Below, in pieces: positions 1-64,000 of a DNA stretch of 64,000 bases. The notes under the pieces were generated by a model that had not been told where the DNA came from, did not search any database, and was given only the letters and a program-made list of their open reading frames with translations. The stretch lies in NCBI RefSeq assembly GCF_024808665.1, contig NZ_JANUBZ010000003.1, positions 382,426 through 446,425 on the forward strand, written 5' to 3'. Each line of letters starts with the position of its first letter. Position 1 is the first letter of the stretch. The stretch comes from Mucilaginibacter empetricola (GTDB lineage Bacteria > Bacteroidota > Bacteroidia > Sphingobacteriales > Sphingobacteriaceae). Made by a program: the position numbers and the translations under genes.

Positions 1-1
1 A

Positions 2-604
2 CCCAAAGGATATAAAATGCCTGTTGGGGCCGATGGCAAGCCAATGGTATTGCCTCCAATGAAAAATCTGCGCGAAAACATGCAGCAATTGGTTGATGAA
101 GTTGCTGAGGGTGGCGTAAAATACCTGGTTTGTGCCAATTCGCCTACCGGAACTTTGGATGAAATCAAATCAACCATCGAGGTACTAAACAAAACAGGTG
201 AGGCCGCAAAAAAGGTGGGTATTCAATTTGCCTATCATAATCACGATATGGAGTTTCATGATGTGGAAGGAAAAGTTCCTTACCATTTATTGTTATCAGA
301 AACAGACTCCGAAAACGTTAAAATGGAACTTGATTTGGCCTGGGCGGTAAAGGGTGGTCAGGATCCTGTTGAATTATTTAAAGCGCATCCGGGCAGATTC
401 CCGCTTTGGCACGTAAAAGATTTGGATGCGGAAAGAAAAACTATATTACCTGTGGGTAGTGGCACAATCGATTTTAAAAGGATATTCGAACATCAGGCAG
501 ATGCAGGCATGAAACACTTTTTTGTTGAGCACGATGAACCGAAAGATCCGTATACAAGTATCGAAAGCAGTTACAAATACATCACCCAAACTTTAAAAGC
601 ATAA
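2..604 (+). CDS. Sugar phosphate isomerase/epimerase, 5' end cut by the window
   Basis: The reading frame stays open to the left edge of the window (codons before the ATG at 17 read PKGYK), so this is the C-terminal part of a longer protein, not a gene starting at 17. The visible 200 residues match the xylose-isomerase-like TIM-barrel family (AP endonuclease 2 fold). Candidate metal and substrate residues lie in YHNHDMEF, ELDLAW, WHVKD and FVEHDEP, in the order expected for the last barrel strands. Family members isomerise or epimerise sugars or sugar phosphates, sometimes after secretion; the substrate cannot be told from this fragment. A bidirectional hairpin follows the stop. Family assignment is firm, the reaction is not. 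Confidence 0.85.
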   Translation, partial: PKGYKMPVGADGKPMVLPPMKNLRENMQQLVDEVAEGGVKYLVCANSPTGTLDEIKSTIEVLNKTGEAAKKVGIQFAYHNHDMEFHDVEGKVPYHLLLSETDSENVKMELDLAWAVKGGQDPVELFKAHPGRFPLWHVKDLDAERKTILPVGSGTIDFKRIFEHQADAGMKHFFVEHDEPKDPYTSIESSYKYITQTLKA

Positions 605-622
605 GCGTTTGTAAATGTGCAT

Positions 623-662
623 AAATGGGTAAATATTAGTATTCAATAATATTTACCCATTT
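623..662. terminator. Bidirectional hairpin terminator between convergent genes
   Basis: A perfect 16-bp stem (623-638 with 647-662, left arm AAATGGGTAAATATTA) with an 8-nt loop sits between the plus-strand isomerase and the minus-strand gene ending at 668. It is AT-rich with A or T runs on both outer sides, so it can serve both directions. Confidence 0.7.
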
Positions 663-667
663 TATAT

Positions 668-1018
668 TTATAATGTAGGATAAGGCTTCATTACCGAGCG
701 AATGCCTTTTACACGGCTTTTTACCCAGGTATAAATAGATGAGTTTTCCAGGTAATTCCTGATGCTGTCATCATTGCGGATGGCGGTAACCACGTCTCTT
801 AATATATTTTTTACCGGCGAACTTTTGCTAACTGTACTTACAATTTCTTCCAGTTGATCCGCATAAGTTACTGCTTCGTACTCATTATCAAAAACCAAAA
901 AAACCTTGTTTTTTCTTTTTCCCTTTACGCCTTTTGATGGCTCCGGCAGATGATAATTTTTAAAATCAGCAGAAGTTATTGGCTTAGGGCTGGTGGGTGG
1001 TAAGTTTATACGTAACAT
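668..1018 (-). CDS. Hypothetical protein, tandem paralogue A
   Basis: A 116-residue protein with no signal peptide or membrane segment and no family I recognise. It is clearly related to the protein encoded at 1040-1318: both begin MLRIN(L/V)P, share an LPxPxxGV turn, an EAxxYADxLE helix and an AIRND segment followed by I..Y. This copy is 24 residues longer, with a basic C-terminus (VKSRVKGIRSVMKP). It follows the other copy by 21 bp, so the two are probably co-transcribed. Possibly a small cytosolic protein that arose by local duplication; no function is proposed. Confidence 0.6.
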   Translation of the reverse strand: MLRINLPPTSPKPITSADFKNYHLPEPSKGVKGKRKNKVFLVFDNEYEAVTYADQLEEIVSTVSKSSPVKNILRDVVTAIRNDDSIRNYLENSSIYTWVKSRVKGIRSVMKPYPTL

Positions 1019-1039
1019 ATTAATAAGTTTTAGAATTAG

Positions 1040-1318
1040 TTATCGTGAGTAATCCTGAATAAATTCATCGTTCCTGATGGCCATAATAATATTATTTACG
1101 GCTAAATACCTGTTTCCGGTTTTATCATTTAGCTGATAAGAAAAATCTTCCAGTTCGTCTGCATAAGCAATCGCTTCATCCTCATCTTCAAACTGTAATA
1201 TCAAATCGTTATTAATCTCAGCATCAACCCCATTTGGGGGTACCGGCAATTGGAATTCTTCAAAAGTGGAGAAATTTAATTGCGGAGCTGTATCAGAAGG
1301 AACGTTAATTCGTAACAT
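1040..1318 (-). CDS. Hypothetical protein, tandem paralogue B
   Basis: A 92-residue acidic protein, first of the two-gene unit that continues with the paralogue at 668-1018. It shares the MLRIN start, the LPVPPNGV turn, the EAIAYADELE helix and the AIRND motif with its neighbour. It ends soon after that motif (DYSR), where the other copy carries an extra basic tail. No known domain is recognised. The shared motifs in two adjacent ORFs on the same strand, with different flanking residues, argue that both are real protein-coding genes. Confidence 0.6.
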   Translation of the reverse strand: MLRINVPSDTAPQLNFSTFEEFQLPVPPNGVDAEINNDLILQFEDEDEAIAYADELEDFSYQLNDKTGNRYLAVNNIIMAIRNDEFIQDYSR

Positions 1319-1520
1319 AATATGATCTTAAATTAAACAAACATTTATACATACGAAACACAACAAAGGTAAAGCTGTTTCAATAAATTTAATATTCTGT
1401 AATTGTTAATTATTGCTCTTAATCGTTAAATTTCTGTTAACAATTCTATAACGTACCACATTTTGAAATTAGTGTGACAATGAGTATTTTAAGGCGGCGA
1501 TAACCAGCGCAGATTAATTT

Positions 1521-2858
1521 ATGGCGAGTACAAAAGCAGAGCATTTAAAAAGAGTATTAAAACCCATACACCTTTGGGCTATAGCAGTGGGATTGGTTAT
1601 ATCCGGAGAGTATTTTGGCTGGAATTTGGGCTGGGGTGTATCAGGTACTGTTGGCTTTTTAATAGCTGCTATAATAGTTACCGTAATGTATATTACTTTC
1701 ATTTTTAGCTATACCGAATTAACCACTGCCATACCACATGCAGGTGGTGCATTTGCTTACGCATACAGGGCGCTGGGGCCATTTGGCGGCCTGGTAGCGG
1801 GCTATTCTACTTTGATTGATTTTCTGTTTGCTACACCTGCAATAGCCTTTGCATTGGGAGCTTATCTGCATTTTTTATATCCGGCTGTTCCTGTTTTGTA
1901 TTCTGCCTTATTTTTTAATGTGGTGTTCATGGTCATTAATATTTTAGGCGTAAAGGAATCGGCTAATTTTTCGGTTTTTATAACACTGCTCGCCGTTGCC
2001 GAATTGTTACTTTTTATGGGTATCGTTTCACCGCATTTTAAAATGAATAATTTTATGAGCCACCCTATGCCATTCGGCTATTCGGGAATTTTTGCAGCGC
2101 TGCCCTATGCCGTTTGGTTTTACCTGGCTATTGAAGGCGTTGCTATGGTGGCCGAAGAAGTAAAGGAACCTAAACGCAATATCCCCAAAGGTTATATCTG
2201 GGGTTTGGCAACACTTATATTTTTGGCTTTTGGCGTAATGATCCTTACCGGAGGCATCAGCGACTGGCGCAAACTCGCCAACCTGGATTACCCCTTACCC
2301 GAAGCTATTGGTATTGCTTTGGGTAAAACCAGCAGTTTAACCAAAATATTTGCCAGTATTGGTTTATTTGGTTTAATAGCTTCTTTTCATGGCACTATTT
2401 TGGCCTCGTCGCGGCAGGTTTTCGCAATGGCCCGTAGTGGTTATATGCCCCGGTTTTTATCAACAATTAATCATAAATTTAAAACACCTCATTGGGCTAT
2501 TATAGCTGGCGGAGTAGTCAGTTTTATTGCGCTTTATACCGGTACAACAGATAAGGTGGTAATTATTTCGGTAATGGGGGCAGTACTGATGTATATTATG
2601 AGTATGATAAGTCTGTTTGTGTTGCGCAGAAAAGAGCCTGCGTTAGAACGCCCCTTTGCATCACCTTTTTACCCTATATTTCCGGCTATAGCACTTATTA
2701 TTTCGTCGGTTACCCTTTTTGCTATCATCTACTTTAATTTAAAACTAAGTCTTTATTTTTTTGCTGGCCTGGCTGTGGTTACCGGCATTTTTTTGCTGAT
2801 GGGAAAGCATAAGGTACAACTGGTTGAAGACTTTATGGTTGCTCCGGTTAGCGCCTGA
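1521..2858 (+). CDS. eat: Ethanolamine permease (APC family)
   Basis: A 445-residue, roughly 12-helix amino acid/polyamine/organocation transporter. The N-terminal HLWAIAVGLVISGEYFGWN stretch is characteristic of the ethanolamine permease subfamily; later helices contain GGAFAYAYRALGPFGG and the SFHGTILASSRQ segment common in this group. It imports ethanolamine across the inner membrane. It lies directly upstream of eutB and eutC in the same direction (57-bp gap), which supports the substrate assignment. The start ATG at 1521 gives the expected short cytoplasmic N-terminus. I see no obvious operator in the 202 bp upstream. Confidence 0.88.
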   Translation: MASTKAEHLKRVLKPIHLWAIAVGLVISGEYFGWNLGWGVSGTVGFLIAAIIVTVMYITFIFSYTELTTAIPHAGGAFAYAYRALGPFGGLVAGYSTLIDFLFATPAIAFALGAYLHFLYPAVPVLYSALFFNVVFMVINILGVKESANFSVFITLLAVAELLLFMGIVSPHFKMNNFMSHPMPFGYSGIFAALPYAVWFYLAIEGVAMVAEEVKEPKRNIPKGYIWGLATLIFLAFGVMILTGGISDWRKLANLDYPLPEAIGIALGKTSSLTKIFASIGLFGLIASFHGTILASSRQVFAMARSGYMPRFLSTINHKFKTPHWAIIAGGVVSFIALYTGTTDKVVIISVMGAVLMYIMSMISLFVLRRKEPALERPFASPFYPIFPAIALIISSVTLFAIIYFNLKLSLYFFAGLAVVTGIFLLMGKHKVQLVEDFMVAPVSA

Positions 2859-2915
2859 TTTTTGAATCGAACTAAAGTCAATAATTCCCTCATTTAACAA
2901 TTAATAAAACACACC

Positions 2916-4292
2916 GTGTTTCAATATACCGTTCGCAATATAGTTTACAGTTTTGGCGATTTAAAAACGCTACTGGCCAAGGCTTCACCGTACCGTACTG
3001 GCGACGCGCTGGCAGGCGTTTGTGCCGATAGTTATGAAGAACGTGTTGCAGCCCAGATTGCTCTTGCCGATGTCCCTTTAAAAACATTTTTAAACGAAGC
3101 TATAATTCCGTATGAAAAGGATGAGATAACCAGGCTGATTATTGATAGCCATGATGCAAGTGCCTTCAACCTCATCAGTCATTTAACGGTAGGTGGTTTC
3201 AGGGATTGGTTGTTGAGCGATGAAACAGATACCACCACACTAAAAAGTATTGAAGCTTGTGTTACTCCCGAAATGGCTGCGGCCGTATCTAAGTTAATGC
3301 GCAATCAGGATCTCATCGCGGTAGCAAAAAAATGCGAAGTGATAACCAAATTTCGCAATACTATTGGTCTTAAAGGCCATTTTTCTACCCGGCTTCAACC
3401 TAATCATCCTACAGATGACCCGAAGGGTATTGCAGCCAGCATTATTGATGGCTTACTTTACGGCAGCGGTGATGCGGTAATCGGCATCAATCCCGCTACT
3501 GATAGCCCTGCGGCAGTGCAAAATCTATTGATGCTGATAGATGCCATTCGTGAGCAGTTTGATATCCCTACGCAGTCATGTGTGCTGAGCCACGTTACTA
3601 CCACGCTCGAATTGATTAATAAAGGTGCTCCGGTTGACCTCTGTTTTCAATCTATCGGCGGAACGGAGGTAACCAATTCAAGTTTCGGGATTAATATTGC
3701 GTTACTCAATGAAGCTTACGAAGCAACCTTATCGCTTAAACGCGGAACCATAGGTGAAAATGTAATGTATTTTGAAACCGGGCAGGGGAGTGAGCTTTCG
3801 GCCAATGGCCATCATGGTGTTGATCAGCAAACCTGCGAGGTAAGGGGGTATGCTATTGCGCGAAAGTATAAGCCACTATTGGTAAACACTGTAGTAGGTT
3901 TTATTGGCCCCGAATATTTATACGATGGCAAACAGATTATCCGCGCCGCACTCGAAGATCATTTTTGCGGCAAACTGCTTGGTTTACCTATGGGCGTTGA
4001 TGTTTGTTATACTAATCATGCTGAAGCCGACCAGGATGATATGGATAATTTGCTTACTTTATTAGGCGTTGCCGGATGTAACTTTATAATGGGTATACCC
4101 GGATCGGACGATATTATGCTGAATTATCAATCTACCTCATTTCATGATGCTTTATATTTGAGAAAAGTATTGGGTTTACGGCCGGCTCCAGAGTTTGAGC
4201 AATGGCTGATAAAACAAGGAATAGTAGATGAAGTTGGGACGCTGACGGGCGCCAACAACACAAAATTGTTAAACCTGATTGCGAGGATGTAA
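2916..4292 (+). CDS. eutB: Ethanolamine ammonia-lyase large subunit
   Basis: The catalytic subunit (458 residues) of the adenosylcobalamin-dependent enzyme that converts ethanolamine to acetaldehyde and ammonia. The sequence is collinear with EutB: FRNTIGLKGHFSTRLQPNHP, the SIIDGLLYGSGDAVIGINPA segment, FETGQGSELSANGHHGVDQQ and MGVDVCYTNHAEAD are all intact, covering the substrate and cofactor regions of the barrel. The start is GTG at 2916; no in-frame ATG gives the expected N-terminus. The permease gene lies upstream and eutC starts 13 bp after the stop. No reactivase (eutA), aldehyde dehydrogenase or microcompartment shell gene is in the window. Confidence 0.95.
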   Translation: MFQYTVRNIVYSFGDLKTLLAKASPYRTGDALAGVCADSYEERVAAQIALADVPLKTFLNEAIIPYEKDEITRLIIDSHDASAFNLISHLTVGGFRDWLLSDETDTTTLKSIEACVTPEMAAAVSKLMRNQDLIAVAKKCEVITKFRNTIGLKGHFSTRLQPNHPTDDPKGIAASIIDGLLYGSGDAVIGINPATDSPAAVQNLLMLIDAIREQFDIPTQSCVLSHVTTTLELINKGAPVDLCFQSIGGTEVTNSSFGINIALLNEAYEATLSLKRGTIGENVMYFETGQGSELSANGHHGVDQQTCEVRGYAIARKYKPLLVNTVVGFIGPEYLYDGKQIIRAALEDHFCGKLLGLPMGVDVCYTNHAEADQDDMDNLLTLLGVAGCNFIMGIPGSDDIMLNYQSTSFHDALYLRKVLGLRPAPEFEQWLIKQGIVDEVGTLTGANNTKLLNLIARM

Positions 4293-4305
4293 TTATTATT
4301 TTATC

Positions 4306-5076
4306 ATGAACAGGGAGATAGAAAATACTGATCCATTAATAGCTTTAAAGGAGTTTACCGCCGCCAGGATAGCTATTGGCCGTGTTGGTACCAGCATCCC
4401 TATAAAACAGTCGCTCGAATTTAAGCTGGCTCATGCACATGCCCGTGATGCTGTTTATTCTGTTTTAGATATTGATGGTTTGATAAATAGCCTTAAATTA
4501 TATAATTTACCTGTTTTGCATTTGCACAGTAAAGCGCTTTCCCGCCATAAATACTTAAAACGCCCCGACCTTGGCAGGCAATTAAACGAAGAGTGGATAG
4601 AATTACTGAATGATCATAATACAGGTGCTGACGTTGCCATAATTGTTGCCGATGGCTTATCAGCCACCGCAGTAAACGAAAATGCATTTCATCTGCTGGA
4701 AATTTTAATACCGATGCTGCGTAAAACAGGTTTAACTATTGCACCGCTTTGCCTTGTTGAACAAGGTAGAGTAGCCATTGGCGATGATATAGGGGGCTTT
4801 TTAGGGGCAAAGCTATCTGTATTATTGATTGGAGAAAGACCCGGATTGAGTGCAGCTGATAGTATGGGTGCTTATTTGACTTATGCGCCAAAACCCGGCT
4901 TAACTGACGAATCGCGTAACTGTATATCAAATATAAGGCCGCAAGGTTTAATGCATAAACCTGCGGCCACAAAAATATTTTACCTCATAAACGAAGCGCT
5001 TAAAAGAAAACTGACCGGTATTGGATTGAAAGATAATGCCGGATTAATTCAATCAGACGTAGTACCCAATGTCTAA
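4306..5076 (+). CDS. eutC: Ethanolamine ammonia-lyase small subunit
   Basis: The small subunit (256 residues) of the B12-dependent ethanolamine ammonia-lyase. The family hallmarks RIAIGRVGTSIP, LEFKLAHAHARDAV and the C-terminal GERPGLSAADSMGAYLTY (cobalamin-side region) are present. I take ATG 4306 as the start; an in-frame TTG at 4279 would overlap the end of eutB and add nine residues (LRGCNYYFI) unlike the family. With the 13-bp gap to eutB, translation of the two is probably coupled. The gene ends one base before the convergent DUF4251 gene, so no terminator fits between them. Confidence 0.93.
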   Translation: MNREIENTDPLIALKEFTAARIAIGRVGTSIPIKQSLEFKLAHAHARDAVYSVLDIDGLINSLKLYNLPVLHLHSKALSRHKYLKRPDLGRQLNEEWIELLNDHNTGADVAIIVADGLSATAVNENAFHLLEILIPMLRKTGLTIAPLCLVEQGRVAIGDDIGGFLGAKLSVLLIGERPGLSAADSMGAYLTYAPKPGLTDESRNCISNIRPQGLMHKPAATKIFYLINEALKRKLTGIGLKDNAGLIQSDVVPNV

Positions 5077-5077
5077 C

Positions 5078-5602
5078 TTATTTTGACTTTATGCTTTCGA
5101 TATAGCCATCAAAAGAAATAGGATCGCGATTGGAGCTGATTACCCGCAGTGTTGCATAACCATTTGTGGATATGGAAAGATACATCTGCTGAACGCTTCT
5201 CCAATTGGAAATATTGCTGTCCTTTGGCTTAATAGTAATTTCCCAGCCTCCTTTTTTCCCAGGTTTATTATCATAACTAAAATCGGCAGTTTTAAATTTA
5301 ATACCTCCTTCATTGGTATAAATGTCATTTGGCGCAGTATAGGCCCTGCCAAAATAAGGTAAGTAAGCCGTAATGGTATCTTTCTTAACTATGAAATCGT
5401 AATCAGACGTAAGGGTTTTTTGACCACCCCGCATAGGCAATGCGTAATTTGCTTTAAAAACGTAGTGAACGCTATCAACCATTTTTTTTATGGTAGCTTC
5501 TTTTGCGGCCTGTTTTTGCTGTTTGGTGGTTTGTGCGGCCGCGATACTTAAAACGCAGAAAATTATGGCCGGCGTAAGGAGTAATTTAACTAAAGTTTTC
5601 AT
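5078..5602 (-). CDS. DUF4251 exported protein
   Basis: A 174-residue protein with a clear N-terminal signal peptide (hydrophobic LLTPAIIFCVLSIAAAQ, cleavage after AAAQ likely). The mature part matches DUF4251, a Bacteroidota periplasmic or outer-membrane-associated family: YVFKANYALPMRGGQ, LTSDYDF, AYLPYFGRAY and a SYDNKPGKKGGWEI strand. A cysteine (Cys16) lies in the signal region, but no good lipobox is formed, so secretion rather than lipidation is favoured. Function of the family is unknown. It is transcribed toward eutC and follows htpG on the same strand, separated from it by a strong terminator. Confidence 0.8.
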   Translation of the reverse strand: MKTLVKLLLTPAIIFCVLSIAAAQTTKQQKQAAKEATIKKMVDSVHYVFKANYALPMRGGQKTLTSDYDFIVKKDTITAYLPYFGRAYTAPNDIYTNEGGIKFKTADFSYDNKPGKKGGWEITIKPKDSNISNWRSVQQMYLSISTNGYATLRVISSNRDPISFDGYIESIKSK

Positions 5603-5676
5603 GATGAATGGTTTATTAATATAAACGAATTGCAGGGCCGCAAACCTTAATACTAAGTTAAAGTTTTTTAAATAAA

Positions 5677-5703
5677 AAAGCCACTCTAAAAAAGAGTGGC
5701 TTT
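5677..5703 (-). terminator. Rho-independent terminator of htpG
   Basis: An 11-bp perfect stem (5677-5687 with 5693-5703, core GCCACTCT) lies downstream of htpG on the minus strand. Read on that strand it is followed by a T run (TTTTTTATTT), the classic intrinsic terminator form. Confidence 0.85.
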
Positions 5704-5756
5704 CGATATAGAATAGAAGCGAATAATAATTGTTATCCGCTGGCGGTTTTTAACCT

Positions 5757-7640
5757 TTAAATTAAGTTAACGCTGCGGTTTACAAACTCGGTAAGTTCGG
5801 CACCAGTTAATAAGCCTTGTGAAAGCAGGGCAAGGTCAAAAGCTTGTTTTGATAGTTTTGCCTGCACTTCTTCGTTTTCTTCGTTCAAAATACGGCTTAT
5901 CAGTTTATGGTTGCCGTTTACTATAACTTTATAGTTATCGGGCATAGAGCCATAAAAGCCCATTCCACCACCCATGGCAGCCATTTCTTTCATACGGCGC
6001 ATAAATTCGTCCATAGTAACGGTAACCGGTAACTCATCGGGATTTAAACTTTCCAGCTCCACTTTGTAAGCGGGTTTGTTAATTGCTTTATTAAAGATGT
6101 CTTTTACTTTGGTTGCTTGTTCTTCTGTTAAAACATGCTCGGGTGCATCCTCTTTTTTAATCAGCTTGTCAGCCACATCAGCATCAACACGTTTAAATGA
6201 GGTTTTCTCCAGCTTTTGCTCTAAGTTGCCAATAAAGTGATTGTCTATAGGGGAGTTCATCAACAAAATATCATACCCTTTTTTATTGGCCGATTGTATG
6301 AACGCATCCTGTTTTGCCGGATCGTTAGTATAGATGTAAACCAGCTGGCCGTCTTTATCAGTTTGCTCCGGCGTAACTTTTTCTTTGTATTCGTTTAAAG
6401 TAAAGTTTTCGTTTTTGGTATTGCTTAGTAAAACAAAGTCTTTGGCTTTATCATAAAACTTTTCTTCGCTAACCATTCCGTATTTCACAAATAAACCAAT
6501 ATCGGTCCATTTTTCTTCAAACGCTTTACGGTCACTTTTGAATAGCTCTGCCAATTTATCGGCAACTTTTTTAGTGATGTAGCTGTTTATCTTTTTAACG
6601 TTACCATCGGCCTGTAAAAAGCTACGTGATACGTTAAGCGGAATATCCGGTGAATCAATAACACCATGTAATAACATTAAAAATTCAGGAACAATGTCTT
6701 TTACTTCGTCGGTAATAAATACCTGGCGCGAGAAAAGTTTGATCTTGTTTTTCTGAACCTCAAAATCGTTTTTAAGCTTAGGGAAGTATAAAACACCGGT
6801 TAAATTAAACGGATAATCAACATTCAGATGAATCCAGAATAATGGATCTTCTGAGAACGGATAAAGCTGTTTGTAAAAATCGAGATAATCCTCATCCTTT
6901 AAATCATTTGGTGATTTTGTCCAGATAGGATTAGTTTCATTAATGATGTTGTCAGTTTCAACTGATTTGTATTTGGTTTTACCTTCTTCATCAACACCAT
7001 CTTCCTCTTCCTGTGTGGTTGTGCCGAATTTGATAGGCACTGGTAAAAACTTGCAATATTTATCTAAAATTTCCTGTAAGCGATATTTACTTAAAAACTC
7101 TTCAGAGTCTTTGTTGATATGCAGGGTAATTTCAGTACCGCGTTCGGCCAAATTTCCTTCGCTAATTTCAAATTCAGTACTGCCATCGCAGCTCCAATGA
7201 GCTGGTTCAGCGCCTTCCTGGTATGATAGGGTATCAATTTCAACTCTATCAGCAACCATAAATGCTGAGTAAAAACCTAAGCCAAAACGACCGATAATTT
7301 CATTGGCGTCTTTTGATTCCTTAAACTTTTCCATAAACTCAGTTGCGCCGGAGAAAGCAATCTGGTTGATGTACTTTTTAATTTCTTCTGCTGTCATACC
7401 CAAACCATTATCAGAAATGGTAATGGTTTTTGCCGCTTCATCAAAAGCAATTTCTACACGCAGATCGCCTAAATCGCCATTGTATTGACCTAAAGAGCTT
7501 AATCGTTTGATTTTTTGAGTTGCATCTACCGCATTTGATACCAGCTCGCGTAAAAAGATCTCGTGATCAGAATACAAAAACTTTTTAATGATGGGGAAAA
7601 TATTCTCGGTATGGATTGAAATTGTGCCTTTTTCCTGCAT
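5757..7640 (-). CDS. htpG: Molecular chaperone HtpG (Hsp90)
   Basis: A full-length bacterial Hsp90 of 627 residues. The N-terminal GHKL ATPase domain shows LRELVSNAVDATQKI, SDNGLGMT and GRFGLGFYSAFMVADRV, the three nucleotide-binding motifs. The middle domain carries the conserved LFSRQVFITDEVKDIVPEFL and DSPDIPLNVSRSFLQ segments with the catalytic-loop arginine. The C-terminal dimerisation domain ends at VNRSVNLI. It assists late folding and stress recovery in the cytosol. It is monocistronic by appearance, with its own terminator. I found no recognisable heat-shock operator upstream, only a short CCTGTATTTGGAACAGG dyad. Confidence 0.97.
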   Translation of the reverse strand: MQEKGTISIHTENIFPIIKKFLYSDHEIFLRELVSNAVDATQKIKRLSSLGQYNGDLGDLRVEIAFDEAAKTITISDNGLGMTAEEIKKYINQIAFSGATEFMEKFKESKDANEIIGRFGLGFYSAFMVADRVEIDTLSYQEGAEPAHWSCDGSTEFEISEGNLAERGTEITLHINKDSEEFLSKYRLQEILDKYCKFLPVPIKFGTTTQEEEDGVDEEGKTKYKSVETDNIINETNPIWTKSPNDLKDEDYLDFYKQLYPFSEDPLFWIHLNVDYPFNLTGVLYFPKLKNDFEVQKNKIKLFSRQVFITDEVKDIVPEFLMLLHGVIDSPDIPLNVSRSFLQADGNVKKINSYITKKVADKLAELFKSDRKAFEEKWTDIGLFVKYGMVSEEKFYDKAKDFVLLSNTKNENFTLNEYKEKVTPEQTDKDGQLVYIYTNDPAKQDAFIQSANKKGYDILLMNSPIDNHFIGNLEQKLEKTSFKRVDADVADKLIKKEDAPEHVLTEEQATKVKDIFNKAINKPAYKVELESLNPDELPVTVTMDEFMRRMKEMAAMGGGMGFYGSMPDNYKVIVNGNHKLISRILNEENEEVQAKLSKQAFDLALLSQGLLTGAELTEFVNRSVNLI

Positions 7641-7755
7641 AATTCTATTGATTGATTGGAGTTAACGTTTTAGTGTCACATTCGATCATCAATGCCTGTT
7701 CCAAATACAGGTATGTTGACAAATTGACAGGATTGCAGCAACTTAAATTAGATAA

Positions 7756-8280
7756 CTAACCAATTGCTGTTAAAAAGGCATCCAGCAAAGCGGTTAATGA
7801 TTGTTTAGTTGCCGAATCTGTAATTTCTCCGTCGGAAGCTAATTTCGAACGGATGTAAGAAATTAGTAAGCTGGTGTTTGGATTCAACTGGGCGTCAAGA
7901 GCGCCCAGGGTCTTAATCAGCGCCTCGTGTGCATGCTGCCCTCCGGTTGAAGCTGTAATTAAGGCGGTTGGCTGGCCTGAGAATGAGCCACTTGATGCCG
8001 TCCAATCTAAAGCGTTTTTTAACTGACCGGGAACGCCAAAGGCATATTCAGGTGTGCAAATAATAATGCCATCGGCATTGCTGATAAGATTGCGAAAATC
8101 AGCAATTACATCTATCGGCGATTCACCATCGTTGCCCGGGTCGAACGGGGGAATCTTCGCAAGATTATCATAAATGGTGTAACCGAAACCTGGCGGAACC
8201 AAATTCTGAATATAGCGCAGCACAGCATGGTTTGATGAGCCGGCTCTAAGACTTCCCGGAATGGCTAATATATTTTTCAA
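7756..8280 (-). CDS. NAD(P)H-dependent FMN reductase
   Basis: A 174-residue flavodoxin-fold reductase of the NADPH-dependent FMN reductase family. The phosphate-binding loop GSLRAGSSNH follows strand one, and the family motif TPEYAFGVPGQLKNALDW contacts the flavin. TASTGGQHAHEAL forms the third flavin-side loop. Such enzymes reduce FMN, quinones, azo dyes or chromate; the physiological acceptor is not readable here. It stands alone between htpG and the histidine kinase gene, all on the minus strand, with gaps of about 90-115 bp. Confidence 0.85.
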   Translation of the reverse strand: MKNILAIPGSLRAGSSNHAVLRYIQNLVPPGFGYTIYDNLAKIPPFDPGNDGESPIDVIADFRNLISNADGIIICTPEYAFGVPGQLKNALDWTASSGSFSGQPTALITASTGGQHAHEALIKTLGALDAQLNPNTSLLISYIRSKLASDGEITDSATKQSLTALLDAFLTAIG

Positions 8281-8372
8281 TGGGGTTAATTATAGATGAA
8301 CGTTGGCTAAATTATTATAAAGATATATCAACGCGAACCCCATATCATGTTTTTACAAAGCAATGAACAAAC

Positions 8373-9725
8373 TTAATTTGATGTACTAAACTGTAAAATA
8401 AAGGCTGAGCCTACACCACTTGTTGACTGTACCTGAATATTACCCTTATGCAACAACATAATTTGCTTACATAAACTTAAACCAATGCCGCTTCCGCTTT
8501 TGCGGGTGCTAAAAAATGGAATAAAAATTTTATCCAGCAGTTCAGGTGGCATCCCCATGCCGTTATCAATCACCTTCACCAAAATTTTGTTATTCTGCGT
8601 TTCCGCCGCCAGCGTGAGGCGCGGTTCCTCCCTGTCTTTCACGGCTTCAACGGCGTTGACCATTAAATTAATCATTACTTGTTCCAGCAGATTAATATCA
8701 GCCTCAATAGCAAGGGCAGGGTCGCGCAAAATGATTTCCAGCTCGATATGTTTTTTCTCCAAAGTAGGTCTCATCAAACTGTTCAAGGTTTCGAACAGGT
8801 TACGTACCAGTATTTTGGTTAGGTCGAGCTTAGTTATTTTATTCAGGTTTCGGTAGCTCTCGGTAAATTTAAGCAAGCCTTCACTTCTTCGTTTTATGGT
8901 ATCAATGCCCAGTTCAAGATCCTCCAATTGGCTGCTCATGGGGCTATTGGCTATTTCGGGGCTTTTTAAACGGTTTTTTAAGGTATCAGCTAATGACGAA
9001 ATTGGCGCAACAGAGTTCATTATCTCGTGTGTCATCACGTTTAGTAGTTTTTGCCAGGCTTTTGATTCCGTTTCATCCAATGCCTCGCTCACGTTCTGGA
9101 AAGCTACCAGCTTGTAAATTTTGTCTTCGCTACGCATTACACTGGCGGTGATCAAAATTTTTACCAATTGCTGATTTCGGGTGAGGGTTATAATTTTAGC
9201 ATCACCTGGTTTTAGTTTGATGATCTCGTTGTATAAAGTTTCTTCTCGTTTTTCCAGGGAATGGATGGTTTTTAAATAAGGAACCCCGATAAGGTTTTTA
9301 AAAGCTTCGTTTATCCACCCGGTTTCGCCGTTTTCCTGCTCGTATGATAGTATGCCGGTGTCAACCAGTTCCAATATCTTCTGTAAATAATGATATTGTG
9401 TTTCGCGTTCGCGGCTTATTAATTTAAATGTGGTATTTATCTCATTAAAGCCCTTACGCAGGGGTTTGAGCTCATTGGGAGCTTTGCGCACGTCAAAATG
9501 CCTCGAAAAATCGCGGTAGTGGATAGATTCAACAAACTGACTAACCTCATCCTGAGCCTTTTTCTGAAAGCGGATCAAGTCTATCACCTCATAAACTGAT
9601 AAAGTAACCGTAATAGCCAGGAAAACATATAACCCCTTTACTACCAATATGGAAGTAGCAGTTAAGGTGATAAACATTAGCACCACCCGCAGCACCAGCC
9701 GCCATTCATAGCGTTTAAATATCAT
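8373..9725 (-). CDS. NtrY-like sensor histidine kinase
   Basis: A 450-residue membrane kinase. Two helices near residues 12-48 leave hardly any periplasmic loop, so sensing is probably intramembrane or cytoplasmic. A HAMP-like segment leads into a PAS-like domain (about 110-220). The phosphoacceptor His233 lies in VMTHEIMNSVAPI, an NtrY-type H box, followed by the ATPase motifs INLMVNAVEAV, DNGMGMP and GSGIGLSLC. It should phosphorylate the sigma-54 regulator encoded just upstream, whose 3' end overlaps this gene by 11 bp. Because the pair is divergent to the transport supercluster and that cluster carries enhancer-like repeats, it is the likely sensor for the system. Confidence 0.9.
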   Translation of the reverse strand: MIFKRYEWRLVLRVVLMFITLTATSILVVKGLYVFLAITVTLSVYEVIDLIRFQKKAQDEVSQFVESIHYRDFSRHFDVRKAPNELKPLRKGFNEINTTFKLISRERETQYHYLQKILELVDTGILSYEQENGETGWINEAFKNLIGVPYLKTIHSLEKREETLYNEIIKLKPGDAKIITLTRNQQLVKILITASVMRSEDKIYKLVAFQNVSEALDETESKAWQKLLNVMTHEIMNSVAPISSLADTLKNRLKSPEIANSPMSSQLEDLELGIDTIKRRSEGLLKFTESYRNLNKITKLDLTKILVRNLFETLNSLMRPTLEKKHIELEIILRDPALAIEADINLLEQVMINLMVNAVEAVKDREEPRLTLAAETQNNKILVKVIDNGMGMPPELLDKIFIPFFSTRKSGSGIGLSLCKQIMLLHKGNIQVQSTSGVGSAFILQFSTSN

Positions 9726-11070
9726 ATTTACTCAATCTGCGGTATAATGCCGTGCGTGTTAGTCCCAGCTCTTTGGCGGCGCGGGTAATATTGCCGTTGT
9801 GTTTTTCAATTACTTTTAAAATAGCGTTTTTTTCCATAATGCTCAATGGTACATTATCGTCATCCACAGTCACATCTGCCGATGTTTCTAAAATGGAAAA
9901 TATAAGGTCATCCGGTCTTAAAATATGATCGTCGGCCATAATCACCGCCCTTTCAATGGTATATTGTAACTCGCGCACATTGCCCGGATAATTGTATGAC
10001 TTTAGCTTTTGCAATGCAGGGGCATCAAAATCCATACTTGGTTTTAAGTATTTTGAGGCATACAATTTTGCAAAATGCCGTGCCAGTATTACAATATCTT
10101 CGTTACGCTTGCGCAGCGGCGGCATGTTAATTTCAACCGTATTAATCCGGTAAATAAGATCCTTTCTAAAACGATTTTCGTTGGCCAGTTCACTGAGCGG
10201 TACATTTGTGGCACAAATCAACCTGATGTCAACATCCACAGCCTTATTGGTACCCAAGCGGGTTACCTGGCGATTTTGCAAAACGGTTAATAATTTGGCT
10301 TGTTGTTGTAATGAAATGTTACCGATTTCATCCAAAAATAACGTTCCGCCTTGCGCTTCTTCAAAGCGGCCAACCCGATCTTCGCGCGCATCGGTATAAG
10401 CTCCTTTTTTATGGCCAAAAAGTTCGCTCTCAAATAAACTATCTGTCAATGCGCCCACATCAACCTTAACAAAAGGCTTATCAGCCCGCAGTGAACGTTC
10501 ATGAATGGCCTTTGCCATTAAATCCTTACCGGTGCCGTTTTCACCTAAAATTAAAATATTGGCGTCGGTAGGAGCAATCTTATTTACTTTATGAAAAATA
10601 TCCTGCATCACATCCGCTTCACCGAGAATAGCCGTATCACCGCTATTACCTTTAGAAGATGATTTGGTGGGTTTTACGCCTTCTTTTTTATCTAAAAGTT
10701 CTTTTATGGTATCAATAAGCTTTTCGTTATGCCATGGCTTAACAATAAAATCATTTGCTCCTTCTTTTAAAGAGCGGACAGCCAGGTCAATATCACCATA
10801 AGCGGTAATCATTATCACACAAACCTCGGGCTTCCATTCCTTAACTTTACGTAACCAGTACAAGCCTTCATTGCCGGTATTTATAGCGCTGTTAAAATTC
10901 ATATCCAGCAAAACCAAATCAACCTGATTGCGTTGCAGCAGCCAATTCAAATTTTCTGGATTTTTTTCAGTAATAACCTCATTGGCCTCTGTTTTTAACA
11001 AAAGTTTCACGGCAGTTAATACATCCGGATCATCGTCAACAATCAGAACAGTAGCTTTTTTTAATATCAT
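9715..11070 (-). CDS. Sigma-54-dependent response regulator (NtrC family)
   Basis: A 451-residue enhancer-binding protein. Receiver domain 1-120 has the acidic pocket VDDDP, phosphoacceptor Asp56 (LLDMN) and Lys111 (IVKPW). The AAA+ domain has Walker A GENGTGKD (176-183) and LFLDEIGN (Walker B). The sigma-54 contact loop reads GAYTDA (223-228) instead of GAFTGA, an Asp-for-Gly change that I recall in Bacteroidota homologues. A Fis-type helix-turn-helix (NITRAAKELGLTRTALYRRL) ends the protein. It is the first gene of the operon with the kinase and is divergent from the transport cluster. I infer that it binds the four 40-bp repeats described below. Confidence 0.93.
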   Translation of the reverse strand: MILKKATVLIVDDDPDVLTAVKLLLKTEANEVITEKNPENLNWLLQRNQVDLVLLDMNFNSAINTGNEGLYWLRKVKEWKPEVCVIMITAYGDIDLAVRSLKEGANDFIVKPWHNEKLIDTIKELLDKKEGVKPTKSSSKGNSGDTAILGEADVMQDIFHKVNKIAPTDANILILGENGTGKDLMAKAIHERSLRADKPFVKVDVGALTDSLFESELFGHKKGAYTDAREDRVGRFEEAQGGTLFLDEIGNISLQQQAKLLTVLQNRQVTRLGTNKAVDVDIRLICATNVPLSELANENRFRKDLIYRINTVEINMPPLRKRNEDIVILARHFAKLYASKYLKPSMDFDAPALQKLKSYNYPGNVRELQYTIERAVIMADDHILRPDDLIFSILETSADVTVDDDNVPLSIMEKNAILKVIEKHNGNITRAAKELGLTRTALYRRLSKYDI

Positions 11071-11348
11071 TATTTTTTAATTCACGGGTGATTGAGAATG
11101 TTTTGTAAACTCATATTGATTTTGAATTTACCATGCATTCCCAATAATACCATTATTCTCAATTATTATCCAAATGTTTATAAATTTATGGTAAATCATA
11201 ACCCATAAACTATTGAAGGTATTATCAATTTTTATGCTAAAGGTAGATAGAATACATGCAGCGGGCTATAAATCATTCGCTATGAACGGTTAAGCAATAT
11301 GTATTGAGAAGTGGTTAATGTAATAGGGGCAAATCACCTAAAATACAT
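11071..11348. other. Intergenic region upstream of the two-component operon
   Basis: Part of the 415-bp divergent spacer. Apart from a perfect 9-bp inverted repeat (ATTGAGAAT at 11091-11099 and ATTCTCAAT at 11155-11163), which may be a control site for the two-component operon, I see no gene, RNA or canonical promoter here. The rest of the spacer is the repeat site listed next. Confidence 0.35.
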
Positions 11349-11455
11349 TGTATCATAACCGTACACTTGTTGTAACAGAAGCGTACGCCCCATTTTGTTA
11401 AATAGGGTTTAAATTATTGAAATACAGCTATTTAATTTGTGGCATGTGTTTTTGT
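11349..11455 (+). promoter_or_regulatory. Enhancer-like repeat (site A) plus sigma-54-like promoter element
   Basis: The 40-bp repeat spans 11349-11388: TGTATCATAACCGTAC, then TTGTTGTAACAG, then GCGTACGC. Two CGTAC boxes are exactly 22 bp apart, about two helical turns. The GG of GTGGCATG lies at 11441-11442, 92 bp from the repeat start; the same arrangement occurs at three other sites in the cluster. GTGGCATG resembles a sigma-54 -24 box, but the -12 region (TTTTTGTAA) is a poor match. A start site about 20 bp before the GTG at 11486 would follow. Confidence 0.7.
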
Positions 11456-11485
11456 AACTAATTATCAAAATATAAAATAACTACA

Positions 11486-12739
11486 GTGGACAGAATAATT
11501 GAAAAAAAGACCTGGAATACTAAACGGATACTAACAATTACCGGCATAACAGCACTTGTATTACTTATTGCGGGGGCTATTTACTCTACATCGGGCAAAA
11601 GCAAGCTGGATGTTGATACTGAGCGATTAACTATAAGCACCATAACAAAAGGACCTTTTCAAGAAAATATTCCGGTGAATGGTGTGGTAATGCCATTAAC
11701 TACTATTTACCTGGATGCTACTGATGGAGGACGAGTGGAGCAAAAATTTGTTGAAGACGGAGCTATGCTTAAGGTAGGCGACCCTATTATAAAACTGTCA
11801 AATACAGATTTGGAACTGAGATTGGCTGATGAACAAACTGCTGTTTATAATGCCGAAACGCAGATGCAGATTTCGCACAATGCTGCGCAGCAAAATACCA
11901 TATCAAAATTAAATTCAATGGCTGATGTTGATGTGGCCTTTAAGGAAGCCGAAAGGATTTATAAACTGGATAAAGATTTATACAGTAAAAAGGCAATTGG
12001 TATGCAAGAATATCAAACTGCGGTTAACCAGTACGATTATCAGTTAAAACGTAAGAAACTGGCTATGCAGATTCTGGTGCAGGATACCGTATTGGTAAAA
12101 CAACAAGCGCTGCAGGCACAAGAGCAATATGCTCAAATGAAACAAACATTGGATCTTTTGAAGAAAAAAGTGAACGACCTGACTGTACAAGCACACGTTG
12201 CCGGTCAACTAACTTCATTTGATTCAGAAATTGGTCAGGATAAAAAGGCGGGTGATCCCCTGGGTCAAATCGACGTGCAGTCGGGCTTTAAGGTAAGAGT
12301 TAGTGTGGAAGAACATTACTTATCAAGAGTTTTTACGGGTTTAACAGGTGATTTTCAGTTTGCCGACAAAACCTACAAACTGATTATAAAAAAGGTGTTT
12401 ACGCAGGTGGCCAACGGTCAGTTTCAGGTTGATATGGCTTTTGTGGGACCCACGCCGACAGGAATTAGAAAAGGACAGACCCTACAGGTGAGACTTTTCT
12501 TAAGTGATGCAACACAGGCGCTGTTATTACCTAAAGGCGGCTTTTATCAGCAAACTGGTGGCAACTGGATATTTAAAGTGAGTGATGATGGAACAAAAGC
12601 TTACAAGGTTGATATACAGATAAACAGACAGAGTCCGGATTATTACGAATTAACATCGGGCTTAAAAGAAGGCGACAAAGTAATTACATCCAGCTATGAA
12701 ACTTATGGCGACATACAGGAACTGGTGCTAAAGAAGTGA
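11486..12739 (+). CDS. Periplasmic adaptor (HlyD/MacA-type membrane-fusion protein)
   Basis: A 417-residue adaptor of tripartite efflux systems, anchored by one N-terminal helix (about 14-36, ITGITALVLLIAGAIYST). The barrel-sandwich halves appear around GVVMPLTTIYLDATDGGRVEQ and LTVQAHVAGQLTSF, separated by a long coiled-coil hairpin (about 105-235). A beta-barrel and membrane-proximal domain follow, ending EELVLKK-like (QELVLKK). It should bridge the inner-membrane permeases to the TolC-like channel encoded at 43288. It is the first gene after site A and is the only adaptor for eleven permeases in this cluster. GTG is chosen as start because no ATG precedes the anchor helix. Confidence 0.9.
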   Translation: MDRIIEKKTWNTKRILTITGITALVLLIAGAIYSTSGKSKLDVDTERLTISTITKGPFQENIPVNGVVMPLTTIYLDATDGGRVEQKFVEDGAMLKVGDPIIKLSNTDLELRLADEQTAVYNAETQMQISHNAAQQNTISKLNSMADVDVAFKEAERIYKLDKDLYSKKAIGMQEYQTAVNQYDYQLKRKKLAMQILVQDTVLVKQQALQAQEQYAQMKQTLDLLKKKVNDLTVQAHVAGQLTSFDSEIGQDKKAGDPLGQIDVQSGFKVRVSVEEHYLSRVFTGLTGDFQFADKTYKLIIKKVFTQVANGQFQVDMAFVGPTPTGIRKGQTLQVRLFLSDATQALLLPKGGFYQQTGGNWIFKVSDDGTKAYKVDIQINRQSPDYYELTSGLKEGDKVITSSYETYGDIQELVLKK

Positions 12740-12857
12740 CGACTGGGAAAAAGAGTCGGGAGATAAGAATCAAGAGCCAGGAACAAAAAAATAAAAAACT
12801 AATTAACTCAAAACTATAAACCAAAGAATAAAATCACCCCCTTCAACGGGACAATTT

Positions 12858-12863
12858 AGGAGG
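12858..12863 (+). promoter_or_regulatory. Strong Shine-Dalgarno of ATPase 1
   Basis: A perfect AGGAGG lies 5 nt before the ATG at 12869. Full Shine-Dalgarno sequences are uncommon in Bacteroidota, and most neighbours here lack one, so this gene is probably translated more strongly than the permeases, which fits one ATPase serving several of them. Confidence 0.6.
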
Positions 12864-12868
12864 CACAA

Positions 12869-13546
12869 ATGATAAAAATTACAGATCTTGAGAAATTTTA
12901 CCGCACAGAAGAGGTAGAAACCATTGCTTTAAATAAGCTTTCAATAGAAGTTAAAACCGGCGAGTTTGTGGCTATAATGGGCCCATCTGGTTGCGGAAAG
13001 TCAACATTGCTTAACATTTTAGGCATGCTGGACGATCCGGATGAAGGAAGCTATGTATTTAACGGCATAGAGGTAGCACATTTTACTGAGCGTAAGCGTG
13101 CCGATTTACGCAAGCACAACATTGGTTTTGTGTTTCAAAGTTTTAACCTTATTGATGAATTAACCGTATTTGAAAATGTGGAACTTCCACTGATCTATAC
13201 GGGCGTACCAGCATCAGAAAGAGTTAAACGTGTAGAAGAAGTACTTGACAAGATGCAGATTATGCACCGTCGTAACCACTATCCGCAGCAGTTATCGGGT
13301 GGTCAGCAACAGCGTGTTGCTATTGCCAGAGCGGTAGTTAATAAACCTAAATTAATACTGGCGGATGAGCCTACCGGTAACCTGGATTCAAGTAATGGTA
13401 ATGATGTAATGGAATTACTTACCGACCTGAACGAACAAGGTACAACCATTATAATGGTAACCCACTCTGAACATGATGCTCGTTACAGTCACCGTATAAT
13501 CCGTTTACTGGATGGACAAACGGTGATGGAAAACATCATGATTTAA
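12869..13546 (+). CDS. ABC transporter ATPase 1 (MacB/LolD type)
   Basis: A stand-alone 225-residue nucleotide-binding subunit. All catalytic motifs are canonical: Walker A GPSGCGKST (38-46), Q-loop FVFQ (Gln90), signature LSGGQQQRVAIARA (142-155), Walker B LILADEP with Glu167, D-loop NLDS (Asp173) and H-loop His199. The FQSFNLIDELTVFENVELPL segment is typical of the MacB/LolD/FtsE group, which drives mechanotransmission permeases of the FtsX type. It energises the eight-helix permeases that follow. It is preceded by a 129-bp spacer after the adaptor gene and followed by two hairpins before permease 1. Confidence 0.95.
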   Translation: MIKITDLEKFYRTEEVETIALNKLSIEVKTGEFVAIMGPSGCGKSTLLNILGMLDDPDEGSYVFNGIEVAHFTERKRADLRKHNIGFVFQSFNLIDELTVFENVELPLIYTGVPASERVKRVEEVLDKMQIMHRRNHYPQQLSGGQQQRVAIARAVVNKPKLILADEPTGNLDSSNGNDVMELLTDLNEQGTTIIMVTHSEHDARYSHRIIRLLDGQTVMENIMI

Positions 13547-13569
13547 CTATTGCATAGTATTTAGCCCTG

Positions 13570-13608
13570 AGTCCGAAGCTAAAAATCAGTATCCAAAGAC
13601 TTCGGACT
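13570..13608. repeat. Inverted repeat AGTCCGAAG / CTTCGGACT
   Basis: A perfect 9-bp inverted repeat with a 21-nt loop, 24 bp after the end of ATPase 1. It lacks a T run on the plus strand, so it may be an mRNA-stabilising or processing hairpin rather than a terminator. A weaker AGTCCG / CGGACT hairpin recurs after permease 2 (near 18680-18710). Confidence 0.45.
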
Positions 13609-13643
13609 AAAAAATAGTTTATATAAGTTAATTAAGTGCCTCT

Positions 13644-13674
13644 GCTAACCCCCTCCAAAATTGGAGGGGTTAGC
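13644..13674. repeat. GC-rich hairpin in the ATPase 1-permease 1 spacer
   Basis: GCTAACCCCCTCCAA pairs with TTGGAGGGGTTAGC around a 2-nt loop, with one bulged C. The CCCCTCC-type dyad is of the dispersed intergenic kind also seen before folD. It could attenuate transcription into the permease genes or simply stabilise the upstream message; no T tract follows. Confidence 0.45.
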
Positions 13675-13766
13675 TTGAGTGGTAGCTTATTGCAATAAAT
13701 TACCACTTTGTTTTTATTGTAAGTGTTTGATTTTGTGAGTTAAATAACGTTTTTCAACACATAGCC

Positions 13767-16223
13767 ATGATAAAAAATTACTTTAAAACCGCCTGGAGAA
13801 GCTTGTTGAAAAACAAGGTTTTTTCTTTGATTAATATTATGGGTCTGTCATTAGGCATGGCAGCGTGTTTACTGATATTACAATACGTAAATTTTGAATT
13901 AAGCTATGATCATTTCAATGATAATGCTTCGGATATTTACCGTGTTGTAAATGACAGATATCAGAATAATAAACTGATACAGCACGGTACCATTACTTAC
14001 TCGGCGGTTAGTAAGGCAATGAAAGATGATTATCCGGAGGTTGCTAATTATTCAAGGCTTTTGCCAACCGGCACTCAAATTATCACCTATAACGATAAGA
14101 AGATACCTAAAGAAGGATCAATAGCAGTTGATAATTCGTTTCTGTCCATGTTCTCTTATCCTTTTTTAGCAGGTGACAGCAAGACTGCTCTGAAAGAAGC
14201 CAATACGGTTGTTTTGTCTGAAAAATTGGCTCGTAAACTATTCGATATACATAACAACAATTTTGATCCCTACATCGGGAAAATGATCACCGTATCTCAG
14301 GATACCTTTCCGTCAAAAGTTGTTGGCATAATGAAAGATGTTCCTGAAAACTCTTTGCTGCAATTTGATATGATATTATCGTATCAAACTATTATACACA
14401 GCTATGGCAACAAACAAGCCGACTATGATTTTACTGATTCTGACTACTGGCATTATATTCAACTAAAGCCAGGAACAGATTATAAAGCCTTTAATGCAAA
14501 ACTTGGAGCATTTAGCCAACGACATTTTCAGGGTAATAAGGTTTCCGGTAGTGTAGAGAAATTTTATCTGCAGCCTTTGTTAAACGCTCATTTATATTCA
14601 GATACAGAATATGAAATAGGGCAAACCGGCAGCTCAAACGTAGTTTGGGGATTGCTGATTATTGCGTTGTTTATTATTGGAATTGCCTGGGTAAATTATA
14701 TTAATCTGGCTACCGCGCGTTCGGTTGAAAGAGCAAAGGAAGTAGGGGTACGTAAGGTTACAGGTGCAACCCGTGGCCAACTGATACGACAGTTTTTAAC
14801 AGAGTCGTTCCTCATTAATGTTATTGCATTGATTATTGCTCTTGTTATGGTCTATTTGGCTCAAGGCATTTTTAATGACCTGGTTCAGCATCAGCTTTCG
14901 TTTGCTTACCTGTTTAAAAAGGGATTAGGGGGGTATTTAATAACTATTAGCCTCATCGCCATCATTTTGGTTGGCATATTTATTTCGGGCTTTTATCCGG
15001 CTTTCGTTTTATCTTCTTTTAAACCGATACTGGTGTTAAAGGGCAGATTCAGCAGTTCAAAAAAAGGTGCTGTTTTACGTAAGGGCCTGGTTATTGGCCA
15101 GTTTGCCATAACAGTTGTGCTCATTACCGGGTCATTTGTGGTGTATAGGCAAATAAAATTTATGAACAGCCAAAAGCTGGGGATTAATATTGATCAGGTA
15201 TTGGTTATCAATGGGCCTTCGGTAGTAAAACAGGATACCACTTTTGTAACCCGTACAAGGGCTTTTGTTAATGAAATGGATCAAATTCCGGGTGTTAAAA
15301 ATGCAGCCACGTCATTTTGGGTACCCGGCAACGAAATGGGCCGGAACTTTGGCGTAAGAGCATTTGATGGCGATCCAAATACACGATATACCATGCGTTT
15401 TGATGGTGTGAGCGCCGATTATCTGAAAACTTATAACATGCAAATGGTAGCCGGAAGAAACTTTGTTGAAACCGACTATAATCCTGATTTCCAGAAGCTG
15501 CATAATGTTATTTTAAATCAAAACGCAATAAAAACACTTGGGTTTTCGTCGCCGGCCAGTGCCATTGGCCACAGCATAATGAATGGAAACAAAAAGTGGG
15601 ATATAATTGGTGTAGTTGCCGATTTTCATCAAAAATCATTGCGCTATACCATTGAACCAACTTTACTTGAGCCGGTATTAAATATTCAAAGTCAAATATC
15701 AATAAAAATTGATGCCAAAAATATAGAGGCGACTGTTACCGCTGTTAAAGCAAAATATATGAGCTTTTTTCCCGGTAATCTCTTCGACTATGGTTTTTTG
15801 GATGAGCAGTTTAATGCACAATACAAAAACGATGAGTTATTTGGTAAAGCATTCAGCATATTTGGCAGCTTCGCTATTTTTATTGCCTGCCTTGGCCTTT
15901 TAGGCTTATCACTTTTTGCCACGCTGCAACGCACCAAAGAAATAGGTGTGCGTAAAGTGCTTGGAGCCTCTATTTCCAATATTGTATTACTGTTATCAAA
16001 AGATTTTATAAAGCTGGTAGTTATAGCTATAGGAATAGCAATACCAATAGCCTGGTGGATATTGCATAACTGGTTACAGGACTTTGCCTATCGTATTAAC
16101 ATTAGCTGGTGGATATTCGGCTTATCGGGCATTGTGGCAATTGCAGTGGCATTGGCTACTATCAGTTTCCAGGCAATAAAGGCAGCCGGTGCAAACCCTG
16201 TAAAGAGCCTGAGAAGCGAATAG
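13767..16223 (+). CDS. ABC permease 1 (double MacB-PCD/FtsX)
   Basis: An 818-residue permease with eight predicted helices: one near residues 18-42, a periplasmic domain (about 45-285), three helices (about 288-415), one (about 432-455), a second periplasmic domain (about 456-690) and three more. It is thus an internal duplication of the MacB/FtsX half-permease, a fused pseudo-dimer. The cytoplasmic coupling loops are ERAKEVGVRKVTGAT and QRTKEIGVRKVLGAS, and the tail is NPVKSLRSE. No ATPase domain is fused, so ATPase 1 or 2 must drive it. It is the first of eleven paralogues in the cluster and has the longest chain. Confidence 0.93.
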   Translation: MIKNYFKTAWRSLLKNKVFSLINIMGLSLGMAACLLILQYVNFELSYDHFNDNASDIYRVVNDRYQNNKLIQHGTITYSAVSKAMKDDYPEVANYSRLLPTGTQIITYNDKKIPKEGSIAVDNSFLSMFSYPFLAGDSKTALKEANTVVLSEKLARKLFDIHNNNFDPYIGKMITVSQDTFPSKVVGIMKDVPENSLLQFDMILSYQTIIHSYGNKQADYDFTDSDYWHYIQLKPGTDYKAFNAKLGAFSQRHFQGNKVSGSVEKFYLQPLLNAHLYSDTEYEIGQTGSSNVVWGLLIIALFIIGIAWVNYINLATARSVERAKEVGVRKVTGATRGQLIRQFLTESFLINVIALIIALVMVYLAQGIFNDLVQHQLSFAYLFKKGLGGYLITISLIAIILVGIFISGFYPAFVLSSFKPILVLKGRFSSSKKGAVLRKGLVIGQFAITVVLITGSFVVYRQIKFMNSQKLGINIDQVLVINGPSVVKQDTTFVTRTRAFVNEMDQIPGVKNAATSFWVPGNEMGRNFGVRAFDGDPNTRYTMRFDGVSADYLKTYNMQMVAGRNFVETDYNPDFQKLHNVILNQNAIKTLGFSSPASAIGHSIMNGNKKWDIIGVVADFHQKSLRYTIEPTLLEPVLNIQSQISIKIDAKNIEATVTAVKAKYMSFFPGNLFDYGFLDEQFNAQYKNDELFGKAFSIFGSFAIFIACLGLLGLSLFATLQRTKEIGVRKVLGASISNIVLLLSKDFIKLVVIAIGIAIPIAWWILHNWLQDFAYRINISWWIFGLSGIVAIAVALATISFQAIKAAGANPVKSLRSE

Positions 16224-16265
16224 GTGAAAGACTCGGGTATACAATTAACCTAATAAACCAATAAC

Positions 16266-18674
16266 ATGATCAAAAATTATTTAAAAACGGCATATCGCAG
16301 CCTCTTAAAAAACAAAGGCTTTACCATTTTAAATGTGTTGGGGTTATCTGTAGGGCTTGCAACCTGTTTACTTATTGTATTTTACGTAGTTGATGAATTA
16401 AGCTACGACCGATTCAATACCAAGGCCGACAGAATATATCGTATCTCAACAGATGCCAAGCTAAACGGTAATGCCGGCATCTACGCAACCTCCGAAGTAA
16501 CCTGGAATAACATACTAAAAACAAGTTTTCCTCAGGTAGAAAAGGTTGCCAGGTTGATAGATAAAAATGGATTATTCCTTTCGCCTCAGAAATTCTACAT
16601 TAAAAAGAATAATGCTGGTATTATAGAGCGAAATGTTGTTTTTACAGAATCATCAATATTTGATGTTTTTACATTGCCGATGATTGACGGTAAGCCGGCG
16701 CACGCACTCGACGAACCCAATACTGCCGTAATTACCGAAAGCACGGCGAAGAAATATTTTAACAAGGTTGATGTTACCGGCCTTACGCTCACCATAAATG
16801 ACACCAATACTTATAAAATAACCGGGGTAATTAAGGATATCCCGGAACAGTCGCATTTCCACTACGACTTTTTTTTATCTTTTTCGTCACGACCTGAGAG
16901 CAAGGCCACTGGCTGGGGATACGCAGGTTTGCATAATTATTTACTGTTGAAACCAGGTACCAATGTTGCTCAACTGGAAAAAGCGCTTACTGATATTGAT
17001 ATTAAAAACTCCTATAACCCATCAACCTGGACAACCGGCGACAATCACCTGCGCATGTTTTTAAAGCCACTGGCTGATATTCATCTTCGCGATACTGATG
17101 CGCAATATCCGCTGGAAAAAGGTGGGGACATTCAACATGTGTATATATTTTCGTTGGTTGCTATATTTATATTACTCATTGCCTGCGTTAACTTTATGAA
17201 CCTGGCGACCGCACGATCATCAAACCGTGCAAAAGAGGTTGGGGTACGCAAAGTGTTAGGTTCGGCGCGCAAATATCTGGTGGCCCAGTTTTTAACCGAA
17301 TCGGTTTTAGTTACACTGCTGTCTGCCGTTATTGCGGTAGTTTTGGCGTTTATGTTGTTGCCATTGTTTAATCAAATGGCCGATAAACAGCTGGTTGTTA
17401 CCCCACAGGTAATAGCCTGGCTTATTCCTTCGCTGCTCATCATTGTTTTGGTGGTGGGCTTTCTGGCTGGCTCTTACCCGGCGCTGTATCTTTCATCGTT
17501 CCAACCCATAGCAGTATTAAAAGGAAAAATCTCTGCCGGATTTAAAGGTGGCTTTTTGAGGAGTTTTTTAGTGGTCTTCCAGTTCTCCATCTCTATATTC
17601 CTGATAATTGGTACACTGGTAATTTATAATCAGTTGAACTATATTCAAAATAAAAATCTTGGCTTTGATCGTAATCAGGTGCTGGTTATTAAAAACACCA
17701 ATGTATTGGGTAAGCGGGCAAAGATTTTGAAAAATGAGCTCAAGCAATTGCCGGGAGTGGCAAATGCTACCATGTCATCTTATCAGCCAACCGGCGATGA
17801 AAGTCTTAAGACAGGGCTATTTCCGCATAGCAAAATTGATATTAAAGAAGATATTTTAACAGAGTTTTGGTCGGTAGATGAAGATTTTATTAATACGATG
17901 GGTCTCCATCTTATTAGCGGGCGCAACTTCTCGAAGGATATGTCGTCAGACACTGCCGGCATGATTGTAAATGAAGCGTTTGCACGGAAGTATGGACAGT
18001 TGGATCCCTTAAACAAAAATGTTTTTCGTGATTCGTATGGCTTACAGCAGTACCATATTGTTGGCGTAGTGAAAGATTTCAATTTTGCGTCGTTAAAGGA
18101 TAATATAGGACCATTGGCGATGGTGTATGATACTGATAACGGCGCCATTAGTGTAAAACTTCATTCTGCCAACCTAACTGCTTTAATGACACAGATTGAA
18201 GCGCGATGGAAAGATTTATCACCGGGGCAGGCGTTTACCTATTCATTTATGGATCAGGATTTTGATGCCACTTATCGTACAGAGCAGCGCTTTGGTTCTA
18301 TGTTTATATCCTTTAGCACATTGGCTATTATCATAGCCTGTTTAGGACTATTTGGCCTGGCAGCCTATGCTGCTGAACAGCGCACCAAAGAAATAGGTAT
18401 CCGTAAAGTTTTAGGTGCCAATATATCAACCATTGTTGGCATGCTTTCGATGGATTTTATCAAACTGGTGTTCATATCCATATTAATTGCCACGCCAGTA
18501 GCCTGGTGGGTAATGCAAAAATGGCTGCAGGATTTTGCATACCGTACTAGCATTCACTGGTACGTTTTAGCTGCTGCGGGCCTTACGGCGATTGTAATAG
18601 CGTTTATTACCATCAGTTTTCAATCAATAAAAGCAGCTTTGAGTAATCCTATTAATAGTTTGAGAAGTGAGTAG
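16266..18674 (+). CDS. ABC permease 2
   Basis: An 802-residue paralogue, 42 bp after permease 1. Closest in the cluster by eye to permease 4: both have ATCLLIVFYVxDELSYDR at the first helix, ARKYLxAQFLTES after coupling loop 1, and LRSFLVVFQFSISI at the fourth helix of the set. Coupling loops are NRAKEVGVRKVLGSA and QRTKEIGIRKVLGAN; the tail NPINSLRSE has Asn for the usual Lys. The periplasmic domains share little with permease 1 beyond scattered family positions such as a YRI segment and the VVKDFNF strand. The separation of sisters 2 and 4 by permease 3 suggests duplication followed by insertion or a two-gene duplication. Confidence 0.92.
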   Translation: MIKNYLKTAYRSLLKNKGFTILNVLGLSVGLATCLLIVFYVVDELSYDRFNTKADRIYRISTDAKLNGNAGIYATSEVTWNNILKTSFPQVEKVARLIDKNGLFLSPQKFYIKKNNAGIIERNVVFTESSIFDVFTLPMIDGKPAHALDEPNTAVITESTAKKYFNKVDVTGLTLTINDTNTYKITGVIKDIPEQSHFHYDFFLSFSSRPESKATGWGYAGLHNYLLLKPGTNVAQLEKALTDIDIKNSYNPSTWTTGDNHLRMFLKPLADIHLRDTDAQYPLEKGGDIQHVYIFSLVAIFILLIACVNFMNLATARSSNRAKEVGVRKVLGSARKYLVAQFLTESVLVTLLSAVIAVVLAFMLLPLFNQMADKQLVVTPQVIAWLIPSLLIIVLVVGFLAGSYPALYLSSFQPIAVLKGKISAGFKGGFLRSFLVVFQFSISIFLIIGTLVIYNQLNYIQNKNLGFDRNQVLVIKNTNVLGKRAKILKNELKQLPGVANATMSSYQPTGDESLKTGLFPHSKIDIKEDILTEFWSVDEDFINTMGLHLISGRNFSKDMSSDTAGMIVNEAFARKYGQLDPLNKNVFRDSYGLQQYHIVGVVKDFNFASLKDNIGPLAMVYDTDNGAISVKLHSANLTALMTQIEARWKDLSPGQAFTYSFMDQDFDATYRTEQRFGSMFISFSTLAIIIACLGLFGLAAYAAEQRTKEIGIRKVLGANISTIVGMLSMDFIKLVFISILIATPVAWWVMQKWLQDFAYRTSIHWYVLAAAGLTAIVIAFITISFQSIKAALSNPINSLRSE

Positions 18675-18752
18675 GTTGAGTCCGTTTTCTTTGACGACGG
18701 ACTTAGATGAGGTAATAGTAATACAACCAATGAACCATTAAATTCAAAAGAT

Positions 18753-21110
18753 ATGTTCAAGAACTATGTGATCATCGCATTCAGAAATATCAGGCGCAAT
18801 TTGAGTTATGCCTTTTTGAATGTTTTTGGCCTTACCCTTGGTATTGCCGCTTGTCTGGTTATATTTTTGATAGTTAGAAATGAGCTTAATTACGATGATT
18901 ATAGTAAAGCCAACCGGACTTACCGGGTAACGCTGAATGCTATCGATTTTAATTCGGATGTATCACTGGCGGTTGCGCCTGCTATGCGGGCGGACTTTCC
19001 GGAATTGGAACAGGTATCGCAGGTAATGTATAGTCACGAGGTGATGGTTAAGGTGAATAATAATCGCTTTCGCGAAAATGACTTTGCCTTTGCCGATGAA
19101 CACTTGCCCGCAATATTCAATTTTCAATGGATCAGTGGTGATCCTAAAACGGCCCTTAAAGAACCAAACAGTATTGTTCTTACCGAGAGCCTTGCCAAAA
19201 AATATTACGGAGATAAAAACCCTATGGGCGAGGTGATTAATATTGAGAACCAGATAAATGCTAAAGTTACCGGCGTTATAAAAGATCTTCCAGGTAACAG
19301 AAGTCTGCCTTTGCAATTAGTGGTATCGTTAGAGACTATAAAAAAGCAACTTAAAGAGGGGATGGCTAATTTTTGGGATATTGGTGGTGGATATTTTACA
19401 TTTATTTTGCTGCCGCCGCACTACTCCTTGCAACAAATTCAACGTAAAATACCGGCGTTTCTTCACAAAAACTGGGGATTAAATCCTAAAGAGGTCCGGC
19501 TACCGCTGCAGCCACTTAAGGCTATCCATTTTGATCAACGCTATATCAATAACACCATAACGCCAACATCCAAGGATACCTATTATGCGCTGTTTGGCGT
19601 GGCGCTACTTATTATTATTACGGCCTGTATCAACTTTATTAATCTGGCTACTGCCCAAGCCATTAAAAGGGCCAAAGAGGTTGGGGTACGTAAAGTGTTA
19701 GGTGCTCATAGGTCGCAGTTGATTAAGCAGTTTATGGGTGAAACAACCATATTGATATTGATTGCTTTGTTTTTAGGGGTTGTTATCGCATCGTTGTTTT
19801 TGTCGGAAGCCGGTAATTGGTTGAACATAAAAATTGATGCCCATGAACTTAAACAACCATTGGTAGTAGGCGTTATAGCCGGACTAACCGTATTGGTTAT
19901 TCTATTGGCAGGTTTGTATCCGGCTTTCGTTCAGTCGGCTTATCAGCCTATCGAGTCATTAAAAAATAGTACCGGAACGCCTGCAAAAGGCTTTACATTA
20001 CGAAAAGGCCTGGTAGTCGCTCAATTTGCCATTTCCCAGATCCTGATAGTTGGCACTTTGGTTGTCGCCCATCAAATGGACTATTTTCAAAACCAGGATT
20101 TAGGTTTTAACAAGGATGCCATCATTTCATTCAATATCCCCAATCAGACAAAAAAAGCTGTTTTGACACATTATCTTGTCAATAACCCTGGTGTAAAACA
20201 AGTCGCATTTTCCTCGGGAGCGCCGTCATATAATACCAGTTTCGCCGGATTTAGCGCACCAGACCATGGCATAACTAAAGATGATGTAACTGAAATAAAG
20301 TTTGTTGATGAAAACTTTACTGACATGTTCGGCTTGAAAATGCTGGCGGGGCAAAAAATAAGCAAAGTTGATCCAAAAGATACGGTCCAAAACATTGTTG
20401 CCAATGAAACGCTGATCCACAAAGTTGGCATTATGGACCCCGAAAAAGCAATTGGACAACATATTATGATGAACGGCAGACGGGCAAATATCATTGGCGT
20501 AATGCAGGACTTTCAAAGTGAATCAAAACATAAAAAAAGACGTGCATGTGTGTTGATGTATTATGCAGATGCATTTTTTATGGTAAATGTAAAATTGCAG
20601 CCAGCGGCGATGAGTAGTACTATTGAGAATATAAATAAAACGTGGTCGGCATTATTCCCTGATAATTTATTCGAGTATCAATTTCTTGACGAGCATATCG
20701 CCTCATTTTATACACAGGAGCAAAAAGTATACACCGCTTTCAGGCTTTTTTCGTCAATAGCTATATTAATTGGCTGTTTGGGATTATACGGATTGATCTC
20801 ATTTGCTGCAGCCCAGCGTACCCGCGAAGTAGGAATCAGAAAAGTATTAGGAGCGCCATTGCTAAGTATTGTGGGTTTATTCTCAAAAGAATTTATATTG
20901 CTTATCGCTATTGCGTTTTTTATAGCTGCCCCGGTTGGTTTTTATGCCATGCATAACTGGTTGCAGAATTATGCCTATCACGTTAATATTGGTACAGGCA
21001 CATTTTTAATTGCTATAGCAGCGTCAATTGTAATTGCGGCTATTACCATATCATATCAAACTATAAAAGCGGCGTTAGTTAACCCGGTAAAAAGTTTAAG
21101 AAGCGAATAA
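18753..21110 (+). CDS. ABC permease 3
   Basis: A 785-residue paralogue, the shortest of the set. It belongs with permease 9 rather than with its direct neighbours: both read NFINL(A/S)TAQ before coupling loop 1, QFAISQ(I/L)LI at the mid helix, and LGLYGL where most others have LGLFGL. Coupling loops are KRAKEVGVRKVLGAH and QRTREVGIRKVLGAP; the tail is NPVKSLRSE. The N-terminus starts MFKNYVIIAFRNIRRN instead of the usual MIKNYLK. The 78-bp upstream spacer has a short AGTCCG/CGGACT hairpin and the word CCAATGAACCATTAAA, which recurs in variant form before other permeases. Confidence 0.92.
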   Translation: MFKNYVIIAFRNIRRNLSYAFLNVFGLTLGIAACLVIFLIVRNELNYDDYSKANRTYRVTLNAIDFNSDVSLAVAPAMRADFPELEQVSQVMYSHEVMVKVNNNRFRENDFAFADEHLPAIFNFQWISGDPKTALKEPNSIVLTESLAKKYYGDKNPMGEVINIENQINAKVTGVIKDLPGNRSLPLQLVVSLETIKKQLKEGMANFWDIGGGYFTFILLPPHYSLQQIQRKIPAFLHKNWGLNPKEVRLPLQPLKAIHFDQRYINNTITPTSKDTYYALFGVALLIIITACINFINLATAQAIKRAKEVGVRKVLGAHRSQLIKQFMGETTILILIALFLGVVIASLFLSEAGNWLNIKIDAHELKQPLVVGVIAGLTVLVILLAGLYPAFVQSAYQPIESLKNSTGTPAKGFTLRKGLVVAQFAISQILIVGTLVVAHQMDYFQNQDLGFNKDAIISFNIPNQTKKAVLTHYLVNNPGVKQVAFSSGAPSYNTSFAGFSAPDHGITKDDVTEIKFVDENFTDMFGLKMLAGQKISKVDPKDTVQNIVANETLIHKVGIMDPEKAIGQHIMMNGRRANIIGVMQDFQSESKHKKRRACVLMYYADAFFMVNVKLQPAAMSSTIENINKTWSALFPDNLFEYQFLDEHIASFYTQEQKVYTAFRLFSSIAILIGCLGLYGLISFAAAQRTREVGIRKVLGAPLLSIVGLFSKEFILLIAIAFFIAAPVGFYAMHNWLQNYAYHVNIGTGTFLIAIAASIVIAAITISYQTIKAALVNPVKSLRSE

Positions 21111-21129
21111 ATAACGAAATTAAAATATC

Positions 21130-23553
21130 ATGATAAGAAACTACATCAAAATGGCTTTCCGCAGCCTGATGAAAAATAAAGGCTTTACTGTTATTAATGT
21201 GCTGGGACTTGCGCTGGGCCTGGCTACGTGCCTGCTTATTGTATTTTACGTGTTTGATGAATTAAGTTATGACAGATACAATGAAAAGGCAGATCGTATT
21301 TATCGTGTAAATGATGATATCAAATTTGGCGGAGTTAGTAATTCATACGCCGTATCGCCTGCACCCCTGGCAGCCGCTATGAAAGCCGATTTTCCAGAAA
21401 TTGAACAGACAGTTAGATTTAGGGAGAAAGGTGGTAGCCGGGTAAAAAAAGGCAATCAAAACATCCAGGAGGATATGATGATTTATGCCGATCCTTCTAT
21501 TTTTGATGTATTTACTTTGCCTATGATTGATGGCAACCCGGCAACTTCTTTAACTGAACCTCATTCTGTTGTAGTTACCGAGAAGATTGCCCAAAAGTAT
21601 TTTAACAGAACTAATGTTGTGGGAGAGGTATTAACCTTTAATGATACCGCTCAATATAAAATTACAGGAGTTATTAAAGATATTCCTCAACAATCACATT
21701 TTCGTTTTGATTTCTTTATCTCCATGCCAACACTTGGCGAGGCCAAAGACATTTCATGGTTCGATTCAAATTTTAACACTTATATATTGTTGAAATCCGG
21801 CGCCGATTCTAAAAAATTGGAAGCCAAGTTCAATGATTTTTATAAAATACACGCAGGGCCACAGTTGGAAAGTATTCTCCATTTAAACTTTGCAAAGTTT
21901 GAGCAAGCTGGTAACTATATCCGTATTAATTTAATTCCGGTAAAAAAAATACACCTCTACTCAAACCGGGTTGCCGAATTTGACGCCAACGGCAACATTG
22001 ACTATGTTTATACGTTTTCGGCAATAGCAATTTTTATATTGTTGATTGCTTGTGTAAATTTCATGAACCTTTCAACCGCAAGGTCAGCAAACCGGGCACG
22101 TGAGGTTGGTGTTCGCAAAGTATTAGGCTCGGCTCGTAAATATCTTATTGCTCAGTTTTTAACAGAATCTATTATGGTTACCCTGTTAGGAGCTTTAATC
22201 GCGGTTTTTGCAGCCTGGGCTTTATTGCCATTGTTTAACCAGATGTCTGGTAAGGAGCTGATCATAACTCCTCAGATAGTAAGTTGGCTGGTGCCCGCAT
22301 TGTTTATCATCATCATAGTAATAGGTTGTTTGGCGGGTTCCTATCCGGCATTGTTTCTTTCTGGCTTTAATCCAATTGAAGTACTAAAAGGCAAACTGGC
22401 AAGCGGCTTTAAAGGTGGCTTGCTCCGTAGTTTTTTGGTGGTATTTCAATTCAGTATCTCTATAATTTTAATAATAGGCACCCTGGTTATCTACAATCAA
22501 TTAAAATTCATTCAGAATAAAGACCTCGGATATAATCGCGCTCATGTTTTAAGTGTAGGAAACATGGATGCTTTGGGCAGCAGTGCAACAACTTTTAAAC
22601 AGGAAGTAAAACAAATTGCCGGTGTAACAGATGCCAGCCTGGCCGAAGCTTTGCCTACGTGGAATTATGGTAATAGCACCTCATTTTTTAAAGATGAAAT
22701 ACCAGATCCTAAGAGAGCGTTACACACACAAATTTGGGGCATTGATGAAGATTATATCAATACCCTCGGAATGAAAGTTGTAAAGGGAAGGAATTTCTCG
22801 AAAGATATGCTTACAGATTCATCAGGATTGATTATTAATGAAGCAGCAGAAAAAATACTGGCCTATTCCGATCCCCTCAATCAAAAAGTGTATGTTCCTA
22901 AGGATAACCTGGTTAAAAACTTCAGCGCATATCACATTATTGGCGTGGTAAAAGATTTTAACTTCAAGTCGCTTAGGTTAAATGTTACGCCCTTGGTTTT
23001 TAGGCTCAATGGCGCCAAAGGTGCTTTTTGTGTGCGTGTTAATTCTGCCAATATCCCTGCATTGTTAGCCCAAATTAAAAAAAGGTGGACAGATCTGGCG
23101 CCTAATCATCAGTTTGATTATTCGTTTTTAGATCAACAATTTGATTCCCTTTATCGTTCTGAGCAACGCATCGGAACCATCTTCATTGCGTTTACTTCAT
23201 TGGCAATAATTATAGCTTGTCTTGGCCTTTTTGGTCTGGCGGTTTATGCAGCAGAGCAACGCACCAAAGAAATTGGCATCAGGAAAATTTTAGGAGCCGA
23301 TATGTCAACCATAGTCGGTATGTTATCAAAAGATTTTATAAAGCTGGTGGGTATTGCTATCCTTATAGGTTCGCCAATAGCTTGGTGGGGCATGAAACAA
23401 TGGTTACAAGGCTTTGCTTATCGTCAAAATATTCAATGGTGGGAAATGGCCCTGGCAGGATTAACGGCAGTAGTTATTGCTTTCATTACCATAAGTTTTC
23501 AATCTATCAAAGCAGCATTAACTAACCCTGTAAACAGCTTGAGGAGCGAATAA
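21130..23553 (+). CDS. ABC permease 4
   Basis: An 807-residue sister of permease 2, starting only 19 bp after permease 3, so it must be co-transcribed with it. Shared sister features include KNKGFT at the N-terminus, LFTLPMIDG-like DVFTLPMIDG in the first periplasmic domain, LPLFNQM at the third helix and LGFIQNK-type KFIQNKDLG. Coupling loops are NRAREVGVRKVLGSA and QRTKEIGIRKILGAD; the tail NPVNSLRSE again carries Asn, like permease 2. The periplasmic domains have diverged more than the helices, as expected if this pair changed substrate or partner after duplication. Confidence 0.92.
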   Translation: MIRNYIKMAFRSLMKNKGFTVINVLGLALGLATCLLIVFYVFDELSYDRYNEKADRIYRVNDDIKFGGVSNSYAVSPAPLAAAMKADFPEIEQTVRFREKGGSRVKKGNQNIQEDMMIYADPSIFDVFTLPMIDGNPATSLTEPHSVVVTEKIAQKYFNRTNVVGEVLTFNDTAQYKITGVIKDIPQQSHFRFDFFISMPTLGEAKDISWFDSNFNTYILLKSGADSKKLEAKFNDFYKIHAGPQLESILHLNFAKFEQAGNYIRINLIPVKKIHLYSNRVAEFDANGNIDYVYTFSAIAIFILLIACVNFMNLSTARSANRAREVGVRKVLGSARKYLIAQFLTESIMVTLLGALIAVFAAWALLPLFNQMSGKELIITPQIVSWLVPALFIIIIVIGCLAGSYPALFLSGFNPIEVLKGKLASGFKGGLLRSFLVVFQFSISIILIIGTLVIYNQLKFIQNKDLGYNRAHVLSVGNMDALGSSATTFKQEVKQIAGVTDASLAEALPTWNYGNSTSFFKDEIPDPKRALHTQIWGIDEDYINTLGMKVVKGRNFSKDMLTDSSGLIINEAAEKILAYSDPLNQKVYVPKDNLVKNFSAYHIIGVVKDFNFKSLRLNVTPLVFRLNGAKGAFCVRVNSANIPALLAQIKKRWTDLAPNHQFDYSFLDQQFDSLYRSEQRIGTIFIAFTSLAIIIACLGLFGLAVYAAEQRTKEIGIRKILGADMSTIVGMLSKDFIKLVGIAILIGSPIAWWGMKQWLQGFAYRQNIQWWEMALAGLTAVVIAFITISFQSIKAALTNPVNSLRSE

Positions 23554-23651
23554 GTGGCCAGTATTTAATTTATTTAAATGTTTCTCTGATGCAACCTAAA
23601 CGCTAAAATAATAGTCTTATAAATATTTGGTACTACTCTAAAATTTCACTT

Positions 23652-26018
23652 ATGATAAAAAATTATCTTAAAATAGCATGGCGTAATCTCAGAAAGAATC
23701 GCCTTTATAGTATTATCAATATTGGCGGCCTCGGTATTGGCATGGCAATAAGTTTCATGCTGCTTCTTTATGTTTATAATGAGTTTAGTTTCGATAAATT
23801 TAACACCAATAATGATCGGCTTTATCGTGTTTTAAGAAATCAGCCGAGTAATGGTGATATTATAACCAATTCGGCAACACCGGTTCCGCTTGCGCCTGCT
23901 TTGATTAAAGACTTTCCGGAAATTGACAATGTTGCGAGGGCCAACTGGGCAGATGAAAACTTAATAAATTACAATAATAAGGCTTTAAAGATAAGGACGA
24001 TGGCGGCAGACCCATCGTTGTTAAACATGTTTAGCTTTAATTTCGTGTACGGCAGCAAGCAAAATGCGCTGTCAGACATTTCATCAATTGTGTTAACTCA
24101 ATCTGGTGCAAAGGCCATTTTCGGCGATGTAAACCCTGTTGGACAAATTGTTAAGTTCAATAATCAATACCCGCTAAAAGTAAGCGCAGTAATAAGTGAT
24201 AACCCTTCTAATTCCTCATTTGATTTTAAAGCGCTGATATCCTGGCAAACACTATCTGCCGAAGAAAAATGGATCAAAGATTCTGGTTGGGGGAATTATA
24301 GCTTCTTTACCTATGTAATGTTAAAACCAGGAGCATCACTTGATGCACTTAAGCCAAAACTGGCAAGCGTTGTTGCAAAATACGATCCCCATAATAAAGA
24401 GAATAAGTTATTTCTTTATCCATACGCTAAATTTCATTTGTACAGTGATTTTAAAAATGGAGTTAATACAGGCGGTAGTATAGAATATGTGCGTTTATTT
24501 TTAATGTTAGCGATAGGCATTCTTTTGATTGCCTGCATTAATTTTATGAACCTTTCTACGGCCCGTTCTGAACGGCGTTCGCGCGAAGTAGGGGTTCGAA
24601 AAGCAATTGGTGCACGTCGGTTTTCGTTGATATTGCAATTCATGGGCGAATCACTGCTGATGGCTTTTACTGCATTTTTATTTTCGCTAATACTTATGGT
24701 GATATTGATTCCTGTTTTTAGCAATATCATCAATATAAAACTTAGCATTCCATACCAAAACGTTTTTGCATGGCTATCGGCCTTAGGTGTAACATTGCTT
24801 ACAGGCTTGCTGGCAGGTAGCTATCCGGCTCTTTTTCTGTCGTCTTTTAGTCCGGTTAAGGTGCTTAAAGGGCAAATAGTGAACGCTAAATCAAGCGTGG
24901 CGCCACGTAAGATACTGGTGATTTTACAGTTTAGCTTTGCCATTTGTTTAATTATCTCGAGCACCTTTATTTATAAACAGATCAACTATATCAAAAACAA
25001 GCCGGTTGGTTATAATCGTAACGGCCTTGTTGAAATGCCGGTTGAAGGCAGTATGGTAAAAAGATTTGAAAATTTCAGACAGGATGCTATTAATGCAGGT
25101 GCTATTACTGAAGGGGCAATGACTTCGGGCAGTATTACTAATAACGGAAGCAGTTCGTGGGGTATTACCTGGCAGGGCCAACTCCCTGGCGAAGATAAAT
25201 TACCTATAGACCAGATTGCCGTTACCTATCATTTTATTAATACATATGGATTGAAACTCGCTGAAGGCCGCGATTTTTCTGTTGAATACCCATCCGACTC
25301 TGCGGCAATTATACTCAACCAGGCAGCGGTAAAATTAATGCGTTTTAAGGAACCTTTAGGGCAAATTGTAAAGTTCCAGGATAAAAATTGCAAAGTGGTT
25401 GGCGTTGTTGAAAATTTTGTTTGGGGTTCGCCGTATGAACCTGTTAAACCTGCCATTATAGGGTTTATTAAGGACTGGACAGGCAGTATTGCCCTTAGAC
25501 TAAATCCATCTAAGCCAATAACCGGCAGTTTGGCTACTTTGCAAACCATCTATAAAAAATATAACCCCGATTATCCTTTTGAATATAAGTTTACTGACGA
25601 GTCATTCGCCAGGAAGTTTAACCAGGAAAAATTGTTGGGCACAATGGCAGCTGGTTTTACGGGCTTAGCAGTAGTAATATCGTGCCTGGGTCTGTTTGCT
25701 TTGGCTTCATTCTCTGCCGAACAACGCAAAAAGGAGATCGGAATTCGCAAAGTGTTGGGAGCTTCGGCGGGTAGTTTGTGGTTTAATTTATCGCAGGAAT
25801 TTATAAGGTTGGTGATGGTATCGTTTCTTATCGGCTCGGCCGTCAGCTTATATTATATGCATCAATGGTTGGCTCATTTTACCTATCACACTGATCTCAG
25901 CCCGTGGGTATTTTTAGTTACCATGATCATCAGCTTAACTATTTGCCTTATTACTGTTAGCTGGCAGGCTGTTAAAGCGGCTCTCAGTAACCCGGTGCAC
26001 AGCTTGAAAAGCGAATAA
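23652..26018 (+). CDS. ABC permease 5
   Basis: A 788-residue paralogue. Coupling loop 1 is RRSREVGVRKAIGAR and loop 2 is QRKKEIGIRKVLGAS; the tail NPVHSLKSE differs from the common form at two positions. It resembles permease 6 at the helix after the first half (NKPVGYNRNG against NKDIGYNKSN) and in the LKSE ending, so these two neighbours may be a recent pair. The 98-bp spacer upstream contains TTTGGTA at about 23628, but no copy of the 40-bp repeat lies upstream of it, so I do not call a separate promoter. Confidence 0.92.
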   Translation: MIKNYLKIAWRNLRKNRLYSIINIGGLGIGMAISFMLLLYVYNEFSFDKFNTNNDRLYRVLRNQPSNGDIITNSATPVPLAPALIKDFPEIDNVARANWADENLINYNNKALKIRTMAADPSLLNMFSFNFVYGSKQNALSDISSIVLTQSGAKAIFGDVNPVGQIVKFNNQYPLKVSAVISDNPSNSSFDFKALISWQTLSAEEKWIKDSGWGNYSFFTYVMLKPGASLDALKPKLASVVAKYDPHNKENKLFLYPYAKFHLYSDFKNGVNTGGSIEYVRLFLMLAIGILLIACINFMNLSTARSERRSREVGVRKAIGARRFSLILQFMGESLLMAFTAFLFSLILMVILIPVFSNIINIKLSIPYQNVFAWLSALGVTLLTGLLAGSYPALFLSSFSPVKVLKGQIVNAKSSVAPRKILVILQFSFAICLIISSTFIYKQINYIKNKPVGYNRNGLVEMPVEGSMVKRFENFRQDAINAGAITEGAMTSGSITNNGSSSWGITWQGQLPGEDKLPIDQIAVTYHFINTYGLKLAEGRDFSVEYPSDSAAIILNQAAVKLMRFKEPLGQIVKFQDKNCKVVGVVENFVWGSPYEPVKPAIIGFIKDWTGSIALRLNPSKPITGSLATLQTIYKKYNPDYPFEYKFTDESFARKFNQEKLLGTMAAGFTGLAVVISCLGLFALASFSAEQRKKEIGIRKVLGASAGSLWFNLSQEFIRLVMVSFLIGSAVSLYYMHQWLAHFTYHTDLSPWVFLVTMIISLTICLITVSWQAVKAALSNPVHSLKSE

Positions 26019-26103
26019 AATATCCAATTTTTAAAGAATTAGTCCACCAGGCAGTCAAAATGAGGCTGGTGAGCTGAGTAATAATTAAATGAACTAATAC
26101 ATC

Positions 26104-28491
26104 ATGATAAAAAGCTATTTTAAAATTGCGTGGCGTAATCTGCAAAAAAATAGACTGTACTCTTTCGTTAATATTATTGGTTTAACAACGGGGATTATAA
26201 GCTGTTTATTAATAGGTGTTTATTTACGACACGAGTTAAGCTATGACAGCTTTAATAAAAATGCTGATAGAATAGCTCGCGTTACCATGGAATTTAATCA
26301 TGGTGGTGGCACTCAGAAAATGGCTTGCACTGGTACAAAAGTAGGCCCGCAATTCAGCAGGATGTTTCCTGAAATTGTTGATTACGTGCGACTTTATAAA
26401 AGTTCGCAAATAGTTAAACGCAATAACCTGGTATTTGAAGAAAATAATTTGCTGTATGCCGAGCCGTCGTTGTTTCAAATATTTTCTTTTAAGCTTATTA
26501 GTGGCGGTGTTGCCGATGCTCTAAGCTCGCCGGATAAGATGGTAATATCCCAAACAACCGCAAAAAAATATTTCGGCGATGAAGACCCTATTGGCAAAGT
26601 TTTAAAAGCAGGAGATAGGAACTACACGGTTTCTGCTGTTGCAGCTGATGCACCTTCAAATTCGCAGTTTAAATTTGATTTTTTAGTGCCATTTAACAAC
26701 CTTAACCAGGCAAAAAAGGAGCAATATTATGGGGCCAATTATATAACTTATTTACTACTTAAAAATAAAGGTCAGTTACAACCGCTGCAACACAAAATAC
26801 GTGATTATATGAAGGTGGTTGATAAAGATGAGCTTAAATTGCCGGATGGGCAGTTTGTGAATTTTTACCTGGAGCCATTAACCAAAGTTCATTTATACTC
26901 TAACCTGCCCGGGGATATGGAGCCTGCCGGCAGCATTGTTTATGTATACGTTTTGATTGTAGTAGCCGTGCTGATTTTAATTATCGCCTGCGTTAACTAC
27001 GTTAATCTTTCTATCGCTCAATCTGCCGGGCGAGGTGCCGAAATCAGCATCCGCAAAGTTATGGGGGCAGGGCGGTTGCAGTTATTTACCCAGTTTATTG
27101 GCGAGGCTTTGCTGGTTACCTTTATGGGCATTGTACTGGCTATTGGCATATGCTTTTTTGTATTACCCTACTTTAATCAAATATCAGGGGTGCAATTTAC
27201 TTATGCTGCATTTTTTGATCCCGCAATAATGATTGGGGTATTAATATTGACTCTAGTTATCGGATTGGCTGCCGGCGCTTATCCTGCGCTATTGTTATCT
27301 AATATCAAACTATCAAAAATATTAAAAGCTGGTTTTTCTTTTACTTCTGGTGCTGGTACGCGTAAATCGTTAATTATTTTTCAGTTTGTAATCTCCATAT
27401 TTCTGATTATTACCACGGTGGTAATATTGCAGCAACTATCATACATCCGCAATAAAGATATTGGCTACAATAAAAGTAACATGGTGGTTTTACCTGTTGG
27501 CTACAACATGAGCATAACACGTATAAACGAACTTAAAAAGGAACTTCGTAATACCCCAGGAGTTGAAAGCGTTGCCGCTGCAAATAATGAACCTGTAAAC
27601 GTAATGTGGGGCGATGCCATAAAAACGGATGAAGGCAAAAGCCTTACTGTAAATGCCCTACCCATGGACGAAGACTTTATAAAAACACTGCAATTAAAAA
27701 TAATTGCCGGAAATGATTTTGATCATACCGACGTTTTGCAGATGGATACCACTAATAATTATAAAAACTTTCATTATTCATTTATGCTGAATGAATCGGC
27801 AGTGAGGGCGTTGGGATGGACGCCTGAACAGGCTATCGGAAAGAAAATTTCGAAAGACTTGCCCGGAACAGTAAAAGCTGTAATAAAGGATTTTAATTTC
27901 AAATCGTTTCATACTGCCATAAGCCCACTGCTTATATTTTTAGATTACAATCAAACTTCAGACCTGTTTGTGAGAGTAAGAGGCAATAATACTTCAAACA
28001 CAATTGGTTCAATTGGAAATATCTGGAAACAAACGGTGCCTGAACGACCATTTGAATATAAATTTTTAGATGATGATTATGATGCCTTATATCGAACTGA
28101 ACAACGTGCAGCAGAAGTTTTTACAACTTTTTCAGGCTTAGCAATATTGCTTGCATGTTTGGGTTTATTTGCTATTACTGCTTTCTCGGTAGTACAGCGA
28201 ACCAAAGAAATTGGTATAAGAAAAGTACTGGGGGCAAATATATCGTCTATTGTTTTGCTCATATCAAGGGACTTTTTGTTGATGGTATTTATTGCCATAG
28301 TAATTGCTTCGCCCATAGCGTGGTTTGCATCAAACAAATGGCTTCAGGATTTTGTCTATCGTATTCATATCAATTGGTGGGTGTTTATTGGTGCCGGGGC
28401 TGCCTCTTTAATAATTGCAGCAATAACAATAAGTGTTCAGGCAATTAAGGCAGCCTTGGCTAACCCGGTAAAGAGTTTAAAAAGTGAATAA
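26104..28491 (+). CDS. ABC permease 6, divergent coupling loop
   Basis: A 795-residue paralogue with the same eight-helix layout. Its first coupling loop, GRGAEISIRKVMGAG, is the most divergent of the 22 in the cluster: the otherwise constant (K/R)E(V/I)G is AEIS. The second loop, QRTKEIGIRKVLGAN, is normal. This could weaken or alter ATPase contact on one side, giving an asymmetric transporter. The preceding segment is also unusual (NYVNLSIAQSAG instead of NFMNLSTARS). The tail is NPVKSLKSE. It is the last permease before the TSGGS-repeat gene and a terminator, so it closes the first block of six. Confidence 0.92.
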   Translation: MIKSYFKIAWRNLQKNRLYSFVNIIGLTTGIISCLLIGVYLRHELSYDSFNKNADRIARVTMEFNHGGGTQKMACTGTKVGPQFSRMFPEIVDYVRLYKSSQIVKRNNLVFEENNLLYAEPSLFQIFSFKLISGGVADALSSPDKMVISQTTAKKYFGDEDPIGKVLKAGDRNYTVSAVAADAPSNSQFKFDFLVPFNNLNQAKKEQYYGANYITYLLLKNKGQLQPLQHKIRDYMKVVDKDELKLPDGQFVNFYLEPLTKVHLYSNLPGDMEPAGSIVYVYVLIVVAVLILIIACVNYVNLSIAQSAGRGAEISIRKVMGAGRLQLFTQFIGEALLVTFMGIVLAIGICFFVLPYFNQISGVQFTYAAFFDPAIMIGVLILTLVIGLAAGAYPALLLSNIKLSKILKAGFSFTSGAGTRKSLIIFQFVISIFLIITTVVILQQLSYIRNKDIGYNKSNMVVLPVGYNMSITRINELKKELRNTPGVESVAAANNEPVNVMWGDAIKTDEGKSLTVNALPMDEDFIKTLQLKIIAGNDFDHTDVLQMDTTNNYKNFHYSFMLNESAVRALGWTPEQAIGKKISKDLPGTVKAVIKDFNFKSFHTAISPLLIFLDYNQTSDLFVRVRGNNTSNTIGSIGNIWKQTVPERPFEYKFLDDDYDALYRTEQRAAEVFTTFSGLAILLACLGLFAITAFSVVQRTKEIGIRKVLGANISSIVLLISRDFLLMVFIAIVIASPIAWFASNKWLQDFVYRIHINWWVFIGAGAASLIIAAITISVQAIKAALANPVKSLKSE

Positions 28492-28598
28492 CAAAGCTTA
28501 CAGGTAGATTTTTGTTATTAGCAATATTTTTTTTGACAGATGCAACGTAGCGGACAAAGGGGGTGTCTATTACTGTATAAACTAATAAAAATAAAGAG

Positions 28599-29639
28599 AT
28601 GAAAAAGTATTTACTGCTGTTATTTATCGCCTGCCAAAGCACAGTTCTGTTGGCGCAGGATTGGAATAAAACCCCTTATCAAACAAAGTCGTTGGCTAAC
28701 GATGCCATTAAAGATGTGTATGTAGAAACATCAGGCGGTAGTATTGCCGTTAGTGGCGCTGCGGGCGAAGCGCCTCGTGTTGATATTTATGTTCATGGAA
28801 ACAATAACCAGGAGCTTTCAAAAGAAGAAATACAAAAAAGATTGGATGAAGACTACAAGCTGGAAGTTACCGTAACCAATCACGAATTACATGTTTTAGC
28901 AAAAAGAAAGCATGATGGTGGCCTTAACTGGGACTGGAGAAAACAATTAAGTATTTCTTTTAAAATATTTGTTCCCAAAAACGTAGATACCCGCCTTGGT
29001 ACCAGTGGTGGTAGCATTCACCTTGATAATTTATCAGGTAATGAAAACTTTAGCACCAGTGGCGGTAGCTTACATGTAGATGCCTTAACAGGGGTAATTA
29101 AAGGTGAAACATCAGGCGGAAGTATTGAAGTTTCCAACTCAGGCAATGATATTAATTTAGAAACCAGCGGCGGCAGCATTAACGCCAGCAATTGCCACGG
29201 AACCATAAAGCTGGAAACATCAGGTGGCTCATTGCATTTAGATGATTTAAAAGGAACCATCCGTGCAGAAACGAGTGGCGGCAGCATACAGGCAAACAGT
29301 ATTGAAGGTGAATTAATCACCGGAACATCAGGTGGCAGTGTTAATTTAACCAAATTATCTTGCAGCCTTGAAGCTTCAACCAGCGGCGGTAGCATGCATG
29401 TTGATATGGATCAGGTTGGCAAATATGTAAAACTGGATGTTAGCGGCGGTCATGTCGACCTAAAATTACCGGCTAATGTTGGGATGAACCTTAATCTGTC
29501 AGCAGATAAAATAAATTCTGTATCCGTTAAAAACTTCAGCGGCGAATGGGAAAAAACTCATATTAAAGGAAGCATAAACGGAGGTGGCATACCCGTGAGT
29601 GTTGACGCCAGCGGCAGCCTGAATCTGAGCTTTAATTAA
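28599..29639 (+). CDS. Exported TSGGS-repeat protein (DUF4097-like)
   Basis: A 346-residue protein with a signal peptide (MKKYLLLLFIACQSTVLLAQ). From about residue 40 onward it contains nine TSGGS turns and one degenerate copy (DVSGGH); from about residue 130 to 280 they recur every 15-21 residues, each followed by a hydrophobic strand such as IHLDNL or LHVDAL. This is the pattern of a right-handed beta-helix or stacked-strand fold of the DUF4097/DUF2807 adhesin-like group. It likely acts in the periplasm or at the surface. It sits in the middle of the permease array, 107 bp after permease 6 and followed by a strong terminator, so it is probably the last gene of that unit. Its role in transport is unknown. 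Confidence 0.85.
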   Translation: MKKYLLLLFIACQSTVLLAQDWNKTPYQTKSLANDAIKDVYVETSGGSIAVSGAAGEAPRVDIYVHGNNNQELSKEEIQKRLDEDYKLEVTVTNHELHVLAKRKHDGGLNWDWRKQLSISFKIFVPKNVDTRLGTSGGSIHLDNLSGNENFSTSGGSLHVDALTGVIKGETSGGSIEVSNSGNDINLETSGGSINASNCHGTIKLETSGGSLHLDDLKGTIRAETSGGSIQANSIEGELITGTSGGSVNLTKLSCSLEASTSGGSMHVDMDQVGKYVKLDVSGGHVDLKLPANVGMNLNLSADKINSVSVKNFSGEWEKTHIKGSINGGGIPVSVDASGSLNLSFN

Positions 29640-29661
29640 TTAAATAGCATTTAACGCTTAT

Positions 29662-29708
29662 AAGCGGTTTGTGAGGTCTTTTATTATCGACTTTGCAAAC
29701 CGCTTTTT
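29662..29708 (+). terminator. Intrinsic terminator after the TSGGS-repeat gene
   Basis: AAGCGGTTTG (29662-29671) pairs perfectly with CAAACCGCTT (29696-29705) and is followed by a run of five T. It ends the first transport unit just upstream of repeat site B. Confidence 0.75.
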
Positions 29709-29756
29709 CATTTGTGGCTTTTTATATTCTTCATCATTTACGCTTCATAAATAAAC

Positions 29757-29864
29757 TGTATCATAATCGTACACAAGGTGTTACGTCTTCGTACAGTTTT
29801 ATTTTAATGGTAGATTTAAGGTGCTGATTTTTAGTGTATTAGCCGTTTGGTATGGGTTTTAAAT
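29757..29864 (+). promoter_or_regulatory. Enhancer-like repeat (site B) plus sigma-54-like promoter element
   Basis: Second copy of the 40-bp repeat, 29757-29796: TGTATCATAATCGTACAC, then GGTGTTACGT, then TTCGTACAG. CGTAC boxes are again 22 bp apart. The GG of TTTGGTATG is at 29849-29850, 92 bp from the repeat start, exactly as at site A. A start near 29874 would leave about 15 nt before the ATG of permease 7 at 29889. TACTTTG further down might instead be a housekeeping -7 element. Confidence 0.7.
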
Positions 29865-29888
29865 ATACTTTGTAAAAAATATAGGTTT

Positions 29889-32312
29889 ATGATAAAAAAC
29901 TTTATAATAACTGCGTGGCGAAACCTGCAAAGAAATAAGATTTTTTCTTTTATAAATGTTTTTGGCCTGGCAGTTGGTCTCACTTGCTGCATGCTGATCA
30001 GTGCCTATTTGTATCATGAACTTACATACGATACTTACGCCCAAAATTCAAAACAAATTTACAGAGTTGAGCTGCACTCAAACGGAAACAACACCGCGGC
30101 TGATTTTCCGAGCGTTGATGTAGCTGTAGGGCAGGGGATAAAAAATACATTTCCATCGGTTTTAGCTACCACCCGGTTAACAGGTCGCGGCTCGGTATTC
30201 GTAAAGTACAATGAAAAGTTATTTAAAGAAGAAAAGATAGCCTTAATTGACTCAAATTTCCTGCAATTTTTTTCTATTCCGCTGTTAGAAGGCGACCAAA
30301 GAACAGCCCTTACCGAACCCAAAAGTATTGTTATAACTAAAGACTTTGAAAAGAAATATTTTGGCGATGCTGCATCGTTGGGCAAAATGATAACGGTGGG
30401 AGGTGATTTGATTAAAGTTACCGGCGTAATTGATAAAATGCCCGATAATTCACATTTCCATGCCGACGCATTTATGAGCCTGACAACTTTTGTTACCGCA
30501 TCAACCAAACAAACCTGGAGTAACGTGGGCTATTTTACTTATTTGCTGCTGGATAAAAATGCCGATTCGAAAAAGTTAGAAACGGGCTTCCCTCAGCTGG
30601 TGGCAAAACACGTGGTTCCCGAAATTCAGCATGATATGGGTGTAAGTCTTGCCGAGGCGCAAAAATCGGTGAATAGTTTCATCTTCTTTTTACAACCCCT
30701 TACCGATATTCATTTACATGCCGCAACCAAATATGAATTTGAATCGAATGGCGACATTCACTACATCTACATTTTTGGAGCACTAGCTATATTTATCTTG
30801 CTGCTTGCCTGTATTAACTTTACTAACCTTTCAACCGCAAGCTCTTCTAAACGCGCAAAGGAAATAGGTATCCGTAAAGTTCTCGGATCTGAAAAGAACC
30901 GCTTGGTTTCACAGTTCCTGGTAGAATCCGTATTGCTTACTTCGTTAGCGATGCTTTTTGCTCTTGGGCTTGTTTACCTCTTGCTGACTTATTTTAATAA
31001 TGTAGCGGGTATTCAAATTCACATGAACTTCTTTTTAAGCTTTGGTGCCATACTTTTAGAAGTTGCCCTAATATTAATAGTGGGCGTTCTTGCCGGAATT
31101 TATCCTGCATTTTTCTTATCCTCTTTTCAAATTATCGCGGTGTTAAAAGGGAATAATACGCTAAATGTCGGCGGCAAGGCGGGGTTGCGGAGTAGTTTAA
31201 TCGTTTTTCAGTTTGCTATTTCCACTGCGTTAATTATATGCACGTTTATTGTTTATCAGCAGTTGCATTTTATGCAAAACAAAAAACTGGGTTATGATAA
31301 GAGCCAGGTGCTGGTAATAAATGATGCCAGTACATTGGGTAACAATACAGAGGCATTTAAGCAGCAACTTTTAAATGATAACAGGGTTGTAAATGCCACA
31401 ACATCGGGGAATGTTCCGGGCGATAACCATGCCGGCGGCACCGAAATTTATGTAAAAGATTTGGCCGATAAAGGTACACGCACAGAAATACAAACCCATA
31501 TTTATTGGATTCAAAGTTCCTATATCCCTACTTTAGGGATGCAGCTTGCAAAAGGACGTAACTTTTATCCTTCTGGCCCTGCCGATTCAGCTTCGGTGAT
31601 TATTAACGAGGCCGCCGTACGTGACCTGGGTTTTGGAAACATCGACCCTATAGGCAAAACAATAATACGTTCGGGCCAGCATCACTTTAACATTGTTGGC
31701 GTGGTTAAAGATTTCCATTATACATCGGCAAAACAAAAAATTGCCCCGTTAATGATGCTCGCATCAAACAGTAACAATGGCTCCATCATCATAAAAATAA
31801 AAACTAACAATGTGCATCAATTGATCAGTGATATTAAAAATCAATGGAACGCTTATAATGCAAGTGCACCTTTCAACTATTATTTTTTGGATGAGCAATT
31901 TGCGTCATTGTATAGCCAGGAAGAGCGTACCGGGCAAATATTTACCTCGTTTTCTTTGGTGGCTGTAGTTATTGCTTGTTTGGGTCTGTTTGGCCTCGCA
32001 GCCTTTATGATCCGTCAACGAGTTAAAGAAATTGGTGTAAGAAAGGTATTGGGCGCTTCTACCGTAAACATTACCGCGTTGTTATCAAAAGAGTTTTTGA
32101 AGCTTATTGTTATTGCATCATTCATCTCATTCCCTGTAACCTGGTATGCAATGAATCGGTGGCTGCAAGATTTTGCGTACCGCACCGCCATTCACTGGTG
32201 GGTGTTTTTGCTGGCTGCGGGCATTGCCCTGTTTGTGGCAACTATCACTATAAGTTTTCAATCAATAAAAGCAGCGCTGGCAAATCCGGTAAAAAGTTTG
32301 CGAAGTGAATAA
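29889..32312 (+). CDS. ABC permease 7
   Basis: An 807-residue paralogue, first gene of a second block. ATG 29889 is chosen (MIKNFIITAWRNLQRN), matching the family N-terminus; an upstream TTG in frame at 29847 lies inside the promoter element and adds a non-family extension. Coupling loops are KRAKEIGIRKVLGSE and RQRVKEIGVRKVLGAS; the tail is NPVKSLRSE. The first periplasmic domain carries YRVELHSNGNN early and is followed by HYIYIFGALAIFILLLACINF. It shares QRVKEIGVRKVLGAS with permease 8, 17 bp downstream, so the pair is probably a duplication and one transcript. Confidence 0.92.
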   Translation: MIKNFIITAWRNLQRNKIFSFINVFGLAVGLTCCMLISAYLYHELTYDTYAQNSKQIYRVELHSNGNNTAADFPSVDVAVGQGIKNTFPSVLATTRLTGRGSVFVKYNEKLFKEEKIALIDSNFLQFFSIPLLEGDQRTALTEPKSIVITKDFEKKYFGDAASLGKMITVGGDLIKVTGVIDKMPDNSHFHADAFMSLTTFVTASTKQTWSNVGYFTYLLLDKNADSKKLETGFPQLVAKHVVPEIQHDMGVSLAEAQKSVNSFIFFLQPLTDIHLHAATKYEFESNGDIHYIYIFGALAIFILLLACINFTNLSTASSSKRAKEIGIRKVLGSEKNRLVSQFLVESVLLTSLAMLFALGLVYLLLTYFNNVAGIQIHMNFFLSFGAILLEVALILIVGVLAGIYPAFFLSSFQIIAVLKGNNTLNVGGKAGLRSSLIVFQFAISTALIICTFIVYQQLHFMQNKKLGYDKSQVLVINDASTLGNNTEAFKQQLLNDNRVVNATTSGNVPGDNHAGGTEIYVKDLADKGTRTEIQTHIYWIQSSYIPTLGMQLAKGRNFYPSGPADSASVIINEAAVRDLGFGNIDPIGKTIIRSGQHHFNIVGVVKDFHYTSAKQKIAPLMMLASNSNNGSIIIKIKTNNVHQLISDIKNQWNAYNASAPFNYYFLDEQFASLYSQEERTGQIFTSFSLVAVVIACLGLFGLAAFMIRQRVKEIGVRKVLGASTVNITALLSKEFLKLIVIASFISFPVTWYAMNRWLQDFAYRTAIHWWVFLLAAGIALFVATITISFQSIKAALANPVKSLRSE

Positions 32313-32329
32313 TATAAAATGATAAAGTC

Positions 32330-34765
32330 ATGATAAAAAATTACTTGAGGAGTGCATTCCGTAATATCAAAAGGAATCCATTTATTTCATTTATTAACAT
32401 ATTTGGATTAACGGTGGGGTTAACATGCTGCCTGCTTATTTTAACTTACATTATTAATGAGCGCAGTTATGATAAGTTGAACAAAAACGCGAATAACATT
32501 TATAGGGTAACCCGAATATTTTATTCGGGCCAGGGGATAGAAAATTTACATTTAAGCGCTGTGGCACCCCCATTCGGGCCTTTATTGCAAAGTGCTTTTC
32601 CTGATATAGAAAAGGTAACCCGCGTTCTGCCAAATGGTATATCGGCTTTAAAATACAAAGACAAACTTTTTAACGAAAAGAATGGATTTATTGCTGATGA
32701 GAACTTTTTTGACTTTTTCAACGTCCCGATAGTCAAAGGTGATCAGAAAACCGCATTGGCGGAGCCTTATTCTGTAATGATGACCGAAGCTACTGCAAAG
32801 AAATATTTCGGCGATGAAAACCCTATAAACAAAACCATTCAATTTGATAACAACAAGCACGAGTTTAAGGTTACGGGGATTTACAAGGCATTTCCACAAA
32901 ATGCGCACCTGCACCCGGATTTGCTGCTGTCATTCAGTACATTAAAAGACAGTACCGTTTATGGAGAGAAACAATTGGAAACTAATTTCGGCAACAATGC
33001 TTTTTATACCTATTTACTTTTCCCTACAAACTATAATGTAAGCAGGGTTGAAGCTCAACTATCTAATTTTTTGGATAGTTATGTGCACTTACCAGGCATG
33101 CCAGGTAACGTTAAAACACATCAAGCCACTAAACTTACTTTACAAAAACTTACTGATATTCACCTTACCTCGCATTTGGATGATGAAATTGAAGAGAATG
33201 GCGACATCACCCGGGTTTATATATTTTCGGCTATTGCATTGTTTATTTTGTTGATAGCTTGTATCAATTACATGAACCTGTCTACCGCACGTTCGGCTTT
33301 AAGAGCGAAAGAAATAGGGATAAGAAAGGTAATCGGCGCCCAGCGAAAAGAAATTATCAGTCAGTTTTTAAGTGAATCTATACTAATTACCTGGATTGCA
33401 TTGATATTTGCCTTTGCGCTTACAGCATTGGTTTTACCGTTGATAAATAAACTATCCAACCAGGTATTATCCATTAATAGCTTGTTACAATGGTCCGTTT
33501 TGCTTCCTGTAATATTATTGCCCTTTGTTATTGGCTTGATTAGCGGCATTTACCCCGCCTTGTTTATGTCATCGTTTGTGCCGGTAAAGGTATTGAAGGG
33601 TATTTTGAAGGTTGGATCAGGAAATATCTCTTTCAGAAAGGTATTGGTTGTGCTTCAGTTTTCTATTTCCATTATTTTAATTGTGGCTACTACGGTGGTA
33701 TACCAACAATTGCAATTTGTGCAAGATAAAGACCTGGGATTTAATAAAGATTTTATCCTGACAATGGATTTTCCCAATGCTTTGACTAAACAATATCAGT
33801 CATTTAAGGATGAAGTTGAGAAAAATGCAGCAGTGAAAAGTGTTGGTCACTCATCACGCATTCCATCGGGGCGCTTACTCGATGAGCAGGACGCTGCCGT
33901 TTTACAGGGAGGAGCAATGCAAACTACCAAAATTGATTTAAAGTGTATTGCTACCGATTACGATTTTATTCCAACTTATGGAATGCAAATGGCATCGGGT
34001 CGTAATTTTTCAAAAGCATTCGCTACAGATACCAGTAACTATATCATTAACGAATCTGCAGTACTGGCTTTAGGATGGAAAACTGCCGAAAATGCAGTGG
34101 GAAAAGATATGAAGTATGGCGGCGTACGTGGAAAAGTGATAGGTGTGGTAAAAGATTTCCATTTCGAATCCTTACATCAGCAAATTATACCGTTAATTAT
34201 GACGCTTCCTTCGCCTAATCAAAGTTTCAATGGCAAATTGTCTATAAAGATTGATGGTCATAATATTAGATCAGCCATGAGCACCATCGAAAGCGCCTGG
34301 CGCAAATATGCACCCGAAGTACCTTTTGATTTTACCTTTTTAGATTCAAAATTTGCTCAATTATACAACAGTGAGCAGCAGCAGGGAAGTTTATTTACCA
34401 TATTCTCGTGCATTGCCATATTTATTGCCTGCCTGGGCCTGTTTGGTTTGTCGGCTTTCACCATAACCCAAAGGGTTAAAGAAATAGGTGTACGCAAGGT
34501 TTTGGGAGCCAGTGTGCCACAGATAGTAACTGAATTATCAAAAGACTTTTTAAAACTGGTGTTAATTGCCGGCATAATTGCATTGCCTGTGGCTTGGTTT
34601 GTTATGAACAAATGGCTCCTTGATTTTGCATTCCGCATTAGCATTAGTTGGTGGGTATTGGCGTTGGCGGCCGTTATTGCTTTAATTATTGCATTTGCAA
34701 CCATCAGTTTTCAATCAATTAAGGCAGCACTGGCAAACCCGGTAAAAAGCTTAAGGAGCGAGTAA
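32330..34765 (+). CDS. ABC permease 8
   Basis: An 811-residue paralogue, 17 bp after permease 7 and its closest partner in coupling loop 2 (QRVKEIGVRKVLGAS). Coupling loop 1 is LRAKEIGIRKVIGAQ. The N-terminus (MIKNYLRSAFRNIKRNPFISF) and the tail NPVKSLRSE fit the family. The first periplasmic domain has an unusual glycine and proline-rich APPFGPLLQSAFPDIEKVTR region but is otherwise of normal length. It is the last gene before repeat site D, with no clear terminator in between, so read-through into permease 9 is possible. Confidence 0.92.
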   Translation: MIKNYLRSAFRNIKRNPFISFINIFGLTVGLTCCLLILTYIINERSYDKLNKNANNIYRVTRIFYSGQGIENLHLSAVAPPFGPLLQSAFPDIEKVTRVLPNGISALKYKDKLFNEKNGFIADENFFDFFNVPIVKGDQKTALAEPYSVMMTEATAKKYFGDENPINKTIQFDNNKHEFKVTGIYKAFPQNAHLHPDLLLSFSTLKDSTVYGEKQLETNFGNNAFYTYLLFPTNYNVSRVEAQLSNFLDSYVHLPGMPGNVKTHQATKLTLQKLTDIHLTSHLDDEIEENGDITRVYIFSAIALFILLIACINYMNLSTARSALRAKEIGIRKVIGAQRKEIISQFLSESILITWIALIFAFALTALVLPLINKLSNQVLSINSLLQWSVLLPVILLPFVIGLISGIYPALFMSSFVPVKVLKGILKVGSGNISFRKVLVVLQFSISIILIVATTVVYQQLQFVQDKDLGFNKDFILTMDFPNALTKQYQSFKDEVEKNAAVKSVGHSSRIPSGRLLDEQDAAVLQGGAMQTTKIDLKCIATDYDFIPTYGMQMASGRNFSKAFATDTSNYIINESAVLALGWKTAENAVGKDMKYGGVRGKVIGVVKDFHFESLHQQIIPLIMTLPSPNQSFNGKLSIKIDGHNIRSAMSTIESAWRKYAPEVPFDFTFLDSKFAQLYNSEQQQGSLFTIFSCIAIFIACLGLFGLSAFTITQRVKEIGVRKVLGASVPQIVTELSKDFLKLVLIAGIIALPVAWFVMNKWLLDFAFRISISWWVLALAAVIALIIAFATISFQSIKAALANPVKSLRSE

Positions 34766-34779
34766 TAAGCACTTATCTT

Positions 34780-34888
34780 TGTATCAAAAACGAACAGTTA
34801 GTGTTTTATTTACGAACATGTTCGTAAATAAAAATATTAGTAATGTGTTGATTGTTAGTATATTGTGTTTTTGGTATGTGATTTATAC
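34780..34888 (+). promoter_or_regulatory. Enhancer-like repeat (site D) plus sigma-54-like promoter element
   Basis: The most diverged copy of the 40-bp repeat, 34780-34819: TGTATCAAAAACGAACAG, then TAGTGTTTTA, then TTACGAACAT. CGAAC replaces CGTAC, but the 22-bp box spacing is kept. The GG of TTTGGTATG is at 34873-34874, 93 bp from the repeat start. A start near 34898 would give a leader of about 12 nt for permease 9. Confidence 0.65.
34804..34833. repeat. 30-bp perfect palindrome overlapping site D
   Basis: TTTTATTTACGAACA is followed directly by its exact reverse complement, with no loop, centred at 34818/34819. It covers the second box of site D and adds an inverted half-site (TGTTCG). 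A palindrome without a loop looks like a dimeric protein-binding site rather than a terminator. Confidence 0.75.
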
Positions 34889-34909
34889 TTCTTATAGTAA
34901 GTTGAAATT

Positions 34910-37330
34910 ATGATAAAAAATTATTTAAAAATTGCCTGGCGAAACATCATTCGTCATAAAACTTACTCGGCTATTAATGTAGTTGGGTTAACAATAGGTA
35001 TTGCGGCCTGTTTACTTATTTTCTTAATTATTCAATTCGAGTTGAGTTATGATACTTTTCAGCCCAACTATAAAAACATCTATCATATTGCTACCGAGCA
35101 AATGAGCGAGAGTGGCATTGACTATAATCCAGGTGTTGGCATACCGGCTACTGAAGCCTTAAGACTTGAGTTCCCCAAAGCAAAGGTTGCGTCTATTAAT
35201 TCCAGTTATGGCAGCCAGATCACGGTGGCTGATGGCGACGATCTTAAATATACCGGCGGCAAAAAGTTTACCGAAAACGTAGGGGTTGTTTTTATAGAAC
35301 CTCAATTTTTTGACATTTTCAGTTGGAGGTGGTTGGCTGGTAATGCTACTGTGTTGGCTAATCCTAATATGGTTGTATTAGATCAAAGTACGGCCTCTAA
35401 ATATTTTGGCAGCTGGACAAATGCTGTTGGCAAATCCATTAAAATGGATAATTTGATTAATCTGAAAGTTGCCGGCGTAATTGAAGATGCACCTAGTAAT
35501 AGCGATTTTCCATTTAAAGTGCTGGTATCACACATCACTTGGAAGAATTATCCTAAAGACTACAATTATTCCACAGATTGGGGATTACTCAGCAGCAATC
35601 ACCAGGTTTTTATGCTTTTTCCTGATCATACCGGGCTGCAAGATATTGATGCGCAATTAAAAAGGGTAACAATTAAGTACTATAAATCAGGGCTTAAACA
35701 CCATCTTATTGTTGCTCAGCCATTGTCATTAATGCATTTTGATACCATATTTGGCAACACACTAGGCGACCACATCACTACCAAAGCAACACTGCGCACC
35801 TTATTTTTCATTGCCATTTTAATTATTGTAATGGCCTCTATTAACTTTATTAATCTTTCTACTGCTCAATCTGTTGGGAGGTCAAAAGAGGTAGGTATCC
35901 GTAAGGTATTGGGCAGCAGCAGGAAACAACTGGCGGTGCAGGTAATAGGTGAAACTGCCTTTATTGTTATTGGAGCAACCCTTTTGGCTATTCTGGTTGG
36001 CAAATTAAGTATGCCTTATTTAAAAAATATTGCCAGCGTTCCTGATGATATCAATTTACTAAATGGCGGCAGTGTAATTTTCTTAGCTCTTACTGCAATT
36101 GTGGTAATCATTCTTTCGGGTATTTACCCGGCTCTGATAGTGTCTGGTTTCAAACCTGTTTTGGCGCTTAAAAACAAAATTACGGCTGCCTCCATTGGTG
36201 GTATTTCGCTAAGGCGTACACTCGTAATAACTCAATTTGCTATATCTCAGCTATTAATCATCGGCACGGTGGTGGCCGTTAGTCAGATGGATTTTGTAAA
36301 CAAAGCCGATTTGGGCTTCAACAAAAATGCTGTGCTAATGCTGCCGGGATATACCGATAGTATCAGCCTTAAAAAAATGCAATCGTTTAAACAACAGGTT
36401 TTGCAAAACCCAGCTGTGCAGTCGGTTAGTTTTAACAGCGATGCGCCATCATCTGATAATAACTCAGCCGAAAATTTTAATTTCAATCACTCCGCAAAAG
36501 ACCCTGGATTTCCAACTTTTGTTAAAATTGGAGATGCGGATTATTTTAAAACGTTTGGTTTGCGCTTTACGGCGGGCAAGGGATACGAGGTTAGCGATAC
36601 CATGCGTCAGGCGGTTGTAAATCAAACACTATTGCGCAAACTGGGTGTTCTGCACGATGAGGATGCTGTTGGTAAAACCATTAGCCTGGGTGGCGGATCA
36701 TGGGCAACAATTACCGGTGTGGTAGAAGATTTTAAAACAAATTCTTTACGGGAAGCTGTAAAGCCAATTGTTATTTATCCATTAAAAAAATACGAATCAC
36801 AGGCAGCCGTAAAAATAAAATCTAACAACTTGGTAAAAACTGTTACAGGTATTCAGTCACTTTGGGAAAAAACCTATCCCGAGTATGCATACAATGGCTT
36901 TTTCCTTAATGAATCAATAGCCAAATTTTACAAACAAGAAAACCAGTTAGCATTGGTTTATAAAATATTTGCCTTCATTGCCATATTTATTTCATGCCTT
37001 GGCTTGTACGGCCTGGTATCATTTATGGCCGTGCAAAGAACAAAAGAAGTTGGTGTACGCAAGGTTTTAGGTGCATCGGTAAGCAGCATAGTTTTATTAT
37101 TCTCTAAGGAGTTTGTTGTGCTGATCATTATATCCTGCGTAATCGCCATGCCGGCCGCTTATTACATTATGACGGGTTGGCTGCAGAATTTTGCCTATCG
37201 TATATCATTAAATATATGGGTTTTTGTACTATCTGTTATCATTTCGGTGGTAATAGCCTGGCTAACCGTAAGCTATAAAGCAATCAAAGCGGCTACTGTG
37301 AATCCTGTAAAAAGCCTGAGAAGCGAATAG
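34910..37330 (+). CDS. ABC permease 9
   Basis: An 806-residue paralogue, first gene of the third permease block, just after repeat site D. It groups with permease 3, not with its neighbours (NFINLSTAQ, TQFAISQLLI, LGLYGLVSF). Coupling loops are GRSKEVGVRKVLGSS and QRTKEVGVRKVLGAS; the tail is NPVKSLRSE. The first periplasmic domain departs most from the others (HIATEQMSESGIDYNPGVGI), where most have YRV after the first helix. Its relatedness to a distant array member suggests that blocks were duplicated and rearranged rather than built by simple stepwise tandem copying. Confidence 0.92.
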   Translation: MIKNYLKIAWRNIIRHKTYSAINVVGLTIGIAACLLIFLIIQFELSYDTFQPNYKNIYHIATEQMSESGIDYNPGVGIPATEALRLEFPKAKVASINSSYGSQITVADGDDLKYTGGKKFTENVGVVFIEPQFFDIFSWRWLAGNATVLANPNMVVLDQSTASKYFGSWTNAVGKSIKMDNLINLKVAGVIEDAPSNSDFPFKVLVSHITWKNYPKDYNYSTDWGLLSSNHQVFMLFPDHTGLQDIDAQLKRVTIKYYKSGLKHHLIVAQPLSLMHFDTIFGNTLGDHITTKATLRTLFFIAILIIVMASINFINLSTAQSVGRSKEVGIRKVLGSSRKQLAVQVIGETAFIVIGATLLAILVGKLSMPYLKNIASVPDDINLLNGGSVIFLALTAIVVIILSGIYPALIVSGFKPVLALKNKITAASIGGISLRRTLVITQFAISQLLIIGTVVAVSQMDFVNKADLGFNKNAVLMLPGYTDSISLKKMQSFKQQVLQNPAVQSVSFNSDAPSSDNNSAENFNFNHSAKDPGFPTFVKIGDADYFKTFGLRFTAGKGYEVSDTMRQAVVNQTLLRKLGVLHDEDAVGKTISLGGGSWATITGVVEDFKTNSLREAVKPIVIYPLKKYESQAAVKIKSNNLVKTVTGIQSLWEKTYPEYAYNGFFLNESIAKFYKQENQLALVYKIFAFIAIFISCLGLYGLVSFMAVQRTKEVGVRKVLGASVSSIVLLFSKEFVVLIIISCVIAMPAAYYIMTGWLQNFAYRISLNIWVFVLSVIISVVIAWLTVSYKAIKAATVNPVKSLRSE

Positions 37331-37405
37331 GCTAATTATCGGTTGGAGGATTAGGTAGGTTTATTAGAATACAGATGAAAAATTGAACCAATGAATTAAA
37401 TTATC

Positions 37406-39772
37406 ATGATAAAAAATTACATTAAAACCACCCTGCGCAGTTTGTTAAAGAACCGCGCATTTAGTTTTTTAAATATCGTCGGCCTTGCGATAGGTATTGC
37501 GTGTGCTTCGTTAATTTTTTTATGGGTGCAAGACGAGCTTACCTATAATCAAAACTTTAAGAAGCACGACAATTTATATACCATTTACGAAAATCAAACT
37601 TACGAAGGTAAAGTAAGCACTTTTCATGCTACCCCTGGGCCCATGGCCAAAGTGTTGAAAGCTGAAATACCCGGTATAAAACGGGTGGCAAGAACAACAG
37701 GGAGCGACGGTGACGAACTTTTTGCCCTTGGCGATAAAACAATTACCGAAAAGGGCAGGTTTGCTGATGCTGAACTGCTTCCGATGCTTAATTTACCCTT
37801 TGTTAAAGGGAATGCTGCAAATCCATTGCAGCAATTACATTCTGTTGTGATAAGTGAAAAAATGGCAGCAAAGTTTTTTGGCGATGCAGATCCTATTGGC
37901 AAAACATTAAAGGTAAACAACGAACAGGAGTATATTGTTACCGCGGTTTTTAAAGATTTGCCCAAGAATTCGACTTTTCAATTTCAATGGTTGTCGCCAA
38001 TGGCTAACGTTGACCATAAACAGCCCTGGATGGATAATTGGGGTGCCAATTGGACCCGTACTTTTGTCGAATTGGAACCATCTGCAAACGTGGCTTCAAT
38101 TAATAGGAAATTGAGTCATTTTATTGCTGATAAAAAAAGGGATAATGATAAAACCGCCTGTTTCTTGTTTGCGATGAACGACTGGAACCTTCATGACAAT
38201 TTTGTAGATGGTAAAATGAGTGGCGGTCGCATACAATATGTCAACATATTCTCCTTTATAGCCTTTATAATTTTATTGATTGCGTGCATCAATTTCATGA
38301 ATTTATCAACTGCGCGATCTGAACAACGGGCTAAGGAAGTTGGGGTACGAAAAGTGATGGGTGCCGGCAAGGGCAAGTTAATTGGACAGTTTATTAGTGA
38401 GGCTATTATCATGTCATTTATTGCGGTGTTGATAGCCATTGGAATGATTTACCTGGCGCTGCCATCATTTAACAATATGGTGCAAAAAGATTTAACCGCA
38501 GATATTTTTGCACCCGCACACTTAATATACCTGGCTGGTATAAGCCTTATTACGGGTTTACTTGCAGGTAGTTATCCGGCATTTTATCTTTCTTCATTTA
38601 ACCCGATAGCTGTTTTAAAGAATATAAAAATAAAATCTGCTACAGGTACCGGTTTTATCAGGCAGGGCCTGGTAGTAGTTCAGTTTTCGGTATCAATAAT
38701 ATTGATCATCGGAACAATTATTATTTATCAGCAAATACAGTTTGTAAAAAACCGTCAGCTGGGTTTTGCAAAAAGTAACTTAATTTATATTAATCTGCAA
38801 GGTAAACAGGTTGACCAATTTCCGGCTATTTATAATGACCTTAAACAAACAGGTGTGGTTGAAGATGCATCACTAAGTGATAACCCCGCTTTACAGATTG
38901 GCAGCAATACCGATAATTATTCGTGGGATGGGAAAGATGCCATTAAAAATCCACTCATCTCCTGGCAAAACGTAAGCCCGCAATTTATATCAACTATGGG
39001 TATGAAGCTCGTTGCGGGCCGGGATTTTTATCGCGAAGCTGCTGTAGATAGCAATAGTGTGATTATTAATGAAGCTTTTGCAAAACAAATGGGCAAAGAA
39101 GGTAAAGTAGGCGGAATTATAAGAGATGGAGGGAAGAAAGCATTCACCATAAGGGGAATTGTTAAGGATTTTCTTTACAACGATATGTATGCAAAAGCCG
39201 GGCCGCTTTTGCTTTACTGTCACCCTGCTGGTACCGGAGTTTTAAGCATCCGTTTTAAAGCCGGTGTGAATTTACAGTCAGCGTTGGTAAAAGCGGGGGC
39301 GGTTATAAAGGCCGATAGTCCGGGCTATCCTTTTGAATACCAGTTTACTGATGATGATTTTAACCGGTTGTTCAAAACTGAAACTTTAACCGGCACACTT
39401 GCAGGGGTTTTTGCATCGCTGGCCATTTTTATTTCGTGTTTGGGTCTATTCGGGCTTGCGGCCTATACCGCTGAGCGCCGCATAAAAGAAATTGGCATAC
39501 GGAAAGTACTTGGTGCTTCGGTTTCGGGCCTTGCCGGCTTATTGTCAAAAGACTTTTTGAAGTTAGTGGGCCTGTCATGCATTATTGCTTTCCCGGTTGC
39601 ATGGTTCTTTATAAATAACTGGCTGCGCAGTTACGAGTATCGCGTAACTATAAATTGGTTGATATTTTTAATATCCGGCGTTGTGGCAATTGTCATCGCG
39701 CTGGCTACCGTAAGTTTTCAGGCTATCAAGGCTGCCTTAATGAACCCGGTTAGGAGTTTGCGCAGCGAATAG
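37406..39772 (+). CDS. ABC permease 10
   Basis: A 788-residue paralogue, 75 bp after permease 9. Coupling loop 1 is QRAKEVGVRKVMGAG; loop 2, RRIKEIGIRKVLGAS, is preceded by TAE rather than the usual aromatic or small residues. The tail NPVRSLRSE has Arg for Lys. The first periplasmic domain starts LYTIYENQTYEGKVSTFHAT, a form seen in many stand-alone Bacteroidota permeases of this family. The upstream spacer ends with TTGAACCAATGAATTAAA, a variant of the word found before permeases 3 and 11. Confidence 0.92.
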   Translation: MIKNYIKTTLRSLLKNRAFSFLNIVGLAIGIACASLIFLWVQDELTYNQNFKKHDNLYTIYENQTYEGKVSTFHATPGPMAKVLKAEIPGIKRVARTTGSDGDELFALGDKTITEKGRFADAELLPMLNLPFVKGNAANPLQQLHSVVISEKMAAKFFGDADPIGKTLKVNNEQEYIVTAVFKDLPKNSTFQFQWLSPMANVDHKQPWMDNWGANWTRTFVELEPSANVASINRKLSHFIADKKRDNDKTACFLFAMNDWNLHDNFVDGKMSGGRIQYVNIFSFIAFIILLIACINFMNLSTARSEQRAKEVGVRKVMGAGKGKLIGQFISEAIIMSFIAVLIAIGMIYLALPSFNNMVQKDLTADIFAPAHLIYLAGISLITGLLAGSYPAFYLSSFNPIAVLKNIKIKSATGTGFIRQGLVVVQFSVSIILIIGTIIIYQQIQFVKNRQLGFAKSNLIYINLQGKQVDQFPAIYNDLKQTGVVEDASLSDNPALQIGSNTDNYSWDGKDAIKNPLISWQNVSPQFISTMGMKLVAGRDFYREAAVDSNSVIINEAFAKQMGKEGKVGGIIRDGGKKAFTIRGIVKDFLYNDMYAKAGPLLLYCHPAGTGVLSIRFKAGVNLQSALVKAGAVIKADSPGYPFEYQFTDDDFNRLFKTETLTGTLAGVFASLAIFISCLGLFGLAAYTAERRIKEIGIRKVLGASVSGLAGLLSKDFLKLVGLSCIIAFPVAWFFINNWLRSYEYRVTINWLIFLISGVVAIVIALATVSFQAIKAALMNPVRSLRSE

Positions 39773-39838
39773 TGTGGTTGGCGATTGGAGTTTGAGATCG
39801 CTGAAAATTACTTACGGACACTTAATAACAGCCGTTCT

Positions 39839-39878
39839 ACCAATAAACTAATGAACAATTGAACCAATAAACTAATTG
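39839..39878 (+). repeat. Degenerate CCAATAAA/CTAATGAA leader repeats
   Basis: The leader of permease 11 contains CCAATAAACTAATGAACA and, after TTGAA, CCAATAAACTAATT: three or four imperfect copies of an 8-9-nt word. Related words precede permeases 2, 3, 6 and 10. They may be low-complexity leaders that replace a Shine-Dalgarno sequence, which is weak or absent here. Confidence 0.4.
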
Positions 39879-39881
39879 GCT

Positions 39882-42281
39882 ATGATTAAAAATTATTTAA
39901 AAATTGCGTGGCGCAACATTTGGAAAAACAAGGTTTTTTCGGCGATTAATATCATTGGGTTATCCGTAGGGATGGCGGCTTGTATTGTTATTATGTTGTT
40001 TGTATCGTATGAAAAAAGCTTCGATAATTTCCACACTAAAAATATATACCGTTTAAACGAGGTGCAAACTGTGGGTAGTCAAGGCACCACTCAAAAGGTG
40101 GCATTGTCCATGTTTCCGATGGGGCCAACGTTAAAACAGGATTTTCCCGAAATAAAAAACTTTACGCGGATACATTGGGATGGGAAGTATCAGTTAACAC
40201 TTAACAATAAAAAGGTGTTTCTGCCGCAGGTGTTTTTTGTTGATTCTACCTTTCTTAAAATGTTTGATTTTAAGGTAATTAAAGGCGAAAGCACAACTGC
40301 ACTGCTGAAACCGCACACAGCAGTGATTACCGAAGAAACGGCGAAAAAGTTATTTGGCGATGCCGACCCCATAGGTAAAACAATAACCCATTACGGGGAT
40401 GATACCGTGTCATTTGTAGTAACGGGAATAATGGCAAATGTTCCTAAAAACTCGCAGTTACAATTTGACGCGCTGTTTTCTTTTAGTAGTATTTATAAAC
40501 CCTGGATGTTTACTAACTGGGGCGGTAACTGGTTAAATACTTATGTAGAACTTGCTCCCGGTACAAATGCGGCAACGTTAGATAAAAAGTTCCCCGCTTA
40601 CCTAAAAAAGTATATGAAAGGTGATGGTTGGAAATACACACAGCTGTTTGTTTTGCCATTTAAAGATATACACGCAAATTCTGCAGATATCGGGCTGGAT
40701 TATATCAACTACCAAAAGTTTGATAAAAAATCAACCAATTTATTTGCCATTATTGCACTTATCGTATTGGTGATAGCCTGCGTTAACTTTGTGAACCTGT
40801 CAACCGCCCGATCGGCCGAAAGAGCCAAGGAAGTGGGTATCCGTAAATCAATAGGGGCCTATCGTTTTCAATTGGCCTCGCAATTTATTGGAGAAACGGT
40901 GTTAGTGTCGTTTATGGCGTTATTGCTTGCTTTAATAATAGTTGAACTAACCATTCCGTATATAAACAATCTGAGCGAAAGGGATATTTCTTTCAATGTT
41001 TTCGGTAGTATTTATCCGGTGCTTACTGTTTTATTGGGCACTGTGTTTATTGGTTTATTGTCGGGCATTTATCCGGCTATTTATTTGTCATCGTTTAAAG
41101 CGGTGCGCGTTTTAAAAGGATCAATACAAATAGGTAAAAACAAAAGCTTATTAAGAAATATTTTGGTTGTTGTGCAGTTTTCAAGCGCCATTTTCCTGAT
41201 GATAGCCACCGCTTTTGTATTAAGGCAACTAAATTTCATGCAAAAACAAGATCCCGGATATAACCGCGATCAGATTGTCAATATCCCACTGGATGGTGTC
41301 ACCACGAAGAAATATGACCTGTTTAAAAAAGAACTCTTAAACAGTAATTTAATTTCAGGGGTTACTGCTTCGCAGGATATTTTGGGAAGTCATTTAGATC
41401 AAACAGGGGTAACTTTTAAACCAGCCAATGGGCCGAAACAGGATTTGGGTACAACGCTACTGGTGGTTGATACCAATTACCTCAATTTATATAAAATTAA
41501 ACTGGCCGCAGGTAAAAACTTCTCGAGCGATAAAATGCCCGATGGCAGGCAGTTTATTGTTAATGAAGCATTGGCTAAAGAGTTATTAAAAGATCACCCT
41601 AAAGCGCCTTTATCATCATTGGTAGGGCAACAATTTGGTTTTGATACCTTGGGAACTATTGTGGGGGTAGCCAAAAACTTCAATTTTAACTCTCTGCAAT
41701 ACAAAATAGAACCCATGTTTTTGGTAAGTTCGTTGCATTGGGGGTTCAGGGATATATCCGTTAAGGTAAACGGCAATAATACTGCAGCTGCAATTGCTTT
41801 TATTAAATCAACCTGGGACAGCGTTTATCCTGATTACCCTCTTGAATACCAGTTTTTAGATGACCATTTTAACGAGGTTTATAAAGCAGATAATCAGGTA
41901 AGCCAAATCGTGGGAATTTTGGCCGGGCTTGCTATTTTTATCTCCTGTTTAGGGTTGTTCGGACTGGCATCGCATGCGGCTCAAAAAAGAATAAAAGAAA
42001 TAGGCGTACGCAAAGTATTGGGAGCTTCGGTACAAAATATCACTTTACTACTTTCCAGCAATTTCCTCAAACTTGTTTTAATAGCCAACCTTATAGCATG
42101 GCCTGTTGCATGGTTTTTTATGCATAAATGGCTTCAGACTTTTGCCTATCATGTCAATATTCAATGGTGGATATTTTTACTTTCAGGCATCGTTTCTATA
42201 CTCATTGCATTCCTCACCGTAAGTTATCAGTCAGTTAAAGCAGCTATTGCCAACCCGGTAAAAAGTTTAAGAAGCGAATGA
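39882..42281 (+). CDS. ABC permease 11
   Basis: A 799-residue paralogue, the last of the array. ATG 39882 gives the family start MIKNYLKIAWRNIWKN; an in-frame TTG at 39876 would only add two residues. Coupling loop 1, ERAKEVGIRKSIGAY, has Ser in place of the usual Val; loop 2, KRIKEIGVRKVLGAS, resembles that of permease 10. The tail is NPVKSLRSE. The first periplasmic domain has NEVQTVGSQGTTQKVALS and a long acidic-poor insertion before KYMKGDGWKYTQLFVLP. It is followed by a hairpin and then repeat site C, so it ends the third permease block. Confidence 0.92.
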   Translation: MIKNYLKIAWRNIWKNKVFSAINIIGLSVGMAACIVIMLFVSYEKSFDNFHTKNIYRLNEVQTVGSQGTTQKVALSMFPMGPTLKQDFPEIKNFTRIHWDGKYQLTLNNKKVFLPQVFFVDSTFLKMFDFKVIKGESTTALLKPHTAVITEETAKKLFGDADPIGKTITHYGDDTVSFVVTGIMANVPKNSQLQFDALFSFSSIYKPWMFTNWGGNWLNTYVELAPGTNAATLDKKFPAYLKKYMKGDGWKYTQLFVLPFKDIHANSADIGLDYINYQKFDKKSTNLFAIIALIVLVIACVNFVNLSTARSAERAKEVGIRKSIGAYRFQLASQFIGETVLVSFMALLLALIIVELTIPYINNLSERDISFNVFGSIYPVLTVLLGTVFIGLLSGIYPAIYLSSFKAVRVLKGSIQIGKNKSLLRNILVVVQFSSAIFLMIATAFVLRQLNFMQKQDPGYNRDQIVNIPLDGVTTKKYDLFKKELLNSNLISGVTASQDILGSHLDQTGVTFKPANGPKQDLGTTLLVVDTNYLNLYKIKLAAGKNFSSDKMPDGRQFIVNEALAKELLKDHPKAPLSSLVGQQFGFDTLGTIVGVAKNFNFNSLQYKIEPMFLVSSLHWGFRDISVKVNGNNTAAAIAFIKSTWDSVYPDYPLEYQFLDDHFNEVYKADNQVSQIVGILAGLAIFISCLGLFGLASHAAQKRIKEIGVRKVLGASVQNITLLLSSNFLKLVLIANLIAWPVAWFFMHKWLQTFAYHVNIQWWIFLLSGIVSILIAFLTVSYQSVKAAIANPVKSLRSE

Positions 42282-42288
42282 TGGCGTG

Positions 42289-42343
42289 GGAGATTAGTTA
42301 GCAGCAATTAGCATAGCGCTTCTCAAATTGCTAACTAATCTCC
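42289..42343 (+). terminator. Hairpin after permease 11
   Basis: A perfect 15-bp stem (GGAGATTAGTTAGCA at 42289-42303 with its complement at 42329-42343). There is no T run, so it may end the message or stabilise its 3' end. It lies 30 bp before repeat site C. Confidence 0.55.
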
Positions 42344-42372
42344 AACCGCTAAACACTAATCACCAATCCCAT

Positions 42373-42482
42373 TGTATCATAACCGTACGCTTCCTGTTAC
42401 GTAAGCGAACAGTAATTGCCTGTTGTTTTATTTATAAGTATCTGATATTTAAGTAGTTGATATTTTGGTATGTTATTGATGC
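42373..42482 (+). promoter_or_regulatory. Enhancer-like repeat (site C) plus sigma-54-like promoter element
   Basis: Third well-conserved copy of the 40-bp repeat, 42373-42412: TGTATCATAACCGTACGC, then CCTGTTACGT, then AAGCGAACAG. The GG of TTTTGGTATG lies at 42467-42468, 94 bp from the repeat start. The region from 42282 to 42583 (302 bp) otherwise holds only the hairpin above and an AT-rich leader of about 90 nt before ATPase 2; I see no small gene in it. Confidence 0.7.
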
Positions 42483-42583
42483 TTTTGTGGGCAAATGAAT
42501 AAGTACAAAACGGAGATTAAAATACTTATTTAATAAATTAGCAACTTAGTAGTTTAATAAATTAATAATTCAAACACACACAC

Positions 42584-43261
42584 ATGTTATCATTACAGCA
42601 TATTTCAAAATACTACCAGGTTGGCGGCAATAAAAATTTTGTATTAAACGATGTTAGCCTCGAAATTGATGAAGGCGAATTCATCTCTATCATGGGTCCC
42701 TCAGGTTCGGGCAAATCAACGCTGTTAAACGTTATCGGCATGCTTGATGAACCATCAGAAGGCTATCATTATTTTGTTGGCAATTCGGTACATCAGCTTA
42801 AAGAAAAACAGCGCTCGGCATTATATAAACAATATATCGGGTTCGTTTTTCAGGCTTATCATTTAATTGATGAGCTTACCGTGTATGAAAACATAGAAAC
42901 CCCTTTAATATACCAGGACTATAAAAGCGGTGAGCGCAAAGCAATGGTTGCTGATATGCTTGATCGTTTTCAGATTGTAGGTAAAAAAGACCTTTTCCCT
43001 GCTCAACTCTCGGGCGGACAACAGCAGCTTGTAGGTATAGCGAGGGCTTTAATAGCCAAACCAAAATTGTTACTGGCAGATGAGCCCACCGGAAACCTTA
43101 ACTCCAAACAAGGAGAGGAAATTATGGAGCTTTTCCGCAAATTGAACAAGGAAGATGGCGTAACCATTATACAGGTAACACATTCCGAAAAAAATGCCGA
43201 ATACGGATCGAGGGTGATTAACCTGTTGGATGGTAAGATTGAATCCTCAAGAAAATTCTGA
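42584..43261 (+). CDS. ABC transporter ATPase 2 with altered D-loop
   Basis: Also 225 residues, aligning with ATPase 1 position for position over the first 190. Walker A GPSGSGKST (38-46), Gln90, LSGGQ (142-146), the Walker B Glu167 and a switch His200 are present. Two sites depart from the consensus: the D-loop reads NLNS (Asn173 for Asp), and the signature continues QQQLVGIARA instead of QQQRVAIARA (Arg149 to Leu, Ala151 to Gly). The D-loop Asp normally helps communication between the two ATP sites, so this subunit may be catalytically biased. It could pair with ATPase 1 as a heterodimer or serve its own permeases. It heads the unit with the TolC-like gene. Confidence 0.93.
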   Translation: MLSLQHISKYYQVGGNKNFVLNDVSLEIDEGEFISIMGPSGSGKSTLLNVIGMLDEPSEGYHYFVGNSVHQLKEKQRSALYKQYIGFVFQAYHLIDELTVYENIETPLIYQDYKSGERKAMVADMLDRFQIVGKKDLFPAQLSGGQQQLVGIARALIAKPKLLLADEPTGNLNSKQGEEIMELFRKLNKEDGVTIIQVTHSEKNAEYGSRVINLLDGKIESSRKF

Positions 43262-43287
43262 ACTATAAAATAATTGTAAACATTAAA

Positions 43288-44718
43288 ATGCGACTTAATA
43301 AATACTTTTTAACGATTCTCTTCATATCCTGCAGCATAATAGTGCATGCGCAGCAAGACAGTACACTTTCATTGCAACAGTGCCTGGACATCGCTATAAA
43401 AAATAATTTAAATGTTAAGCAAAGCGGCTTAACAATGGAGCAGGACCGGATTGCCTTTAACCAGTCAAAAGAGAACTTACTGCCATCTATTACCGGCGCT
43501 GCCAGCCGTGAACTTAGCCAGGGCCGTGGTATTAACCCGGTGACCAATACCTATGTAAATCAGTCCTTAACTTCTGATAACTATTCTTTAAACGGAAGTC
43601 TTGTTTTATTTAATGGCTTAGCGCTTCAAAACTCCATAAAACAAACCAAGCTGGCTTATCAGGCAGGTAAAATGGATTTTCAGGCGGCAAAAGATTTGGT
43701 AACAGTAAGTATTATTACCAATTATTTAGCTGTGTTAAATTCCGAAGAAATACTATCCCAAACAAAAAGTCAGATGGCAGTTTCACAACAAAATGTTGAC
43801 AGATCGGCCATACTTGAACAAAGCGGAGCGAATAAAATAGCGTCAGATTTTACAGATTTTAAAGGCGCGCTGGCTGGTAGCCAGGTTGCGGTAGTTAATG
43901 CGCAAAATAATTTGAATTTAGCCAGGTTAAGCTTGTATCAGCTGATGAATATTCCTTACAACAAGAGTGCAGAATTGCAACCTTTAAATGCCCAGGATCT
44001 GGTTGGCGACTATGGTGTTAATCCGGATGAGGTTTATGGTACTGCATTACAGCAACTGGCAGTTGTAAAAGCGGCGACTTTAAGACGTGAAAGTGCAGAG
44101 AAGGGTGTAAGTGTTGCTAAAGGACAATTATTACCAACTCTGGCCCTTAATGGTGGTATATCAACCAATTATTCAAGCGCGGGTCAAAAATCGGTATTTA
44201 TTGATTCTACAGTTGTACCTACCGGTGGATTTATAAATACGCCCACAGGAAAACAATCTGTTTTTGCTGATCAGGCAAATTATTCAGATCAAAATATTAA
44301 GTATTGGGATCAGTTTAAAAACAATTATGGAACAGCACTAACATTAGGGCTTAATATCCCAATATTTACAAATCATATCAAGAAGAATGCTGTAGCACTG
44401 GCTAAAATTAATCTGGAGAATGAACAATTAATTGAAGCCAATACCAAAATTCAATTGAAGCAAAACGTTGAGCAGGCTTATTATAATATGCTATCGGCTT
44501 ATAATACTTTTAAGGCAACCAATGAGCAGGTAAATGCCTATACAGAAAGTTACCGGATCTCAAAGATTCGTTTGGATGCGGGGGTAATTACCTCAGTCGA
44601 TTTTATAATAGCTCAAAATAACCTTGACGCGGCAAAATTAAATTTAATAAGTGCCCGTTATGATTATTTCATTTACAGCAAAATACTTGATTATTATCAG
44701 GGAAAATTATCTTTATAG
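43288..44718 (+). CDS. TolC-like outer-membrane efflux protein
   Basis: A 476-residue outer-membrane factor with a signal peptide (about MRLNKYFLTILFISCSIIVHAQ). The mature protein begins STLSLQQCLDIAIKNNLNVKQ, the usual start of the first OEP repeat, and shows two long helical hairpins with the second beginning near GTALTLGLNIPIF. It forms the exit duct from periplasm to outside, coupling to the adaptor encoded at 11486. It is 26 bp behind ATPase 2. It is the only channel gene in the cluster, so all eleven permeases would have to share it if all work as tripartite pumps. Confidence 0.9.
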   Translation: MRLNKYFLTILFISCSIIVHAQQDSTLSLQQCLDIAIKNNLNVKQSGLTMEQDRIAFNQSKENLLPSITGAASRELSQGRGINPVTNTYVNQSLTSDNYSLNGSLVLFNGLALQNSIKQTKLAYQAGKMDFQAAKDLVTVSIITNYLAVLNSEEILSQTKSQMAVSQQNVDRSAILEQSGANKIASDFTDFKGALAGSQVAVVNAQNNLNLARLSLYQLMNIPYNKSAELQPLNAQDLVGDYGVNPDEVYGTALQQLAVVKAATLRRESAEKGVSVAKGQLLPTLALNGGISTNYSSAGQKSVFIDSTVVPTGGFINTPTGKQSVFADQANYSDQNIKYWDQFKNNYGTALTLGLNIPIFTNHIKKNAVALAKINLENEQLIEANTKIQLKQNVEQAYYNMLSAYNTFKATNEQVNAYTESYRISKIRLDAGVITSVDFIIAQNNLDAAKLNLISARYDYFIYSKILDYYQGKLSL

Positions 44719-44811
44719 AATATATTGCCAATTTCTATTATCTTTAAATGTTTTTGGATGAACAAAATAGACTAAGCGATTGCCCAAAGACGAGCATTTA
44801 TTAATTGAAAT

Positions 44812-45405
44812 ATGAAGAAATTTTTACTTGCCTTAATATTCTTTGCTGGCTCCCTTGGCATTGCAAGCGCTCAAATATTACCATCATTTCAGTTTGGTAT
44901 TAAAGGTGGTGTGAATGATGCCGGATTAAATATTGATAATCCTACTTTTAACAATAGTACCAGGATTGGATACCTTGGCGGTTTTTGGGCAAGGATAGGC
45001 GCGTTGGGATTTAATTTTCAGCCTGAGCTTTATGCAACATCCAAAAATGTGCAAATTTCTGACGGTAATGGCGAAACAAGGGCGCAATTTACCAGTATTG
45101 ATGTTCCTCTTTTATTTGGAGGCAAGGTAGGTGCTTTCGGCATAGGCGCCCGTTTTTATACCGGCCCATTGGTGTCATTAGCTATAAATAAAGATCAAAG
45201 TTTTAGCGGCGCGTTAAATAATGCAGTAACGCTTAACTACAAAAACCAAAACTTTGCCTGGCAATTTGGTACAGGGTTGGACATTAAAAACCTCTCTATC
45301 GATTTACGGTATGAAGCCGGCATTACTAAGCAAACTTATGGTAACTCGCAAACAAGAGTGAGTTTATTTAGCTTGAGCCTGGCGGTTCCTTTAATTAAAA
45401 TATAA
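44812..45405 (+). CDS. Outer-membrane beta-barrel protein (PorT-like)
   Basis: A 197-residue protein with a signal peptide (MKKFLLALIFFAGSLGIASAQ) and repeated amphipathic strands, ending in the typical outer-membrane sequence LFSLSLAVPLIKI. It matches the small Bacteroidota barrel family (outer-membrane protein beta-barrel, PorT-like), with FGIKGGVN near the mature N-terminus, GYLGGFWARI, and FQPELYATSK. It follows the TolC-like gene by 93 bp in the same direction and precedes a terminator, so it may be the last member of the transport locus. Its role may be structural or sensing; none is proven. Confidence 0.8.
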   Translation: MKKFLLALIFFAGSLGIASAQILPSFQFGIKGGVNDAGLNIDNPTFNNSTRIGYLGGFWARIGALGFNFQPELYATSKNVQISDGNGETRAQFTSIDVPLLFGGKVGAFGIGARFYTGPLVSLAINKDQSFSGALNNAVTLNYKNQNFAWQFGTGLDIKNLSIDLRYEAGITKQTYGNSQTRVSLFSLSLAVPLIKI

Positions 45406-45444
45406 ACTATACAAGATACATCACCCTAAACACACAATTAAAAT

Positions 45445-45477
45445 AGGCCGTCCTTTATAAACAAGGCCGGTTTTTTT
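45445..45477 (+). terminator. Intrinsic terminator at the end of the transport locus
   Basis: A stem with CCTT/AAGG at the apex and GCC-type pairs below (one mismatch, two wobbles), loop TATAAAC, followed by seven T. It closes the ATPase 2-TolC-barrel unit. Confidence 0.7.
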
Positions 45478-45638
45478 ATTTGAAAACTTCCCGTCGTGTA
45501 AATTTACACCGGCCATTATGATGTTGGTTTTGTATTATATTTTAAATTGATAATGTAAATATAGTATTATACTTATTGTAGAACATACACATATCTTTAT
45601 AAACCAATTGAATGGACTTGGGATTATAATTATTGTGA

Positions 45639-47444
45639 ATGAATAGTAAATATTTTCTTAATTATAAAAGCACATGCGTCCTGCTAGTGCTGCTTATTCA
45701 GACTGTTTTTGCAAATAGTTGCGTTGCTTTTCAAGCACCAGGCAAAGAGGGAGATAGTATCAGGATTAACCAGGTAGGTTTTTATCCAAATGCGCCCAAA
45801 AAAGCAATTATTCTAAATACAAAAGATACGATCTTTTATATTGAAACCATACAAAAGAAACAGGTATTTAAAGGGGTTTTAAATGTTTCAACCAAGCCCA
45901 GCTTTGCGGGTGTGCTGACTTCAATTGCCGATTTTACGAATTTTCACACGCCCGGGAAATATATTTTACATGTAGCAGATGCCGGTTATTCCCACCCGTT
46001 TGAAATAAAAAAAGCTGTGCATAAAGATGTTGCCGATGCTGCTATCAAAGCATATTATTTTATGAGGGCTTCTATCCCATTGAAAGAAAAATATGCAGGT
46101 AAATGGAGCAGGGCAGAAGGTCACCCGGATATAGCTGTATTAGTTCATTCGTCTGCTGCTACAGATAAAAGACCTGCGGGGACAATTATATCCGCGCAAC
46201 GGGGCTGGTACGATGCCGGAGACTATAATAAATATATAGTAAATAGCGGAATAAGTACAAGTACCCTGCTTTCATTATATGAAGATTTTCCGATTTATAT
46301 GAAAACGGTTAAACTGAACATCCCCGAAAGCGGAAACGGTGTCCCGGATGTATTAAATGAGGCTTTATGGAATCTCCGCTGGATGCTTACTATGCAGGAT
46401 CCCAATGATGGTGGCGTTTATAACAAGCTTACCAATGCAGCCTTCGATAAGTTTGAAATGCCCGATCAATCTACATCACCACGCTACGTTGTTGAAAAAG
46501 GAACTGCCGCTACACTTGACTTTGCGGCCGTTATGGCGCAGGCCAGCCGGATATTTAGCAACTATCCAAAAGAACTACCTGGTCTGGCTGACTCATGTCT
46601 AAAACAAGCAAAAACGGCCTGGGCTTGGGCTGTAACCCATCCTGACAGCGTTTACAATCAGGATGCTATGAATAAGAAATATAGTCCGCTAATTACCACA
46701 GGTGGCTACGGCGATTGGAATTTTAAGGATGAATTTATATGGGCCGCATCTGAATTATTGGTCACAACGCATGATACTATCTATTTAAAAAATATCAATC
46801 TTATTCCAGATAAAAGCATGCCGGTACCAACCTGGAACCAGGTTAAATTGTTGGGATATTATACGCTGATAAAAAATAGTAATACATTAGGCGTAAGTGC
46901 ACCAAAAGAACTACCTGAAATAGAAAGGCGAATGTTAGCTTTTGCTGACGACCTGATAAATGGCGCAGGCGAAACAGCTTATCAAACTGTGATGGACAAG
47001 TCAAGGCGTAGTTTTGGGTGGGGGAGTAATTCAGCGGCTGCTAACCAAGGCGTTGCATTGATACAAGCCTGGAAGCTTTCTAACAACCCTGAATATTTAA
47101 CTTATGCATTAAGTAATCTCGACTATATTTTGGGTAGAAACGGAACTGGTTATTCATTTGTTACCGGATATGGTAGTAAAACGCCCATGCATCCTCACCA
47201 TCGACCCTCTGCAAGTGATGGCGTAATTGATCCAATACCCGGTATGCTCGTAGGCGGCCCCAATCCCGGAATGCAGGATGGTATCAAGGTGCCTTCAATA
47301 GTGCCTGACGAAGCTTATATAGACGACGAACGTGCTTATGCCGCCAATGAGATTGCTATTAACTGGAACGCCCCCCTGGCTTATCTGGCAAATGCACTGG
47401 AAGCATTGCAGAACGAATTGAATATACCAGCGAAAAAGAAGTAA
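45639..47444 (+). CDS. Glycoside hydrolase family 9 (endoglucanase-like)
   Basis: A 601-residue secreted enzyme. A signal peptide (hydrophobic stretch in residues 13-30) precedes an Ig-like CelD N-terminal domain (INQVGFYPNAPKKAII). The GH9 (alpha/alpha)6 barrel follows: GWYDAGDYNKY with the catalytic Asp pair Asp192 and Asp195, MHPHHRPSASDG (GH9 signature 1) and DERAYAANEIAINWNAPL with proton donor Glu571. It cleaves internal beta-1,4 glucan bonds of cellulose or related polymers, probably outside the cell or in the periplasm. The GH3 gene follows by 52 bp, so the two likely act in sequence on oligosaccharides. Confidence 0.93.
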   Translation: MNSKYFLNYKSTCVLLVLLIQTVFANSCVAFQAPGKEGDSIRINQVGFYPNAPKKAIILNTKDTIFYIETIQKKQVFKGVLNVSTKPSFAGVLTSIADFTNFHTPGKYILHVADAGYSHPFEIKKAVHKDVADAAIKAYYFMRASIPLKEKYAGKWSRAEGHPDIAVLVHSSAATDKRPAGTIISAQRGWYDAGDYNKYIVNSGISTSTLLSLYEDFPIYMKTVKLNIPESGNGVPDVLNEALWNLRWMLTMQDPNDGGVYNKLTNAAFDKFEMPDQSTSPRYVVEKGTAATLDFAAVMAQASRIFSNYPKELPGLADSCLKQAKTAWAWAVTHPDSVYNQDAMNKKYSPLITTGGYGDWNFKDEFIWAASELLVTTHDTIYLKNINLIPDKSMPVPTWNQVKLLGYYTLIKNSNTLGVSAPKELPEIERRMLAFADDLINGAGETAYQTVMDKSRRSFGWGSNSAAANQGVALIQAWKLSNNPEYLTYALSNLDYILGRNGTGYSFVTGYGSKTPMHPHHRPSASDGVIDPIPGMLVGGPNPGMQDGIKVPSIVPDEAYIDDERAYAANEIAINWNAPLAYLANALEALQNELNIPAKKK

Positions 47445-47496
47445 TTTTATATACCTTATTTTGTAATCCGCATACCTTAAATCAAACCCATAAATT

Positions 47497-49767
47497 ATGA
47501 GAAGGATTTTTATCATTATAAACATCTTTTTTTTGAATGCGCTTGCACTGTCGGCACAAACAAAAAAGCCCGAAAGTGATATCGACAAAAAAGTTGATGC
47601 CCTGATAGCCAAAATGACCTTAGAGGAAAAAGTTGGCCAGATGACAGAGGTTACATCAGATGTAGTATCAACCACAACCAATGGCGTTCATGAAATTGAC
47701 GCAGAGAAAATAAAAGAGGCTATTCTAAAATATCATGTAGGTTCTATCTTAAATGTTAGCGGTCATGCTTATGATCGTAAGCATTGGTACGAAGTTATTT
47801 CAACCATTCAGGCGGAAGCTGCGAAGGATCGTTTGAAGATTCCTGTTATTTATGGTATTGATGCCATACACGGTGTTACTTACACAACCGGCAGTACTTT
47901 ATTTCCGCAAGAAATTGCTATGGCCGCTACTTTCAATAAGGAAATAGCGCATAAAGCAGGCGAGATTACCGCTTATGAAACCCGCGCAAGTTATATTCCC
48001 TGGAATTATTCGCCGGTTTTGGATTTAGGTAAGTCACCTTTGTGGCCACGCATTTATGAAACGTTTGGAGAAGATCCATACCTGATAAAAACAATGGGCG
48101 CATCCATTATAACAGGTTACCAGGGTAACGATGTTGGCGATAAGTATCATGTTGCAGCCTGCATGAAACACTATTTGGGATACGGCGACCCCTTAAGTGG
48201 AAAAGACCGTACGCCAGCCTGGATACCTGACCGTTATATGCGCGAATACTTTTTACCACCATTTGCCGAAGCTGTAAAAGCAGGGGCGAGAACATTGATG
48301 ATTAACTCGGGTGAAATTAATGGGGTACCGATCCACGCAAGCAAATATATGCTAACAGATGTGTTACGCGGCGAGTTGCATTTTGATGGCATCGCCGTGT
48401 CAGATTGGAGGGATATTGAGTACCTGCATGATCGTCATCATATCGCTGCAACGCAAAAGGAGGCAGTAATGATAGCCGTAAATGCTGGTGTTGACATGAG
48501 TATGGTACCATACGAATACAGCTTTTATAATTATCTGGTTGAACTGGTTAATGAAGGTAAAGTGCCAATGAGCCGTATTAATGAGGCTGTGCACCGTATA
48601 TTGAAAGTTAAATACCAGTTAGGTTTATTTGACAGGCCGGTAGGAAACCCGGATGACTATCCGAAGTTTGGCTCAGATGAATTCAGCCAGGTGAGCTTAA
48701 ATGCAGCTACAGAAGCTATCACACTGCTAAAGAATAACAACTATATTCTGCCATTAAAAAAAGACATTAAAGTGTTTGTAACGGGCCCAACGGCAAATAC
48801 TATGCGTTCGCTTGATGGTGGTTGGAGCTATACCTGGCAAGGAGAACAATCAGATTTGTTTGCTGCTGGAAAAAATACCATACTAAAAGCTATTCAGCAA
48901 AAAATAGGAAAGGACAACGTAAGTTATGAGCCTGGTGCATCGTTTGATAGTTTAAAAAATGTAGATGACGCTATAAAAGCGGCAAAAAATTCGGATGTAA
49001 TTGTATTATGTCTTGGCGAATTGTCATATACAGAAAATGTAGGTAATATTGATGATTTGAACTTACCTGCCGCGCAAACGCAACTGGCATTGGAATTGGC
49101 TAAAACCGGTAAACCGGTTATTTTGGTATTGGCCGAAGGGCGCCCCCGCATTGTTACAGCGGCAGAAAGTAAATCGGCTGCAACCGTAATGACTTATTTT
49201 TCTGGAAATGAGGGCGGAGATGCTTTGGCAAATATTCTTTTTGGCGATGCTAACCCATCAGGACGTTTACCTGTTACTTATCCCCGCTATGCCAACGCAT
49301 TGGTAAATTACTACCGCAAAAACCTGGAAAATGGTAATTCTGATGATCAGCATGGCTATAACCCTCTATATGAATTTGGCTATGGATTAAGCTATACCAC
49401 TTTTAGCTATAATAATCTCCATATCAGCAAACCTGATTTAAAAGACGGCGAAACCCTCACCATCACTGTTGATGTGAAAAATACCGGGCAGCGCGAAGGA
49501 AAAGAGTCTGTTTTACTTTATATTAGTGAATTATATGCCAGTATAGCGCCGGACACCAAACGTTTAAGAGGTTTTGATAAGATAGATTTACAGGCCGGAG
49601 AAACAAAGACAGTAACCTTTAAAATTACGCCAAAGGACATTGCTTTTGTTAATGATGTAAGCAAAACAGTTACAGAAGCGGGCGAATTTAAAATACAGCT
49701 TGGCGATCAAACGCAAAGTTTCAACTACATATCAAACACGGTTCCATCACGAACTGGAAAATTATAG
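47497..49767 (+). CDS. Glycoside hydrolase family 3 (beta-glucosidase-like)
   Basis: A 756-residue exported enzyme with a signal peptide (MRRIFIIINIFFLNALALSAQ). The N-terminal TIM-barrel shows YGIDAIHGVTYT and nucleophile Asp303 in GIAVSDWRDIEYL; the second alpha/beta domain has FSGNEGGDALANILFGD and GRLPVTYPR; a C-terminal fibronectin-like domain (about 650-756) ends the protein. This is the standard BglX-like layout. It should release glucose or a related sugar from the non-reducing end of the products of the GH9 enzyme. A 50-bp palindrome follows. Confidence 0.93.
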   Translation: MRRIFIIINIFFLNALALSAQTKKPESDIDKKVDALIAKMTLEEKVGQMTEVTSDVVSTTTNGVHEIDAEKIKEAILKYHVGSILNVSGHAYDRKHWYEVISTIQAEAAKDRLKIPVIYGIDAIHGVTYTTGSTLFPQEIAMAATFNKEIAHKAGEITAYETRASYIPWNYSPVLDLGKSPLWPRIYETFGEDPYLIKTMGASIITGYQGNDVGDKYHVAACMKHYLGYGDPLSGKDRTPAWIPDRYMREYFLPPFAEAVKAGARTLMINSGEINGVPIHASKYMLTDVLRGELHFDGIAVSDWRDIEYLHDRHHIAATQKEAVMIAVNAGVDMSMVPYEYSFYNYLVELVNEGKVPMSRINEAVHRILKVKYQLGLFDRPVGNPDDYPKFGSDEFSQVSLNAATEAITLLKNNNYILPLKKDIKVFVTGPTANTMRSLDGGWSYTWQGEQSDLFAAGKNTILKAIQQKIGKDNVSYEPGASFDSLKNVDDAIKAAKNSDVIVLCLGELSYTENVGNIDDLNLPAAQTQLALELAKTGKPVILVLAEGRPRIVTAAESKSAATVMTYFSGNEGGDALANILFGDANPSGRLPVTYPRYANALVNYYRKNLENGNSDDQHGYNPLYEFGYGLSYTTFSYNNLHISKPDLKDGETLTITVDVKNTGQREGKESVLLYISELYASIAPDTKRLRGFDKIDLQAGETKTVTFKITPKDIAFVNDVSKTVTEAGEFKIQLGDQTQSFNYISNTVPSRTGKL

Positions 49768-49776
49768 TATATCCGT

Positions 49777-49826
49777 ATAAAATGTTTATTTAACATTTAT
49801 TAATAAATGTTAAATAAACATTTTAT
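49777..49826. terminator. 50-bp perfect palindrome after the GH3 gene
   Basis: All 25 bases on the left are exactly complementary to the 25 on the right (centre at 49801/49802; outer arm ATAAAATGTTTATTT). It is entirely AT-rich apart from two C:G pairs and is followed by TTTTT. As RNA it would form a long hairpin and probably terminates the GH9-GH3 transcript. Confidence 0.75.
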
Positions 49827-49851
49827 TTTTCAAGGCCGAGTTTTATATTTG
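49821..49851 (+). promoter_or_regulatory. Possible housekeeping promoter of the GH53 gene
   Basis: TATATTTG at 49844-49851 is a perfect match to the Bacteroidota -7 element TAnnTTTG, with TTTT (three of four for TTTG) 19 bp upstream at 49821-49824. The -33 box would fall inside the right arm of the palindrome. It predicts a leader of about 40 nt. Confidence 0.45.
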
Positions 49852-49896
49852 CTGCGGCCCATGGGGCGTACCAATTTATAAACTAAAATTCCGGTT

Positions 49897-50952
49897 ATGA
49901 AAAAAATGTTGTGGGTTTACTGTACAACATCCTTGCTATTGATACTGTCGTGCTCAAATAAAGGCAGCGCGCCATCGCCACAACCTGTTACTACTACGTC
50001 CTCCTATACTGCTCCAGCGGTATCTGCATCATTTGCCAAAGGGGCCGATGTTAGCTGGGTAACGCAAATGGAATCATCAGGAGTAAAGTTTTACGATAAA
50101 AATGGCAATCAGCAAGATCTTTTTGCTTTGATGAAAAGCTTAGGCTTCAATTCAATCAGATTAAGGGCCTGGGTAAATCCCACTGACGGCTGGTGTAATA
50201 CTGCCGATGTTGTTGCAAAAGCTATCAGGGCAAAAAAAGCCGGAATGAAAATAATGATAGATTTCCATTACAGTGATGTTTGGGCCGATCCGGGGCATCA
50301 AACCAAACCTGCGGCGTGGGTATCGCTTGATTTTAACACACTTTTAGCTACTTTGAGTACCTATACCGTAAGCGTGATGAATGCGCTTAATAGCAATGGC
50401 ATAACACCAGATTGGGTGCAAATAGGTAATGAAACTAATGATGGCATGTTATGGGAGGATGGCCGTGCTTCAACCAATATGGCTAATTTTGCTGCATTGA
50501 TAAAAAGCGGATATACGGCGGTAAAATCCGTTAGCCCTTCAACAAAAGTAATTGTGCATGTTTCTAACGGTTTTGATAATAGCCTGTTTGAATGGATGTT
50601 TGATGGCTTAAAAGCTAACGGTGCACAGTGGGATATTATAGGTATGTCACTTTACCCGACGACAGCCAACTGGCAAACTTTGAATACGCAATGCTTAGCG
50701 AATATTAATGACATGGTATCGCGCTATTCAACGCCTTGTATGATAGTTGAAGTAGGAATGGATGTAGCTGCTCCATCAACCACCAGGGATTTCCTGACCG
50801 ATATTATTACCAAGGTAAATGGCGTAAGTAACGGAAATGGTTTGGGTGTTTTTTATTGGGAGCCAGAGGCCTACAATTGGCAAAGCTATGGCTTAGGTGC
50901 TTTTGATAATACCGGCAAGCCGACCGAGGCTTTGGATGCTTTTGGAAATTAG
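49897..50952 (+). CDS. GH53 endo-beta-1,4-galactanase, lipoprotein
   Basis: A 351-residue protein with a lipobox (LLILSC, Cys19), so it is probably a lipoprotein, then a short linker and a family 53 barrel. KGADVSWVTQMES, FNSIRLRAWVNP, IDFHYSDVWADPG and KPAAW are typical. The acid/base Glu179 lies in QIGNETND and the nucleophile Glu285 in MIVEVGMD; GVFYWEPEAY is the last family motif. It cleaves the beta-1,4-galactan side chains of pectin. No SusC/SusD pair is in the window, so this is a loose glycoside hydrolase group rather than a full utilisation locus. Confidence 0.93.
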   Translation: MKKMLWVYCTTSLLLILSCSNKGSAPSPQPVTTTSSYTAPAVSASFAKGADVSWVTQMESSGVKFYDKNGNQQDLFALMKSLGFNSIRLRAWVNPTDGWCNTADVVAKAIRAKKAGMKIMIDFHYSDVWADPGHQTKPAAWVSLDFNTLLATLSTYTVSVMNALNSNGITPDWVQIGNETNDGMLWEDGRASTNMANFAALIKSGYTAVKSVSPSTKVIVHVSNGFDNSLFEWMFDGLKANGAQWDIIGMSLYPTTANWQTLNTQCLANINDMVSRYSTPCMIVEVGMDVAAPSTTRDFLTDIITKVNGVSNGNGLGVFYWEPEAYNWQSYGLGAFDNTGKPTEALDAFGN

Positions 50953-50957
50953 AAGCT

Positions 50958-50999
50958 AAACAAAAAGGACACGGATTTTTGCCCGCGTCCTTTTTGTTT
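50958..50999. terminator. Bidirectional terminator between convergent genes
   Basis: A 17-bp stem with one mismatch (50958-50974 with 50983-50999; left arm AAACAAAAAGGACACGG). The T run on each strand serves both the GH53 gene and the convergent DUF3667 gene. Confidence 0.8.
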
Positions 51000-51020
51000 G
51001 TATATTTTAATGATAAACGT

Positions 51021-52175
51021 TTAAACTACCGTTAGTGCGGTAACAACCACCAATATAAGCATGCAAATACTAAACGCTAGGGTATAGGTTAAGGACATGC
51101 CGAACATTTTTGTAAACGTGCGCCATTTGCTGCGATGATACATAACCCTTAGGGCGCGATATATATACCATATAATTACCAGCGTAGAGATAATATTTAT
51201 CCAGTCAATTACACCAACCCATCCGCCGGTATCTGGTAATATCATCTTCAGTATCATTATTATGGTTAAGAACAGAAATACAAAACAGTGTAAATGGAAC
51301 GAAAAAATGAGATGCTCCACGTAAAACTTCTTGTTTTTCCAAAATGTTATCTTCAATATCAGTGCAAATAATGGCAGTAACAAGAACATCATTTTCGGAA
51401 AGTTATGTTCAATGCCTTCCTTAATTAACTTCTTTTTGTTGATTTTAGGATTCTTTAAAGCAAAGGCTTTTTCATTAAAATATCTTGTAAACAACCCATC
51501 GCGTTCAGCCTCTGGTAATTTTTTTTGTGTTGCCAGATATTGCGTGTAGGTACTATCATCGGTTGTGGTGGCAACACCCTGTTCAAATACATCGCCAGTT
51601 ACACTATCGTCGTCGTCATCATCGTCTTTATTCAGGGAGTCGATAGGTTTTACGTGAATGTTAAGACCTGCTTTGTGGGCGGTATCTACTGGTATATGTT
51701 TTTTTACATGATGACCTGCTGGCTTCGTGATTGCAGCAATTGTCTCTTTTTTTTGTTCTGGAGTGAGGTCTTTGTTGTTTTTTATCTTATCAATGGCAAC
51801 CTTTTTAACCGAGTCCTGAAAATGTTCTGTATTGATCTGTTTAACTTCAACTTTATCAGCTTCTTTATTTTCCTTAAAAACCAATAAAAAGTAAATCAGA
51901 CTTATAAAGATGTACATTTTTACAGGATGTAAAAACTGTGCCCTCCGACCGGCCATATACTCATTAGTCAGCTTACCGGGACTAAAAAACAGAGGTTTAA
52001 GTGTATGAAAAAACTGCTGATCAAAGTGAAAATAGTCACTAATGGCATGGTTCATCATATGCCCGAAGCTTTCTTTTATCTGCAGATTTTCCTGCCCGCA
52101 ATTGTGGCAAAATTTACCTTCTAAAATGGTGCCGCAATTGAGGCAGTCGTTTTCATGCCGGTAATGTTTTTTCAT
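51021..52175 (-). CDS. DUF3667 zinc-ribbon membrane protein
   Basis: A 384-residue protein of a Bacteroidota membrane family. A zinc ribbon opens it (CLNCGTILEGKFCHNCGQ, residues 13-30), followed by YFHFDQQFFHTLKPLFFSPG and a first helix (YIFISLIYFLLVF). A long soluble loop of about 150 residues includes an acidic stretch of seven consecutive Asp. Three or four more helices form the C-terminal part. Function is unknown. It is 36 bp behind the MFS transporter gene on the same strand, so the two may be co-transcribed. Confidence 0.8.
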   Translation of the reverse strand: MKKHYRHENDCLNCGTILEGKFCHNCGQENLQIKESFGHMMNHAISDYFHFDQQFFHTLKPLFFSPGKLTNEYMAGRRAQFLHPVKMYIFISLIYFLLVFKENKEADKVEVKQINTEHFQDSVKKVAIDKIKNNKDLTPEQKKETIAAITKPAGHHVKKHIPVDTAHKAGLNIHVKPIDSLNKDDDDDDDSVTGDVFEQGVATTTDDSTYTQYLATQKKLPEAERDGLFTRYFNEKAFALKNPKINKKKLIKEGIEHNFPKMMFLLLPLFALILKITFWKNKKFYVEHLIFSFHLHCFVFLFLTIIMILKMILPDTGGWVGVIDWINIISTLVIIWYIYRALRVMYHRSKWRTFTKMFGMSLTYTLAFSICMLILVVVTALTVV

Positions 52176-52211
52176 GGGTTTGTATTAATTCGCAATAATT
52201 AATATGATTGG

Positions 52212-53471
52212 TTAAACTTCCTGCAATTTTGTTTCGGGTATAACGCTATATTTATTTCTGAATGCAAACGGAAATATAACGGCAATTACCAGCGCATATG
52301 CGGCAAAAGTAAGCCATATGCCGGGCCAGTTTTTACTTTGATCGGGGAGTATAAAAAATTTATCAATAATCAAACCGCTCGCATAACTGCCAAATAACGC
52401 TCCGAAGCCGTTTACCATCATCATAAACAAACCTTGTGCACTGCCACGTATTTCGGGTGATATTTGGGTTTCGATAAAAAGCGAGCCTGAAATATTGAAA
52501 AAATCAAATGCCATGCCGTATACAATGCACGATAATATGATCATCCACAAACCATCAGCAGGGTTGCCGAAAGCAAAAAGACCAAACCGTAATACCCAGG
52601 CCAGCATACTGATCAACATTACATATTTGATCCCGAATTTTCTTAAAAAGAATGGTATGGCTAAAATGAAAACAGTTTCGGAAAACTGCGAGATAGACAT
52701 AATTATGGCGGGATACTTTACGGCATTAAGTCCCTGGTAGGCTGCTATTTTTTTAAAATCCTGAAGATAAGTATCGCCATATGCATTGGTTAATTGCAAA
52801 GCCGCTCCCAAAAACATCGAAAAAATAAAAAAAATGGCAAATTTGGGCGTTTTAAACAGCTTGAAGGCATTTAATCCTAATAAATCAACCAATGATTTGT
52901 TATTTGAGTTATGGGAAAGAGGAGGGCATTGAGGAAGTGTAAAAGCGTACAAACCCAACGCCAATGACACCGCCGAAGCTATGTAGAACTGATTTGGCGT
53001 AGTTTCGTTGTGCGAAAGGCTCACTGTCCATAAAGCCGCAATAAAGCCTACTGTTCCCCATGTTCGTATAGGAGGGAAGTCTTTTACTACATCAATATTG
53101 TTTTTCTTCAATGCTGAATACGCCACAGTTATAGATAACGATAACGTAGGCATATAAAACACCATATTAAGTAACAGTACCCAAAAGAAAGTTGATGGAT
53201 TATTTACCAATGGCAGGCTAAATAAGGTACAGGCACCCAAAATATGCATAATGCCATAAAGTTTTTGAGCGCTGATGTATTTATCAACCATGATGCCGGT
53301 AATGGCAGGCATAAAGATGGCAGAGATGCCCATGGTAGAGAATATAGCTGCAAAATGCGTTGCAGACCATTGTTTGTTTTGAAACCAGTATGCCCCAATG
53401 GTAATGAGCCATGATCCCCATATAAAAAATTGCATAAAATTCATCAGGATCAGGCGCAATTTAACATTCAT
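52212..53471 (-). CDS. MFS nucleoside permease (NupG family)
   Basis: A 419-residue, 12-helix transporter of the nucleoside:H+ symporter family. Family marks are NFMQFFIWGSWLITIGAY in helix 1, GIMVDKYISAQK in loop 2-3, FPPIRTWGTVGFIAA in the middle and GSAQGLFMMMVNGFGALFG towards the end. It imports nucleosides across the inner membrane; the exact base preference cannot be read from sequence. It leads a probable two-gene unit with the DUF3667 gene. Confidence 0.85.
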   Translation of the reverse strand: MNVKLRLILMNFMQFFIWGSWLITIGAYWFQNKQWSATHFAAIFSTMGISAIFMPAITGIMVDKYISAQKLYGIMHILGACTLFSLPLVNNPSTFFWVLLLNMVFYMPTLSLSITVAYSALKKNNIDVVKDFPPIRTWGTVGFIAALWTVSLSHNETTPNQFYIASAVSLALGLYAFTLPQCPPLSHNSNNKSLVDLLGLNAFKLFKTPKFAIFFIFSMFLGAALQLTNAYGDTYLQDFKKIAAYQGLNAVKYPAIIMSISQFSETVFILAIPFFLRKFGIKYVMLISMLAWVLRFGLFAFGNPADGLWMIILSCIVYGMAFDFFNISGSLFIETQISPEIRGSAQGLFMMMVNGFGALFGSYASGLIIDKFFILPDQSKNWPGIWLTFAAYALVIAVIFPFAFRNKYSVIPETKLQEV

Positions 53472-53620
53472 ACAGGGCTGATTTTTAAAATATCTTTAGT
53501 GTTAAAATTAATATGGGAAAGTAGCGAATAAAAGTGAAATCAAAAAACTATAAGGCATAGTTTAGATGTGTGCCGACAAAATTTAAATTTAAAACAGATT
53601 TCTACGCATTCCTGTTAAAA

Positions 53621-54238
53621 TTACGATGCTTTTCTGCGGTTTAGCTCATCGCGTATCTTCGCCGCTTTCTCGTATGATTCCTCCGCCAGTGCTTCCTGTA
53701 GTTTGGATTTCAGCTCATCAACACTTAATGATGTAAAACCACTACTGGCGGTTGATGCCGGTGTTTTTTCTTCGGGCGTTTCGTTTATATTTTCCAGGTA
53801 AACAAAGTCATTTCCTTCAATTACAATACCTGCGCTTGAAAGTATAAATTCGTAGGTATAAATAGGGCAATCAAACCGCACCGCAACGGCAATAGCATCG
53901 GATGTGCGGGCATCAATCTCCACCACCTTTTTGCCATCAGAGCAAATTAGCTTTGAGTAAAAAATGCCGTCAACCAGGTTGTAAATAATAATTTCCTGTA
54001 CAACAATATGATAAGCTTGTCCCAGGCTCTTGAAAAGATCATGCGTAAGCGGACGGCTTGGAGTCATTTTTTCTATCTCAATAGCGATAGCCTGCGCCTC
54101 AAAACTGCCAATAATAATCGGGAGCCTTCTGCGGCCACTAACTTCGCCTAAAACCAGGGCATAAGCACCAGACTGGGTTTGACTGTAAGATAAGCCAACA
54201 ATATCCAGTTTTATTTTTTTCATATCATTACCCATCAC
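53621..54238 (-). CDS. Bifunctional nuclease family protein with UVR tail
   Basis: A 205-residue protein of the DUF151/bifunctional nuclease family. The core (about 6-140) has LVLGEVSGRRRLPIIIGSFEAQAIAIEIE and VVEIDARTSDAIAVAVRFDCPIY, both typical. The C-terminal 35 residues form a UVR helix pair (LKSKLQEALAEESYEKAAKIRDEL), as in UvrB and UvrC and in other Bacteroidota members. Nuclease activity has been reported for some plant and thermophile relatives; the bacterial role is unclear. It is 13 bp after etfA. A start at the inner ATG (MKKIKLD, 54223) is equally likely. Confidence 0.88.
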   Translation of the reverse strand: MMGNDMKKIKLDIVGLSYSQTQSGAYALVLGEVSGRRRLPIIIGSFEAQAIAIEIEKMTPSRPLTHDLFKSLGQAYHIVVQEIIIYNLVDGIFYSKLICSDGKKVVEIDARTSDAIAVAVRFDCPIYTYEFILSSAGIVIEGNDFVYLENINETPEEKTPASTASSGFTSLSVDELKSKLQEALAEESYEKAAKIRDELNRRKAS

Positions 54239-54251
54239 AACGGATCCTTTT

Positions 54252-55229
54252 TTATGCCGAAGCTTTAAATTGTTTTATTGCTGTAATTAATTTAGGTACC
54301 ACGTCAAATGCATCACCCACAATGCCATAATCAGCCACTTTAAAAAAGGGTGCTTCGGCATCTTTATTTATAACCACAATAACTTTTGATGAACTTACAC
54401 CCGCCAGGTGTTGTATAGCCCCTGAAATTCCTATCGCAATATACAAATTTGGGCTGATAGCGATACCTGTTTGCCCAACATGTTCGCTATGCGACCGCCA
54501 GCCTGCGTCAGAAACTGGTTTGGAACATGCTAAGGCTGCGCCCAGTAAATCGGCCAGTTCTTCCACCATTCCCCAGTTTTCAGGGCCTTTAAGACCGCGT
54601 CCGCCGGATACTACAATATCTGCATCAGGTAACGAAACCTTATCGGTAGCTCTTACAATATCTTTAATAACGGCAGCAAAATCAGTGGCTTTATTTTCGG
54701 TGGCAAAATCTTCAACTGTTGCTGTTGCATTGGTTTCGACAACTTTGTATGCATTAGGCGTTAACGAAATTACTTTATTGGCTGACGTCAATTCAACTAT
54801 AGCGAAGGCTTTGCCAGAAAATGCAGTCTTTTTAATCCGGAATTTACCGTCAGACAGATTTGGCAATGCTACAGCACCATCAGCAACCCCGGCTTCCAAT
54901 TTAACACCCAAGCGTGGTGCTAATCCGCGACCCGAAAATGAATTGGATAGTACAACAATATCAGCATTTTCCTTTTTTGCAGCATCGGCAATAATAGAGG
55001 CGTAAGCCTGGTTGATAAAGTTTTTTAATTTATCGTTCGAAACATTTAATACTTTTTCTGCACCATATTTCCCTAATGCAGCTAGCTCCGTTGCGCTAAC
55101 ATCGCCTATAGAAATAGCGGTAAGTTTGGTGCCCAACTGGGTGGCTATAGCGCGGGCATAGGAGACAATTTCAAAAGTCGACTTTTTGAATTTCCCGTCT
55201 GCATTTTCCGTATAAACTAAAACTGACAT
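54252..55229 (-). CDS. etfA: Electron transfer flavoprotein alpha subunit
   Basis: A 325-residue EtfA/FixB. The C-terminal FAD-binding domain shows SGGRGLKGPENWGMVEELADLL, SKPVSDAGWR, QTGIAISPNLYIAIGISGAIQHLAG and INKDAEAPFFKVADYGIVGD. With EtfB it carries electrons from acyl-CoA and other dehydrogenases to the quinone pool. The subunit follows etfB by 39 bp and is followed by the nuclease gene, which is a common Bacteroidota order. The N-terminal domain is somewhat diverged but complete. Confidence 0.95.
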   Translation of the reverse strand: MSVLVYTENADGKFKKSTFEIVSYARAIATQLGTKLTAISIGDVSATELAALGKYGAEKVLNVSNDKLKNFINQAYASIIADAAKKENADIVVLSNSFSGRGLAPRLGVKLEAGVADGAVALPNLSDGKFRIKKTAFSGKAFAIVELTSANKVISLTPNAYKVVETNATATVEDFATENKATDFAAVIKDIVRATDKVSLPDADIVVSGGRGLKGPENWGMVEELADLLGAALACSKPVSDAGWRSHSEHVGQTGIAISPNLYIAIGISGAIQHLAGVSSSKVIVVINKDAEAPFFKVADYGIVGDAFDVVPKLITAIKQFKASA

Positions 55230-55268
55230 ATTTAGGGTAAATGGATTTTGATTGTTTTTAATTGATTG

Positions 55269-56006
55269 TTATATAACCCGGGCTTCTTCGTGCAACAAGC
55301 TAACCAGTTGGGGCACATCATCTGCCGGAACTAATTTTACCTGGCCCCTTGGTGCCGGAGTTTCATAACTGATAACATCCGACAATGTTTTTACCGTTAT
55401 TGCTTCAATAACATTTAAAGGTTTGGTTCGTGCCGACATAATTCCGCGCATATTGGGTATCTTAACTTCAGCAACACCTTCGGCCGTTCCGGCAACAAAT
55501 GGCAATGGAATAGTCAAAACCTCTTTACCGCCTTCAATTTCGCGCTCAACTATTGCGCTATTGCCATCAATGTCCAGTTTTTTGATGATTGATACTGATG
55601 GGATATCCAAAAGTTCAGCAATCATTCCGGCCACTTTCGATCCGTTATAATCAATAGACTCACGTCCGGTTAATATTAAATCAAAAGGGTTGGCTTTAAT
55701 GTATTGAGCTATCTGGTAGGCAACAAACCATGCATCATGCGGCAGGGCATTTACCCGCACAGCATCCGTAGCGCCAATTGCAAGGGCTTTGCGAATAGTG
55801 GGCTCCGTGCCAACTTCACCAACATTTATCACCGTAACGCTGCCATTATTGGGCTCTGTTAACTCAATGGCGCGTGCAAGGGCAATCTCATCATATGGAT
55901 TCAATATAAATTGCACACCGCTAGTATTAAATTGGGTGTTATTGTCGGTAAAAGTTATTTTTGTCGTTGTATCAGGAACATTGCTTATACAAACCAGAAT
56001 TTTCAT
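55269..56006 (-). CDS. etfB: Electron transfer flavoprotein beta subunit
   Basis: A 245-residue EtfB/FixA, first gene of the minus-strand etfB-etfA-nuclease unit. The motifs NPYDEIALARAIEL, ILTGRESIDYNGSKVAGMIAELLDIP and EREIEGGKEVLTIPLP are typical of the beta subunit, including the AMP-site region. It pairs with EtfA to form a soluble heterodimer that transfers electrons in fatty acid and amino acid oxidation. The divergent TPR gene starts 111 bp away, so the spacer must hold two promoters; none stood out. Confidence 0.95.
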   Translation of the reverse strand: MKILVCISNVPDTTTKITFTDNNTQFNTSGVQFILNPYDEIALARAIELTEPNNGSVTVINVGEVGTEPTIRKALAIGATDAVRVNALPHDAWFVAYQIAQYIKANPFDLILTGRESIDYNGSKVAGMIAELLDIPSVSIIKKLDIDGNSAIVEREIEGGKEVLTIPLPFVAGTAEGVAEVKIPNMRGIMSARTKPLNVIEAITVKTLSDVISYETPAPRGQVKLVPADDVPQLVSLLHEEARVI

Positions 56007-56117
56007 CTTGTTGTTGATTTTTCTATGGTGATAGATCCCCGGTAATTAACCAACAAATAGATGTTGTATTATAAACGGGTTTGTGCAAATTTAGTTAAAA
56101 AAGAGAGAGTTTAAAAT

Positions 56118-56444
56118 ATGCAGATCAGCAGATTAGAGAAGCTATTGGAATTTATTAAAAGTGAACCGGATGATCCGTTTTTAAAATATGCGCTCGCAAC
56201 CGAGTATCTGCGTATCAATCAAACAGATAAGGCTCTTAGCTATTATGAGGACTTGATAAATAATCATCCCAATTATACAGGCACTTATTATCACCTGGGT
56301 AAGTTGTATGAGGCGCTTAATCGTAAGGATGATGCTTTAAGAACCTACGAAACCGGTATAAAAATAACCCGCGAACAACGCGATAATCACGCTTTATCTG
56401 AACTGCAGGCCGTTTATAACGAGTTATCTGGTTTGTATGATTAG
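56118..56444 (+). CDS. Small TPR protein
   Basis: A 108-residue, all-helical soluble protein with about three tetratricopeptide units: DPFLKYALATEYLRINQTDK, then ALSYYEDLINNHPNYTGTYYHL and GKLYEALNRKDDALRTYETG. It has no signal peptide, so it is probably cytosolic and mediates protein contacts. Partner unknown. It is divergent from etfB and 78 bp before the chromate transporter gene. Confidence 0.8.
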   Translation: MQISRLEKLLEFIKSEPDDPFLKYALATEYLRINQTDKALSYYEDLINNHPNYTGTYYHLGKLYEALNRKDDALRTYETGIKITREQRDNHALSELQAVYNELSGLYD

Positions 56445-56522
56445 CTTTATGGTTCATGGCAGCATCAATCGCTTTTGAGCTGACAAACTTTATTTGTATA
56501 CCCATCATCCATGAACTAAAAA

Positions 56523-57722
56523 ATGAGTAGACGGCAACTTTTATTTTTACGCGACGTAATTCTTTATACGTTTACGGCTTTTGGCGGCCCGCAGGCGCAT
56601 ATTGCTGTTTTGTTGCGCGAGTTTGTGGAGAAACGCCGTTATATCACCGAGTCGGAATTGATGGAACTGAATGCGCTATCGCAATTACTGCCGGGTCCGT
56701 CATCGACCCAAACATTGGTAGGTATTGCCTGGAAAGTTGGTGGATTGCGATTGGCTCTTATTACTTTTTTAATATGGATATTGCCGTCGGCATCAATTAT
56801 GTGCCTGGCGGCCATCAGCTATAAAATGTTTGCCGACAGGGCCAAATTTGCCGAAATATTGCGTTTTGTACAACCTATAGCCGTAGGAATTGTGGCCTAT
56901 GCAACCTACAGTTTTGCCGGGAAGTTTTTAAAAACGCGTGTCAGCGCTATGCTAGCTGTAGGGGCATTAATAGCCACATTAATTTTACAAAATGCCTACG
57001 CCTTCCCATTGCTGGTTTTGCTGGGCGGTATTATTTCATCGGCATTGGAAACACAGCCACAGGAAAACGAATTGCGGGTGAAATTGTTCTCCAATGTGAA
57101 TCCTAACAAGGTTGCTTATTTTATTGGTATTTTGTTGTTTTTTGCCGCTTTGGGCGCCCTGGTAAATCAAACTTCGCCATTCAGTTTGCCTATCCGTTTG
57201 TTCGAAAATTTTTACCGTAACGGGATTCTTATTTTTGGAGGCGGGCAGGTATTAGTTCCGCTAATGTATACGGAGTTTGTTAATGTGAAACATTACCTGT
57301 CAGAATCTGAATTTCTTTCGGGCTATGCATTGCAGCAAGCGCTTCCGGGGCCTACATTTTCGTTTACTTCTTTTTTGGGCGGAATTACCATAGGCAATAA
57401 AGGTGGTGGAATAGCTGGGCAGATAATTGGCAGCGTGGTTGCTGTTATCGGCATAAACACACCGGGACTTATCCTCATACTTTTCATCGTTCCGTTTTGG
57501 GACGATCTAAAAAAAATTACCCGTATAAAAAACTCCTTAAGCGGTATAAATGCTGTTGCAGTGGGCTTTATGGCCACTGCGCTGATATTATTAACCAGGC
57601 CATTCGGGCTAAATTGGATGGCGTATTTAATAATGGCTGCGACTTTTTTGCTCCTGAACTTTACCCGTATAAAAACACCATTTGTTATTATTATCGGTAT
57701 TATTTTAGGTTTGATATTTTAA
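56523..57722 (+). CDS. Chromate transporter family protein (ChrA type)
   Basis: A 399-residue protein with about ten helices, made of two homologous CHR halves. The first half has FTAFGGPQAHIAVLLREFVE and LPGPSSTQT; the second has ILIFGGGQVLVPLMYTEFV and LPGPTFSFTSFLGG. This long form is known to export chromate in some bacteria; other substrates are possible. The start ATG at 56523 lies close upstream of the first helix. The neighbours do not suggest a metal-resistance operon. Confidence 0.88.
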   Translation: MSRRQLLFLRDVILYTFTAFGGPQAHIAVLLREFVEKRRYITESELMELNALSQLLPGPSSTQTLVGIAWKVGGLRLALITFLIWILPSASIMCLAAISYKMFADRAKFAEILRFVQPIAVGIVAYATYSFAGKFLKTRVSAMLAVGALIATLILQNAYAFPLLVLLGGIISSALETQPQENELRVKLFSNVNPNKVAYFIGILLFFAALGALVNQTSPFSLPIRLFENFYRNGILIFGGGQVLVPLMYTEFVNVKHYLSESEFLSGYALQQALPGPTFSFTSFLGGITIGNKGGGIAGQIIGSVVAVIGINTPGLILILFIVPFWDDLKKITRIKNSLSGINAVAVGFMATALILLTRPFGLNWMAYLIMAATFLLLNFTRIKTPFVIIIGIILGLIF

Positions 57723-57775
57723 CATCAATACTTTACAATTACTTTTATTGCAAATAACTATTGATGTAATCAATT

Positions 57776-59431
57776 ATGAATTCAATATTCAGTTATAAGC
57801 CGGCATTTGTATTGGTTACGGTACTATTGCTTTTGAATTGTAATAACGCCGATAGCATCGCTTTTAAAAATCTCTCTAAGCTAACTCCTGATACAACTCA
57901 TATTGATGCCATTAATCAGCCACGGATAAATGTGCCGTACACAGGCAATCCTACTCCATTAAAAAATATGTTTGGCATTAACGCCTACGAATGGAACTTT
58001 TTAGAGAATCCTGCCAGCCCCAACGATCGTAAGCATATTTATGAGGATAATATGGCCCTTATAAAAACTTTTAGCGCAGTACGGCACTATTTAAACTGGG
58101 ACAGGATTGAAAGTATTAAAGGCGACTACACCTTTAACCCGGTGTTTAATGGCAACTATAATTTTGATATTATTTACCAGCGCTGCAAGCAGGAGGGTAT
58201 TTTGGTACTGGCCGATATTAAAAACTGCCCTTTGTGGATGGCCAATGCTTATCCGGCTGGTATGCGCGATAATGAGAATGTTCCGGTGCCGTTTGGGTTG
58301 AGTTTGAATAAACCCGCATCGTACATCGATCAGGCACATGTTGCCTTTCAGTTTGCTGCCAGGTATGGTTATAATAAAAACATCGACCCTAAATTGATTA
58401 AAACTGATACGCATAAGCGCTATCCTGATGATATTCCTAATGAGCCTTTGGCAGGCATGGGATTAATCAGCTACATAGAGTGCGGTAACGAGCGCGACAG
58501 ATGGTGGGGCAATGAAGAAACGCATCAAACCGCTGAACAGTATGCGGCAAACATGTCGGCATTTTATGATGGCGATATGGGGAAGCTTGGACCCGGTGCA
58601 GGTGTTAAAACAGCCGACCCGGCTATGCAGGTAGTGATGGGTGGCCTGGCATCGGCCGATGTTAATTATTTAAAAAGGATGATTGAGTGGTGCCGAAAGA
58701 ACAGGGGCTATCGTAAAGATGGCAGCGTTAACTTGTGTTTTGATGTAATTAATTACCATTTATACGCTAATGATGGCGATGTACGCACTCACAAACGCGC
58801 AACAACGGGTATAGCGCCCGAGCTTTCGAACGCGGGCAGTATTGCTAATGATTTTGTAAAACTGGCTAATAGCCTGCCGCAGCATCCCGAGGTTTGGGTA
58901 ACAGAAACCGGTTATGACATTAACCAGGAAAGCTATCAAAGAGCCGAATCCATAGGTAAAACCTCTGTATTAGAAAATCAGGCCAATTGGATATTAAGGA
59001 GTTCGTTACTCTATATCCGCTATGGCGTTAAACGATTATTTTTTTACCAGCTGTTTGACGATCATGCAGGTGGTACAACCCAATATGCCACATCGGGGCT
59101 GGCCGAAGGGTTAAAAAGACGACCTGCCGCTGATTATATCCTGCAAACCACTAAATTGATGGGCAATTACAACTATATCAAAACCATCAGCAAAGACCCT
59201 TTGGTTGACGTTTACCAACTGGGCAATAAAACGATGTACGTATTAACTATCCCGGATGAAACAGGCAGAACGGCAACCTATACTTTAGATTTGGTTAAAG
59301 CATTAAAAGCGAATATCTACAATTTAAAAGAAGGTGCTAATGTGATGGATAAAAAGCAGGTGAGTACTGCAAATGGCAAAATAACCATTAAAGTGACCGA
59401 AACTCCAGTATTTGTTGAAGAGGTAAAATAA
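57776..59431 (+). CDS. Exported glycoside hydrolase-like protein (clan GH-A)
   Basis: A 551-residue protein with a probable lipobox (LLLLNC, Cys22), so likely a lipoprotein. A barrel-like region (about 60-460) shows NWDRIESIKGDYTFN, IECGNERDRWWG and PEVWVTETGYD. Glu239 after Asn (the NE of GNERD) and Glu377 would be the acid/base and nucleophile by analogy with clan GH-A enzymes such as GH39 and GH5. A C-terminal beta-sandwich (about 470-551) resembles the tail of those families. I cannot name the family or substrate; it could represent a poorly described subgroup. Confidence 0.7.
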   Translation: MNSIFSYKPAFVLVTVLLLLNCNNADSIAFKNLSKLTPDTTHIDAINQPRINVPYTGNPTPLKNMFGINAYEWNFLENPASPNDRKHIYEDNMALIKTFSAVRHYLNWDRIESIKGDYTFNPVFNGNYNFDIIYQRCKQEGILVLADIKNCPLWMANAYPAGMRDNENVPVPFGLSLNKPASYIDQAHVAFQFAARYGYNKNIDPKLIKTDTHKRYPDDIPNEPLAGMGLISYIECGNERDRWWGNEETHQTAEQYAANMSAFYDGDMGKLGPGAGVKTADPAMQVVMGGLASADVNYLKRMIEWCRKNRGYRKDGSVNLCFDVINYHLYANDGDVRTHKRATTGIAPELSNAGSIANDFVKLANSLPQHPEVWVTETGYDINQESYQRAESIGKTSVLENQANWILRSSLLYIRYGVKRLFFYQLFDDHAGGTTQYATSGLAEGLKRRPAADYILQTTKLMGNYNYIKTISKDPLVDVYQLGNKTMYVLTIPDETGRTATYTLDLVKALKANIYNLKEGANVMDKKQVSTANGKITIKVTETPVFVEEVK

Positions 59432-59542
59432 GAACGTTGAAAAGCCTTTTAGCACCTGGAAAAGACTGAGGAATGTTTAAAAAATTAATTTTTTTTCTCA
59501 AAACGAATCTCTATTATTACCTGTATACCGTATCACAATAAA

Positions 59543-60085
59543 ATGGAAGATCTTTCAACTCCTGATGCAGCAAAAGCAATATTTTGTGCTGCCTGCTTCA
59601 AAAAAGTAAACAACGAAGATGCATTTTGCGATGCCTGCGGTTACCCGTTAAAGGGTACAGAACAAGAGCAGGATTATTTTATGTCAGTGCGAAGCAGCCG
59701 CGAAATTGATTTGGACGATGCTTATAAAAAAATGAGGCGTGCAGGTAATGTCCTCTATTGGATTGCAGCAGGAACCCTTATTATTGGTTTTATAGGTTAC
59801 GCCACGAACAAATTTGATCCATCGCGGTCTGTACTTTTAACCGTAAATATAATTCTAGCAGCAATTTATGCCGGCTTGGGATTTTGGAGCAGGACAAAAC
59901 CGTTAACTTCAATTATTTCGGGGGCAGCACTTTATGCTATCATATTTTTACTAAATGCCATAGCAAATCCGCTTACCATAGTCAGTGGCATCTTTTTTAA
60001 GATATTTTTTGTAGGCTGTTTTATTAAAGGAGTTAAATCGGCTCTTGAGGCTGATAAAATTAAAAAAGAACTTAATATTGAGTGA
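59543..60085 (+). CDS. Zinc-ribbon membrane protein
   Basis: A 180-residue protein with an N-terminal zinc ribbon (CAACFKKVNNEDAFCDACGYP) and four hydrophobic helices (about 72-165). It has no family I recognise beyond the ribbon. The gene overlaps the start of the next gene, which also begins with a zinc ribbon, so the two products probably act together at the membrane. No function is proposed. Confidence 0.7.
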   Translation: MEDLSTPDAAKAIFCAACFKKVNNEDAFCDACGYPLKGTEQEQDYFMSVRSSREIDLDDAYKKMRRAGNVLYWIAAGTLIIGFIGYATNKFDPSRSVLLTVNIILAAIYAGLGFWSRTKPLTSIISGAALYAIIFLLNAIANPLTIVSGIFFKIFFVGCFIKGVKSALEADKIKKELNIE

Positions 60086-60872
60086 TATTGATGTAATAGA
60101 GGAGCCTGAATTTGTCGATCAGGGGCATTGTTTCCATTGCAGTGCACCTATTGATCCTGCCAGCAGATTCTGTAAGCATTGTGGCAGTGCGCAGCCCGAT
60201 GAAACTGAAGATTTATCCGAACAAAAATGGCTTGACATTAAACAGGTGATCCTGTTTTTTTTGTTGGAGGCTGCTGTTTGTGGCACTGGTTTGCTTATTA
60301 AACATTTTAAAACCCTGGGATGGTCAATTACGCTCGATATTATCCTGGCAATAAACGCTATTGTTTTTTTTGGATTCGACTGGTATAATAACAAACCGAT
60401 ATTAAAATGGCGTAATTTCTCTGTATTCAAACTGATTGGATATTGCGTTTTGGGTTTAGCCTGCTCTCTTACTGTTAATTTTTTTGTTAGCTGGCTCAAC
60501 TTCTCACTTTATTCAAAAGATTATTCGTATTATGAGTTTTATAGAAAATACCAATACGGAAAAGAACTCACCATATTATTTGTAGCTATAATGCCTGCCT
60601 TGTTTGAAGAGTTGGCCTTCCGTGGATTTTTGCTGGGTAAATTGCTGCTGGTAGTTGATAAAAAACAAGCCATATTTATCTCGGCATTTTTGTTTGCTAT
60701 TATGCATATGTCAGTTCTGTCGTTAGTTTGGCTTGTTCAGTTTGCGTTGCTTTTGGCTTATGTACGCATAAAAGAAAATACCTTGTGGTACGGTGTTTTT
60801 ATCCACTTCTTCTTTAATTTTACGGCATGTGTGCTTGATTTTACGCACGCTTTTCATCACCATTTGCGCTAA
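60078..60872 (+). CDS. CPBP-family intramembrane protease with zinc ribbon
   Basis: A membrane protein of about 264 residues. It opens with a zinc ribbon (CFHCSAPIDPASRFCKHCG), then seven or so helices with CPBP (Abi) motifs: FEELAFRGFLLG (EExxxR), a second-motif AIMHMSV and FIHFFFNFT (HxxxN). Such proteins are glutamic intramembrane proteases or process prenylated or secreted peptides. There is no ATG before the ribbon; TTG at 60078 overlaps the upstream stop by 8 bp and is the best start, with TTG 60045 as an alternative. The overlap implies translational coupling. Confidence 0.8.
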   Translation: MSDIDVIEEPEFVDQGHCFHCSAPIDPASRFCKHCGSAQPDETEDLSEQKWLDIKQVILFFLLEAAVCGTGLLIKHFKTLGWSITLDIILAINAIVFFGFDWYNNKPILKWRNFSVFKLIGYCVLGLACSLTVNFFVSWLNFSLYSKDYSYYEFYRKYQYGKELTILFVAIMPALFEELAFRGFLLGKLLLVVDKKQAIFISAFLFAIMHMSVLSLVWLVQFALLLAYVRIKENTLWYGVFIHFFFNFTACVLDFTHAFHHHLR

Positions 60873-60959
60873 ATAAATAAAGCAGCACCTTGTAAAGGGC
60901 GTATTTTAATGTCATAAAAGAGTTGATGGTTAGCCCTTCGTATTTCCACCCAAAAACGC

Positions 60960-60967
60960 TATTTTTG
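60960..60967 (+). promoter_or_regulatory. Possible -7 element before lepA
   Basis: TATTTTTG fits TAnnTTTG. With the ATG at 60975 the transcript would have almost no leader. The -33 box (TTCG around 60937) is imperfect, so this is a weak call. Confidence 0.3.
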
Positions 60968-60974
60968 CGGCTCA

Positions 60975-62762
60975 ATGGAACACATTCGTAATTTTTGTAT
61001 TATAGCACATATCGACCACGGTAAGAGTACTCTCGCCGATAGGTTACTGGAATATACCAATACCATTACGCAGCGCGAATCGCAGGCGCAGTTATTGGAT
61101 GATATGGACCTGGAGCGGGAGCGGGGCATCACCATAAAAAGTCATGCTATACAGATGGATTATGTGCTTGATGGTCAAAAATATGTCCTCAACCTGATTG
61201 ATACACCGGGGCACGTGGATTTCTCCTACGAAGTATCCCGCTCTATAGCAGCCTGCGAAGGTGCTTTGCTTATTGTGGATGCTGCACAAGGCATACAGGC
61301 GCAAACCATCTCAAACCTGTACCTGGCTTTAGAAAATGATCTGGAAATTATCCCGGTATTAAATAAAATGGATCTTCCCGGTGCTATGCCTGAGGAAGTT
61401 AAAGACCAGATTGTTGAGCTAATAGGCTGTAAACGCGAAGAGATTTTAGCTGCATCCGGCAAAACAGGTATGGGCGTGCATGATATTTTACGTGCCATTG
61501 TTGAACGTGTACCTGCTCCTGTTGGTGATCCTGAAGCGCCATTACAGGCTTTGATATTTGATTCTGTTTATAATTCGTTCCGCGGTATTGTGGCCTACTT
61601 TAAAGTAGTAAACGGCGAGATTCGTAAAGGCGATAAAGTAAAATTCTTTGCTACCGAGAAACAATATTTAGCAGATGAGGTGGGTACTTTAAAACTAAAG
61701 CAACTCCCCAAAGATGTTATTAAGACCGGGGATGTAGGTTATATTATTTCGGGTATAAAAGAGGCCAAAGAGGTTAAAGTAGGGGATACCATAACCCGTG
61801 TTGACCGCCCATGCGAGCAAGGCATACAAGGCTTTGAGGAAGTAAAACCAATGGTATTTGCAGGTATTTACCCTGTTGATACGGATGACTTTGAGGAACT
61901 ACGTGAATCAATGGCCAAGTTGCAACTGAACGATGCTTCGCTGGTTTTTGAACCTGAATCATCTGCAGCCCTGGGATTTGGTTTCCGTTGCGGTTTCTTA
62001 GGGATGTTGCACATGGAGATCATACAGGAGCGCCTGGAGCGTGAGTTTGATATGACGGTTATTACTACCGTGCCCAACGTATCCTACATTGCTTATACCA
62101 CAAAAGGCGAACCTATAACAGTTAACAATCCATCGGATTTGCCCGATCCAAGCAGAATTGACTATGTTGAAGAACCGTACATAAAGGCTACCATCATTTC
62201 AAAATCTGAATATGTTGGGTCGATAATGTCGCTTTGTATTCAGAAACGCGGATACATCAAAAACCAATCGTATTTGACTTCTGATCGTGTGGAGCTGATA
62301 TTTGAAATGCCAATGGGCGAAATTGTATTCGACTTTTATGATAAATTGAAAACCATCTCTAAAGGCTATGCCTCATTTGATTATCATCAGATAGGATACC
62401 GTAAATCAGATTTGGTTCGATTGGATATTAGGTTAAATGCTGAACCTGTTGATGCGCTATCCTCATTAATTTTCAGAGGTAACTCTTACGATTTTGGTAA
62501 AAAGATCTGCGAAAAACTAAAAGAGCTTATACCACGCCAACAATTTGAAATTATTATACAGGCATCAATAGGTGCTAAAATTATAGCCCGCGAAACCGTG
62601 AAAGCCTTGCGTAAAGACGTTACCGCCAAATGTTATGGTGGTGATATTTCGCGTAAGCGTAAACTATTGGAAAAACAGAAAAAAGGTAAAAAACGCATGC
62701 GCCAGGTAGGTAACGTAGAGATACCACAATCGGCATTTATGGCGGTTTTGAAACTGGATTAA
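60975..62762 (+). CDS. lepA: Elongation factor 4
   Basis: A 595-residue LepA/EF4, a ribosome-associated GTPase implicated in back-translocation or ribosome assembly. G1 is [10 protein letters not shown]3 DTPGH and G4 NKMD; the signature [13 protein letters not shown] is the LepA-type switch region. Domain II and the C-terminal [23 protein letters not shown] domains are complete, and the protein ends with the basic [19 protein letters not shown] tail unique to LepA. Length matches the family. Confidence 0.97.
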
Positions 62763-62770
62763 CCCCCCGG

Positions 62771-62971
62771 CCCCCTGAAGGGGGAGTTTGTCGGCGGTTA
62801 TTCACTATAAAGGTTAAAATTAAAATTCCCTTCGTGCAAATTAGGGGGATAATTACAAACATTTAAAATCAAATTCCCCTTCAGTGAATTGGCGGGGCTG
62901 TTGTAGCAGGTTAGTTGAGCTATACCAGGTTTTTATTACAAACATTAAAATCAAATTCCCCCTTCAGGGGG
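62771..62971. repeat. GC-rich intergenic repeat block upstream of folD
   Basis: The lepA-folD spacer has a 33-bp direct repeat (62852-62884 and 62935-62967; both begin ATTACAAACATT and end CCCCTTCAG, differing by one indel each side) and an inverted 19-bp pair (62771-62789 and 62953-62971). Small CCCCC-TGAA-GGGGG hairpins lie inside. The last copy ends about 10 bp before the folD ATG and therefore forms its leader. Confidence 0.7.
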
Positions 62972-62981
62972 TTAGGGGGTT

Positions 62982-63863
62982 ATGAAACTACTCGACGGAA
63001 AATACGTATCAGAAAAACTCAAGGGTGAAATTGCCGTGTCGGCAGCTAAAATATTGGAGCAAACCGGGCGTAAACCACACCTGGTTGCGGTATTGGTTGG
63101 TCACGATGGCGGCAGCGAAACCTATGTAGCCAGCAAGATCAAAAACTGTGAGCAGGTAGGCTTTAAATCAACTTTGGTTAGATATGAAAGCGATGTTACC
63201 GAAGGGGAACTACTTAAAAAAGTAGCTGAGTTAAACGCTGATGCTGATATTGATGGTATCATAGTTCAATTACCATTACCAAAACACATCGACCCAGAAA
63301 AAGTAACTGAGCGTATTGATTACCGTAAGGATGTGGATGGCTTTCACCCGGTAAATTTGGGTAGGATGCAGCGTAACCTGCCATCGTTTATCCCGGCAAC
63401 ACCTTATGGCATTACTTTAATGCTGAAAGAATATGGCATTGAAACCGCAGGTAAACATTGTGTGGTAGTAGGTCGTAGTAACATTGTAGGCTCGCCTATG
63501 AGCATCCTGATGGCACGCAACACTTATCCCGGTAACTGCACCGTAACCATTTGCCACAGTCGCACACCTGATATTAAAAGCATTACCCTGCAAGCTGATA
63601 TCCTGATCGTAGCCATTGGCAAAAAGAATTTCATTACTGCCGATATGGTAAAAGAAGGTGTAGTAGTGGTTGATGTAGGCATGAACCGCGAAACCAGCAC
63701 TGTAACAAAATCTGGCTTTAAGTTGTATGGCGATGTTGATTTTGAAAATGTAGCCCCAAAATCATCATTCATTACCCCGGTTCCCGGTGGCGTAGGGTTG
63801 ATGACCATCATCGGCTTACTCCGTAACACCCTGGCGTCGGCAAATAAAGAAGTTTATTTTTAG
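62982..63863 (+). CDS. folD: Bifunctional methylenetetrahydrofolate dehydrogenase/cyclohydrolase
   Basis: A 293-residue FolD, which interconverts 5,10-methylene- and 10-formyl-tetrahydrofolate. Catalytic [13 protein letters not shown] (Tyr/Lys), [10 protein letters not shown] and [14 protein letters not shown] are intact, and the NADP-binding domain shows [12 protein letters not shown] and [11 protein letters not shown]. It is cytosolic and feeds purine and formyl-methionine synthesis. It lies downstream of lepA in the same direction across the repeat-rich 219-bp spacer. Confidence 0.97.
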
Positions 63864-63950
63864 TCATTGGTGTCATTAGGTACTGGCGGGGGAATTAAAC
63901 CGACTTGTCATTTCCTTTAGATTGGCATCAACAAATAATAGAGGTTGTTA

Positions 63951-64000
63951 TTATTGTTGAAGCTTTCTTTTTGCTTCTTTTTCTTTGTTAATAACCTTGA
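63951..64000 (-). CDS. Possible C-terminus of a minus-strand gene, cut by the window
   Basis: On the minus strand one frame reads KVINKEKEAKRKLQQ and stops at 63951-63953, a plausible charged C-terminus of a gene lying beyond the right edge. Only 15 codons are visible and another frame is also open, so this is tentative. Confidence 0.2.
   Translation of the reverse strand, partial: KVINKEKEAKRKLQQ

Follow-up and report, generated by a model that had tools for sequence, protein, structure and literature searches.

Eleven ABC permeases encoded side by side in the genome of the soil bacterium Mucilaginibacter empetricola (Bacteroidota) probably belong to a modular type VII (MacB-like) exporter driven by a shared engine. 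This reading rests on features that can be taken directly from the sequences, namely gene content, conservation, promoter sharing, and the lack of other ATPases near the sampled permeases. The window analyzed here, a stretch of 64,000 nucleotides, contains eleven intact fused MacB/FtsX permeases along with single genes for a periplasmic adaptor and a TolC-like channel, and two stand-alone ATPases that we call N1 and N2 (Table 1). The first-pass annotation had counted the same parts. From their ATG start codons, the permeases measure 785–818 amino acids (p7 was taken to start at 29889 and p11 at 39882, in place of the TTG codons listed for these ORFs). The order of the chassis, as we call this arrangement, is a histidine kinase (HK) and a response regulator (RR) on the other strand, then adaptor and N1, the permeases, and finally N2 and the channel. 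The permease array is broken between p6 and p7 by a DUF4097/LiaG-like gene. Position 11349, where the stretch described in the first-pass annotation begins, is the first letter of UAS1, which opens a series of four tandem activator sites.

Table 1. Features of the exporter locus (positions within the 64,000-nucleotide window).
Feature	Position	Strand	Remarks
HK (histidine kinase)	8373..9725	-	HATPase_c; adjoins chassis in most relatives
RR, sigma-54-dependent response regulator	9715..11070	-	Response_reg + Sigma54_activat + HTH_8
UAS1, tandem activator site upstream of adaptor	11349..11386	+	two 16-bp half-sites, 22-bp period
Sigma-54-like box TGGCATG...	11440..11455	+	80 nt after UAS core
Periplasmic adaptor (MFP, DarC-like)	11486..12739	+	HlyD_3; RND_mfp/DarC
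ATPase N1 (DarD-like)	12869..13546	+	catalytic motifs intact
Fused permease p1, 818 aa	13767..16223	+	MacB_PCD
Fused permease p2, 802 aa	16266..18674	+	MacB_PCD
Fused permease p3, 785 aa	18753..21110	+	MacB_PCD
Fused permease p4, 807 aa	21130..23553	+	MacB_PCD
Fused permease p5, 788 aa	23652..26018	+	MacB_PCD
Fused permease p6, 795 aa	26104..28491	+	MacB_PCD
DUF4097 (toastrack)/LiaG-like protein	28599..29639	+	domain match; found inside many relative arrays too
UAS2, tandem activator site upstream of p7	29757..29794	+	
Sigma-54-like box upstream of p7	29848..29863	+	
Fused permease p7, 807 aa	29889..32312	+	MacB_PCD
Fused permease p8, 811 aa	32330..34765	+	MacB_PCD; 8 TM segments (hydropathy)
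UAS3, tandem activator site upstream of p9	34780..34817	+	
Sigma-54-like box upstream of p9	34872..34887	+	
Fused permease p9, 806 aa	34910..37330	+	MacB_PCD
Fused permease p10, 788 aa	37406..39772	+	MacB_PCD
Fused permease p11, 799 aa	39882..42281	+	MacB_PCD
UAS4, tandem activator site upstream of N2	42373..42410	+	
Sigma-54-like box upstream of N2	42466..42481	+	82 nt after UAS core
ATPase N2, separate paralog of N1 (51%)	42584..43261	+	catalytic motifs intact, LSGGQQQL variant
TolC-like outer-membrane channel (OMF)	43288..44718	+	OEP
BB, small outer-membrane beta-barrel protein	44812..45405	+	weak TDE1717-family match below cut-off; 3' of channel in many relatives

The MacB_PCD matches exceed the cut-off in all eleven array ORFs, and in p1 and p2 two stretches each of the MacB_PCD and FtsX domains indicate the four-TM repeat typical of type VII transporters. 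Pairwise identities of the array permeases range from 31 to 58% (mean 37%). In bins of 20 alignment columns, the coupling helices reach mean identities of 0.57–0.64 and the last eight residues 0.86, whereas the periplasmic parts mostly lie between 0.07 and 0.4 (one bin 0.46), which bears out the earlier observation of conserved coupling loops and divergent periplasmic domains. From this divergence, different periplasmic specificities of the permeases may be expected. In its second copy, the coupling motif (R/K)E(I/V)G(I/V)RxxxGA occurs in 261 of 263 array permeases, and the first copy matches the strict pattern in 211 of them. The motif is no oddity of this array, being a general MacB-family feature also present in solved MacB structures. 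The common C-terminal end described earlier is found in 11/11 array permeases as well as in 17/17 fused permeases scattered over the same genome, but in none of the five other MacB/YbbP/LolC-type permeases compared there. Judged by these distributions, the coupling loops are a hallmark of the family and the tail is the form of a sub-class. Recent tandem amplification was rejected as the main source of the permeases, as only 25 of the 263 have their best match inside their own array (median best within-array identity 41%). Neither are the permeases inactive relics: the ORFs are intact, and the ten for which the near relative G035 has an ortholog show dN/dS of 0.03–0.06, synonymous sites being close to saturation. 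No ortholog of p1 was found in the G035 array.

Among characterized transporters, MacAB-TolC shares with the array permeases the fold family and the coupling motif, together with an adaptor and a TolC-like channel in the locus, and mechanotransmission is expected here as well. MacB itself, however, carries a fused ATPase and acts as a homodimer (PMC5985334), whereas here the ATPases stand alone, the permeases are fused doubles, and there are many of them per engine. The darobactin exporter DarBCD combines a stand-alone ATPase (DarD), a fused permease (DarB), and an adaptor (DarC) in the same way, with one permease for one ATPase. Its NCBIfam models (NF038007/8/10) are the best-scoring relatives of the ATPases and the adaptor, at scores below the cut-offs (N1 301/375 bits, N2 251/375, adaptor 142/450); the permease model likewise matches below its cut-off (p1 108/700, p11 121/700 bits). 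Unlike at the darobactin exporter, no peptide biosynthesis gene is present among the annotated genes of the window. YbbAP and BceAB have one permease per ATPase and no channel. They resemble the present system in that a fused two-in-one permease is paired with a separate ATPase (PMC5985334). The fused-permease class itself occurs in large numbers as the acidobacterial duplicated orphan permeases (ADOP, TIGR03434), with 102 copies, 80 of them transcribed, in one acidobacterial MAG, and 28 and 33 annotated copies in two Dyadobacter genomes (PMC10564751, PMC11573002). Over nearly the whole TIGR03434 model p1 scores 306 and p11 283 bits, below the cut-off of 622 bits, and several other array permeases match below it too. 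None of 31 genomes (our own and 30 relatives; best 22 matches per genome) passes this cut-off, and in a draw across the phylum one of 392 does (best two matches per genome), N1 being present there. N1 and ADOP co-occur imperfectly, 10 N1-positive genomes having no ADOP match at 1e-60 and 23 showing the reverse. In contrast to ADOP, for which the passages cited name no ATPase, a candidate engine and a common promoter can be identified here.

The chassis recurs across Mucilaginibacter and related families. The search of Bacteroidota for the same gene order that had been proposed recovered it with a varying number of permeases, 4–21 of them lying between N1 and N2 in the 13 genus genomes fetched with both ends (our own included). 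Adaptor, N1, and a permease follow each other in 66/66 loci with at least 5 kb downstream (80 loci were kept of 577), and the channel adjoins N2 in most complete arrays. N2 was found in all 23 adaptor-bearing genomes (our own included) vs. 1/18 without adaptor. We found no described permease array of this type and no shared type VII ATPase in the literature. Comparable arrays occur widely in Bacteroidota, and some exceed this one in size, with up to 21 members. In ten genomes with 1, 1, 3, 4, 52, 38, 5, 6, 24, and 18 permease matches (fragments included), a single chassis N1 was found each time, distinguished by the N2 search and the chassis loci; N2 is also present once in each, except in both single-permease genomes, where it was not found (these two and G434 are MAGs). 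Such counts are consistent with physical sharing of the ATPases by several permeases. Because the two single-permease genomes have no N2, an N1–N2 heterodimer does not appear to be obligatory. Further ATPases of intermediate similarity (G435, G439, and G434) are parts of other pumps, which have half-size permeases to themselves. The identity of N1 exceeds that of LolD in 15/15 and that of FtsE in 17/17 genus genomes, the identities of N1/N2, LolD, and FtsE being derived from separate searches; high expression could account for this conservation.

In two genomes the chassis is found apart from the permeases. The sole permease ORF remaining at the chassis of G434, the genome with 52 matches, one N1, and one N2, is 256 amino acids long, and no stand-alone N1/N2-like ATPase was found in 20 permease regions fetched from its other contigs. 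In G019, adaptor-N1, N2, and nine permeases (seven sampled regions) are mutually unlinked. M. empetricola itself encodes 17 fused permeases beyond the eleven of the array. That each permease has its own ATPase elsewhere was not borne out, as no ATPase was seen within a few kb of any of the 17, one of which lies at a contig end. By neighbors and length, the other LolD/MacB-class ATPases of this genome resemble LolD, FtsE, MacAB-TolC, YbbAP, and MetN-like members. Taken together, these arrangements suggest that N1 and N2 serve permeases beyond the array.

The sequence marks of a sigma-54 two-component regulon are present: a sigma-54 interaction domain in the regulator, an upstream activator site (UAS), and a -24-like box at fixed spacing. 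The tandem activator site occurs four times in the window vs. zero times in 100 shuffles, and even with up to three mismatches allowed, a scan of the entire 5.8-Mb genome yields no more than four. In 53 of the 54 sites listed across the fetched genomes, a sigma-54-like box lies 79–82 nt after the UAS core. Conservation of the -12 element is weak. Phased activator/sigma-54 sites mark four promoters in the window (eight half-sites vs. 0.2 expected); scans for consensus sigma-54 sites in the window (181 matches vs. 179 expected) and for sigma-70 sites in 28400–45700 (52 vs. 54.5) gave no excess. Outside the array, 13 of the 17 scattered permeases were scored as lead genes, two as internal, and two were unscored (contig end; frame-interrupted). 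Phased sites precede four of the 13 lead permeases, and in 20 loci of G434 eight of nine phased sites lie upstream of a permease. Half-sites were found at 5/13 lead permeases vs. 1/115 other lead ORFs in our genome, and at 13/22 vs. 3/58 in G434, kinship being ignored in the Fisher tests. Training of the half-site matrix used array promoters picked for having the box, drawn from the fetched genomes and including those of the window; the scattered loci and G434 lay outside the training set. The threshold of 10 bits and the phasing windows were chosen with the first sites already known. No half-site over threshold was detected at the remaining 8/13 and 9/22 lead permeases, nor at any of the eleven of G019 and G038, and none of the tandem sites listed falls in the stretches fetched from G287, G178, and G229. 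Co-regulation is therefore partial and clade-limited. The notion of one regulated locus is too narrow: four sigma-54-like promoters share an activator site, and some unlinked permeases have this site as well.

Alternatively, the array might be a tandem family of ordinary MacB-like pumps in which each permease uses N1 or N2 merely on account of the shared locus, while the scattered permeases use other ATPases, LolD for example, or have lost their function. A LolD-like ATPase without adjoining permease does exist in the genome (L082), and LolD could serve some of the scattered permeases; the lead permeases without a half-site would also fit, as would lineages with several N1 copies. Of the 128 N1-positive genomes in the phylum draw, 12 contain between two and four N1-class matches. 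Each N1 copy of G209 is accompanied by a separate HK-RR pair as well as by one or two permeases, and one N1 copy of G375 directly adjoins permeases. Going by gene content, the engine is thus duplicated with small permease sets in some other lineages, which weakens one engine per genome as a phylum rule. We nevertheless consider ordinary pumps unlikely in view of the array-type tail of all scattered permeases, the chassis promoter signature at scattered permeases in two genomes, and the 52 permease matches of G434 facing a single ATPase pair. Moreover, 7/16 scattered permeases have their best relative inside the array of another species (69.9–74.8% identity), in a comparison of 263 array and 16 scattered permeases that left out the scattered ones of other genomes.

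The kinase calls for a further alternative. Hydropathy places its TM segments at residues 11–29 and 33–51, joined by a loop of few residues, and in 17 of the 18 genomes examined the HK has two such N-terminal helices with a very short loop, the hallmark of BceS-type kinases. Since an HK-RR pair accompanies the chassis in most loci, the permeases might mainly be Bce-like flux sensors or signaling devices talking to this kinase, with export being secondary. This appears less probable still, because the dedicated adaptor and the TolC-like channel argue for export, and one kinase faces up to 21 permeases, whereas kinase and transporter are paired one-to-one in Bce modules. A LolCDE-like machine trafficking lipoproteins or envelope components, each permease extracting one lipoprotein class, would agree with the common type VII fold family and the approximately 49% identity of N1 to the LolD-like ATPase, but is very improbable given that adaptor and channel are conserved parts and that a LolD-like ATPase and LolC/E-like permeases exist separately in the genome.

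For the modular exporter with a shared engine, we infer the docking, the export direction, the cargo, and any N1–N2 heterodimer. The HK, whose input side is almost wholly membrane-embedded, and the sigma-54-dependent RR would switch on several promoters with the common tandem activator site, yielding one engine (N1 and N2), one adaptor, one channel, and a varying set of permeases from the array and elsewhere. Each permease would form a two-in-one TM unit that docks the common ATPases by its coupling helices and C-terminal tail, whereas its periplasmic domains would choose or process the cargo particular to it. Cytoplasmic ATP hydrolysis would then, by mechanotransmission, push periplasmic cargo into the adaptor-channel conduit. 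The sharing of hardware proposed in the first-pass annotation finds good comparative support for the ATPases (no ATPase seen next to the scattered permeases of our genome, counts, unlinked chassis, and phased promoter); adaptor and channel may be shared too, judging by their co-occurrence.

Energizing modules that serve many membrane parts encoded elsewhere are known from the group II ECF importers, whose EcfA/EcfA' pair resembles N1/N2. The shared ATPase MsmK also serves membrane parts encoded elsewhere (PMC4519317). These are importers of other ABC types, whereas the system proposed here is of type VII and has a trans-envelope conduit. Duplicated orphan permeases have been annotated in large sets in Bacteroidota and Acidobacteriota without known function (PMC11573002, PMC10564751), and we found no paper naming their ATPase. 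More tentatively, N1 and N2 may be the general engine of such orphan permeases in Bacteroidota and a type VII counterpart of group II ECF, with up to dozens of permeases competing for one ATPase pair, adaptor, and channel, joined by a sigma-54 regulon, and with a membrane-embedded kinase that perhaps reads engine activity. The case for this wider role, at first evenly balanced, now falls slightly short of that because of the genomes with several N1-class matches. As the engine candidate, the shared regulator, and the promoter signature can now be named, one or two gene deletions could probe the energizing of dozens of transporters together. If true, the proposal would identify the power source of a large class of so-called orphan permeases. 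It would also describe an exporter whose diversity comes from exchanging the membrane part alone, a design that to our knowledge has so far been known from importers.

The array of eleven fused MacB/FtsX permeases with one adaptor, one channel and two ATPases, as described by the first-pass annotation, is borne out by intact open reading frames and domain matches. In this 5.8 Mb genome the permeases (p1–p11, 785–818 aa) are preceded by the adaptor and the stand-alone ATPase N1 and followed by the second ATPase N2, a TolC-like channel and a small beta-barrel protein; a histidine kinase (HK) and a sigma-54 response regulator (RR) lie upstream of the array in opposite orientation. The outer-membrane beta-barrel protein is found downstream of the channel in many arrays. 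A DUF4097/LiaG-like gene is located between p6 and p7; such “toastrack” proteins occur inside many arrays and also near two scattered permeases (fused permeases outside an array; L243, L244) of the Chitinophagaceae genome CRAIB_MAG53 (G434), and are possibly functional partners of the system. The genes for ethanolamine ammonia lyase and an amino-acid permease further upstream are unconnected with the array.

Features of the locus and of scattered permeases, with coordinates
Feature	Sequence	Position	Strand
EutB, EutC, amino-acid permease	window	1521-5076	
Eleven fused permeases	window	13767-42281	+
DUF4097/LiaG-like protein	window	28599-29639	
Small beta-barrel protein	window	44812-45405	
AraC-HTH permease fusion	L073	4115-7738	+
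AraC-HTH permease fusion	L079	3900-7517	+
AraC-HTH permease fusion	L079	7795-9510	+
Second HK-RR pair with fused permease	L225	5.3-10.7 kb	
Phased activator/sigma-54 site	L237	about 5444	-

The Walker A, Walker B, signature, Q and H motifs are intact in N1 and N2 alike. Pairwise identity among p1–p11 is 31–58% (mean 37%), conservation peaking in the N-terminus, the coupling helices and the C-terminal tail and dropping in the periplasmic parts; many invariant residues of a 75-sequence permease alignment fall into the same three regions. The coupling loops and tail emphasized by the first-pass annotation are indeed conserved, but the coupling motif is ordinary, as it is also present in solved MacB structures, and the tail (NPxxSL(R/K)SE) is a sub-class form of a wider family theme. 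It matches 243 of 263 array permeases and all 17 scattered permeases of the own genome; none of the five other MacB/YbbP/LolC-type permeases examined in that genome has it.

Scanning genome contigs with an alignment of the adaptor yielded at least 577 relatives. Among the best 80 of these, N1 and then a permease come after the adaptor in all 66 loci where at least 5 kb of downstream sequence is available; of the 70 loci with that much sequence upstream, 64 have a related RR there. The matches listed include Mucilaginibacter, Arcticibacter, Hufsiella, Solitalea, Niastella, Lacibacter, Flavihumibacter, Terrimonas, Ferruginibacter and Sediminibacterium. Between 4 and 21 permeases separate N1 from N2 in the 13 Mucilaginibacter genomes (own included) with both ends fetched: the chassis is fixed and the permease set variable. 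N2 is present in all 23 adaptor-positive genomes (own included) versus one of 18 adaptor-negative ones; in G010, G014, G019 and G038, the two ATPase genes are widely separated or on different contigs. In a phylum-wide draw of 392 genomes (cut-offs E ≤ 1e-80 for N1 and E ≤ 1e-60 for the duplicated permease), N1 was detected in 128, the permease in 141 and both in 118; when only the 79 permease-positive genomes having 15 or more first-look candidates are counted, 76 have N1. Kinship is ignored in these counts.

The number of engines does not scale with the number of permeases. Ten genomes with 1, 1, 3, 4, 52, 38, 5, 6, 24 and 18 permease matches (fragments included) each encode one chassis N1, and eight encode N2 once; no N2 was detected in the two Sediminibacterium MAGs, which have one permease each. 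The minimal system of these MAGs (L206, L211; HK-RR, adaptor, N1, one permease and channel) may be the simplest version for study. Outside the array, 13 fetched loci of the own genome encode another 17 fused permeases, one with an interrupted frame. Separate ATPases elsewhere, which would speak against sharing, were checked for, and none was seen beside these 17 within flanks of a few kb (one permease lies at a contig end); the remaining strong LolD/MacB-class matches resemble LolD, FtsE, MacAB-TolC, YbbAP and MetN-like members. ATPases of intermediate similarity belong to a MacAB-TolC-like locus in G434 and, in G435 and G439, to distinct pumps, each with a pair of half-size permeases and a weakly similar adaptor of its own. 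These pumps (L255, L258; N1-like ATPase, 53–54%), adjoined by an HK-RR pair in G435 (L255), are a possible unfused relative of the array system. In three scattered permeases of the own genome an AraC-type HTH region, which resembles part of a transcription factor, is fused to the N-terminus of the membrane transporter; two of them are about 1205 aa long, and the third, with an interrupted frame, was read as two ORFs.

In two genomes the chassis is unlinked from most or all of the permeases sampled. Only a 256-aa permease ORF lies between N1 and N2 of G434, and no stand-alone N1/N2-like ATPase was found in 20 fetched permease regions on other contigs, one of which (L249) has two longer, weakly similar ABC proteins adjoining the permease. 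The adaptor-N1 pair of G019 has no permease within the 40 kb fetched; N2 is on another contig, and nine permeases occupy seven sampled regions on further contigs. Two of these regions also encode, several kb away, an ABC protein of 31% similarity. In this genome, a second, related HK-RR pair (RR 52% to that of the window) adjoins a fused permease in L225.

Best relatives were sought among the 263 array permeases together with 16 scattered permeases from the own genome. For seven of these 16, the best relative is in another species’ array (69.9–74.8% identity), the median best within-array identity being 41%; this may reflect traffic between array and genome. N1 is 93–99% identical to the window copy within the genus, and its identity is higher than that of LolD in all 15, and than that of FtsE in all 17, genomes for which both values exist (N2: 7 of 10 and 11 of 12). 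Such a rate of change appears hub-like, but could alternatively be caused by high expression. Among the 128 N1-positive genomes of the phylum draw, 116 have one N1-class match, 11 two and one (G375) four. The N1 copies of G209 are each accompanied by a separate HK-RR plus one or two permeases; in G375, at least one copy is directly beside permeases. The engine is therefore duplicated with small permease sets in some lineages.

At up to three mismatches, the whole own genome contains four copies of a tandem site built from two 16-bp half-sites at a 22-bp period. All four are in the window, where they precede the adaptor, p7, p9 and N2. The arrays of this and 25 other genomes contain 54 listed sites (three in the window), all intergenic and on the array strand, with a TGGYAY box 79–82 nt past the core in 53; none was listed in G019, G038, G287, G178 and G229. 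Half-site matrix scans with the same phasing to the box recovered eight half-sites (four promoters) in the window versus 0.2 expected, seven rows versus 0.4 in 251 kb of other own-genome stretches, and nine versus 0.8 in 178 kb of G434, eight of them upstream of permeases. Six of the seven own-genome rows together form four promoters that precede scattered permeases (L071, L072, L075, L078); the seventh is weak and within a permease. Half-sites above 10 bits precede 5 of 13 scattered lead permeases versus 1 of 115 other lead ORFs in the own genome, and 13 of 22 versus 3 of 58 in G434. These counts support trans co-regulation, albeit partial, in two genomes. No half-site above 10 bits precedes any of the 11 lead permeases in G019 and G038; in the regulators of these two genomes, about half of the residues are identical to those of the window's. 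The phased site in L237 (G434) does not lead into a permease and possibly marks a non-permease regulon member. A sigma-54 link with this permease COG in Bacteroidia has been reported earlier (PMC12316311).

Taken from sequence comparisons, sharing of N1 and N2 by array and unlinked permeases is supported. The shared hardware originally proposed for the array is thus supported for the ATPases, and the proposal extends beyond the locus, within the limits set by duplicated engines in some lineages and partial co-regulation. Published work describes a separate ATPase for fused permeases of this family (PMC5985334), 102 duplicated orphan permeases, 80 transcribed, in one acidobacterial MAG (PMC10564751), 28 and 33 in two Dyadobacter genomes (PMC11573002), and an ATPase, MsmK, shared among importers (PMC4519317). 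Our literature search, which mostly did not cover subscription journals, found no paper on this array or on a shared engine for such permeases. In ECF importers, too, several membrane parts share an ATPase. The likeness to MsmK and ECF systems lies in this sharing; those, however, are importers.

A pair of N-terminal transmembrane helices joined by a short loop is present in the kinase of 17 of 18 genomes; the kinase may therefore sense within the membrane, perhaps via the transporter, as BceS does. The RR would switch on engine and permeases together, and the ATPases would dock onto the constant cytoplasmic face of any permease, driving periplasmic motions that push cargo into adaptor and channel for putative export. 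The divergent periplasmic domains suggest different cargoes.
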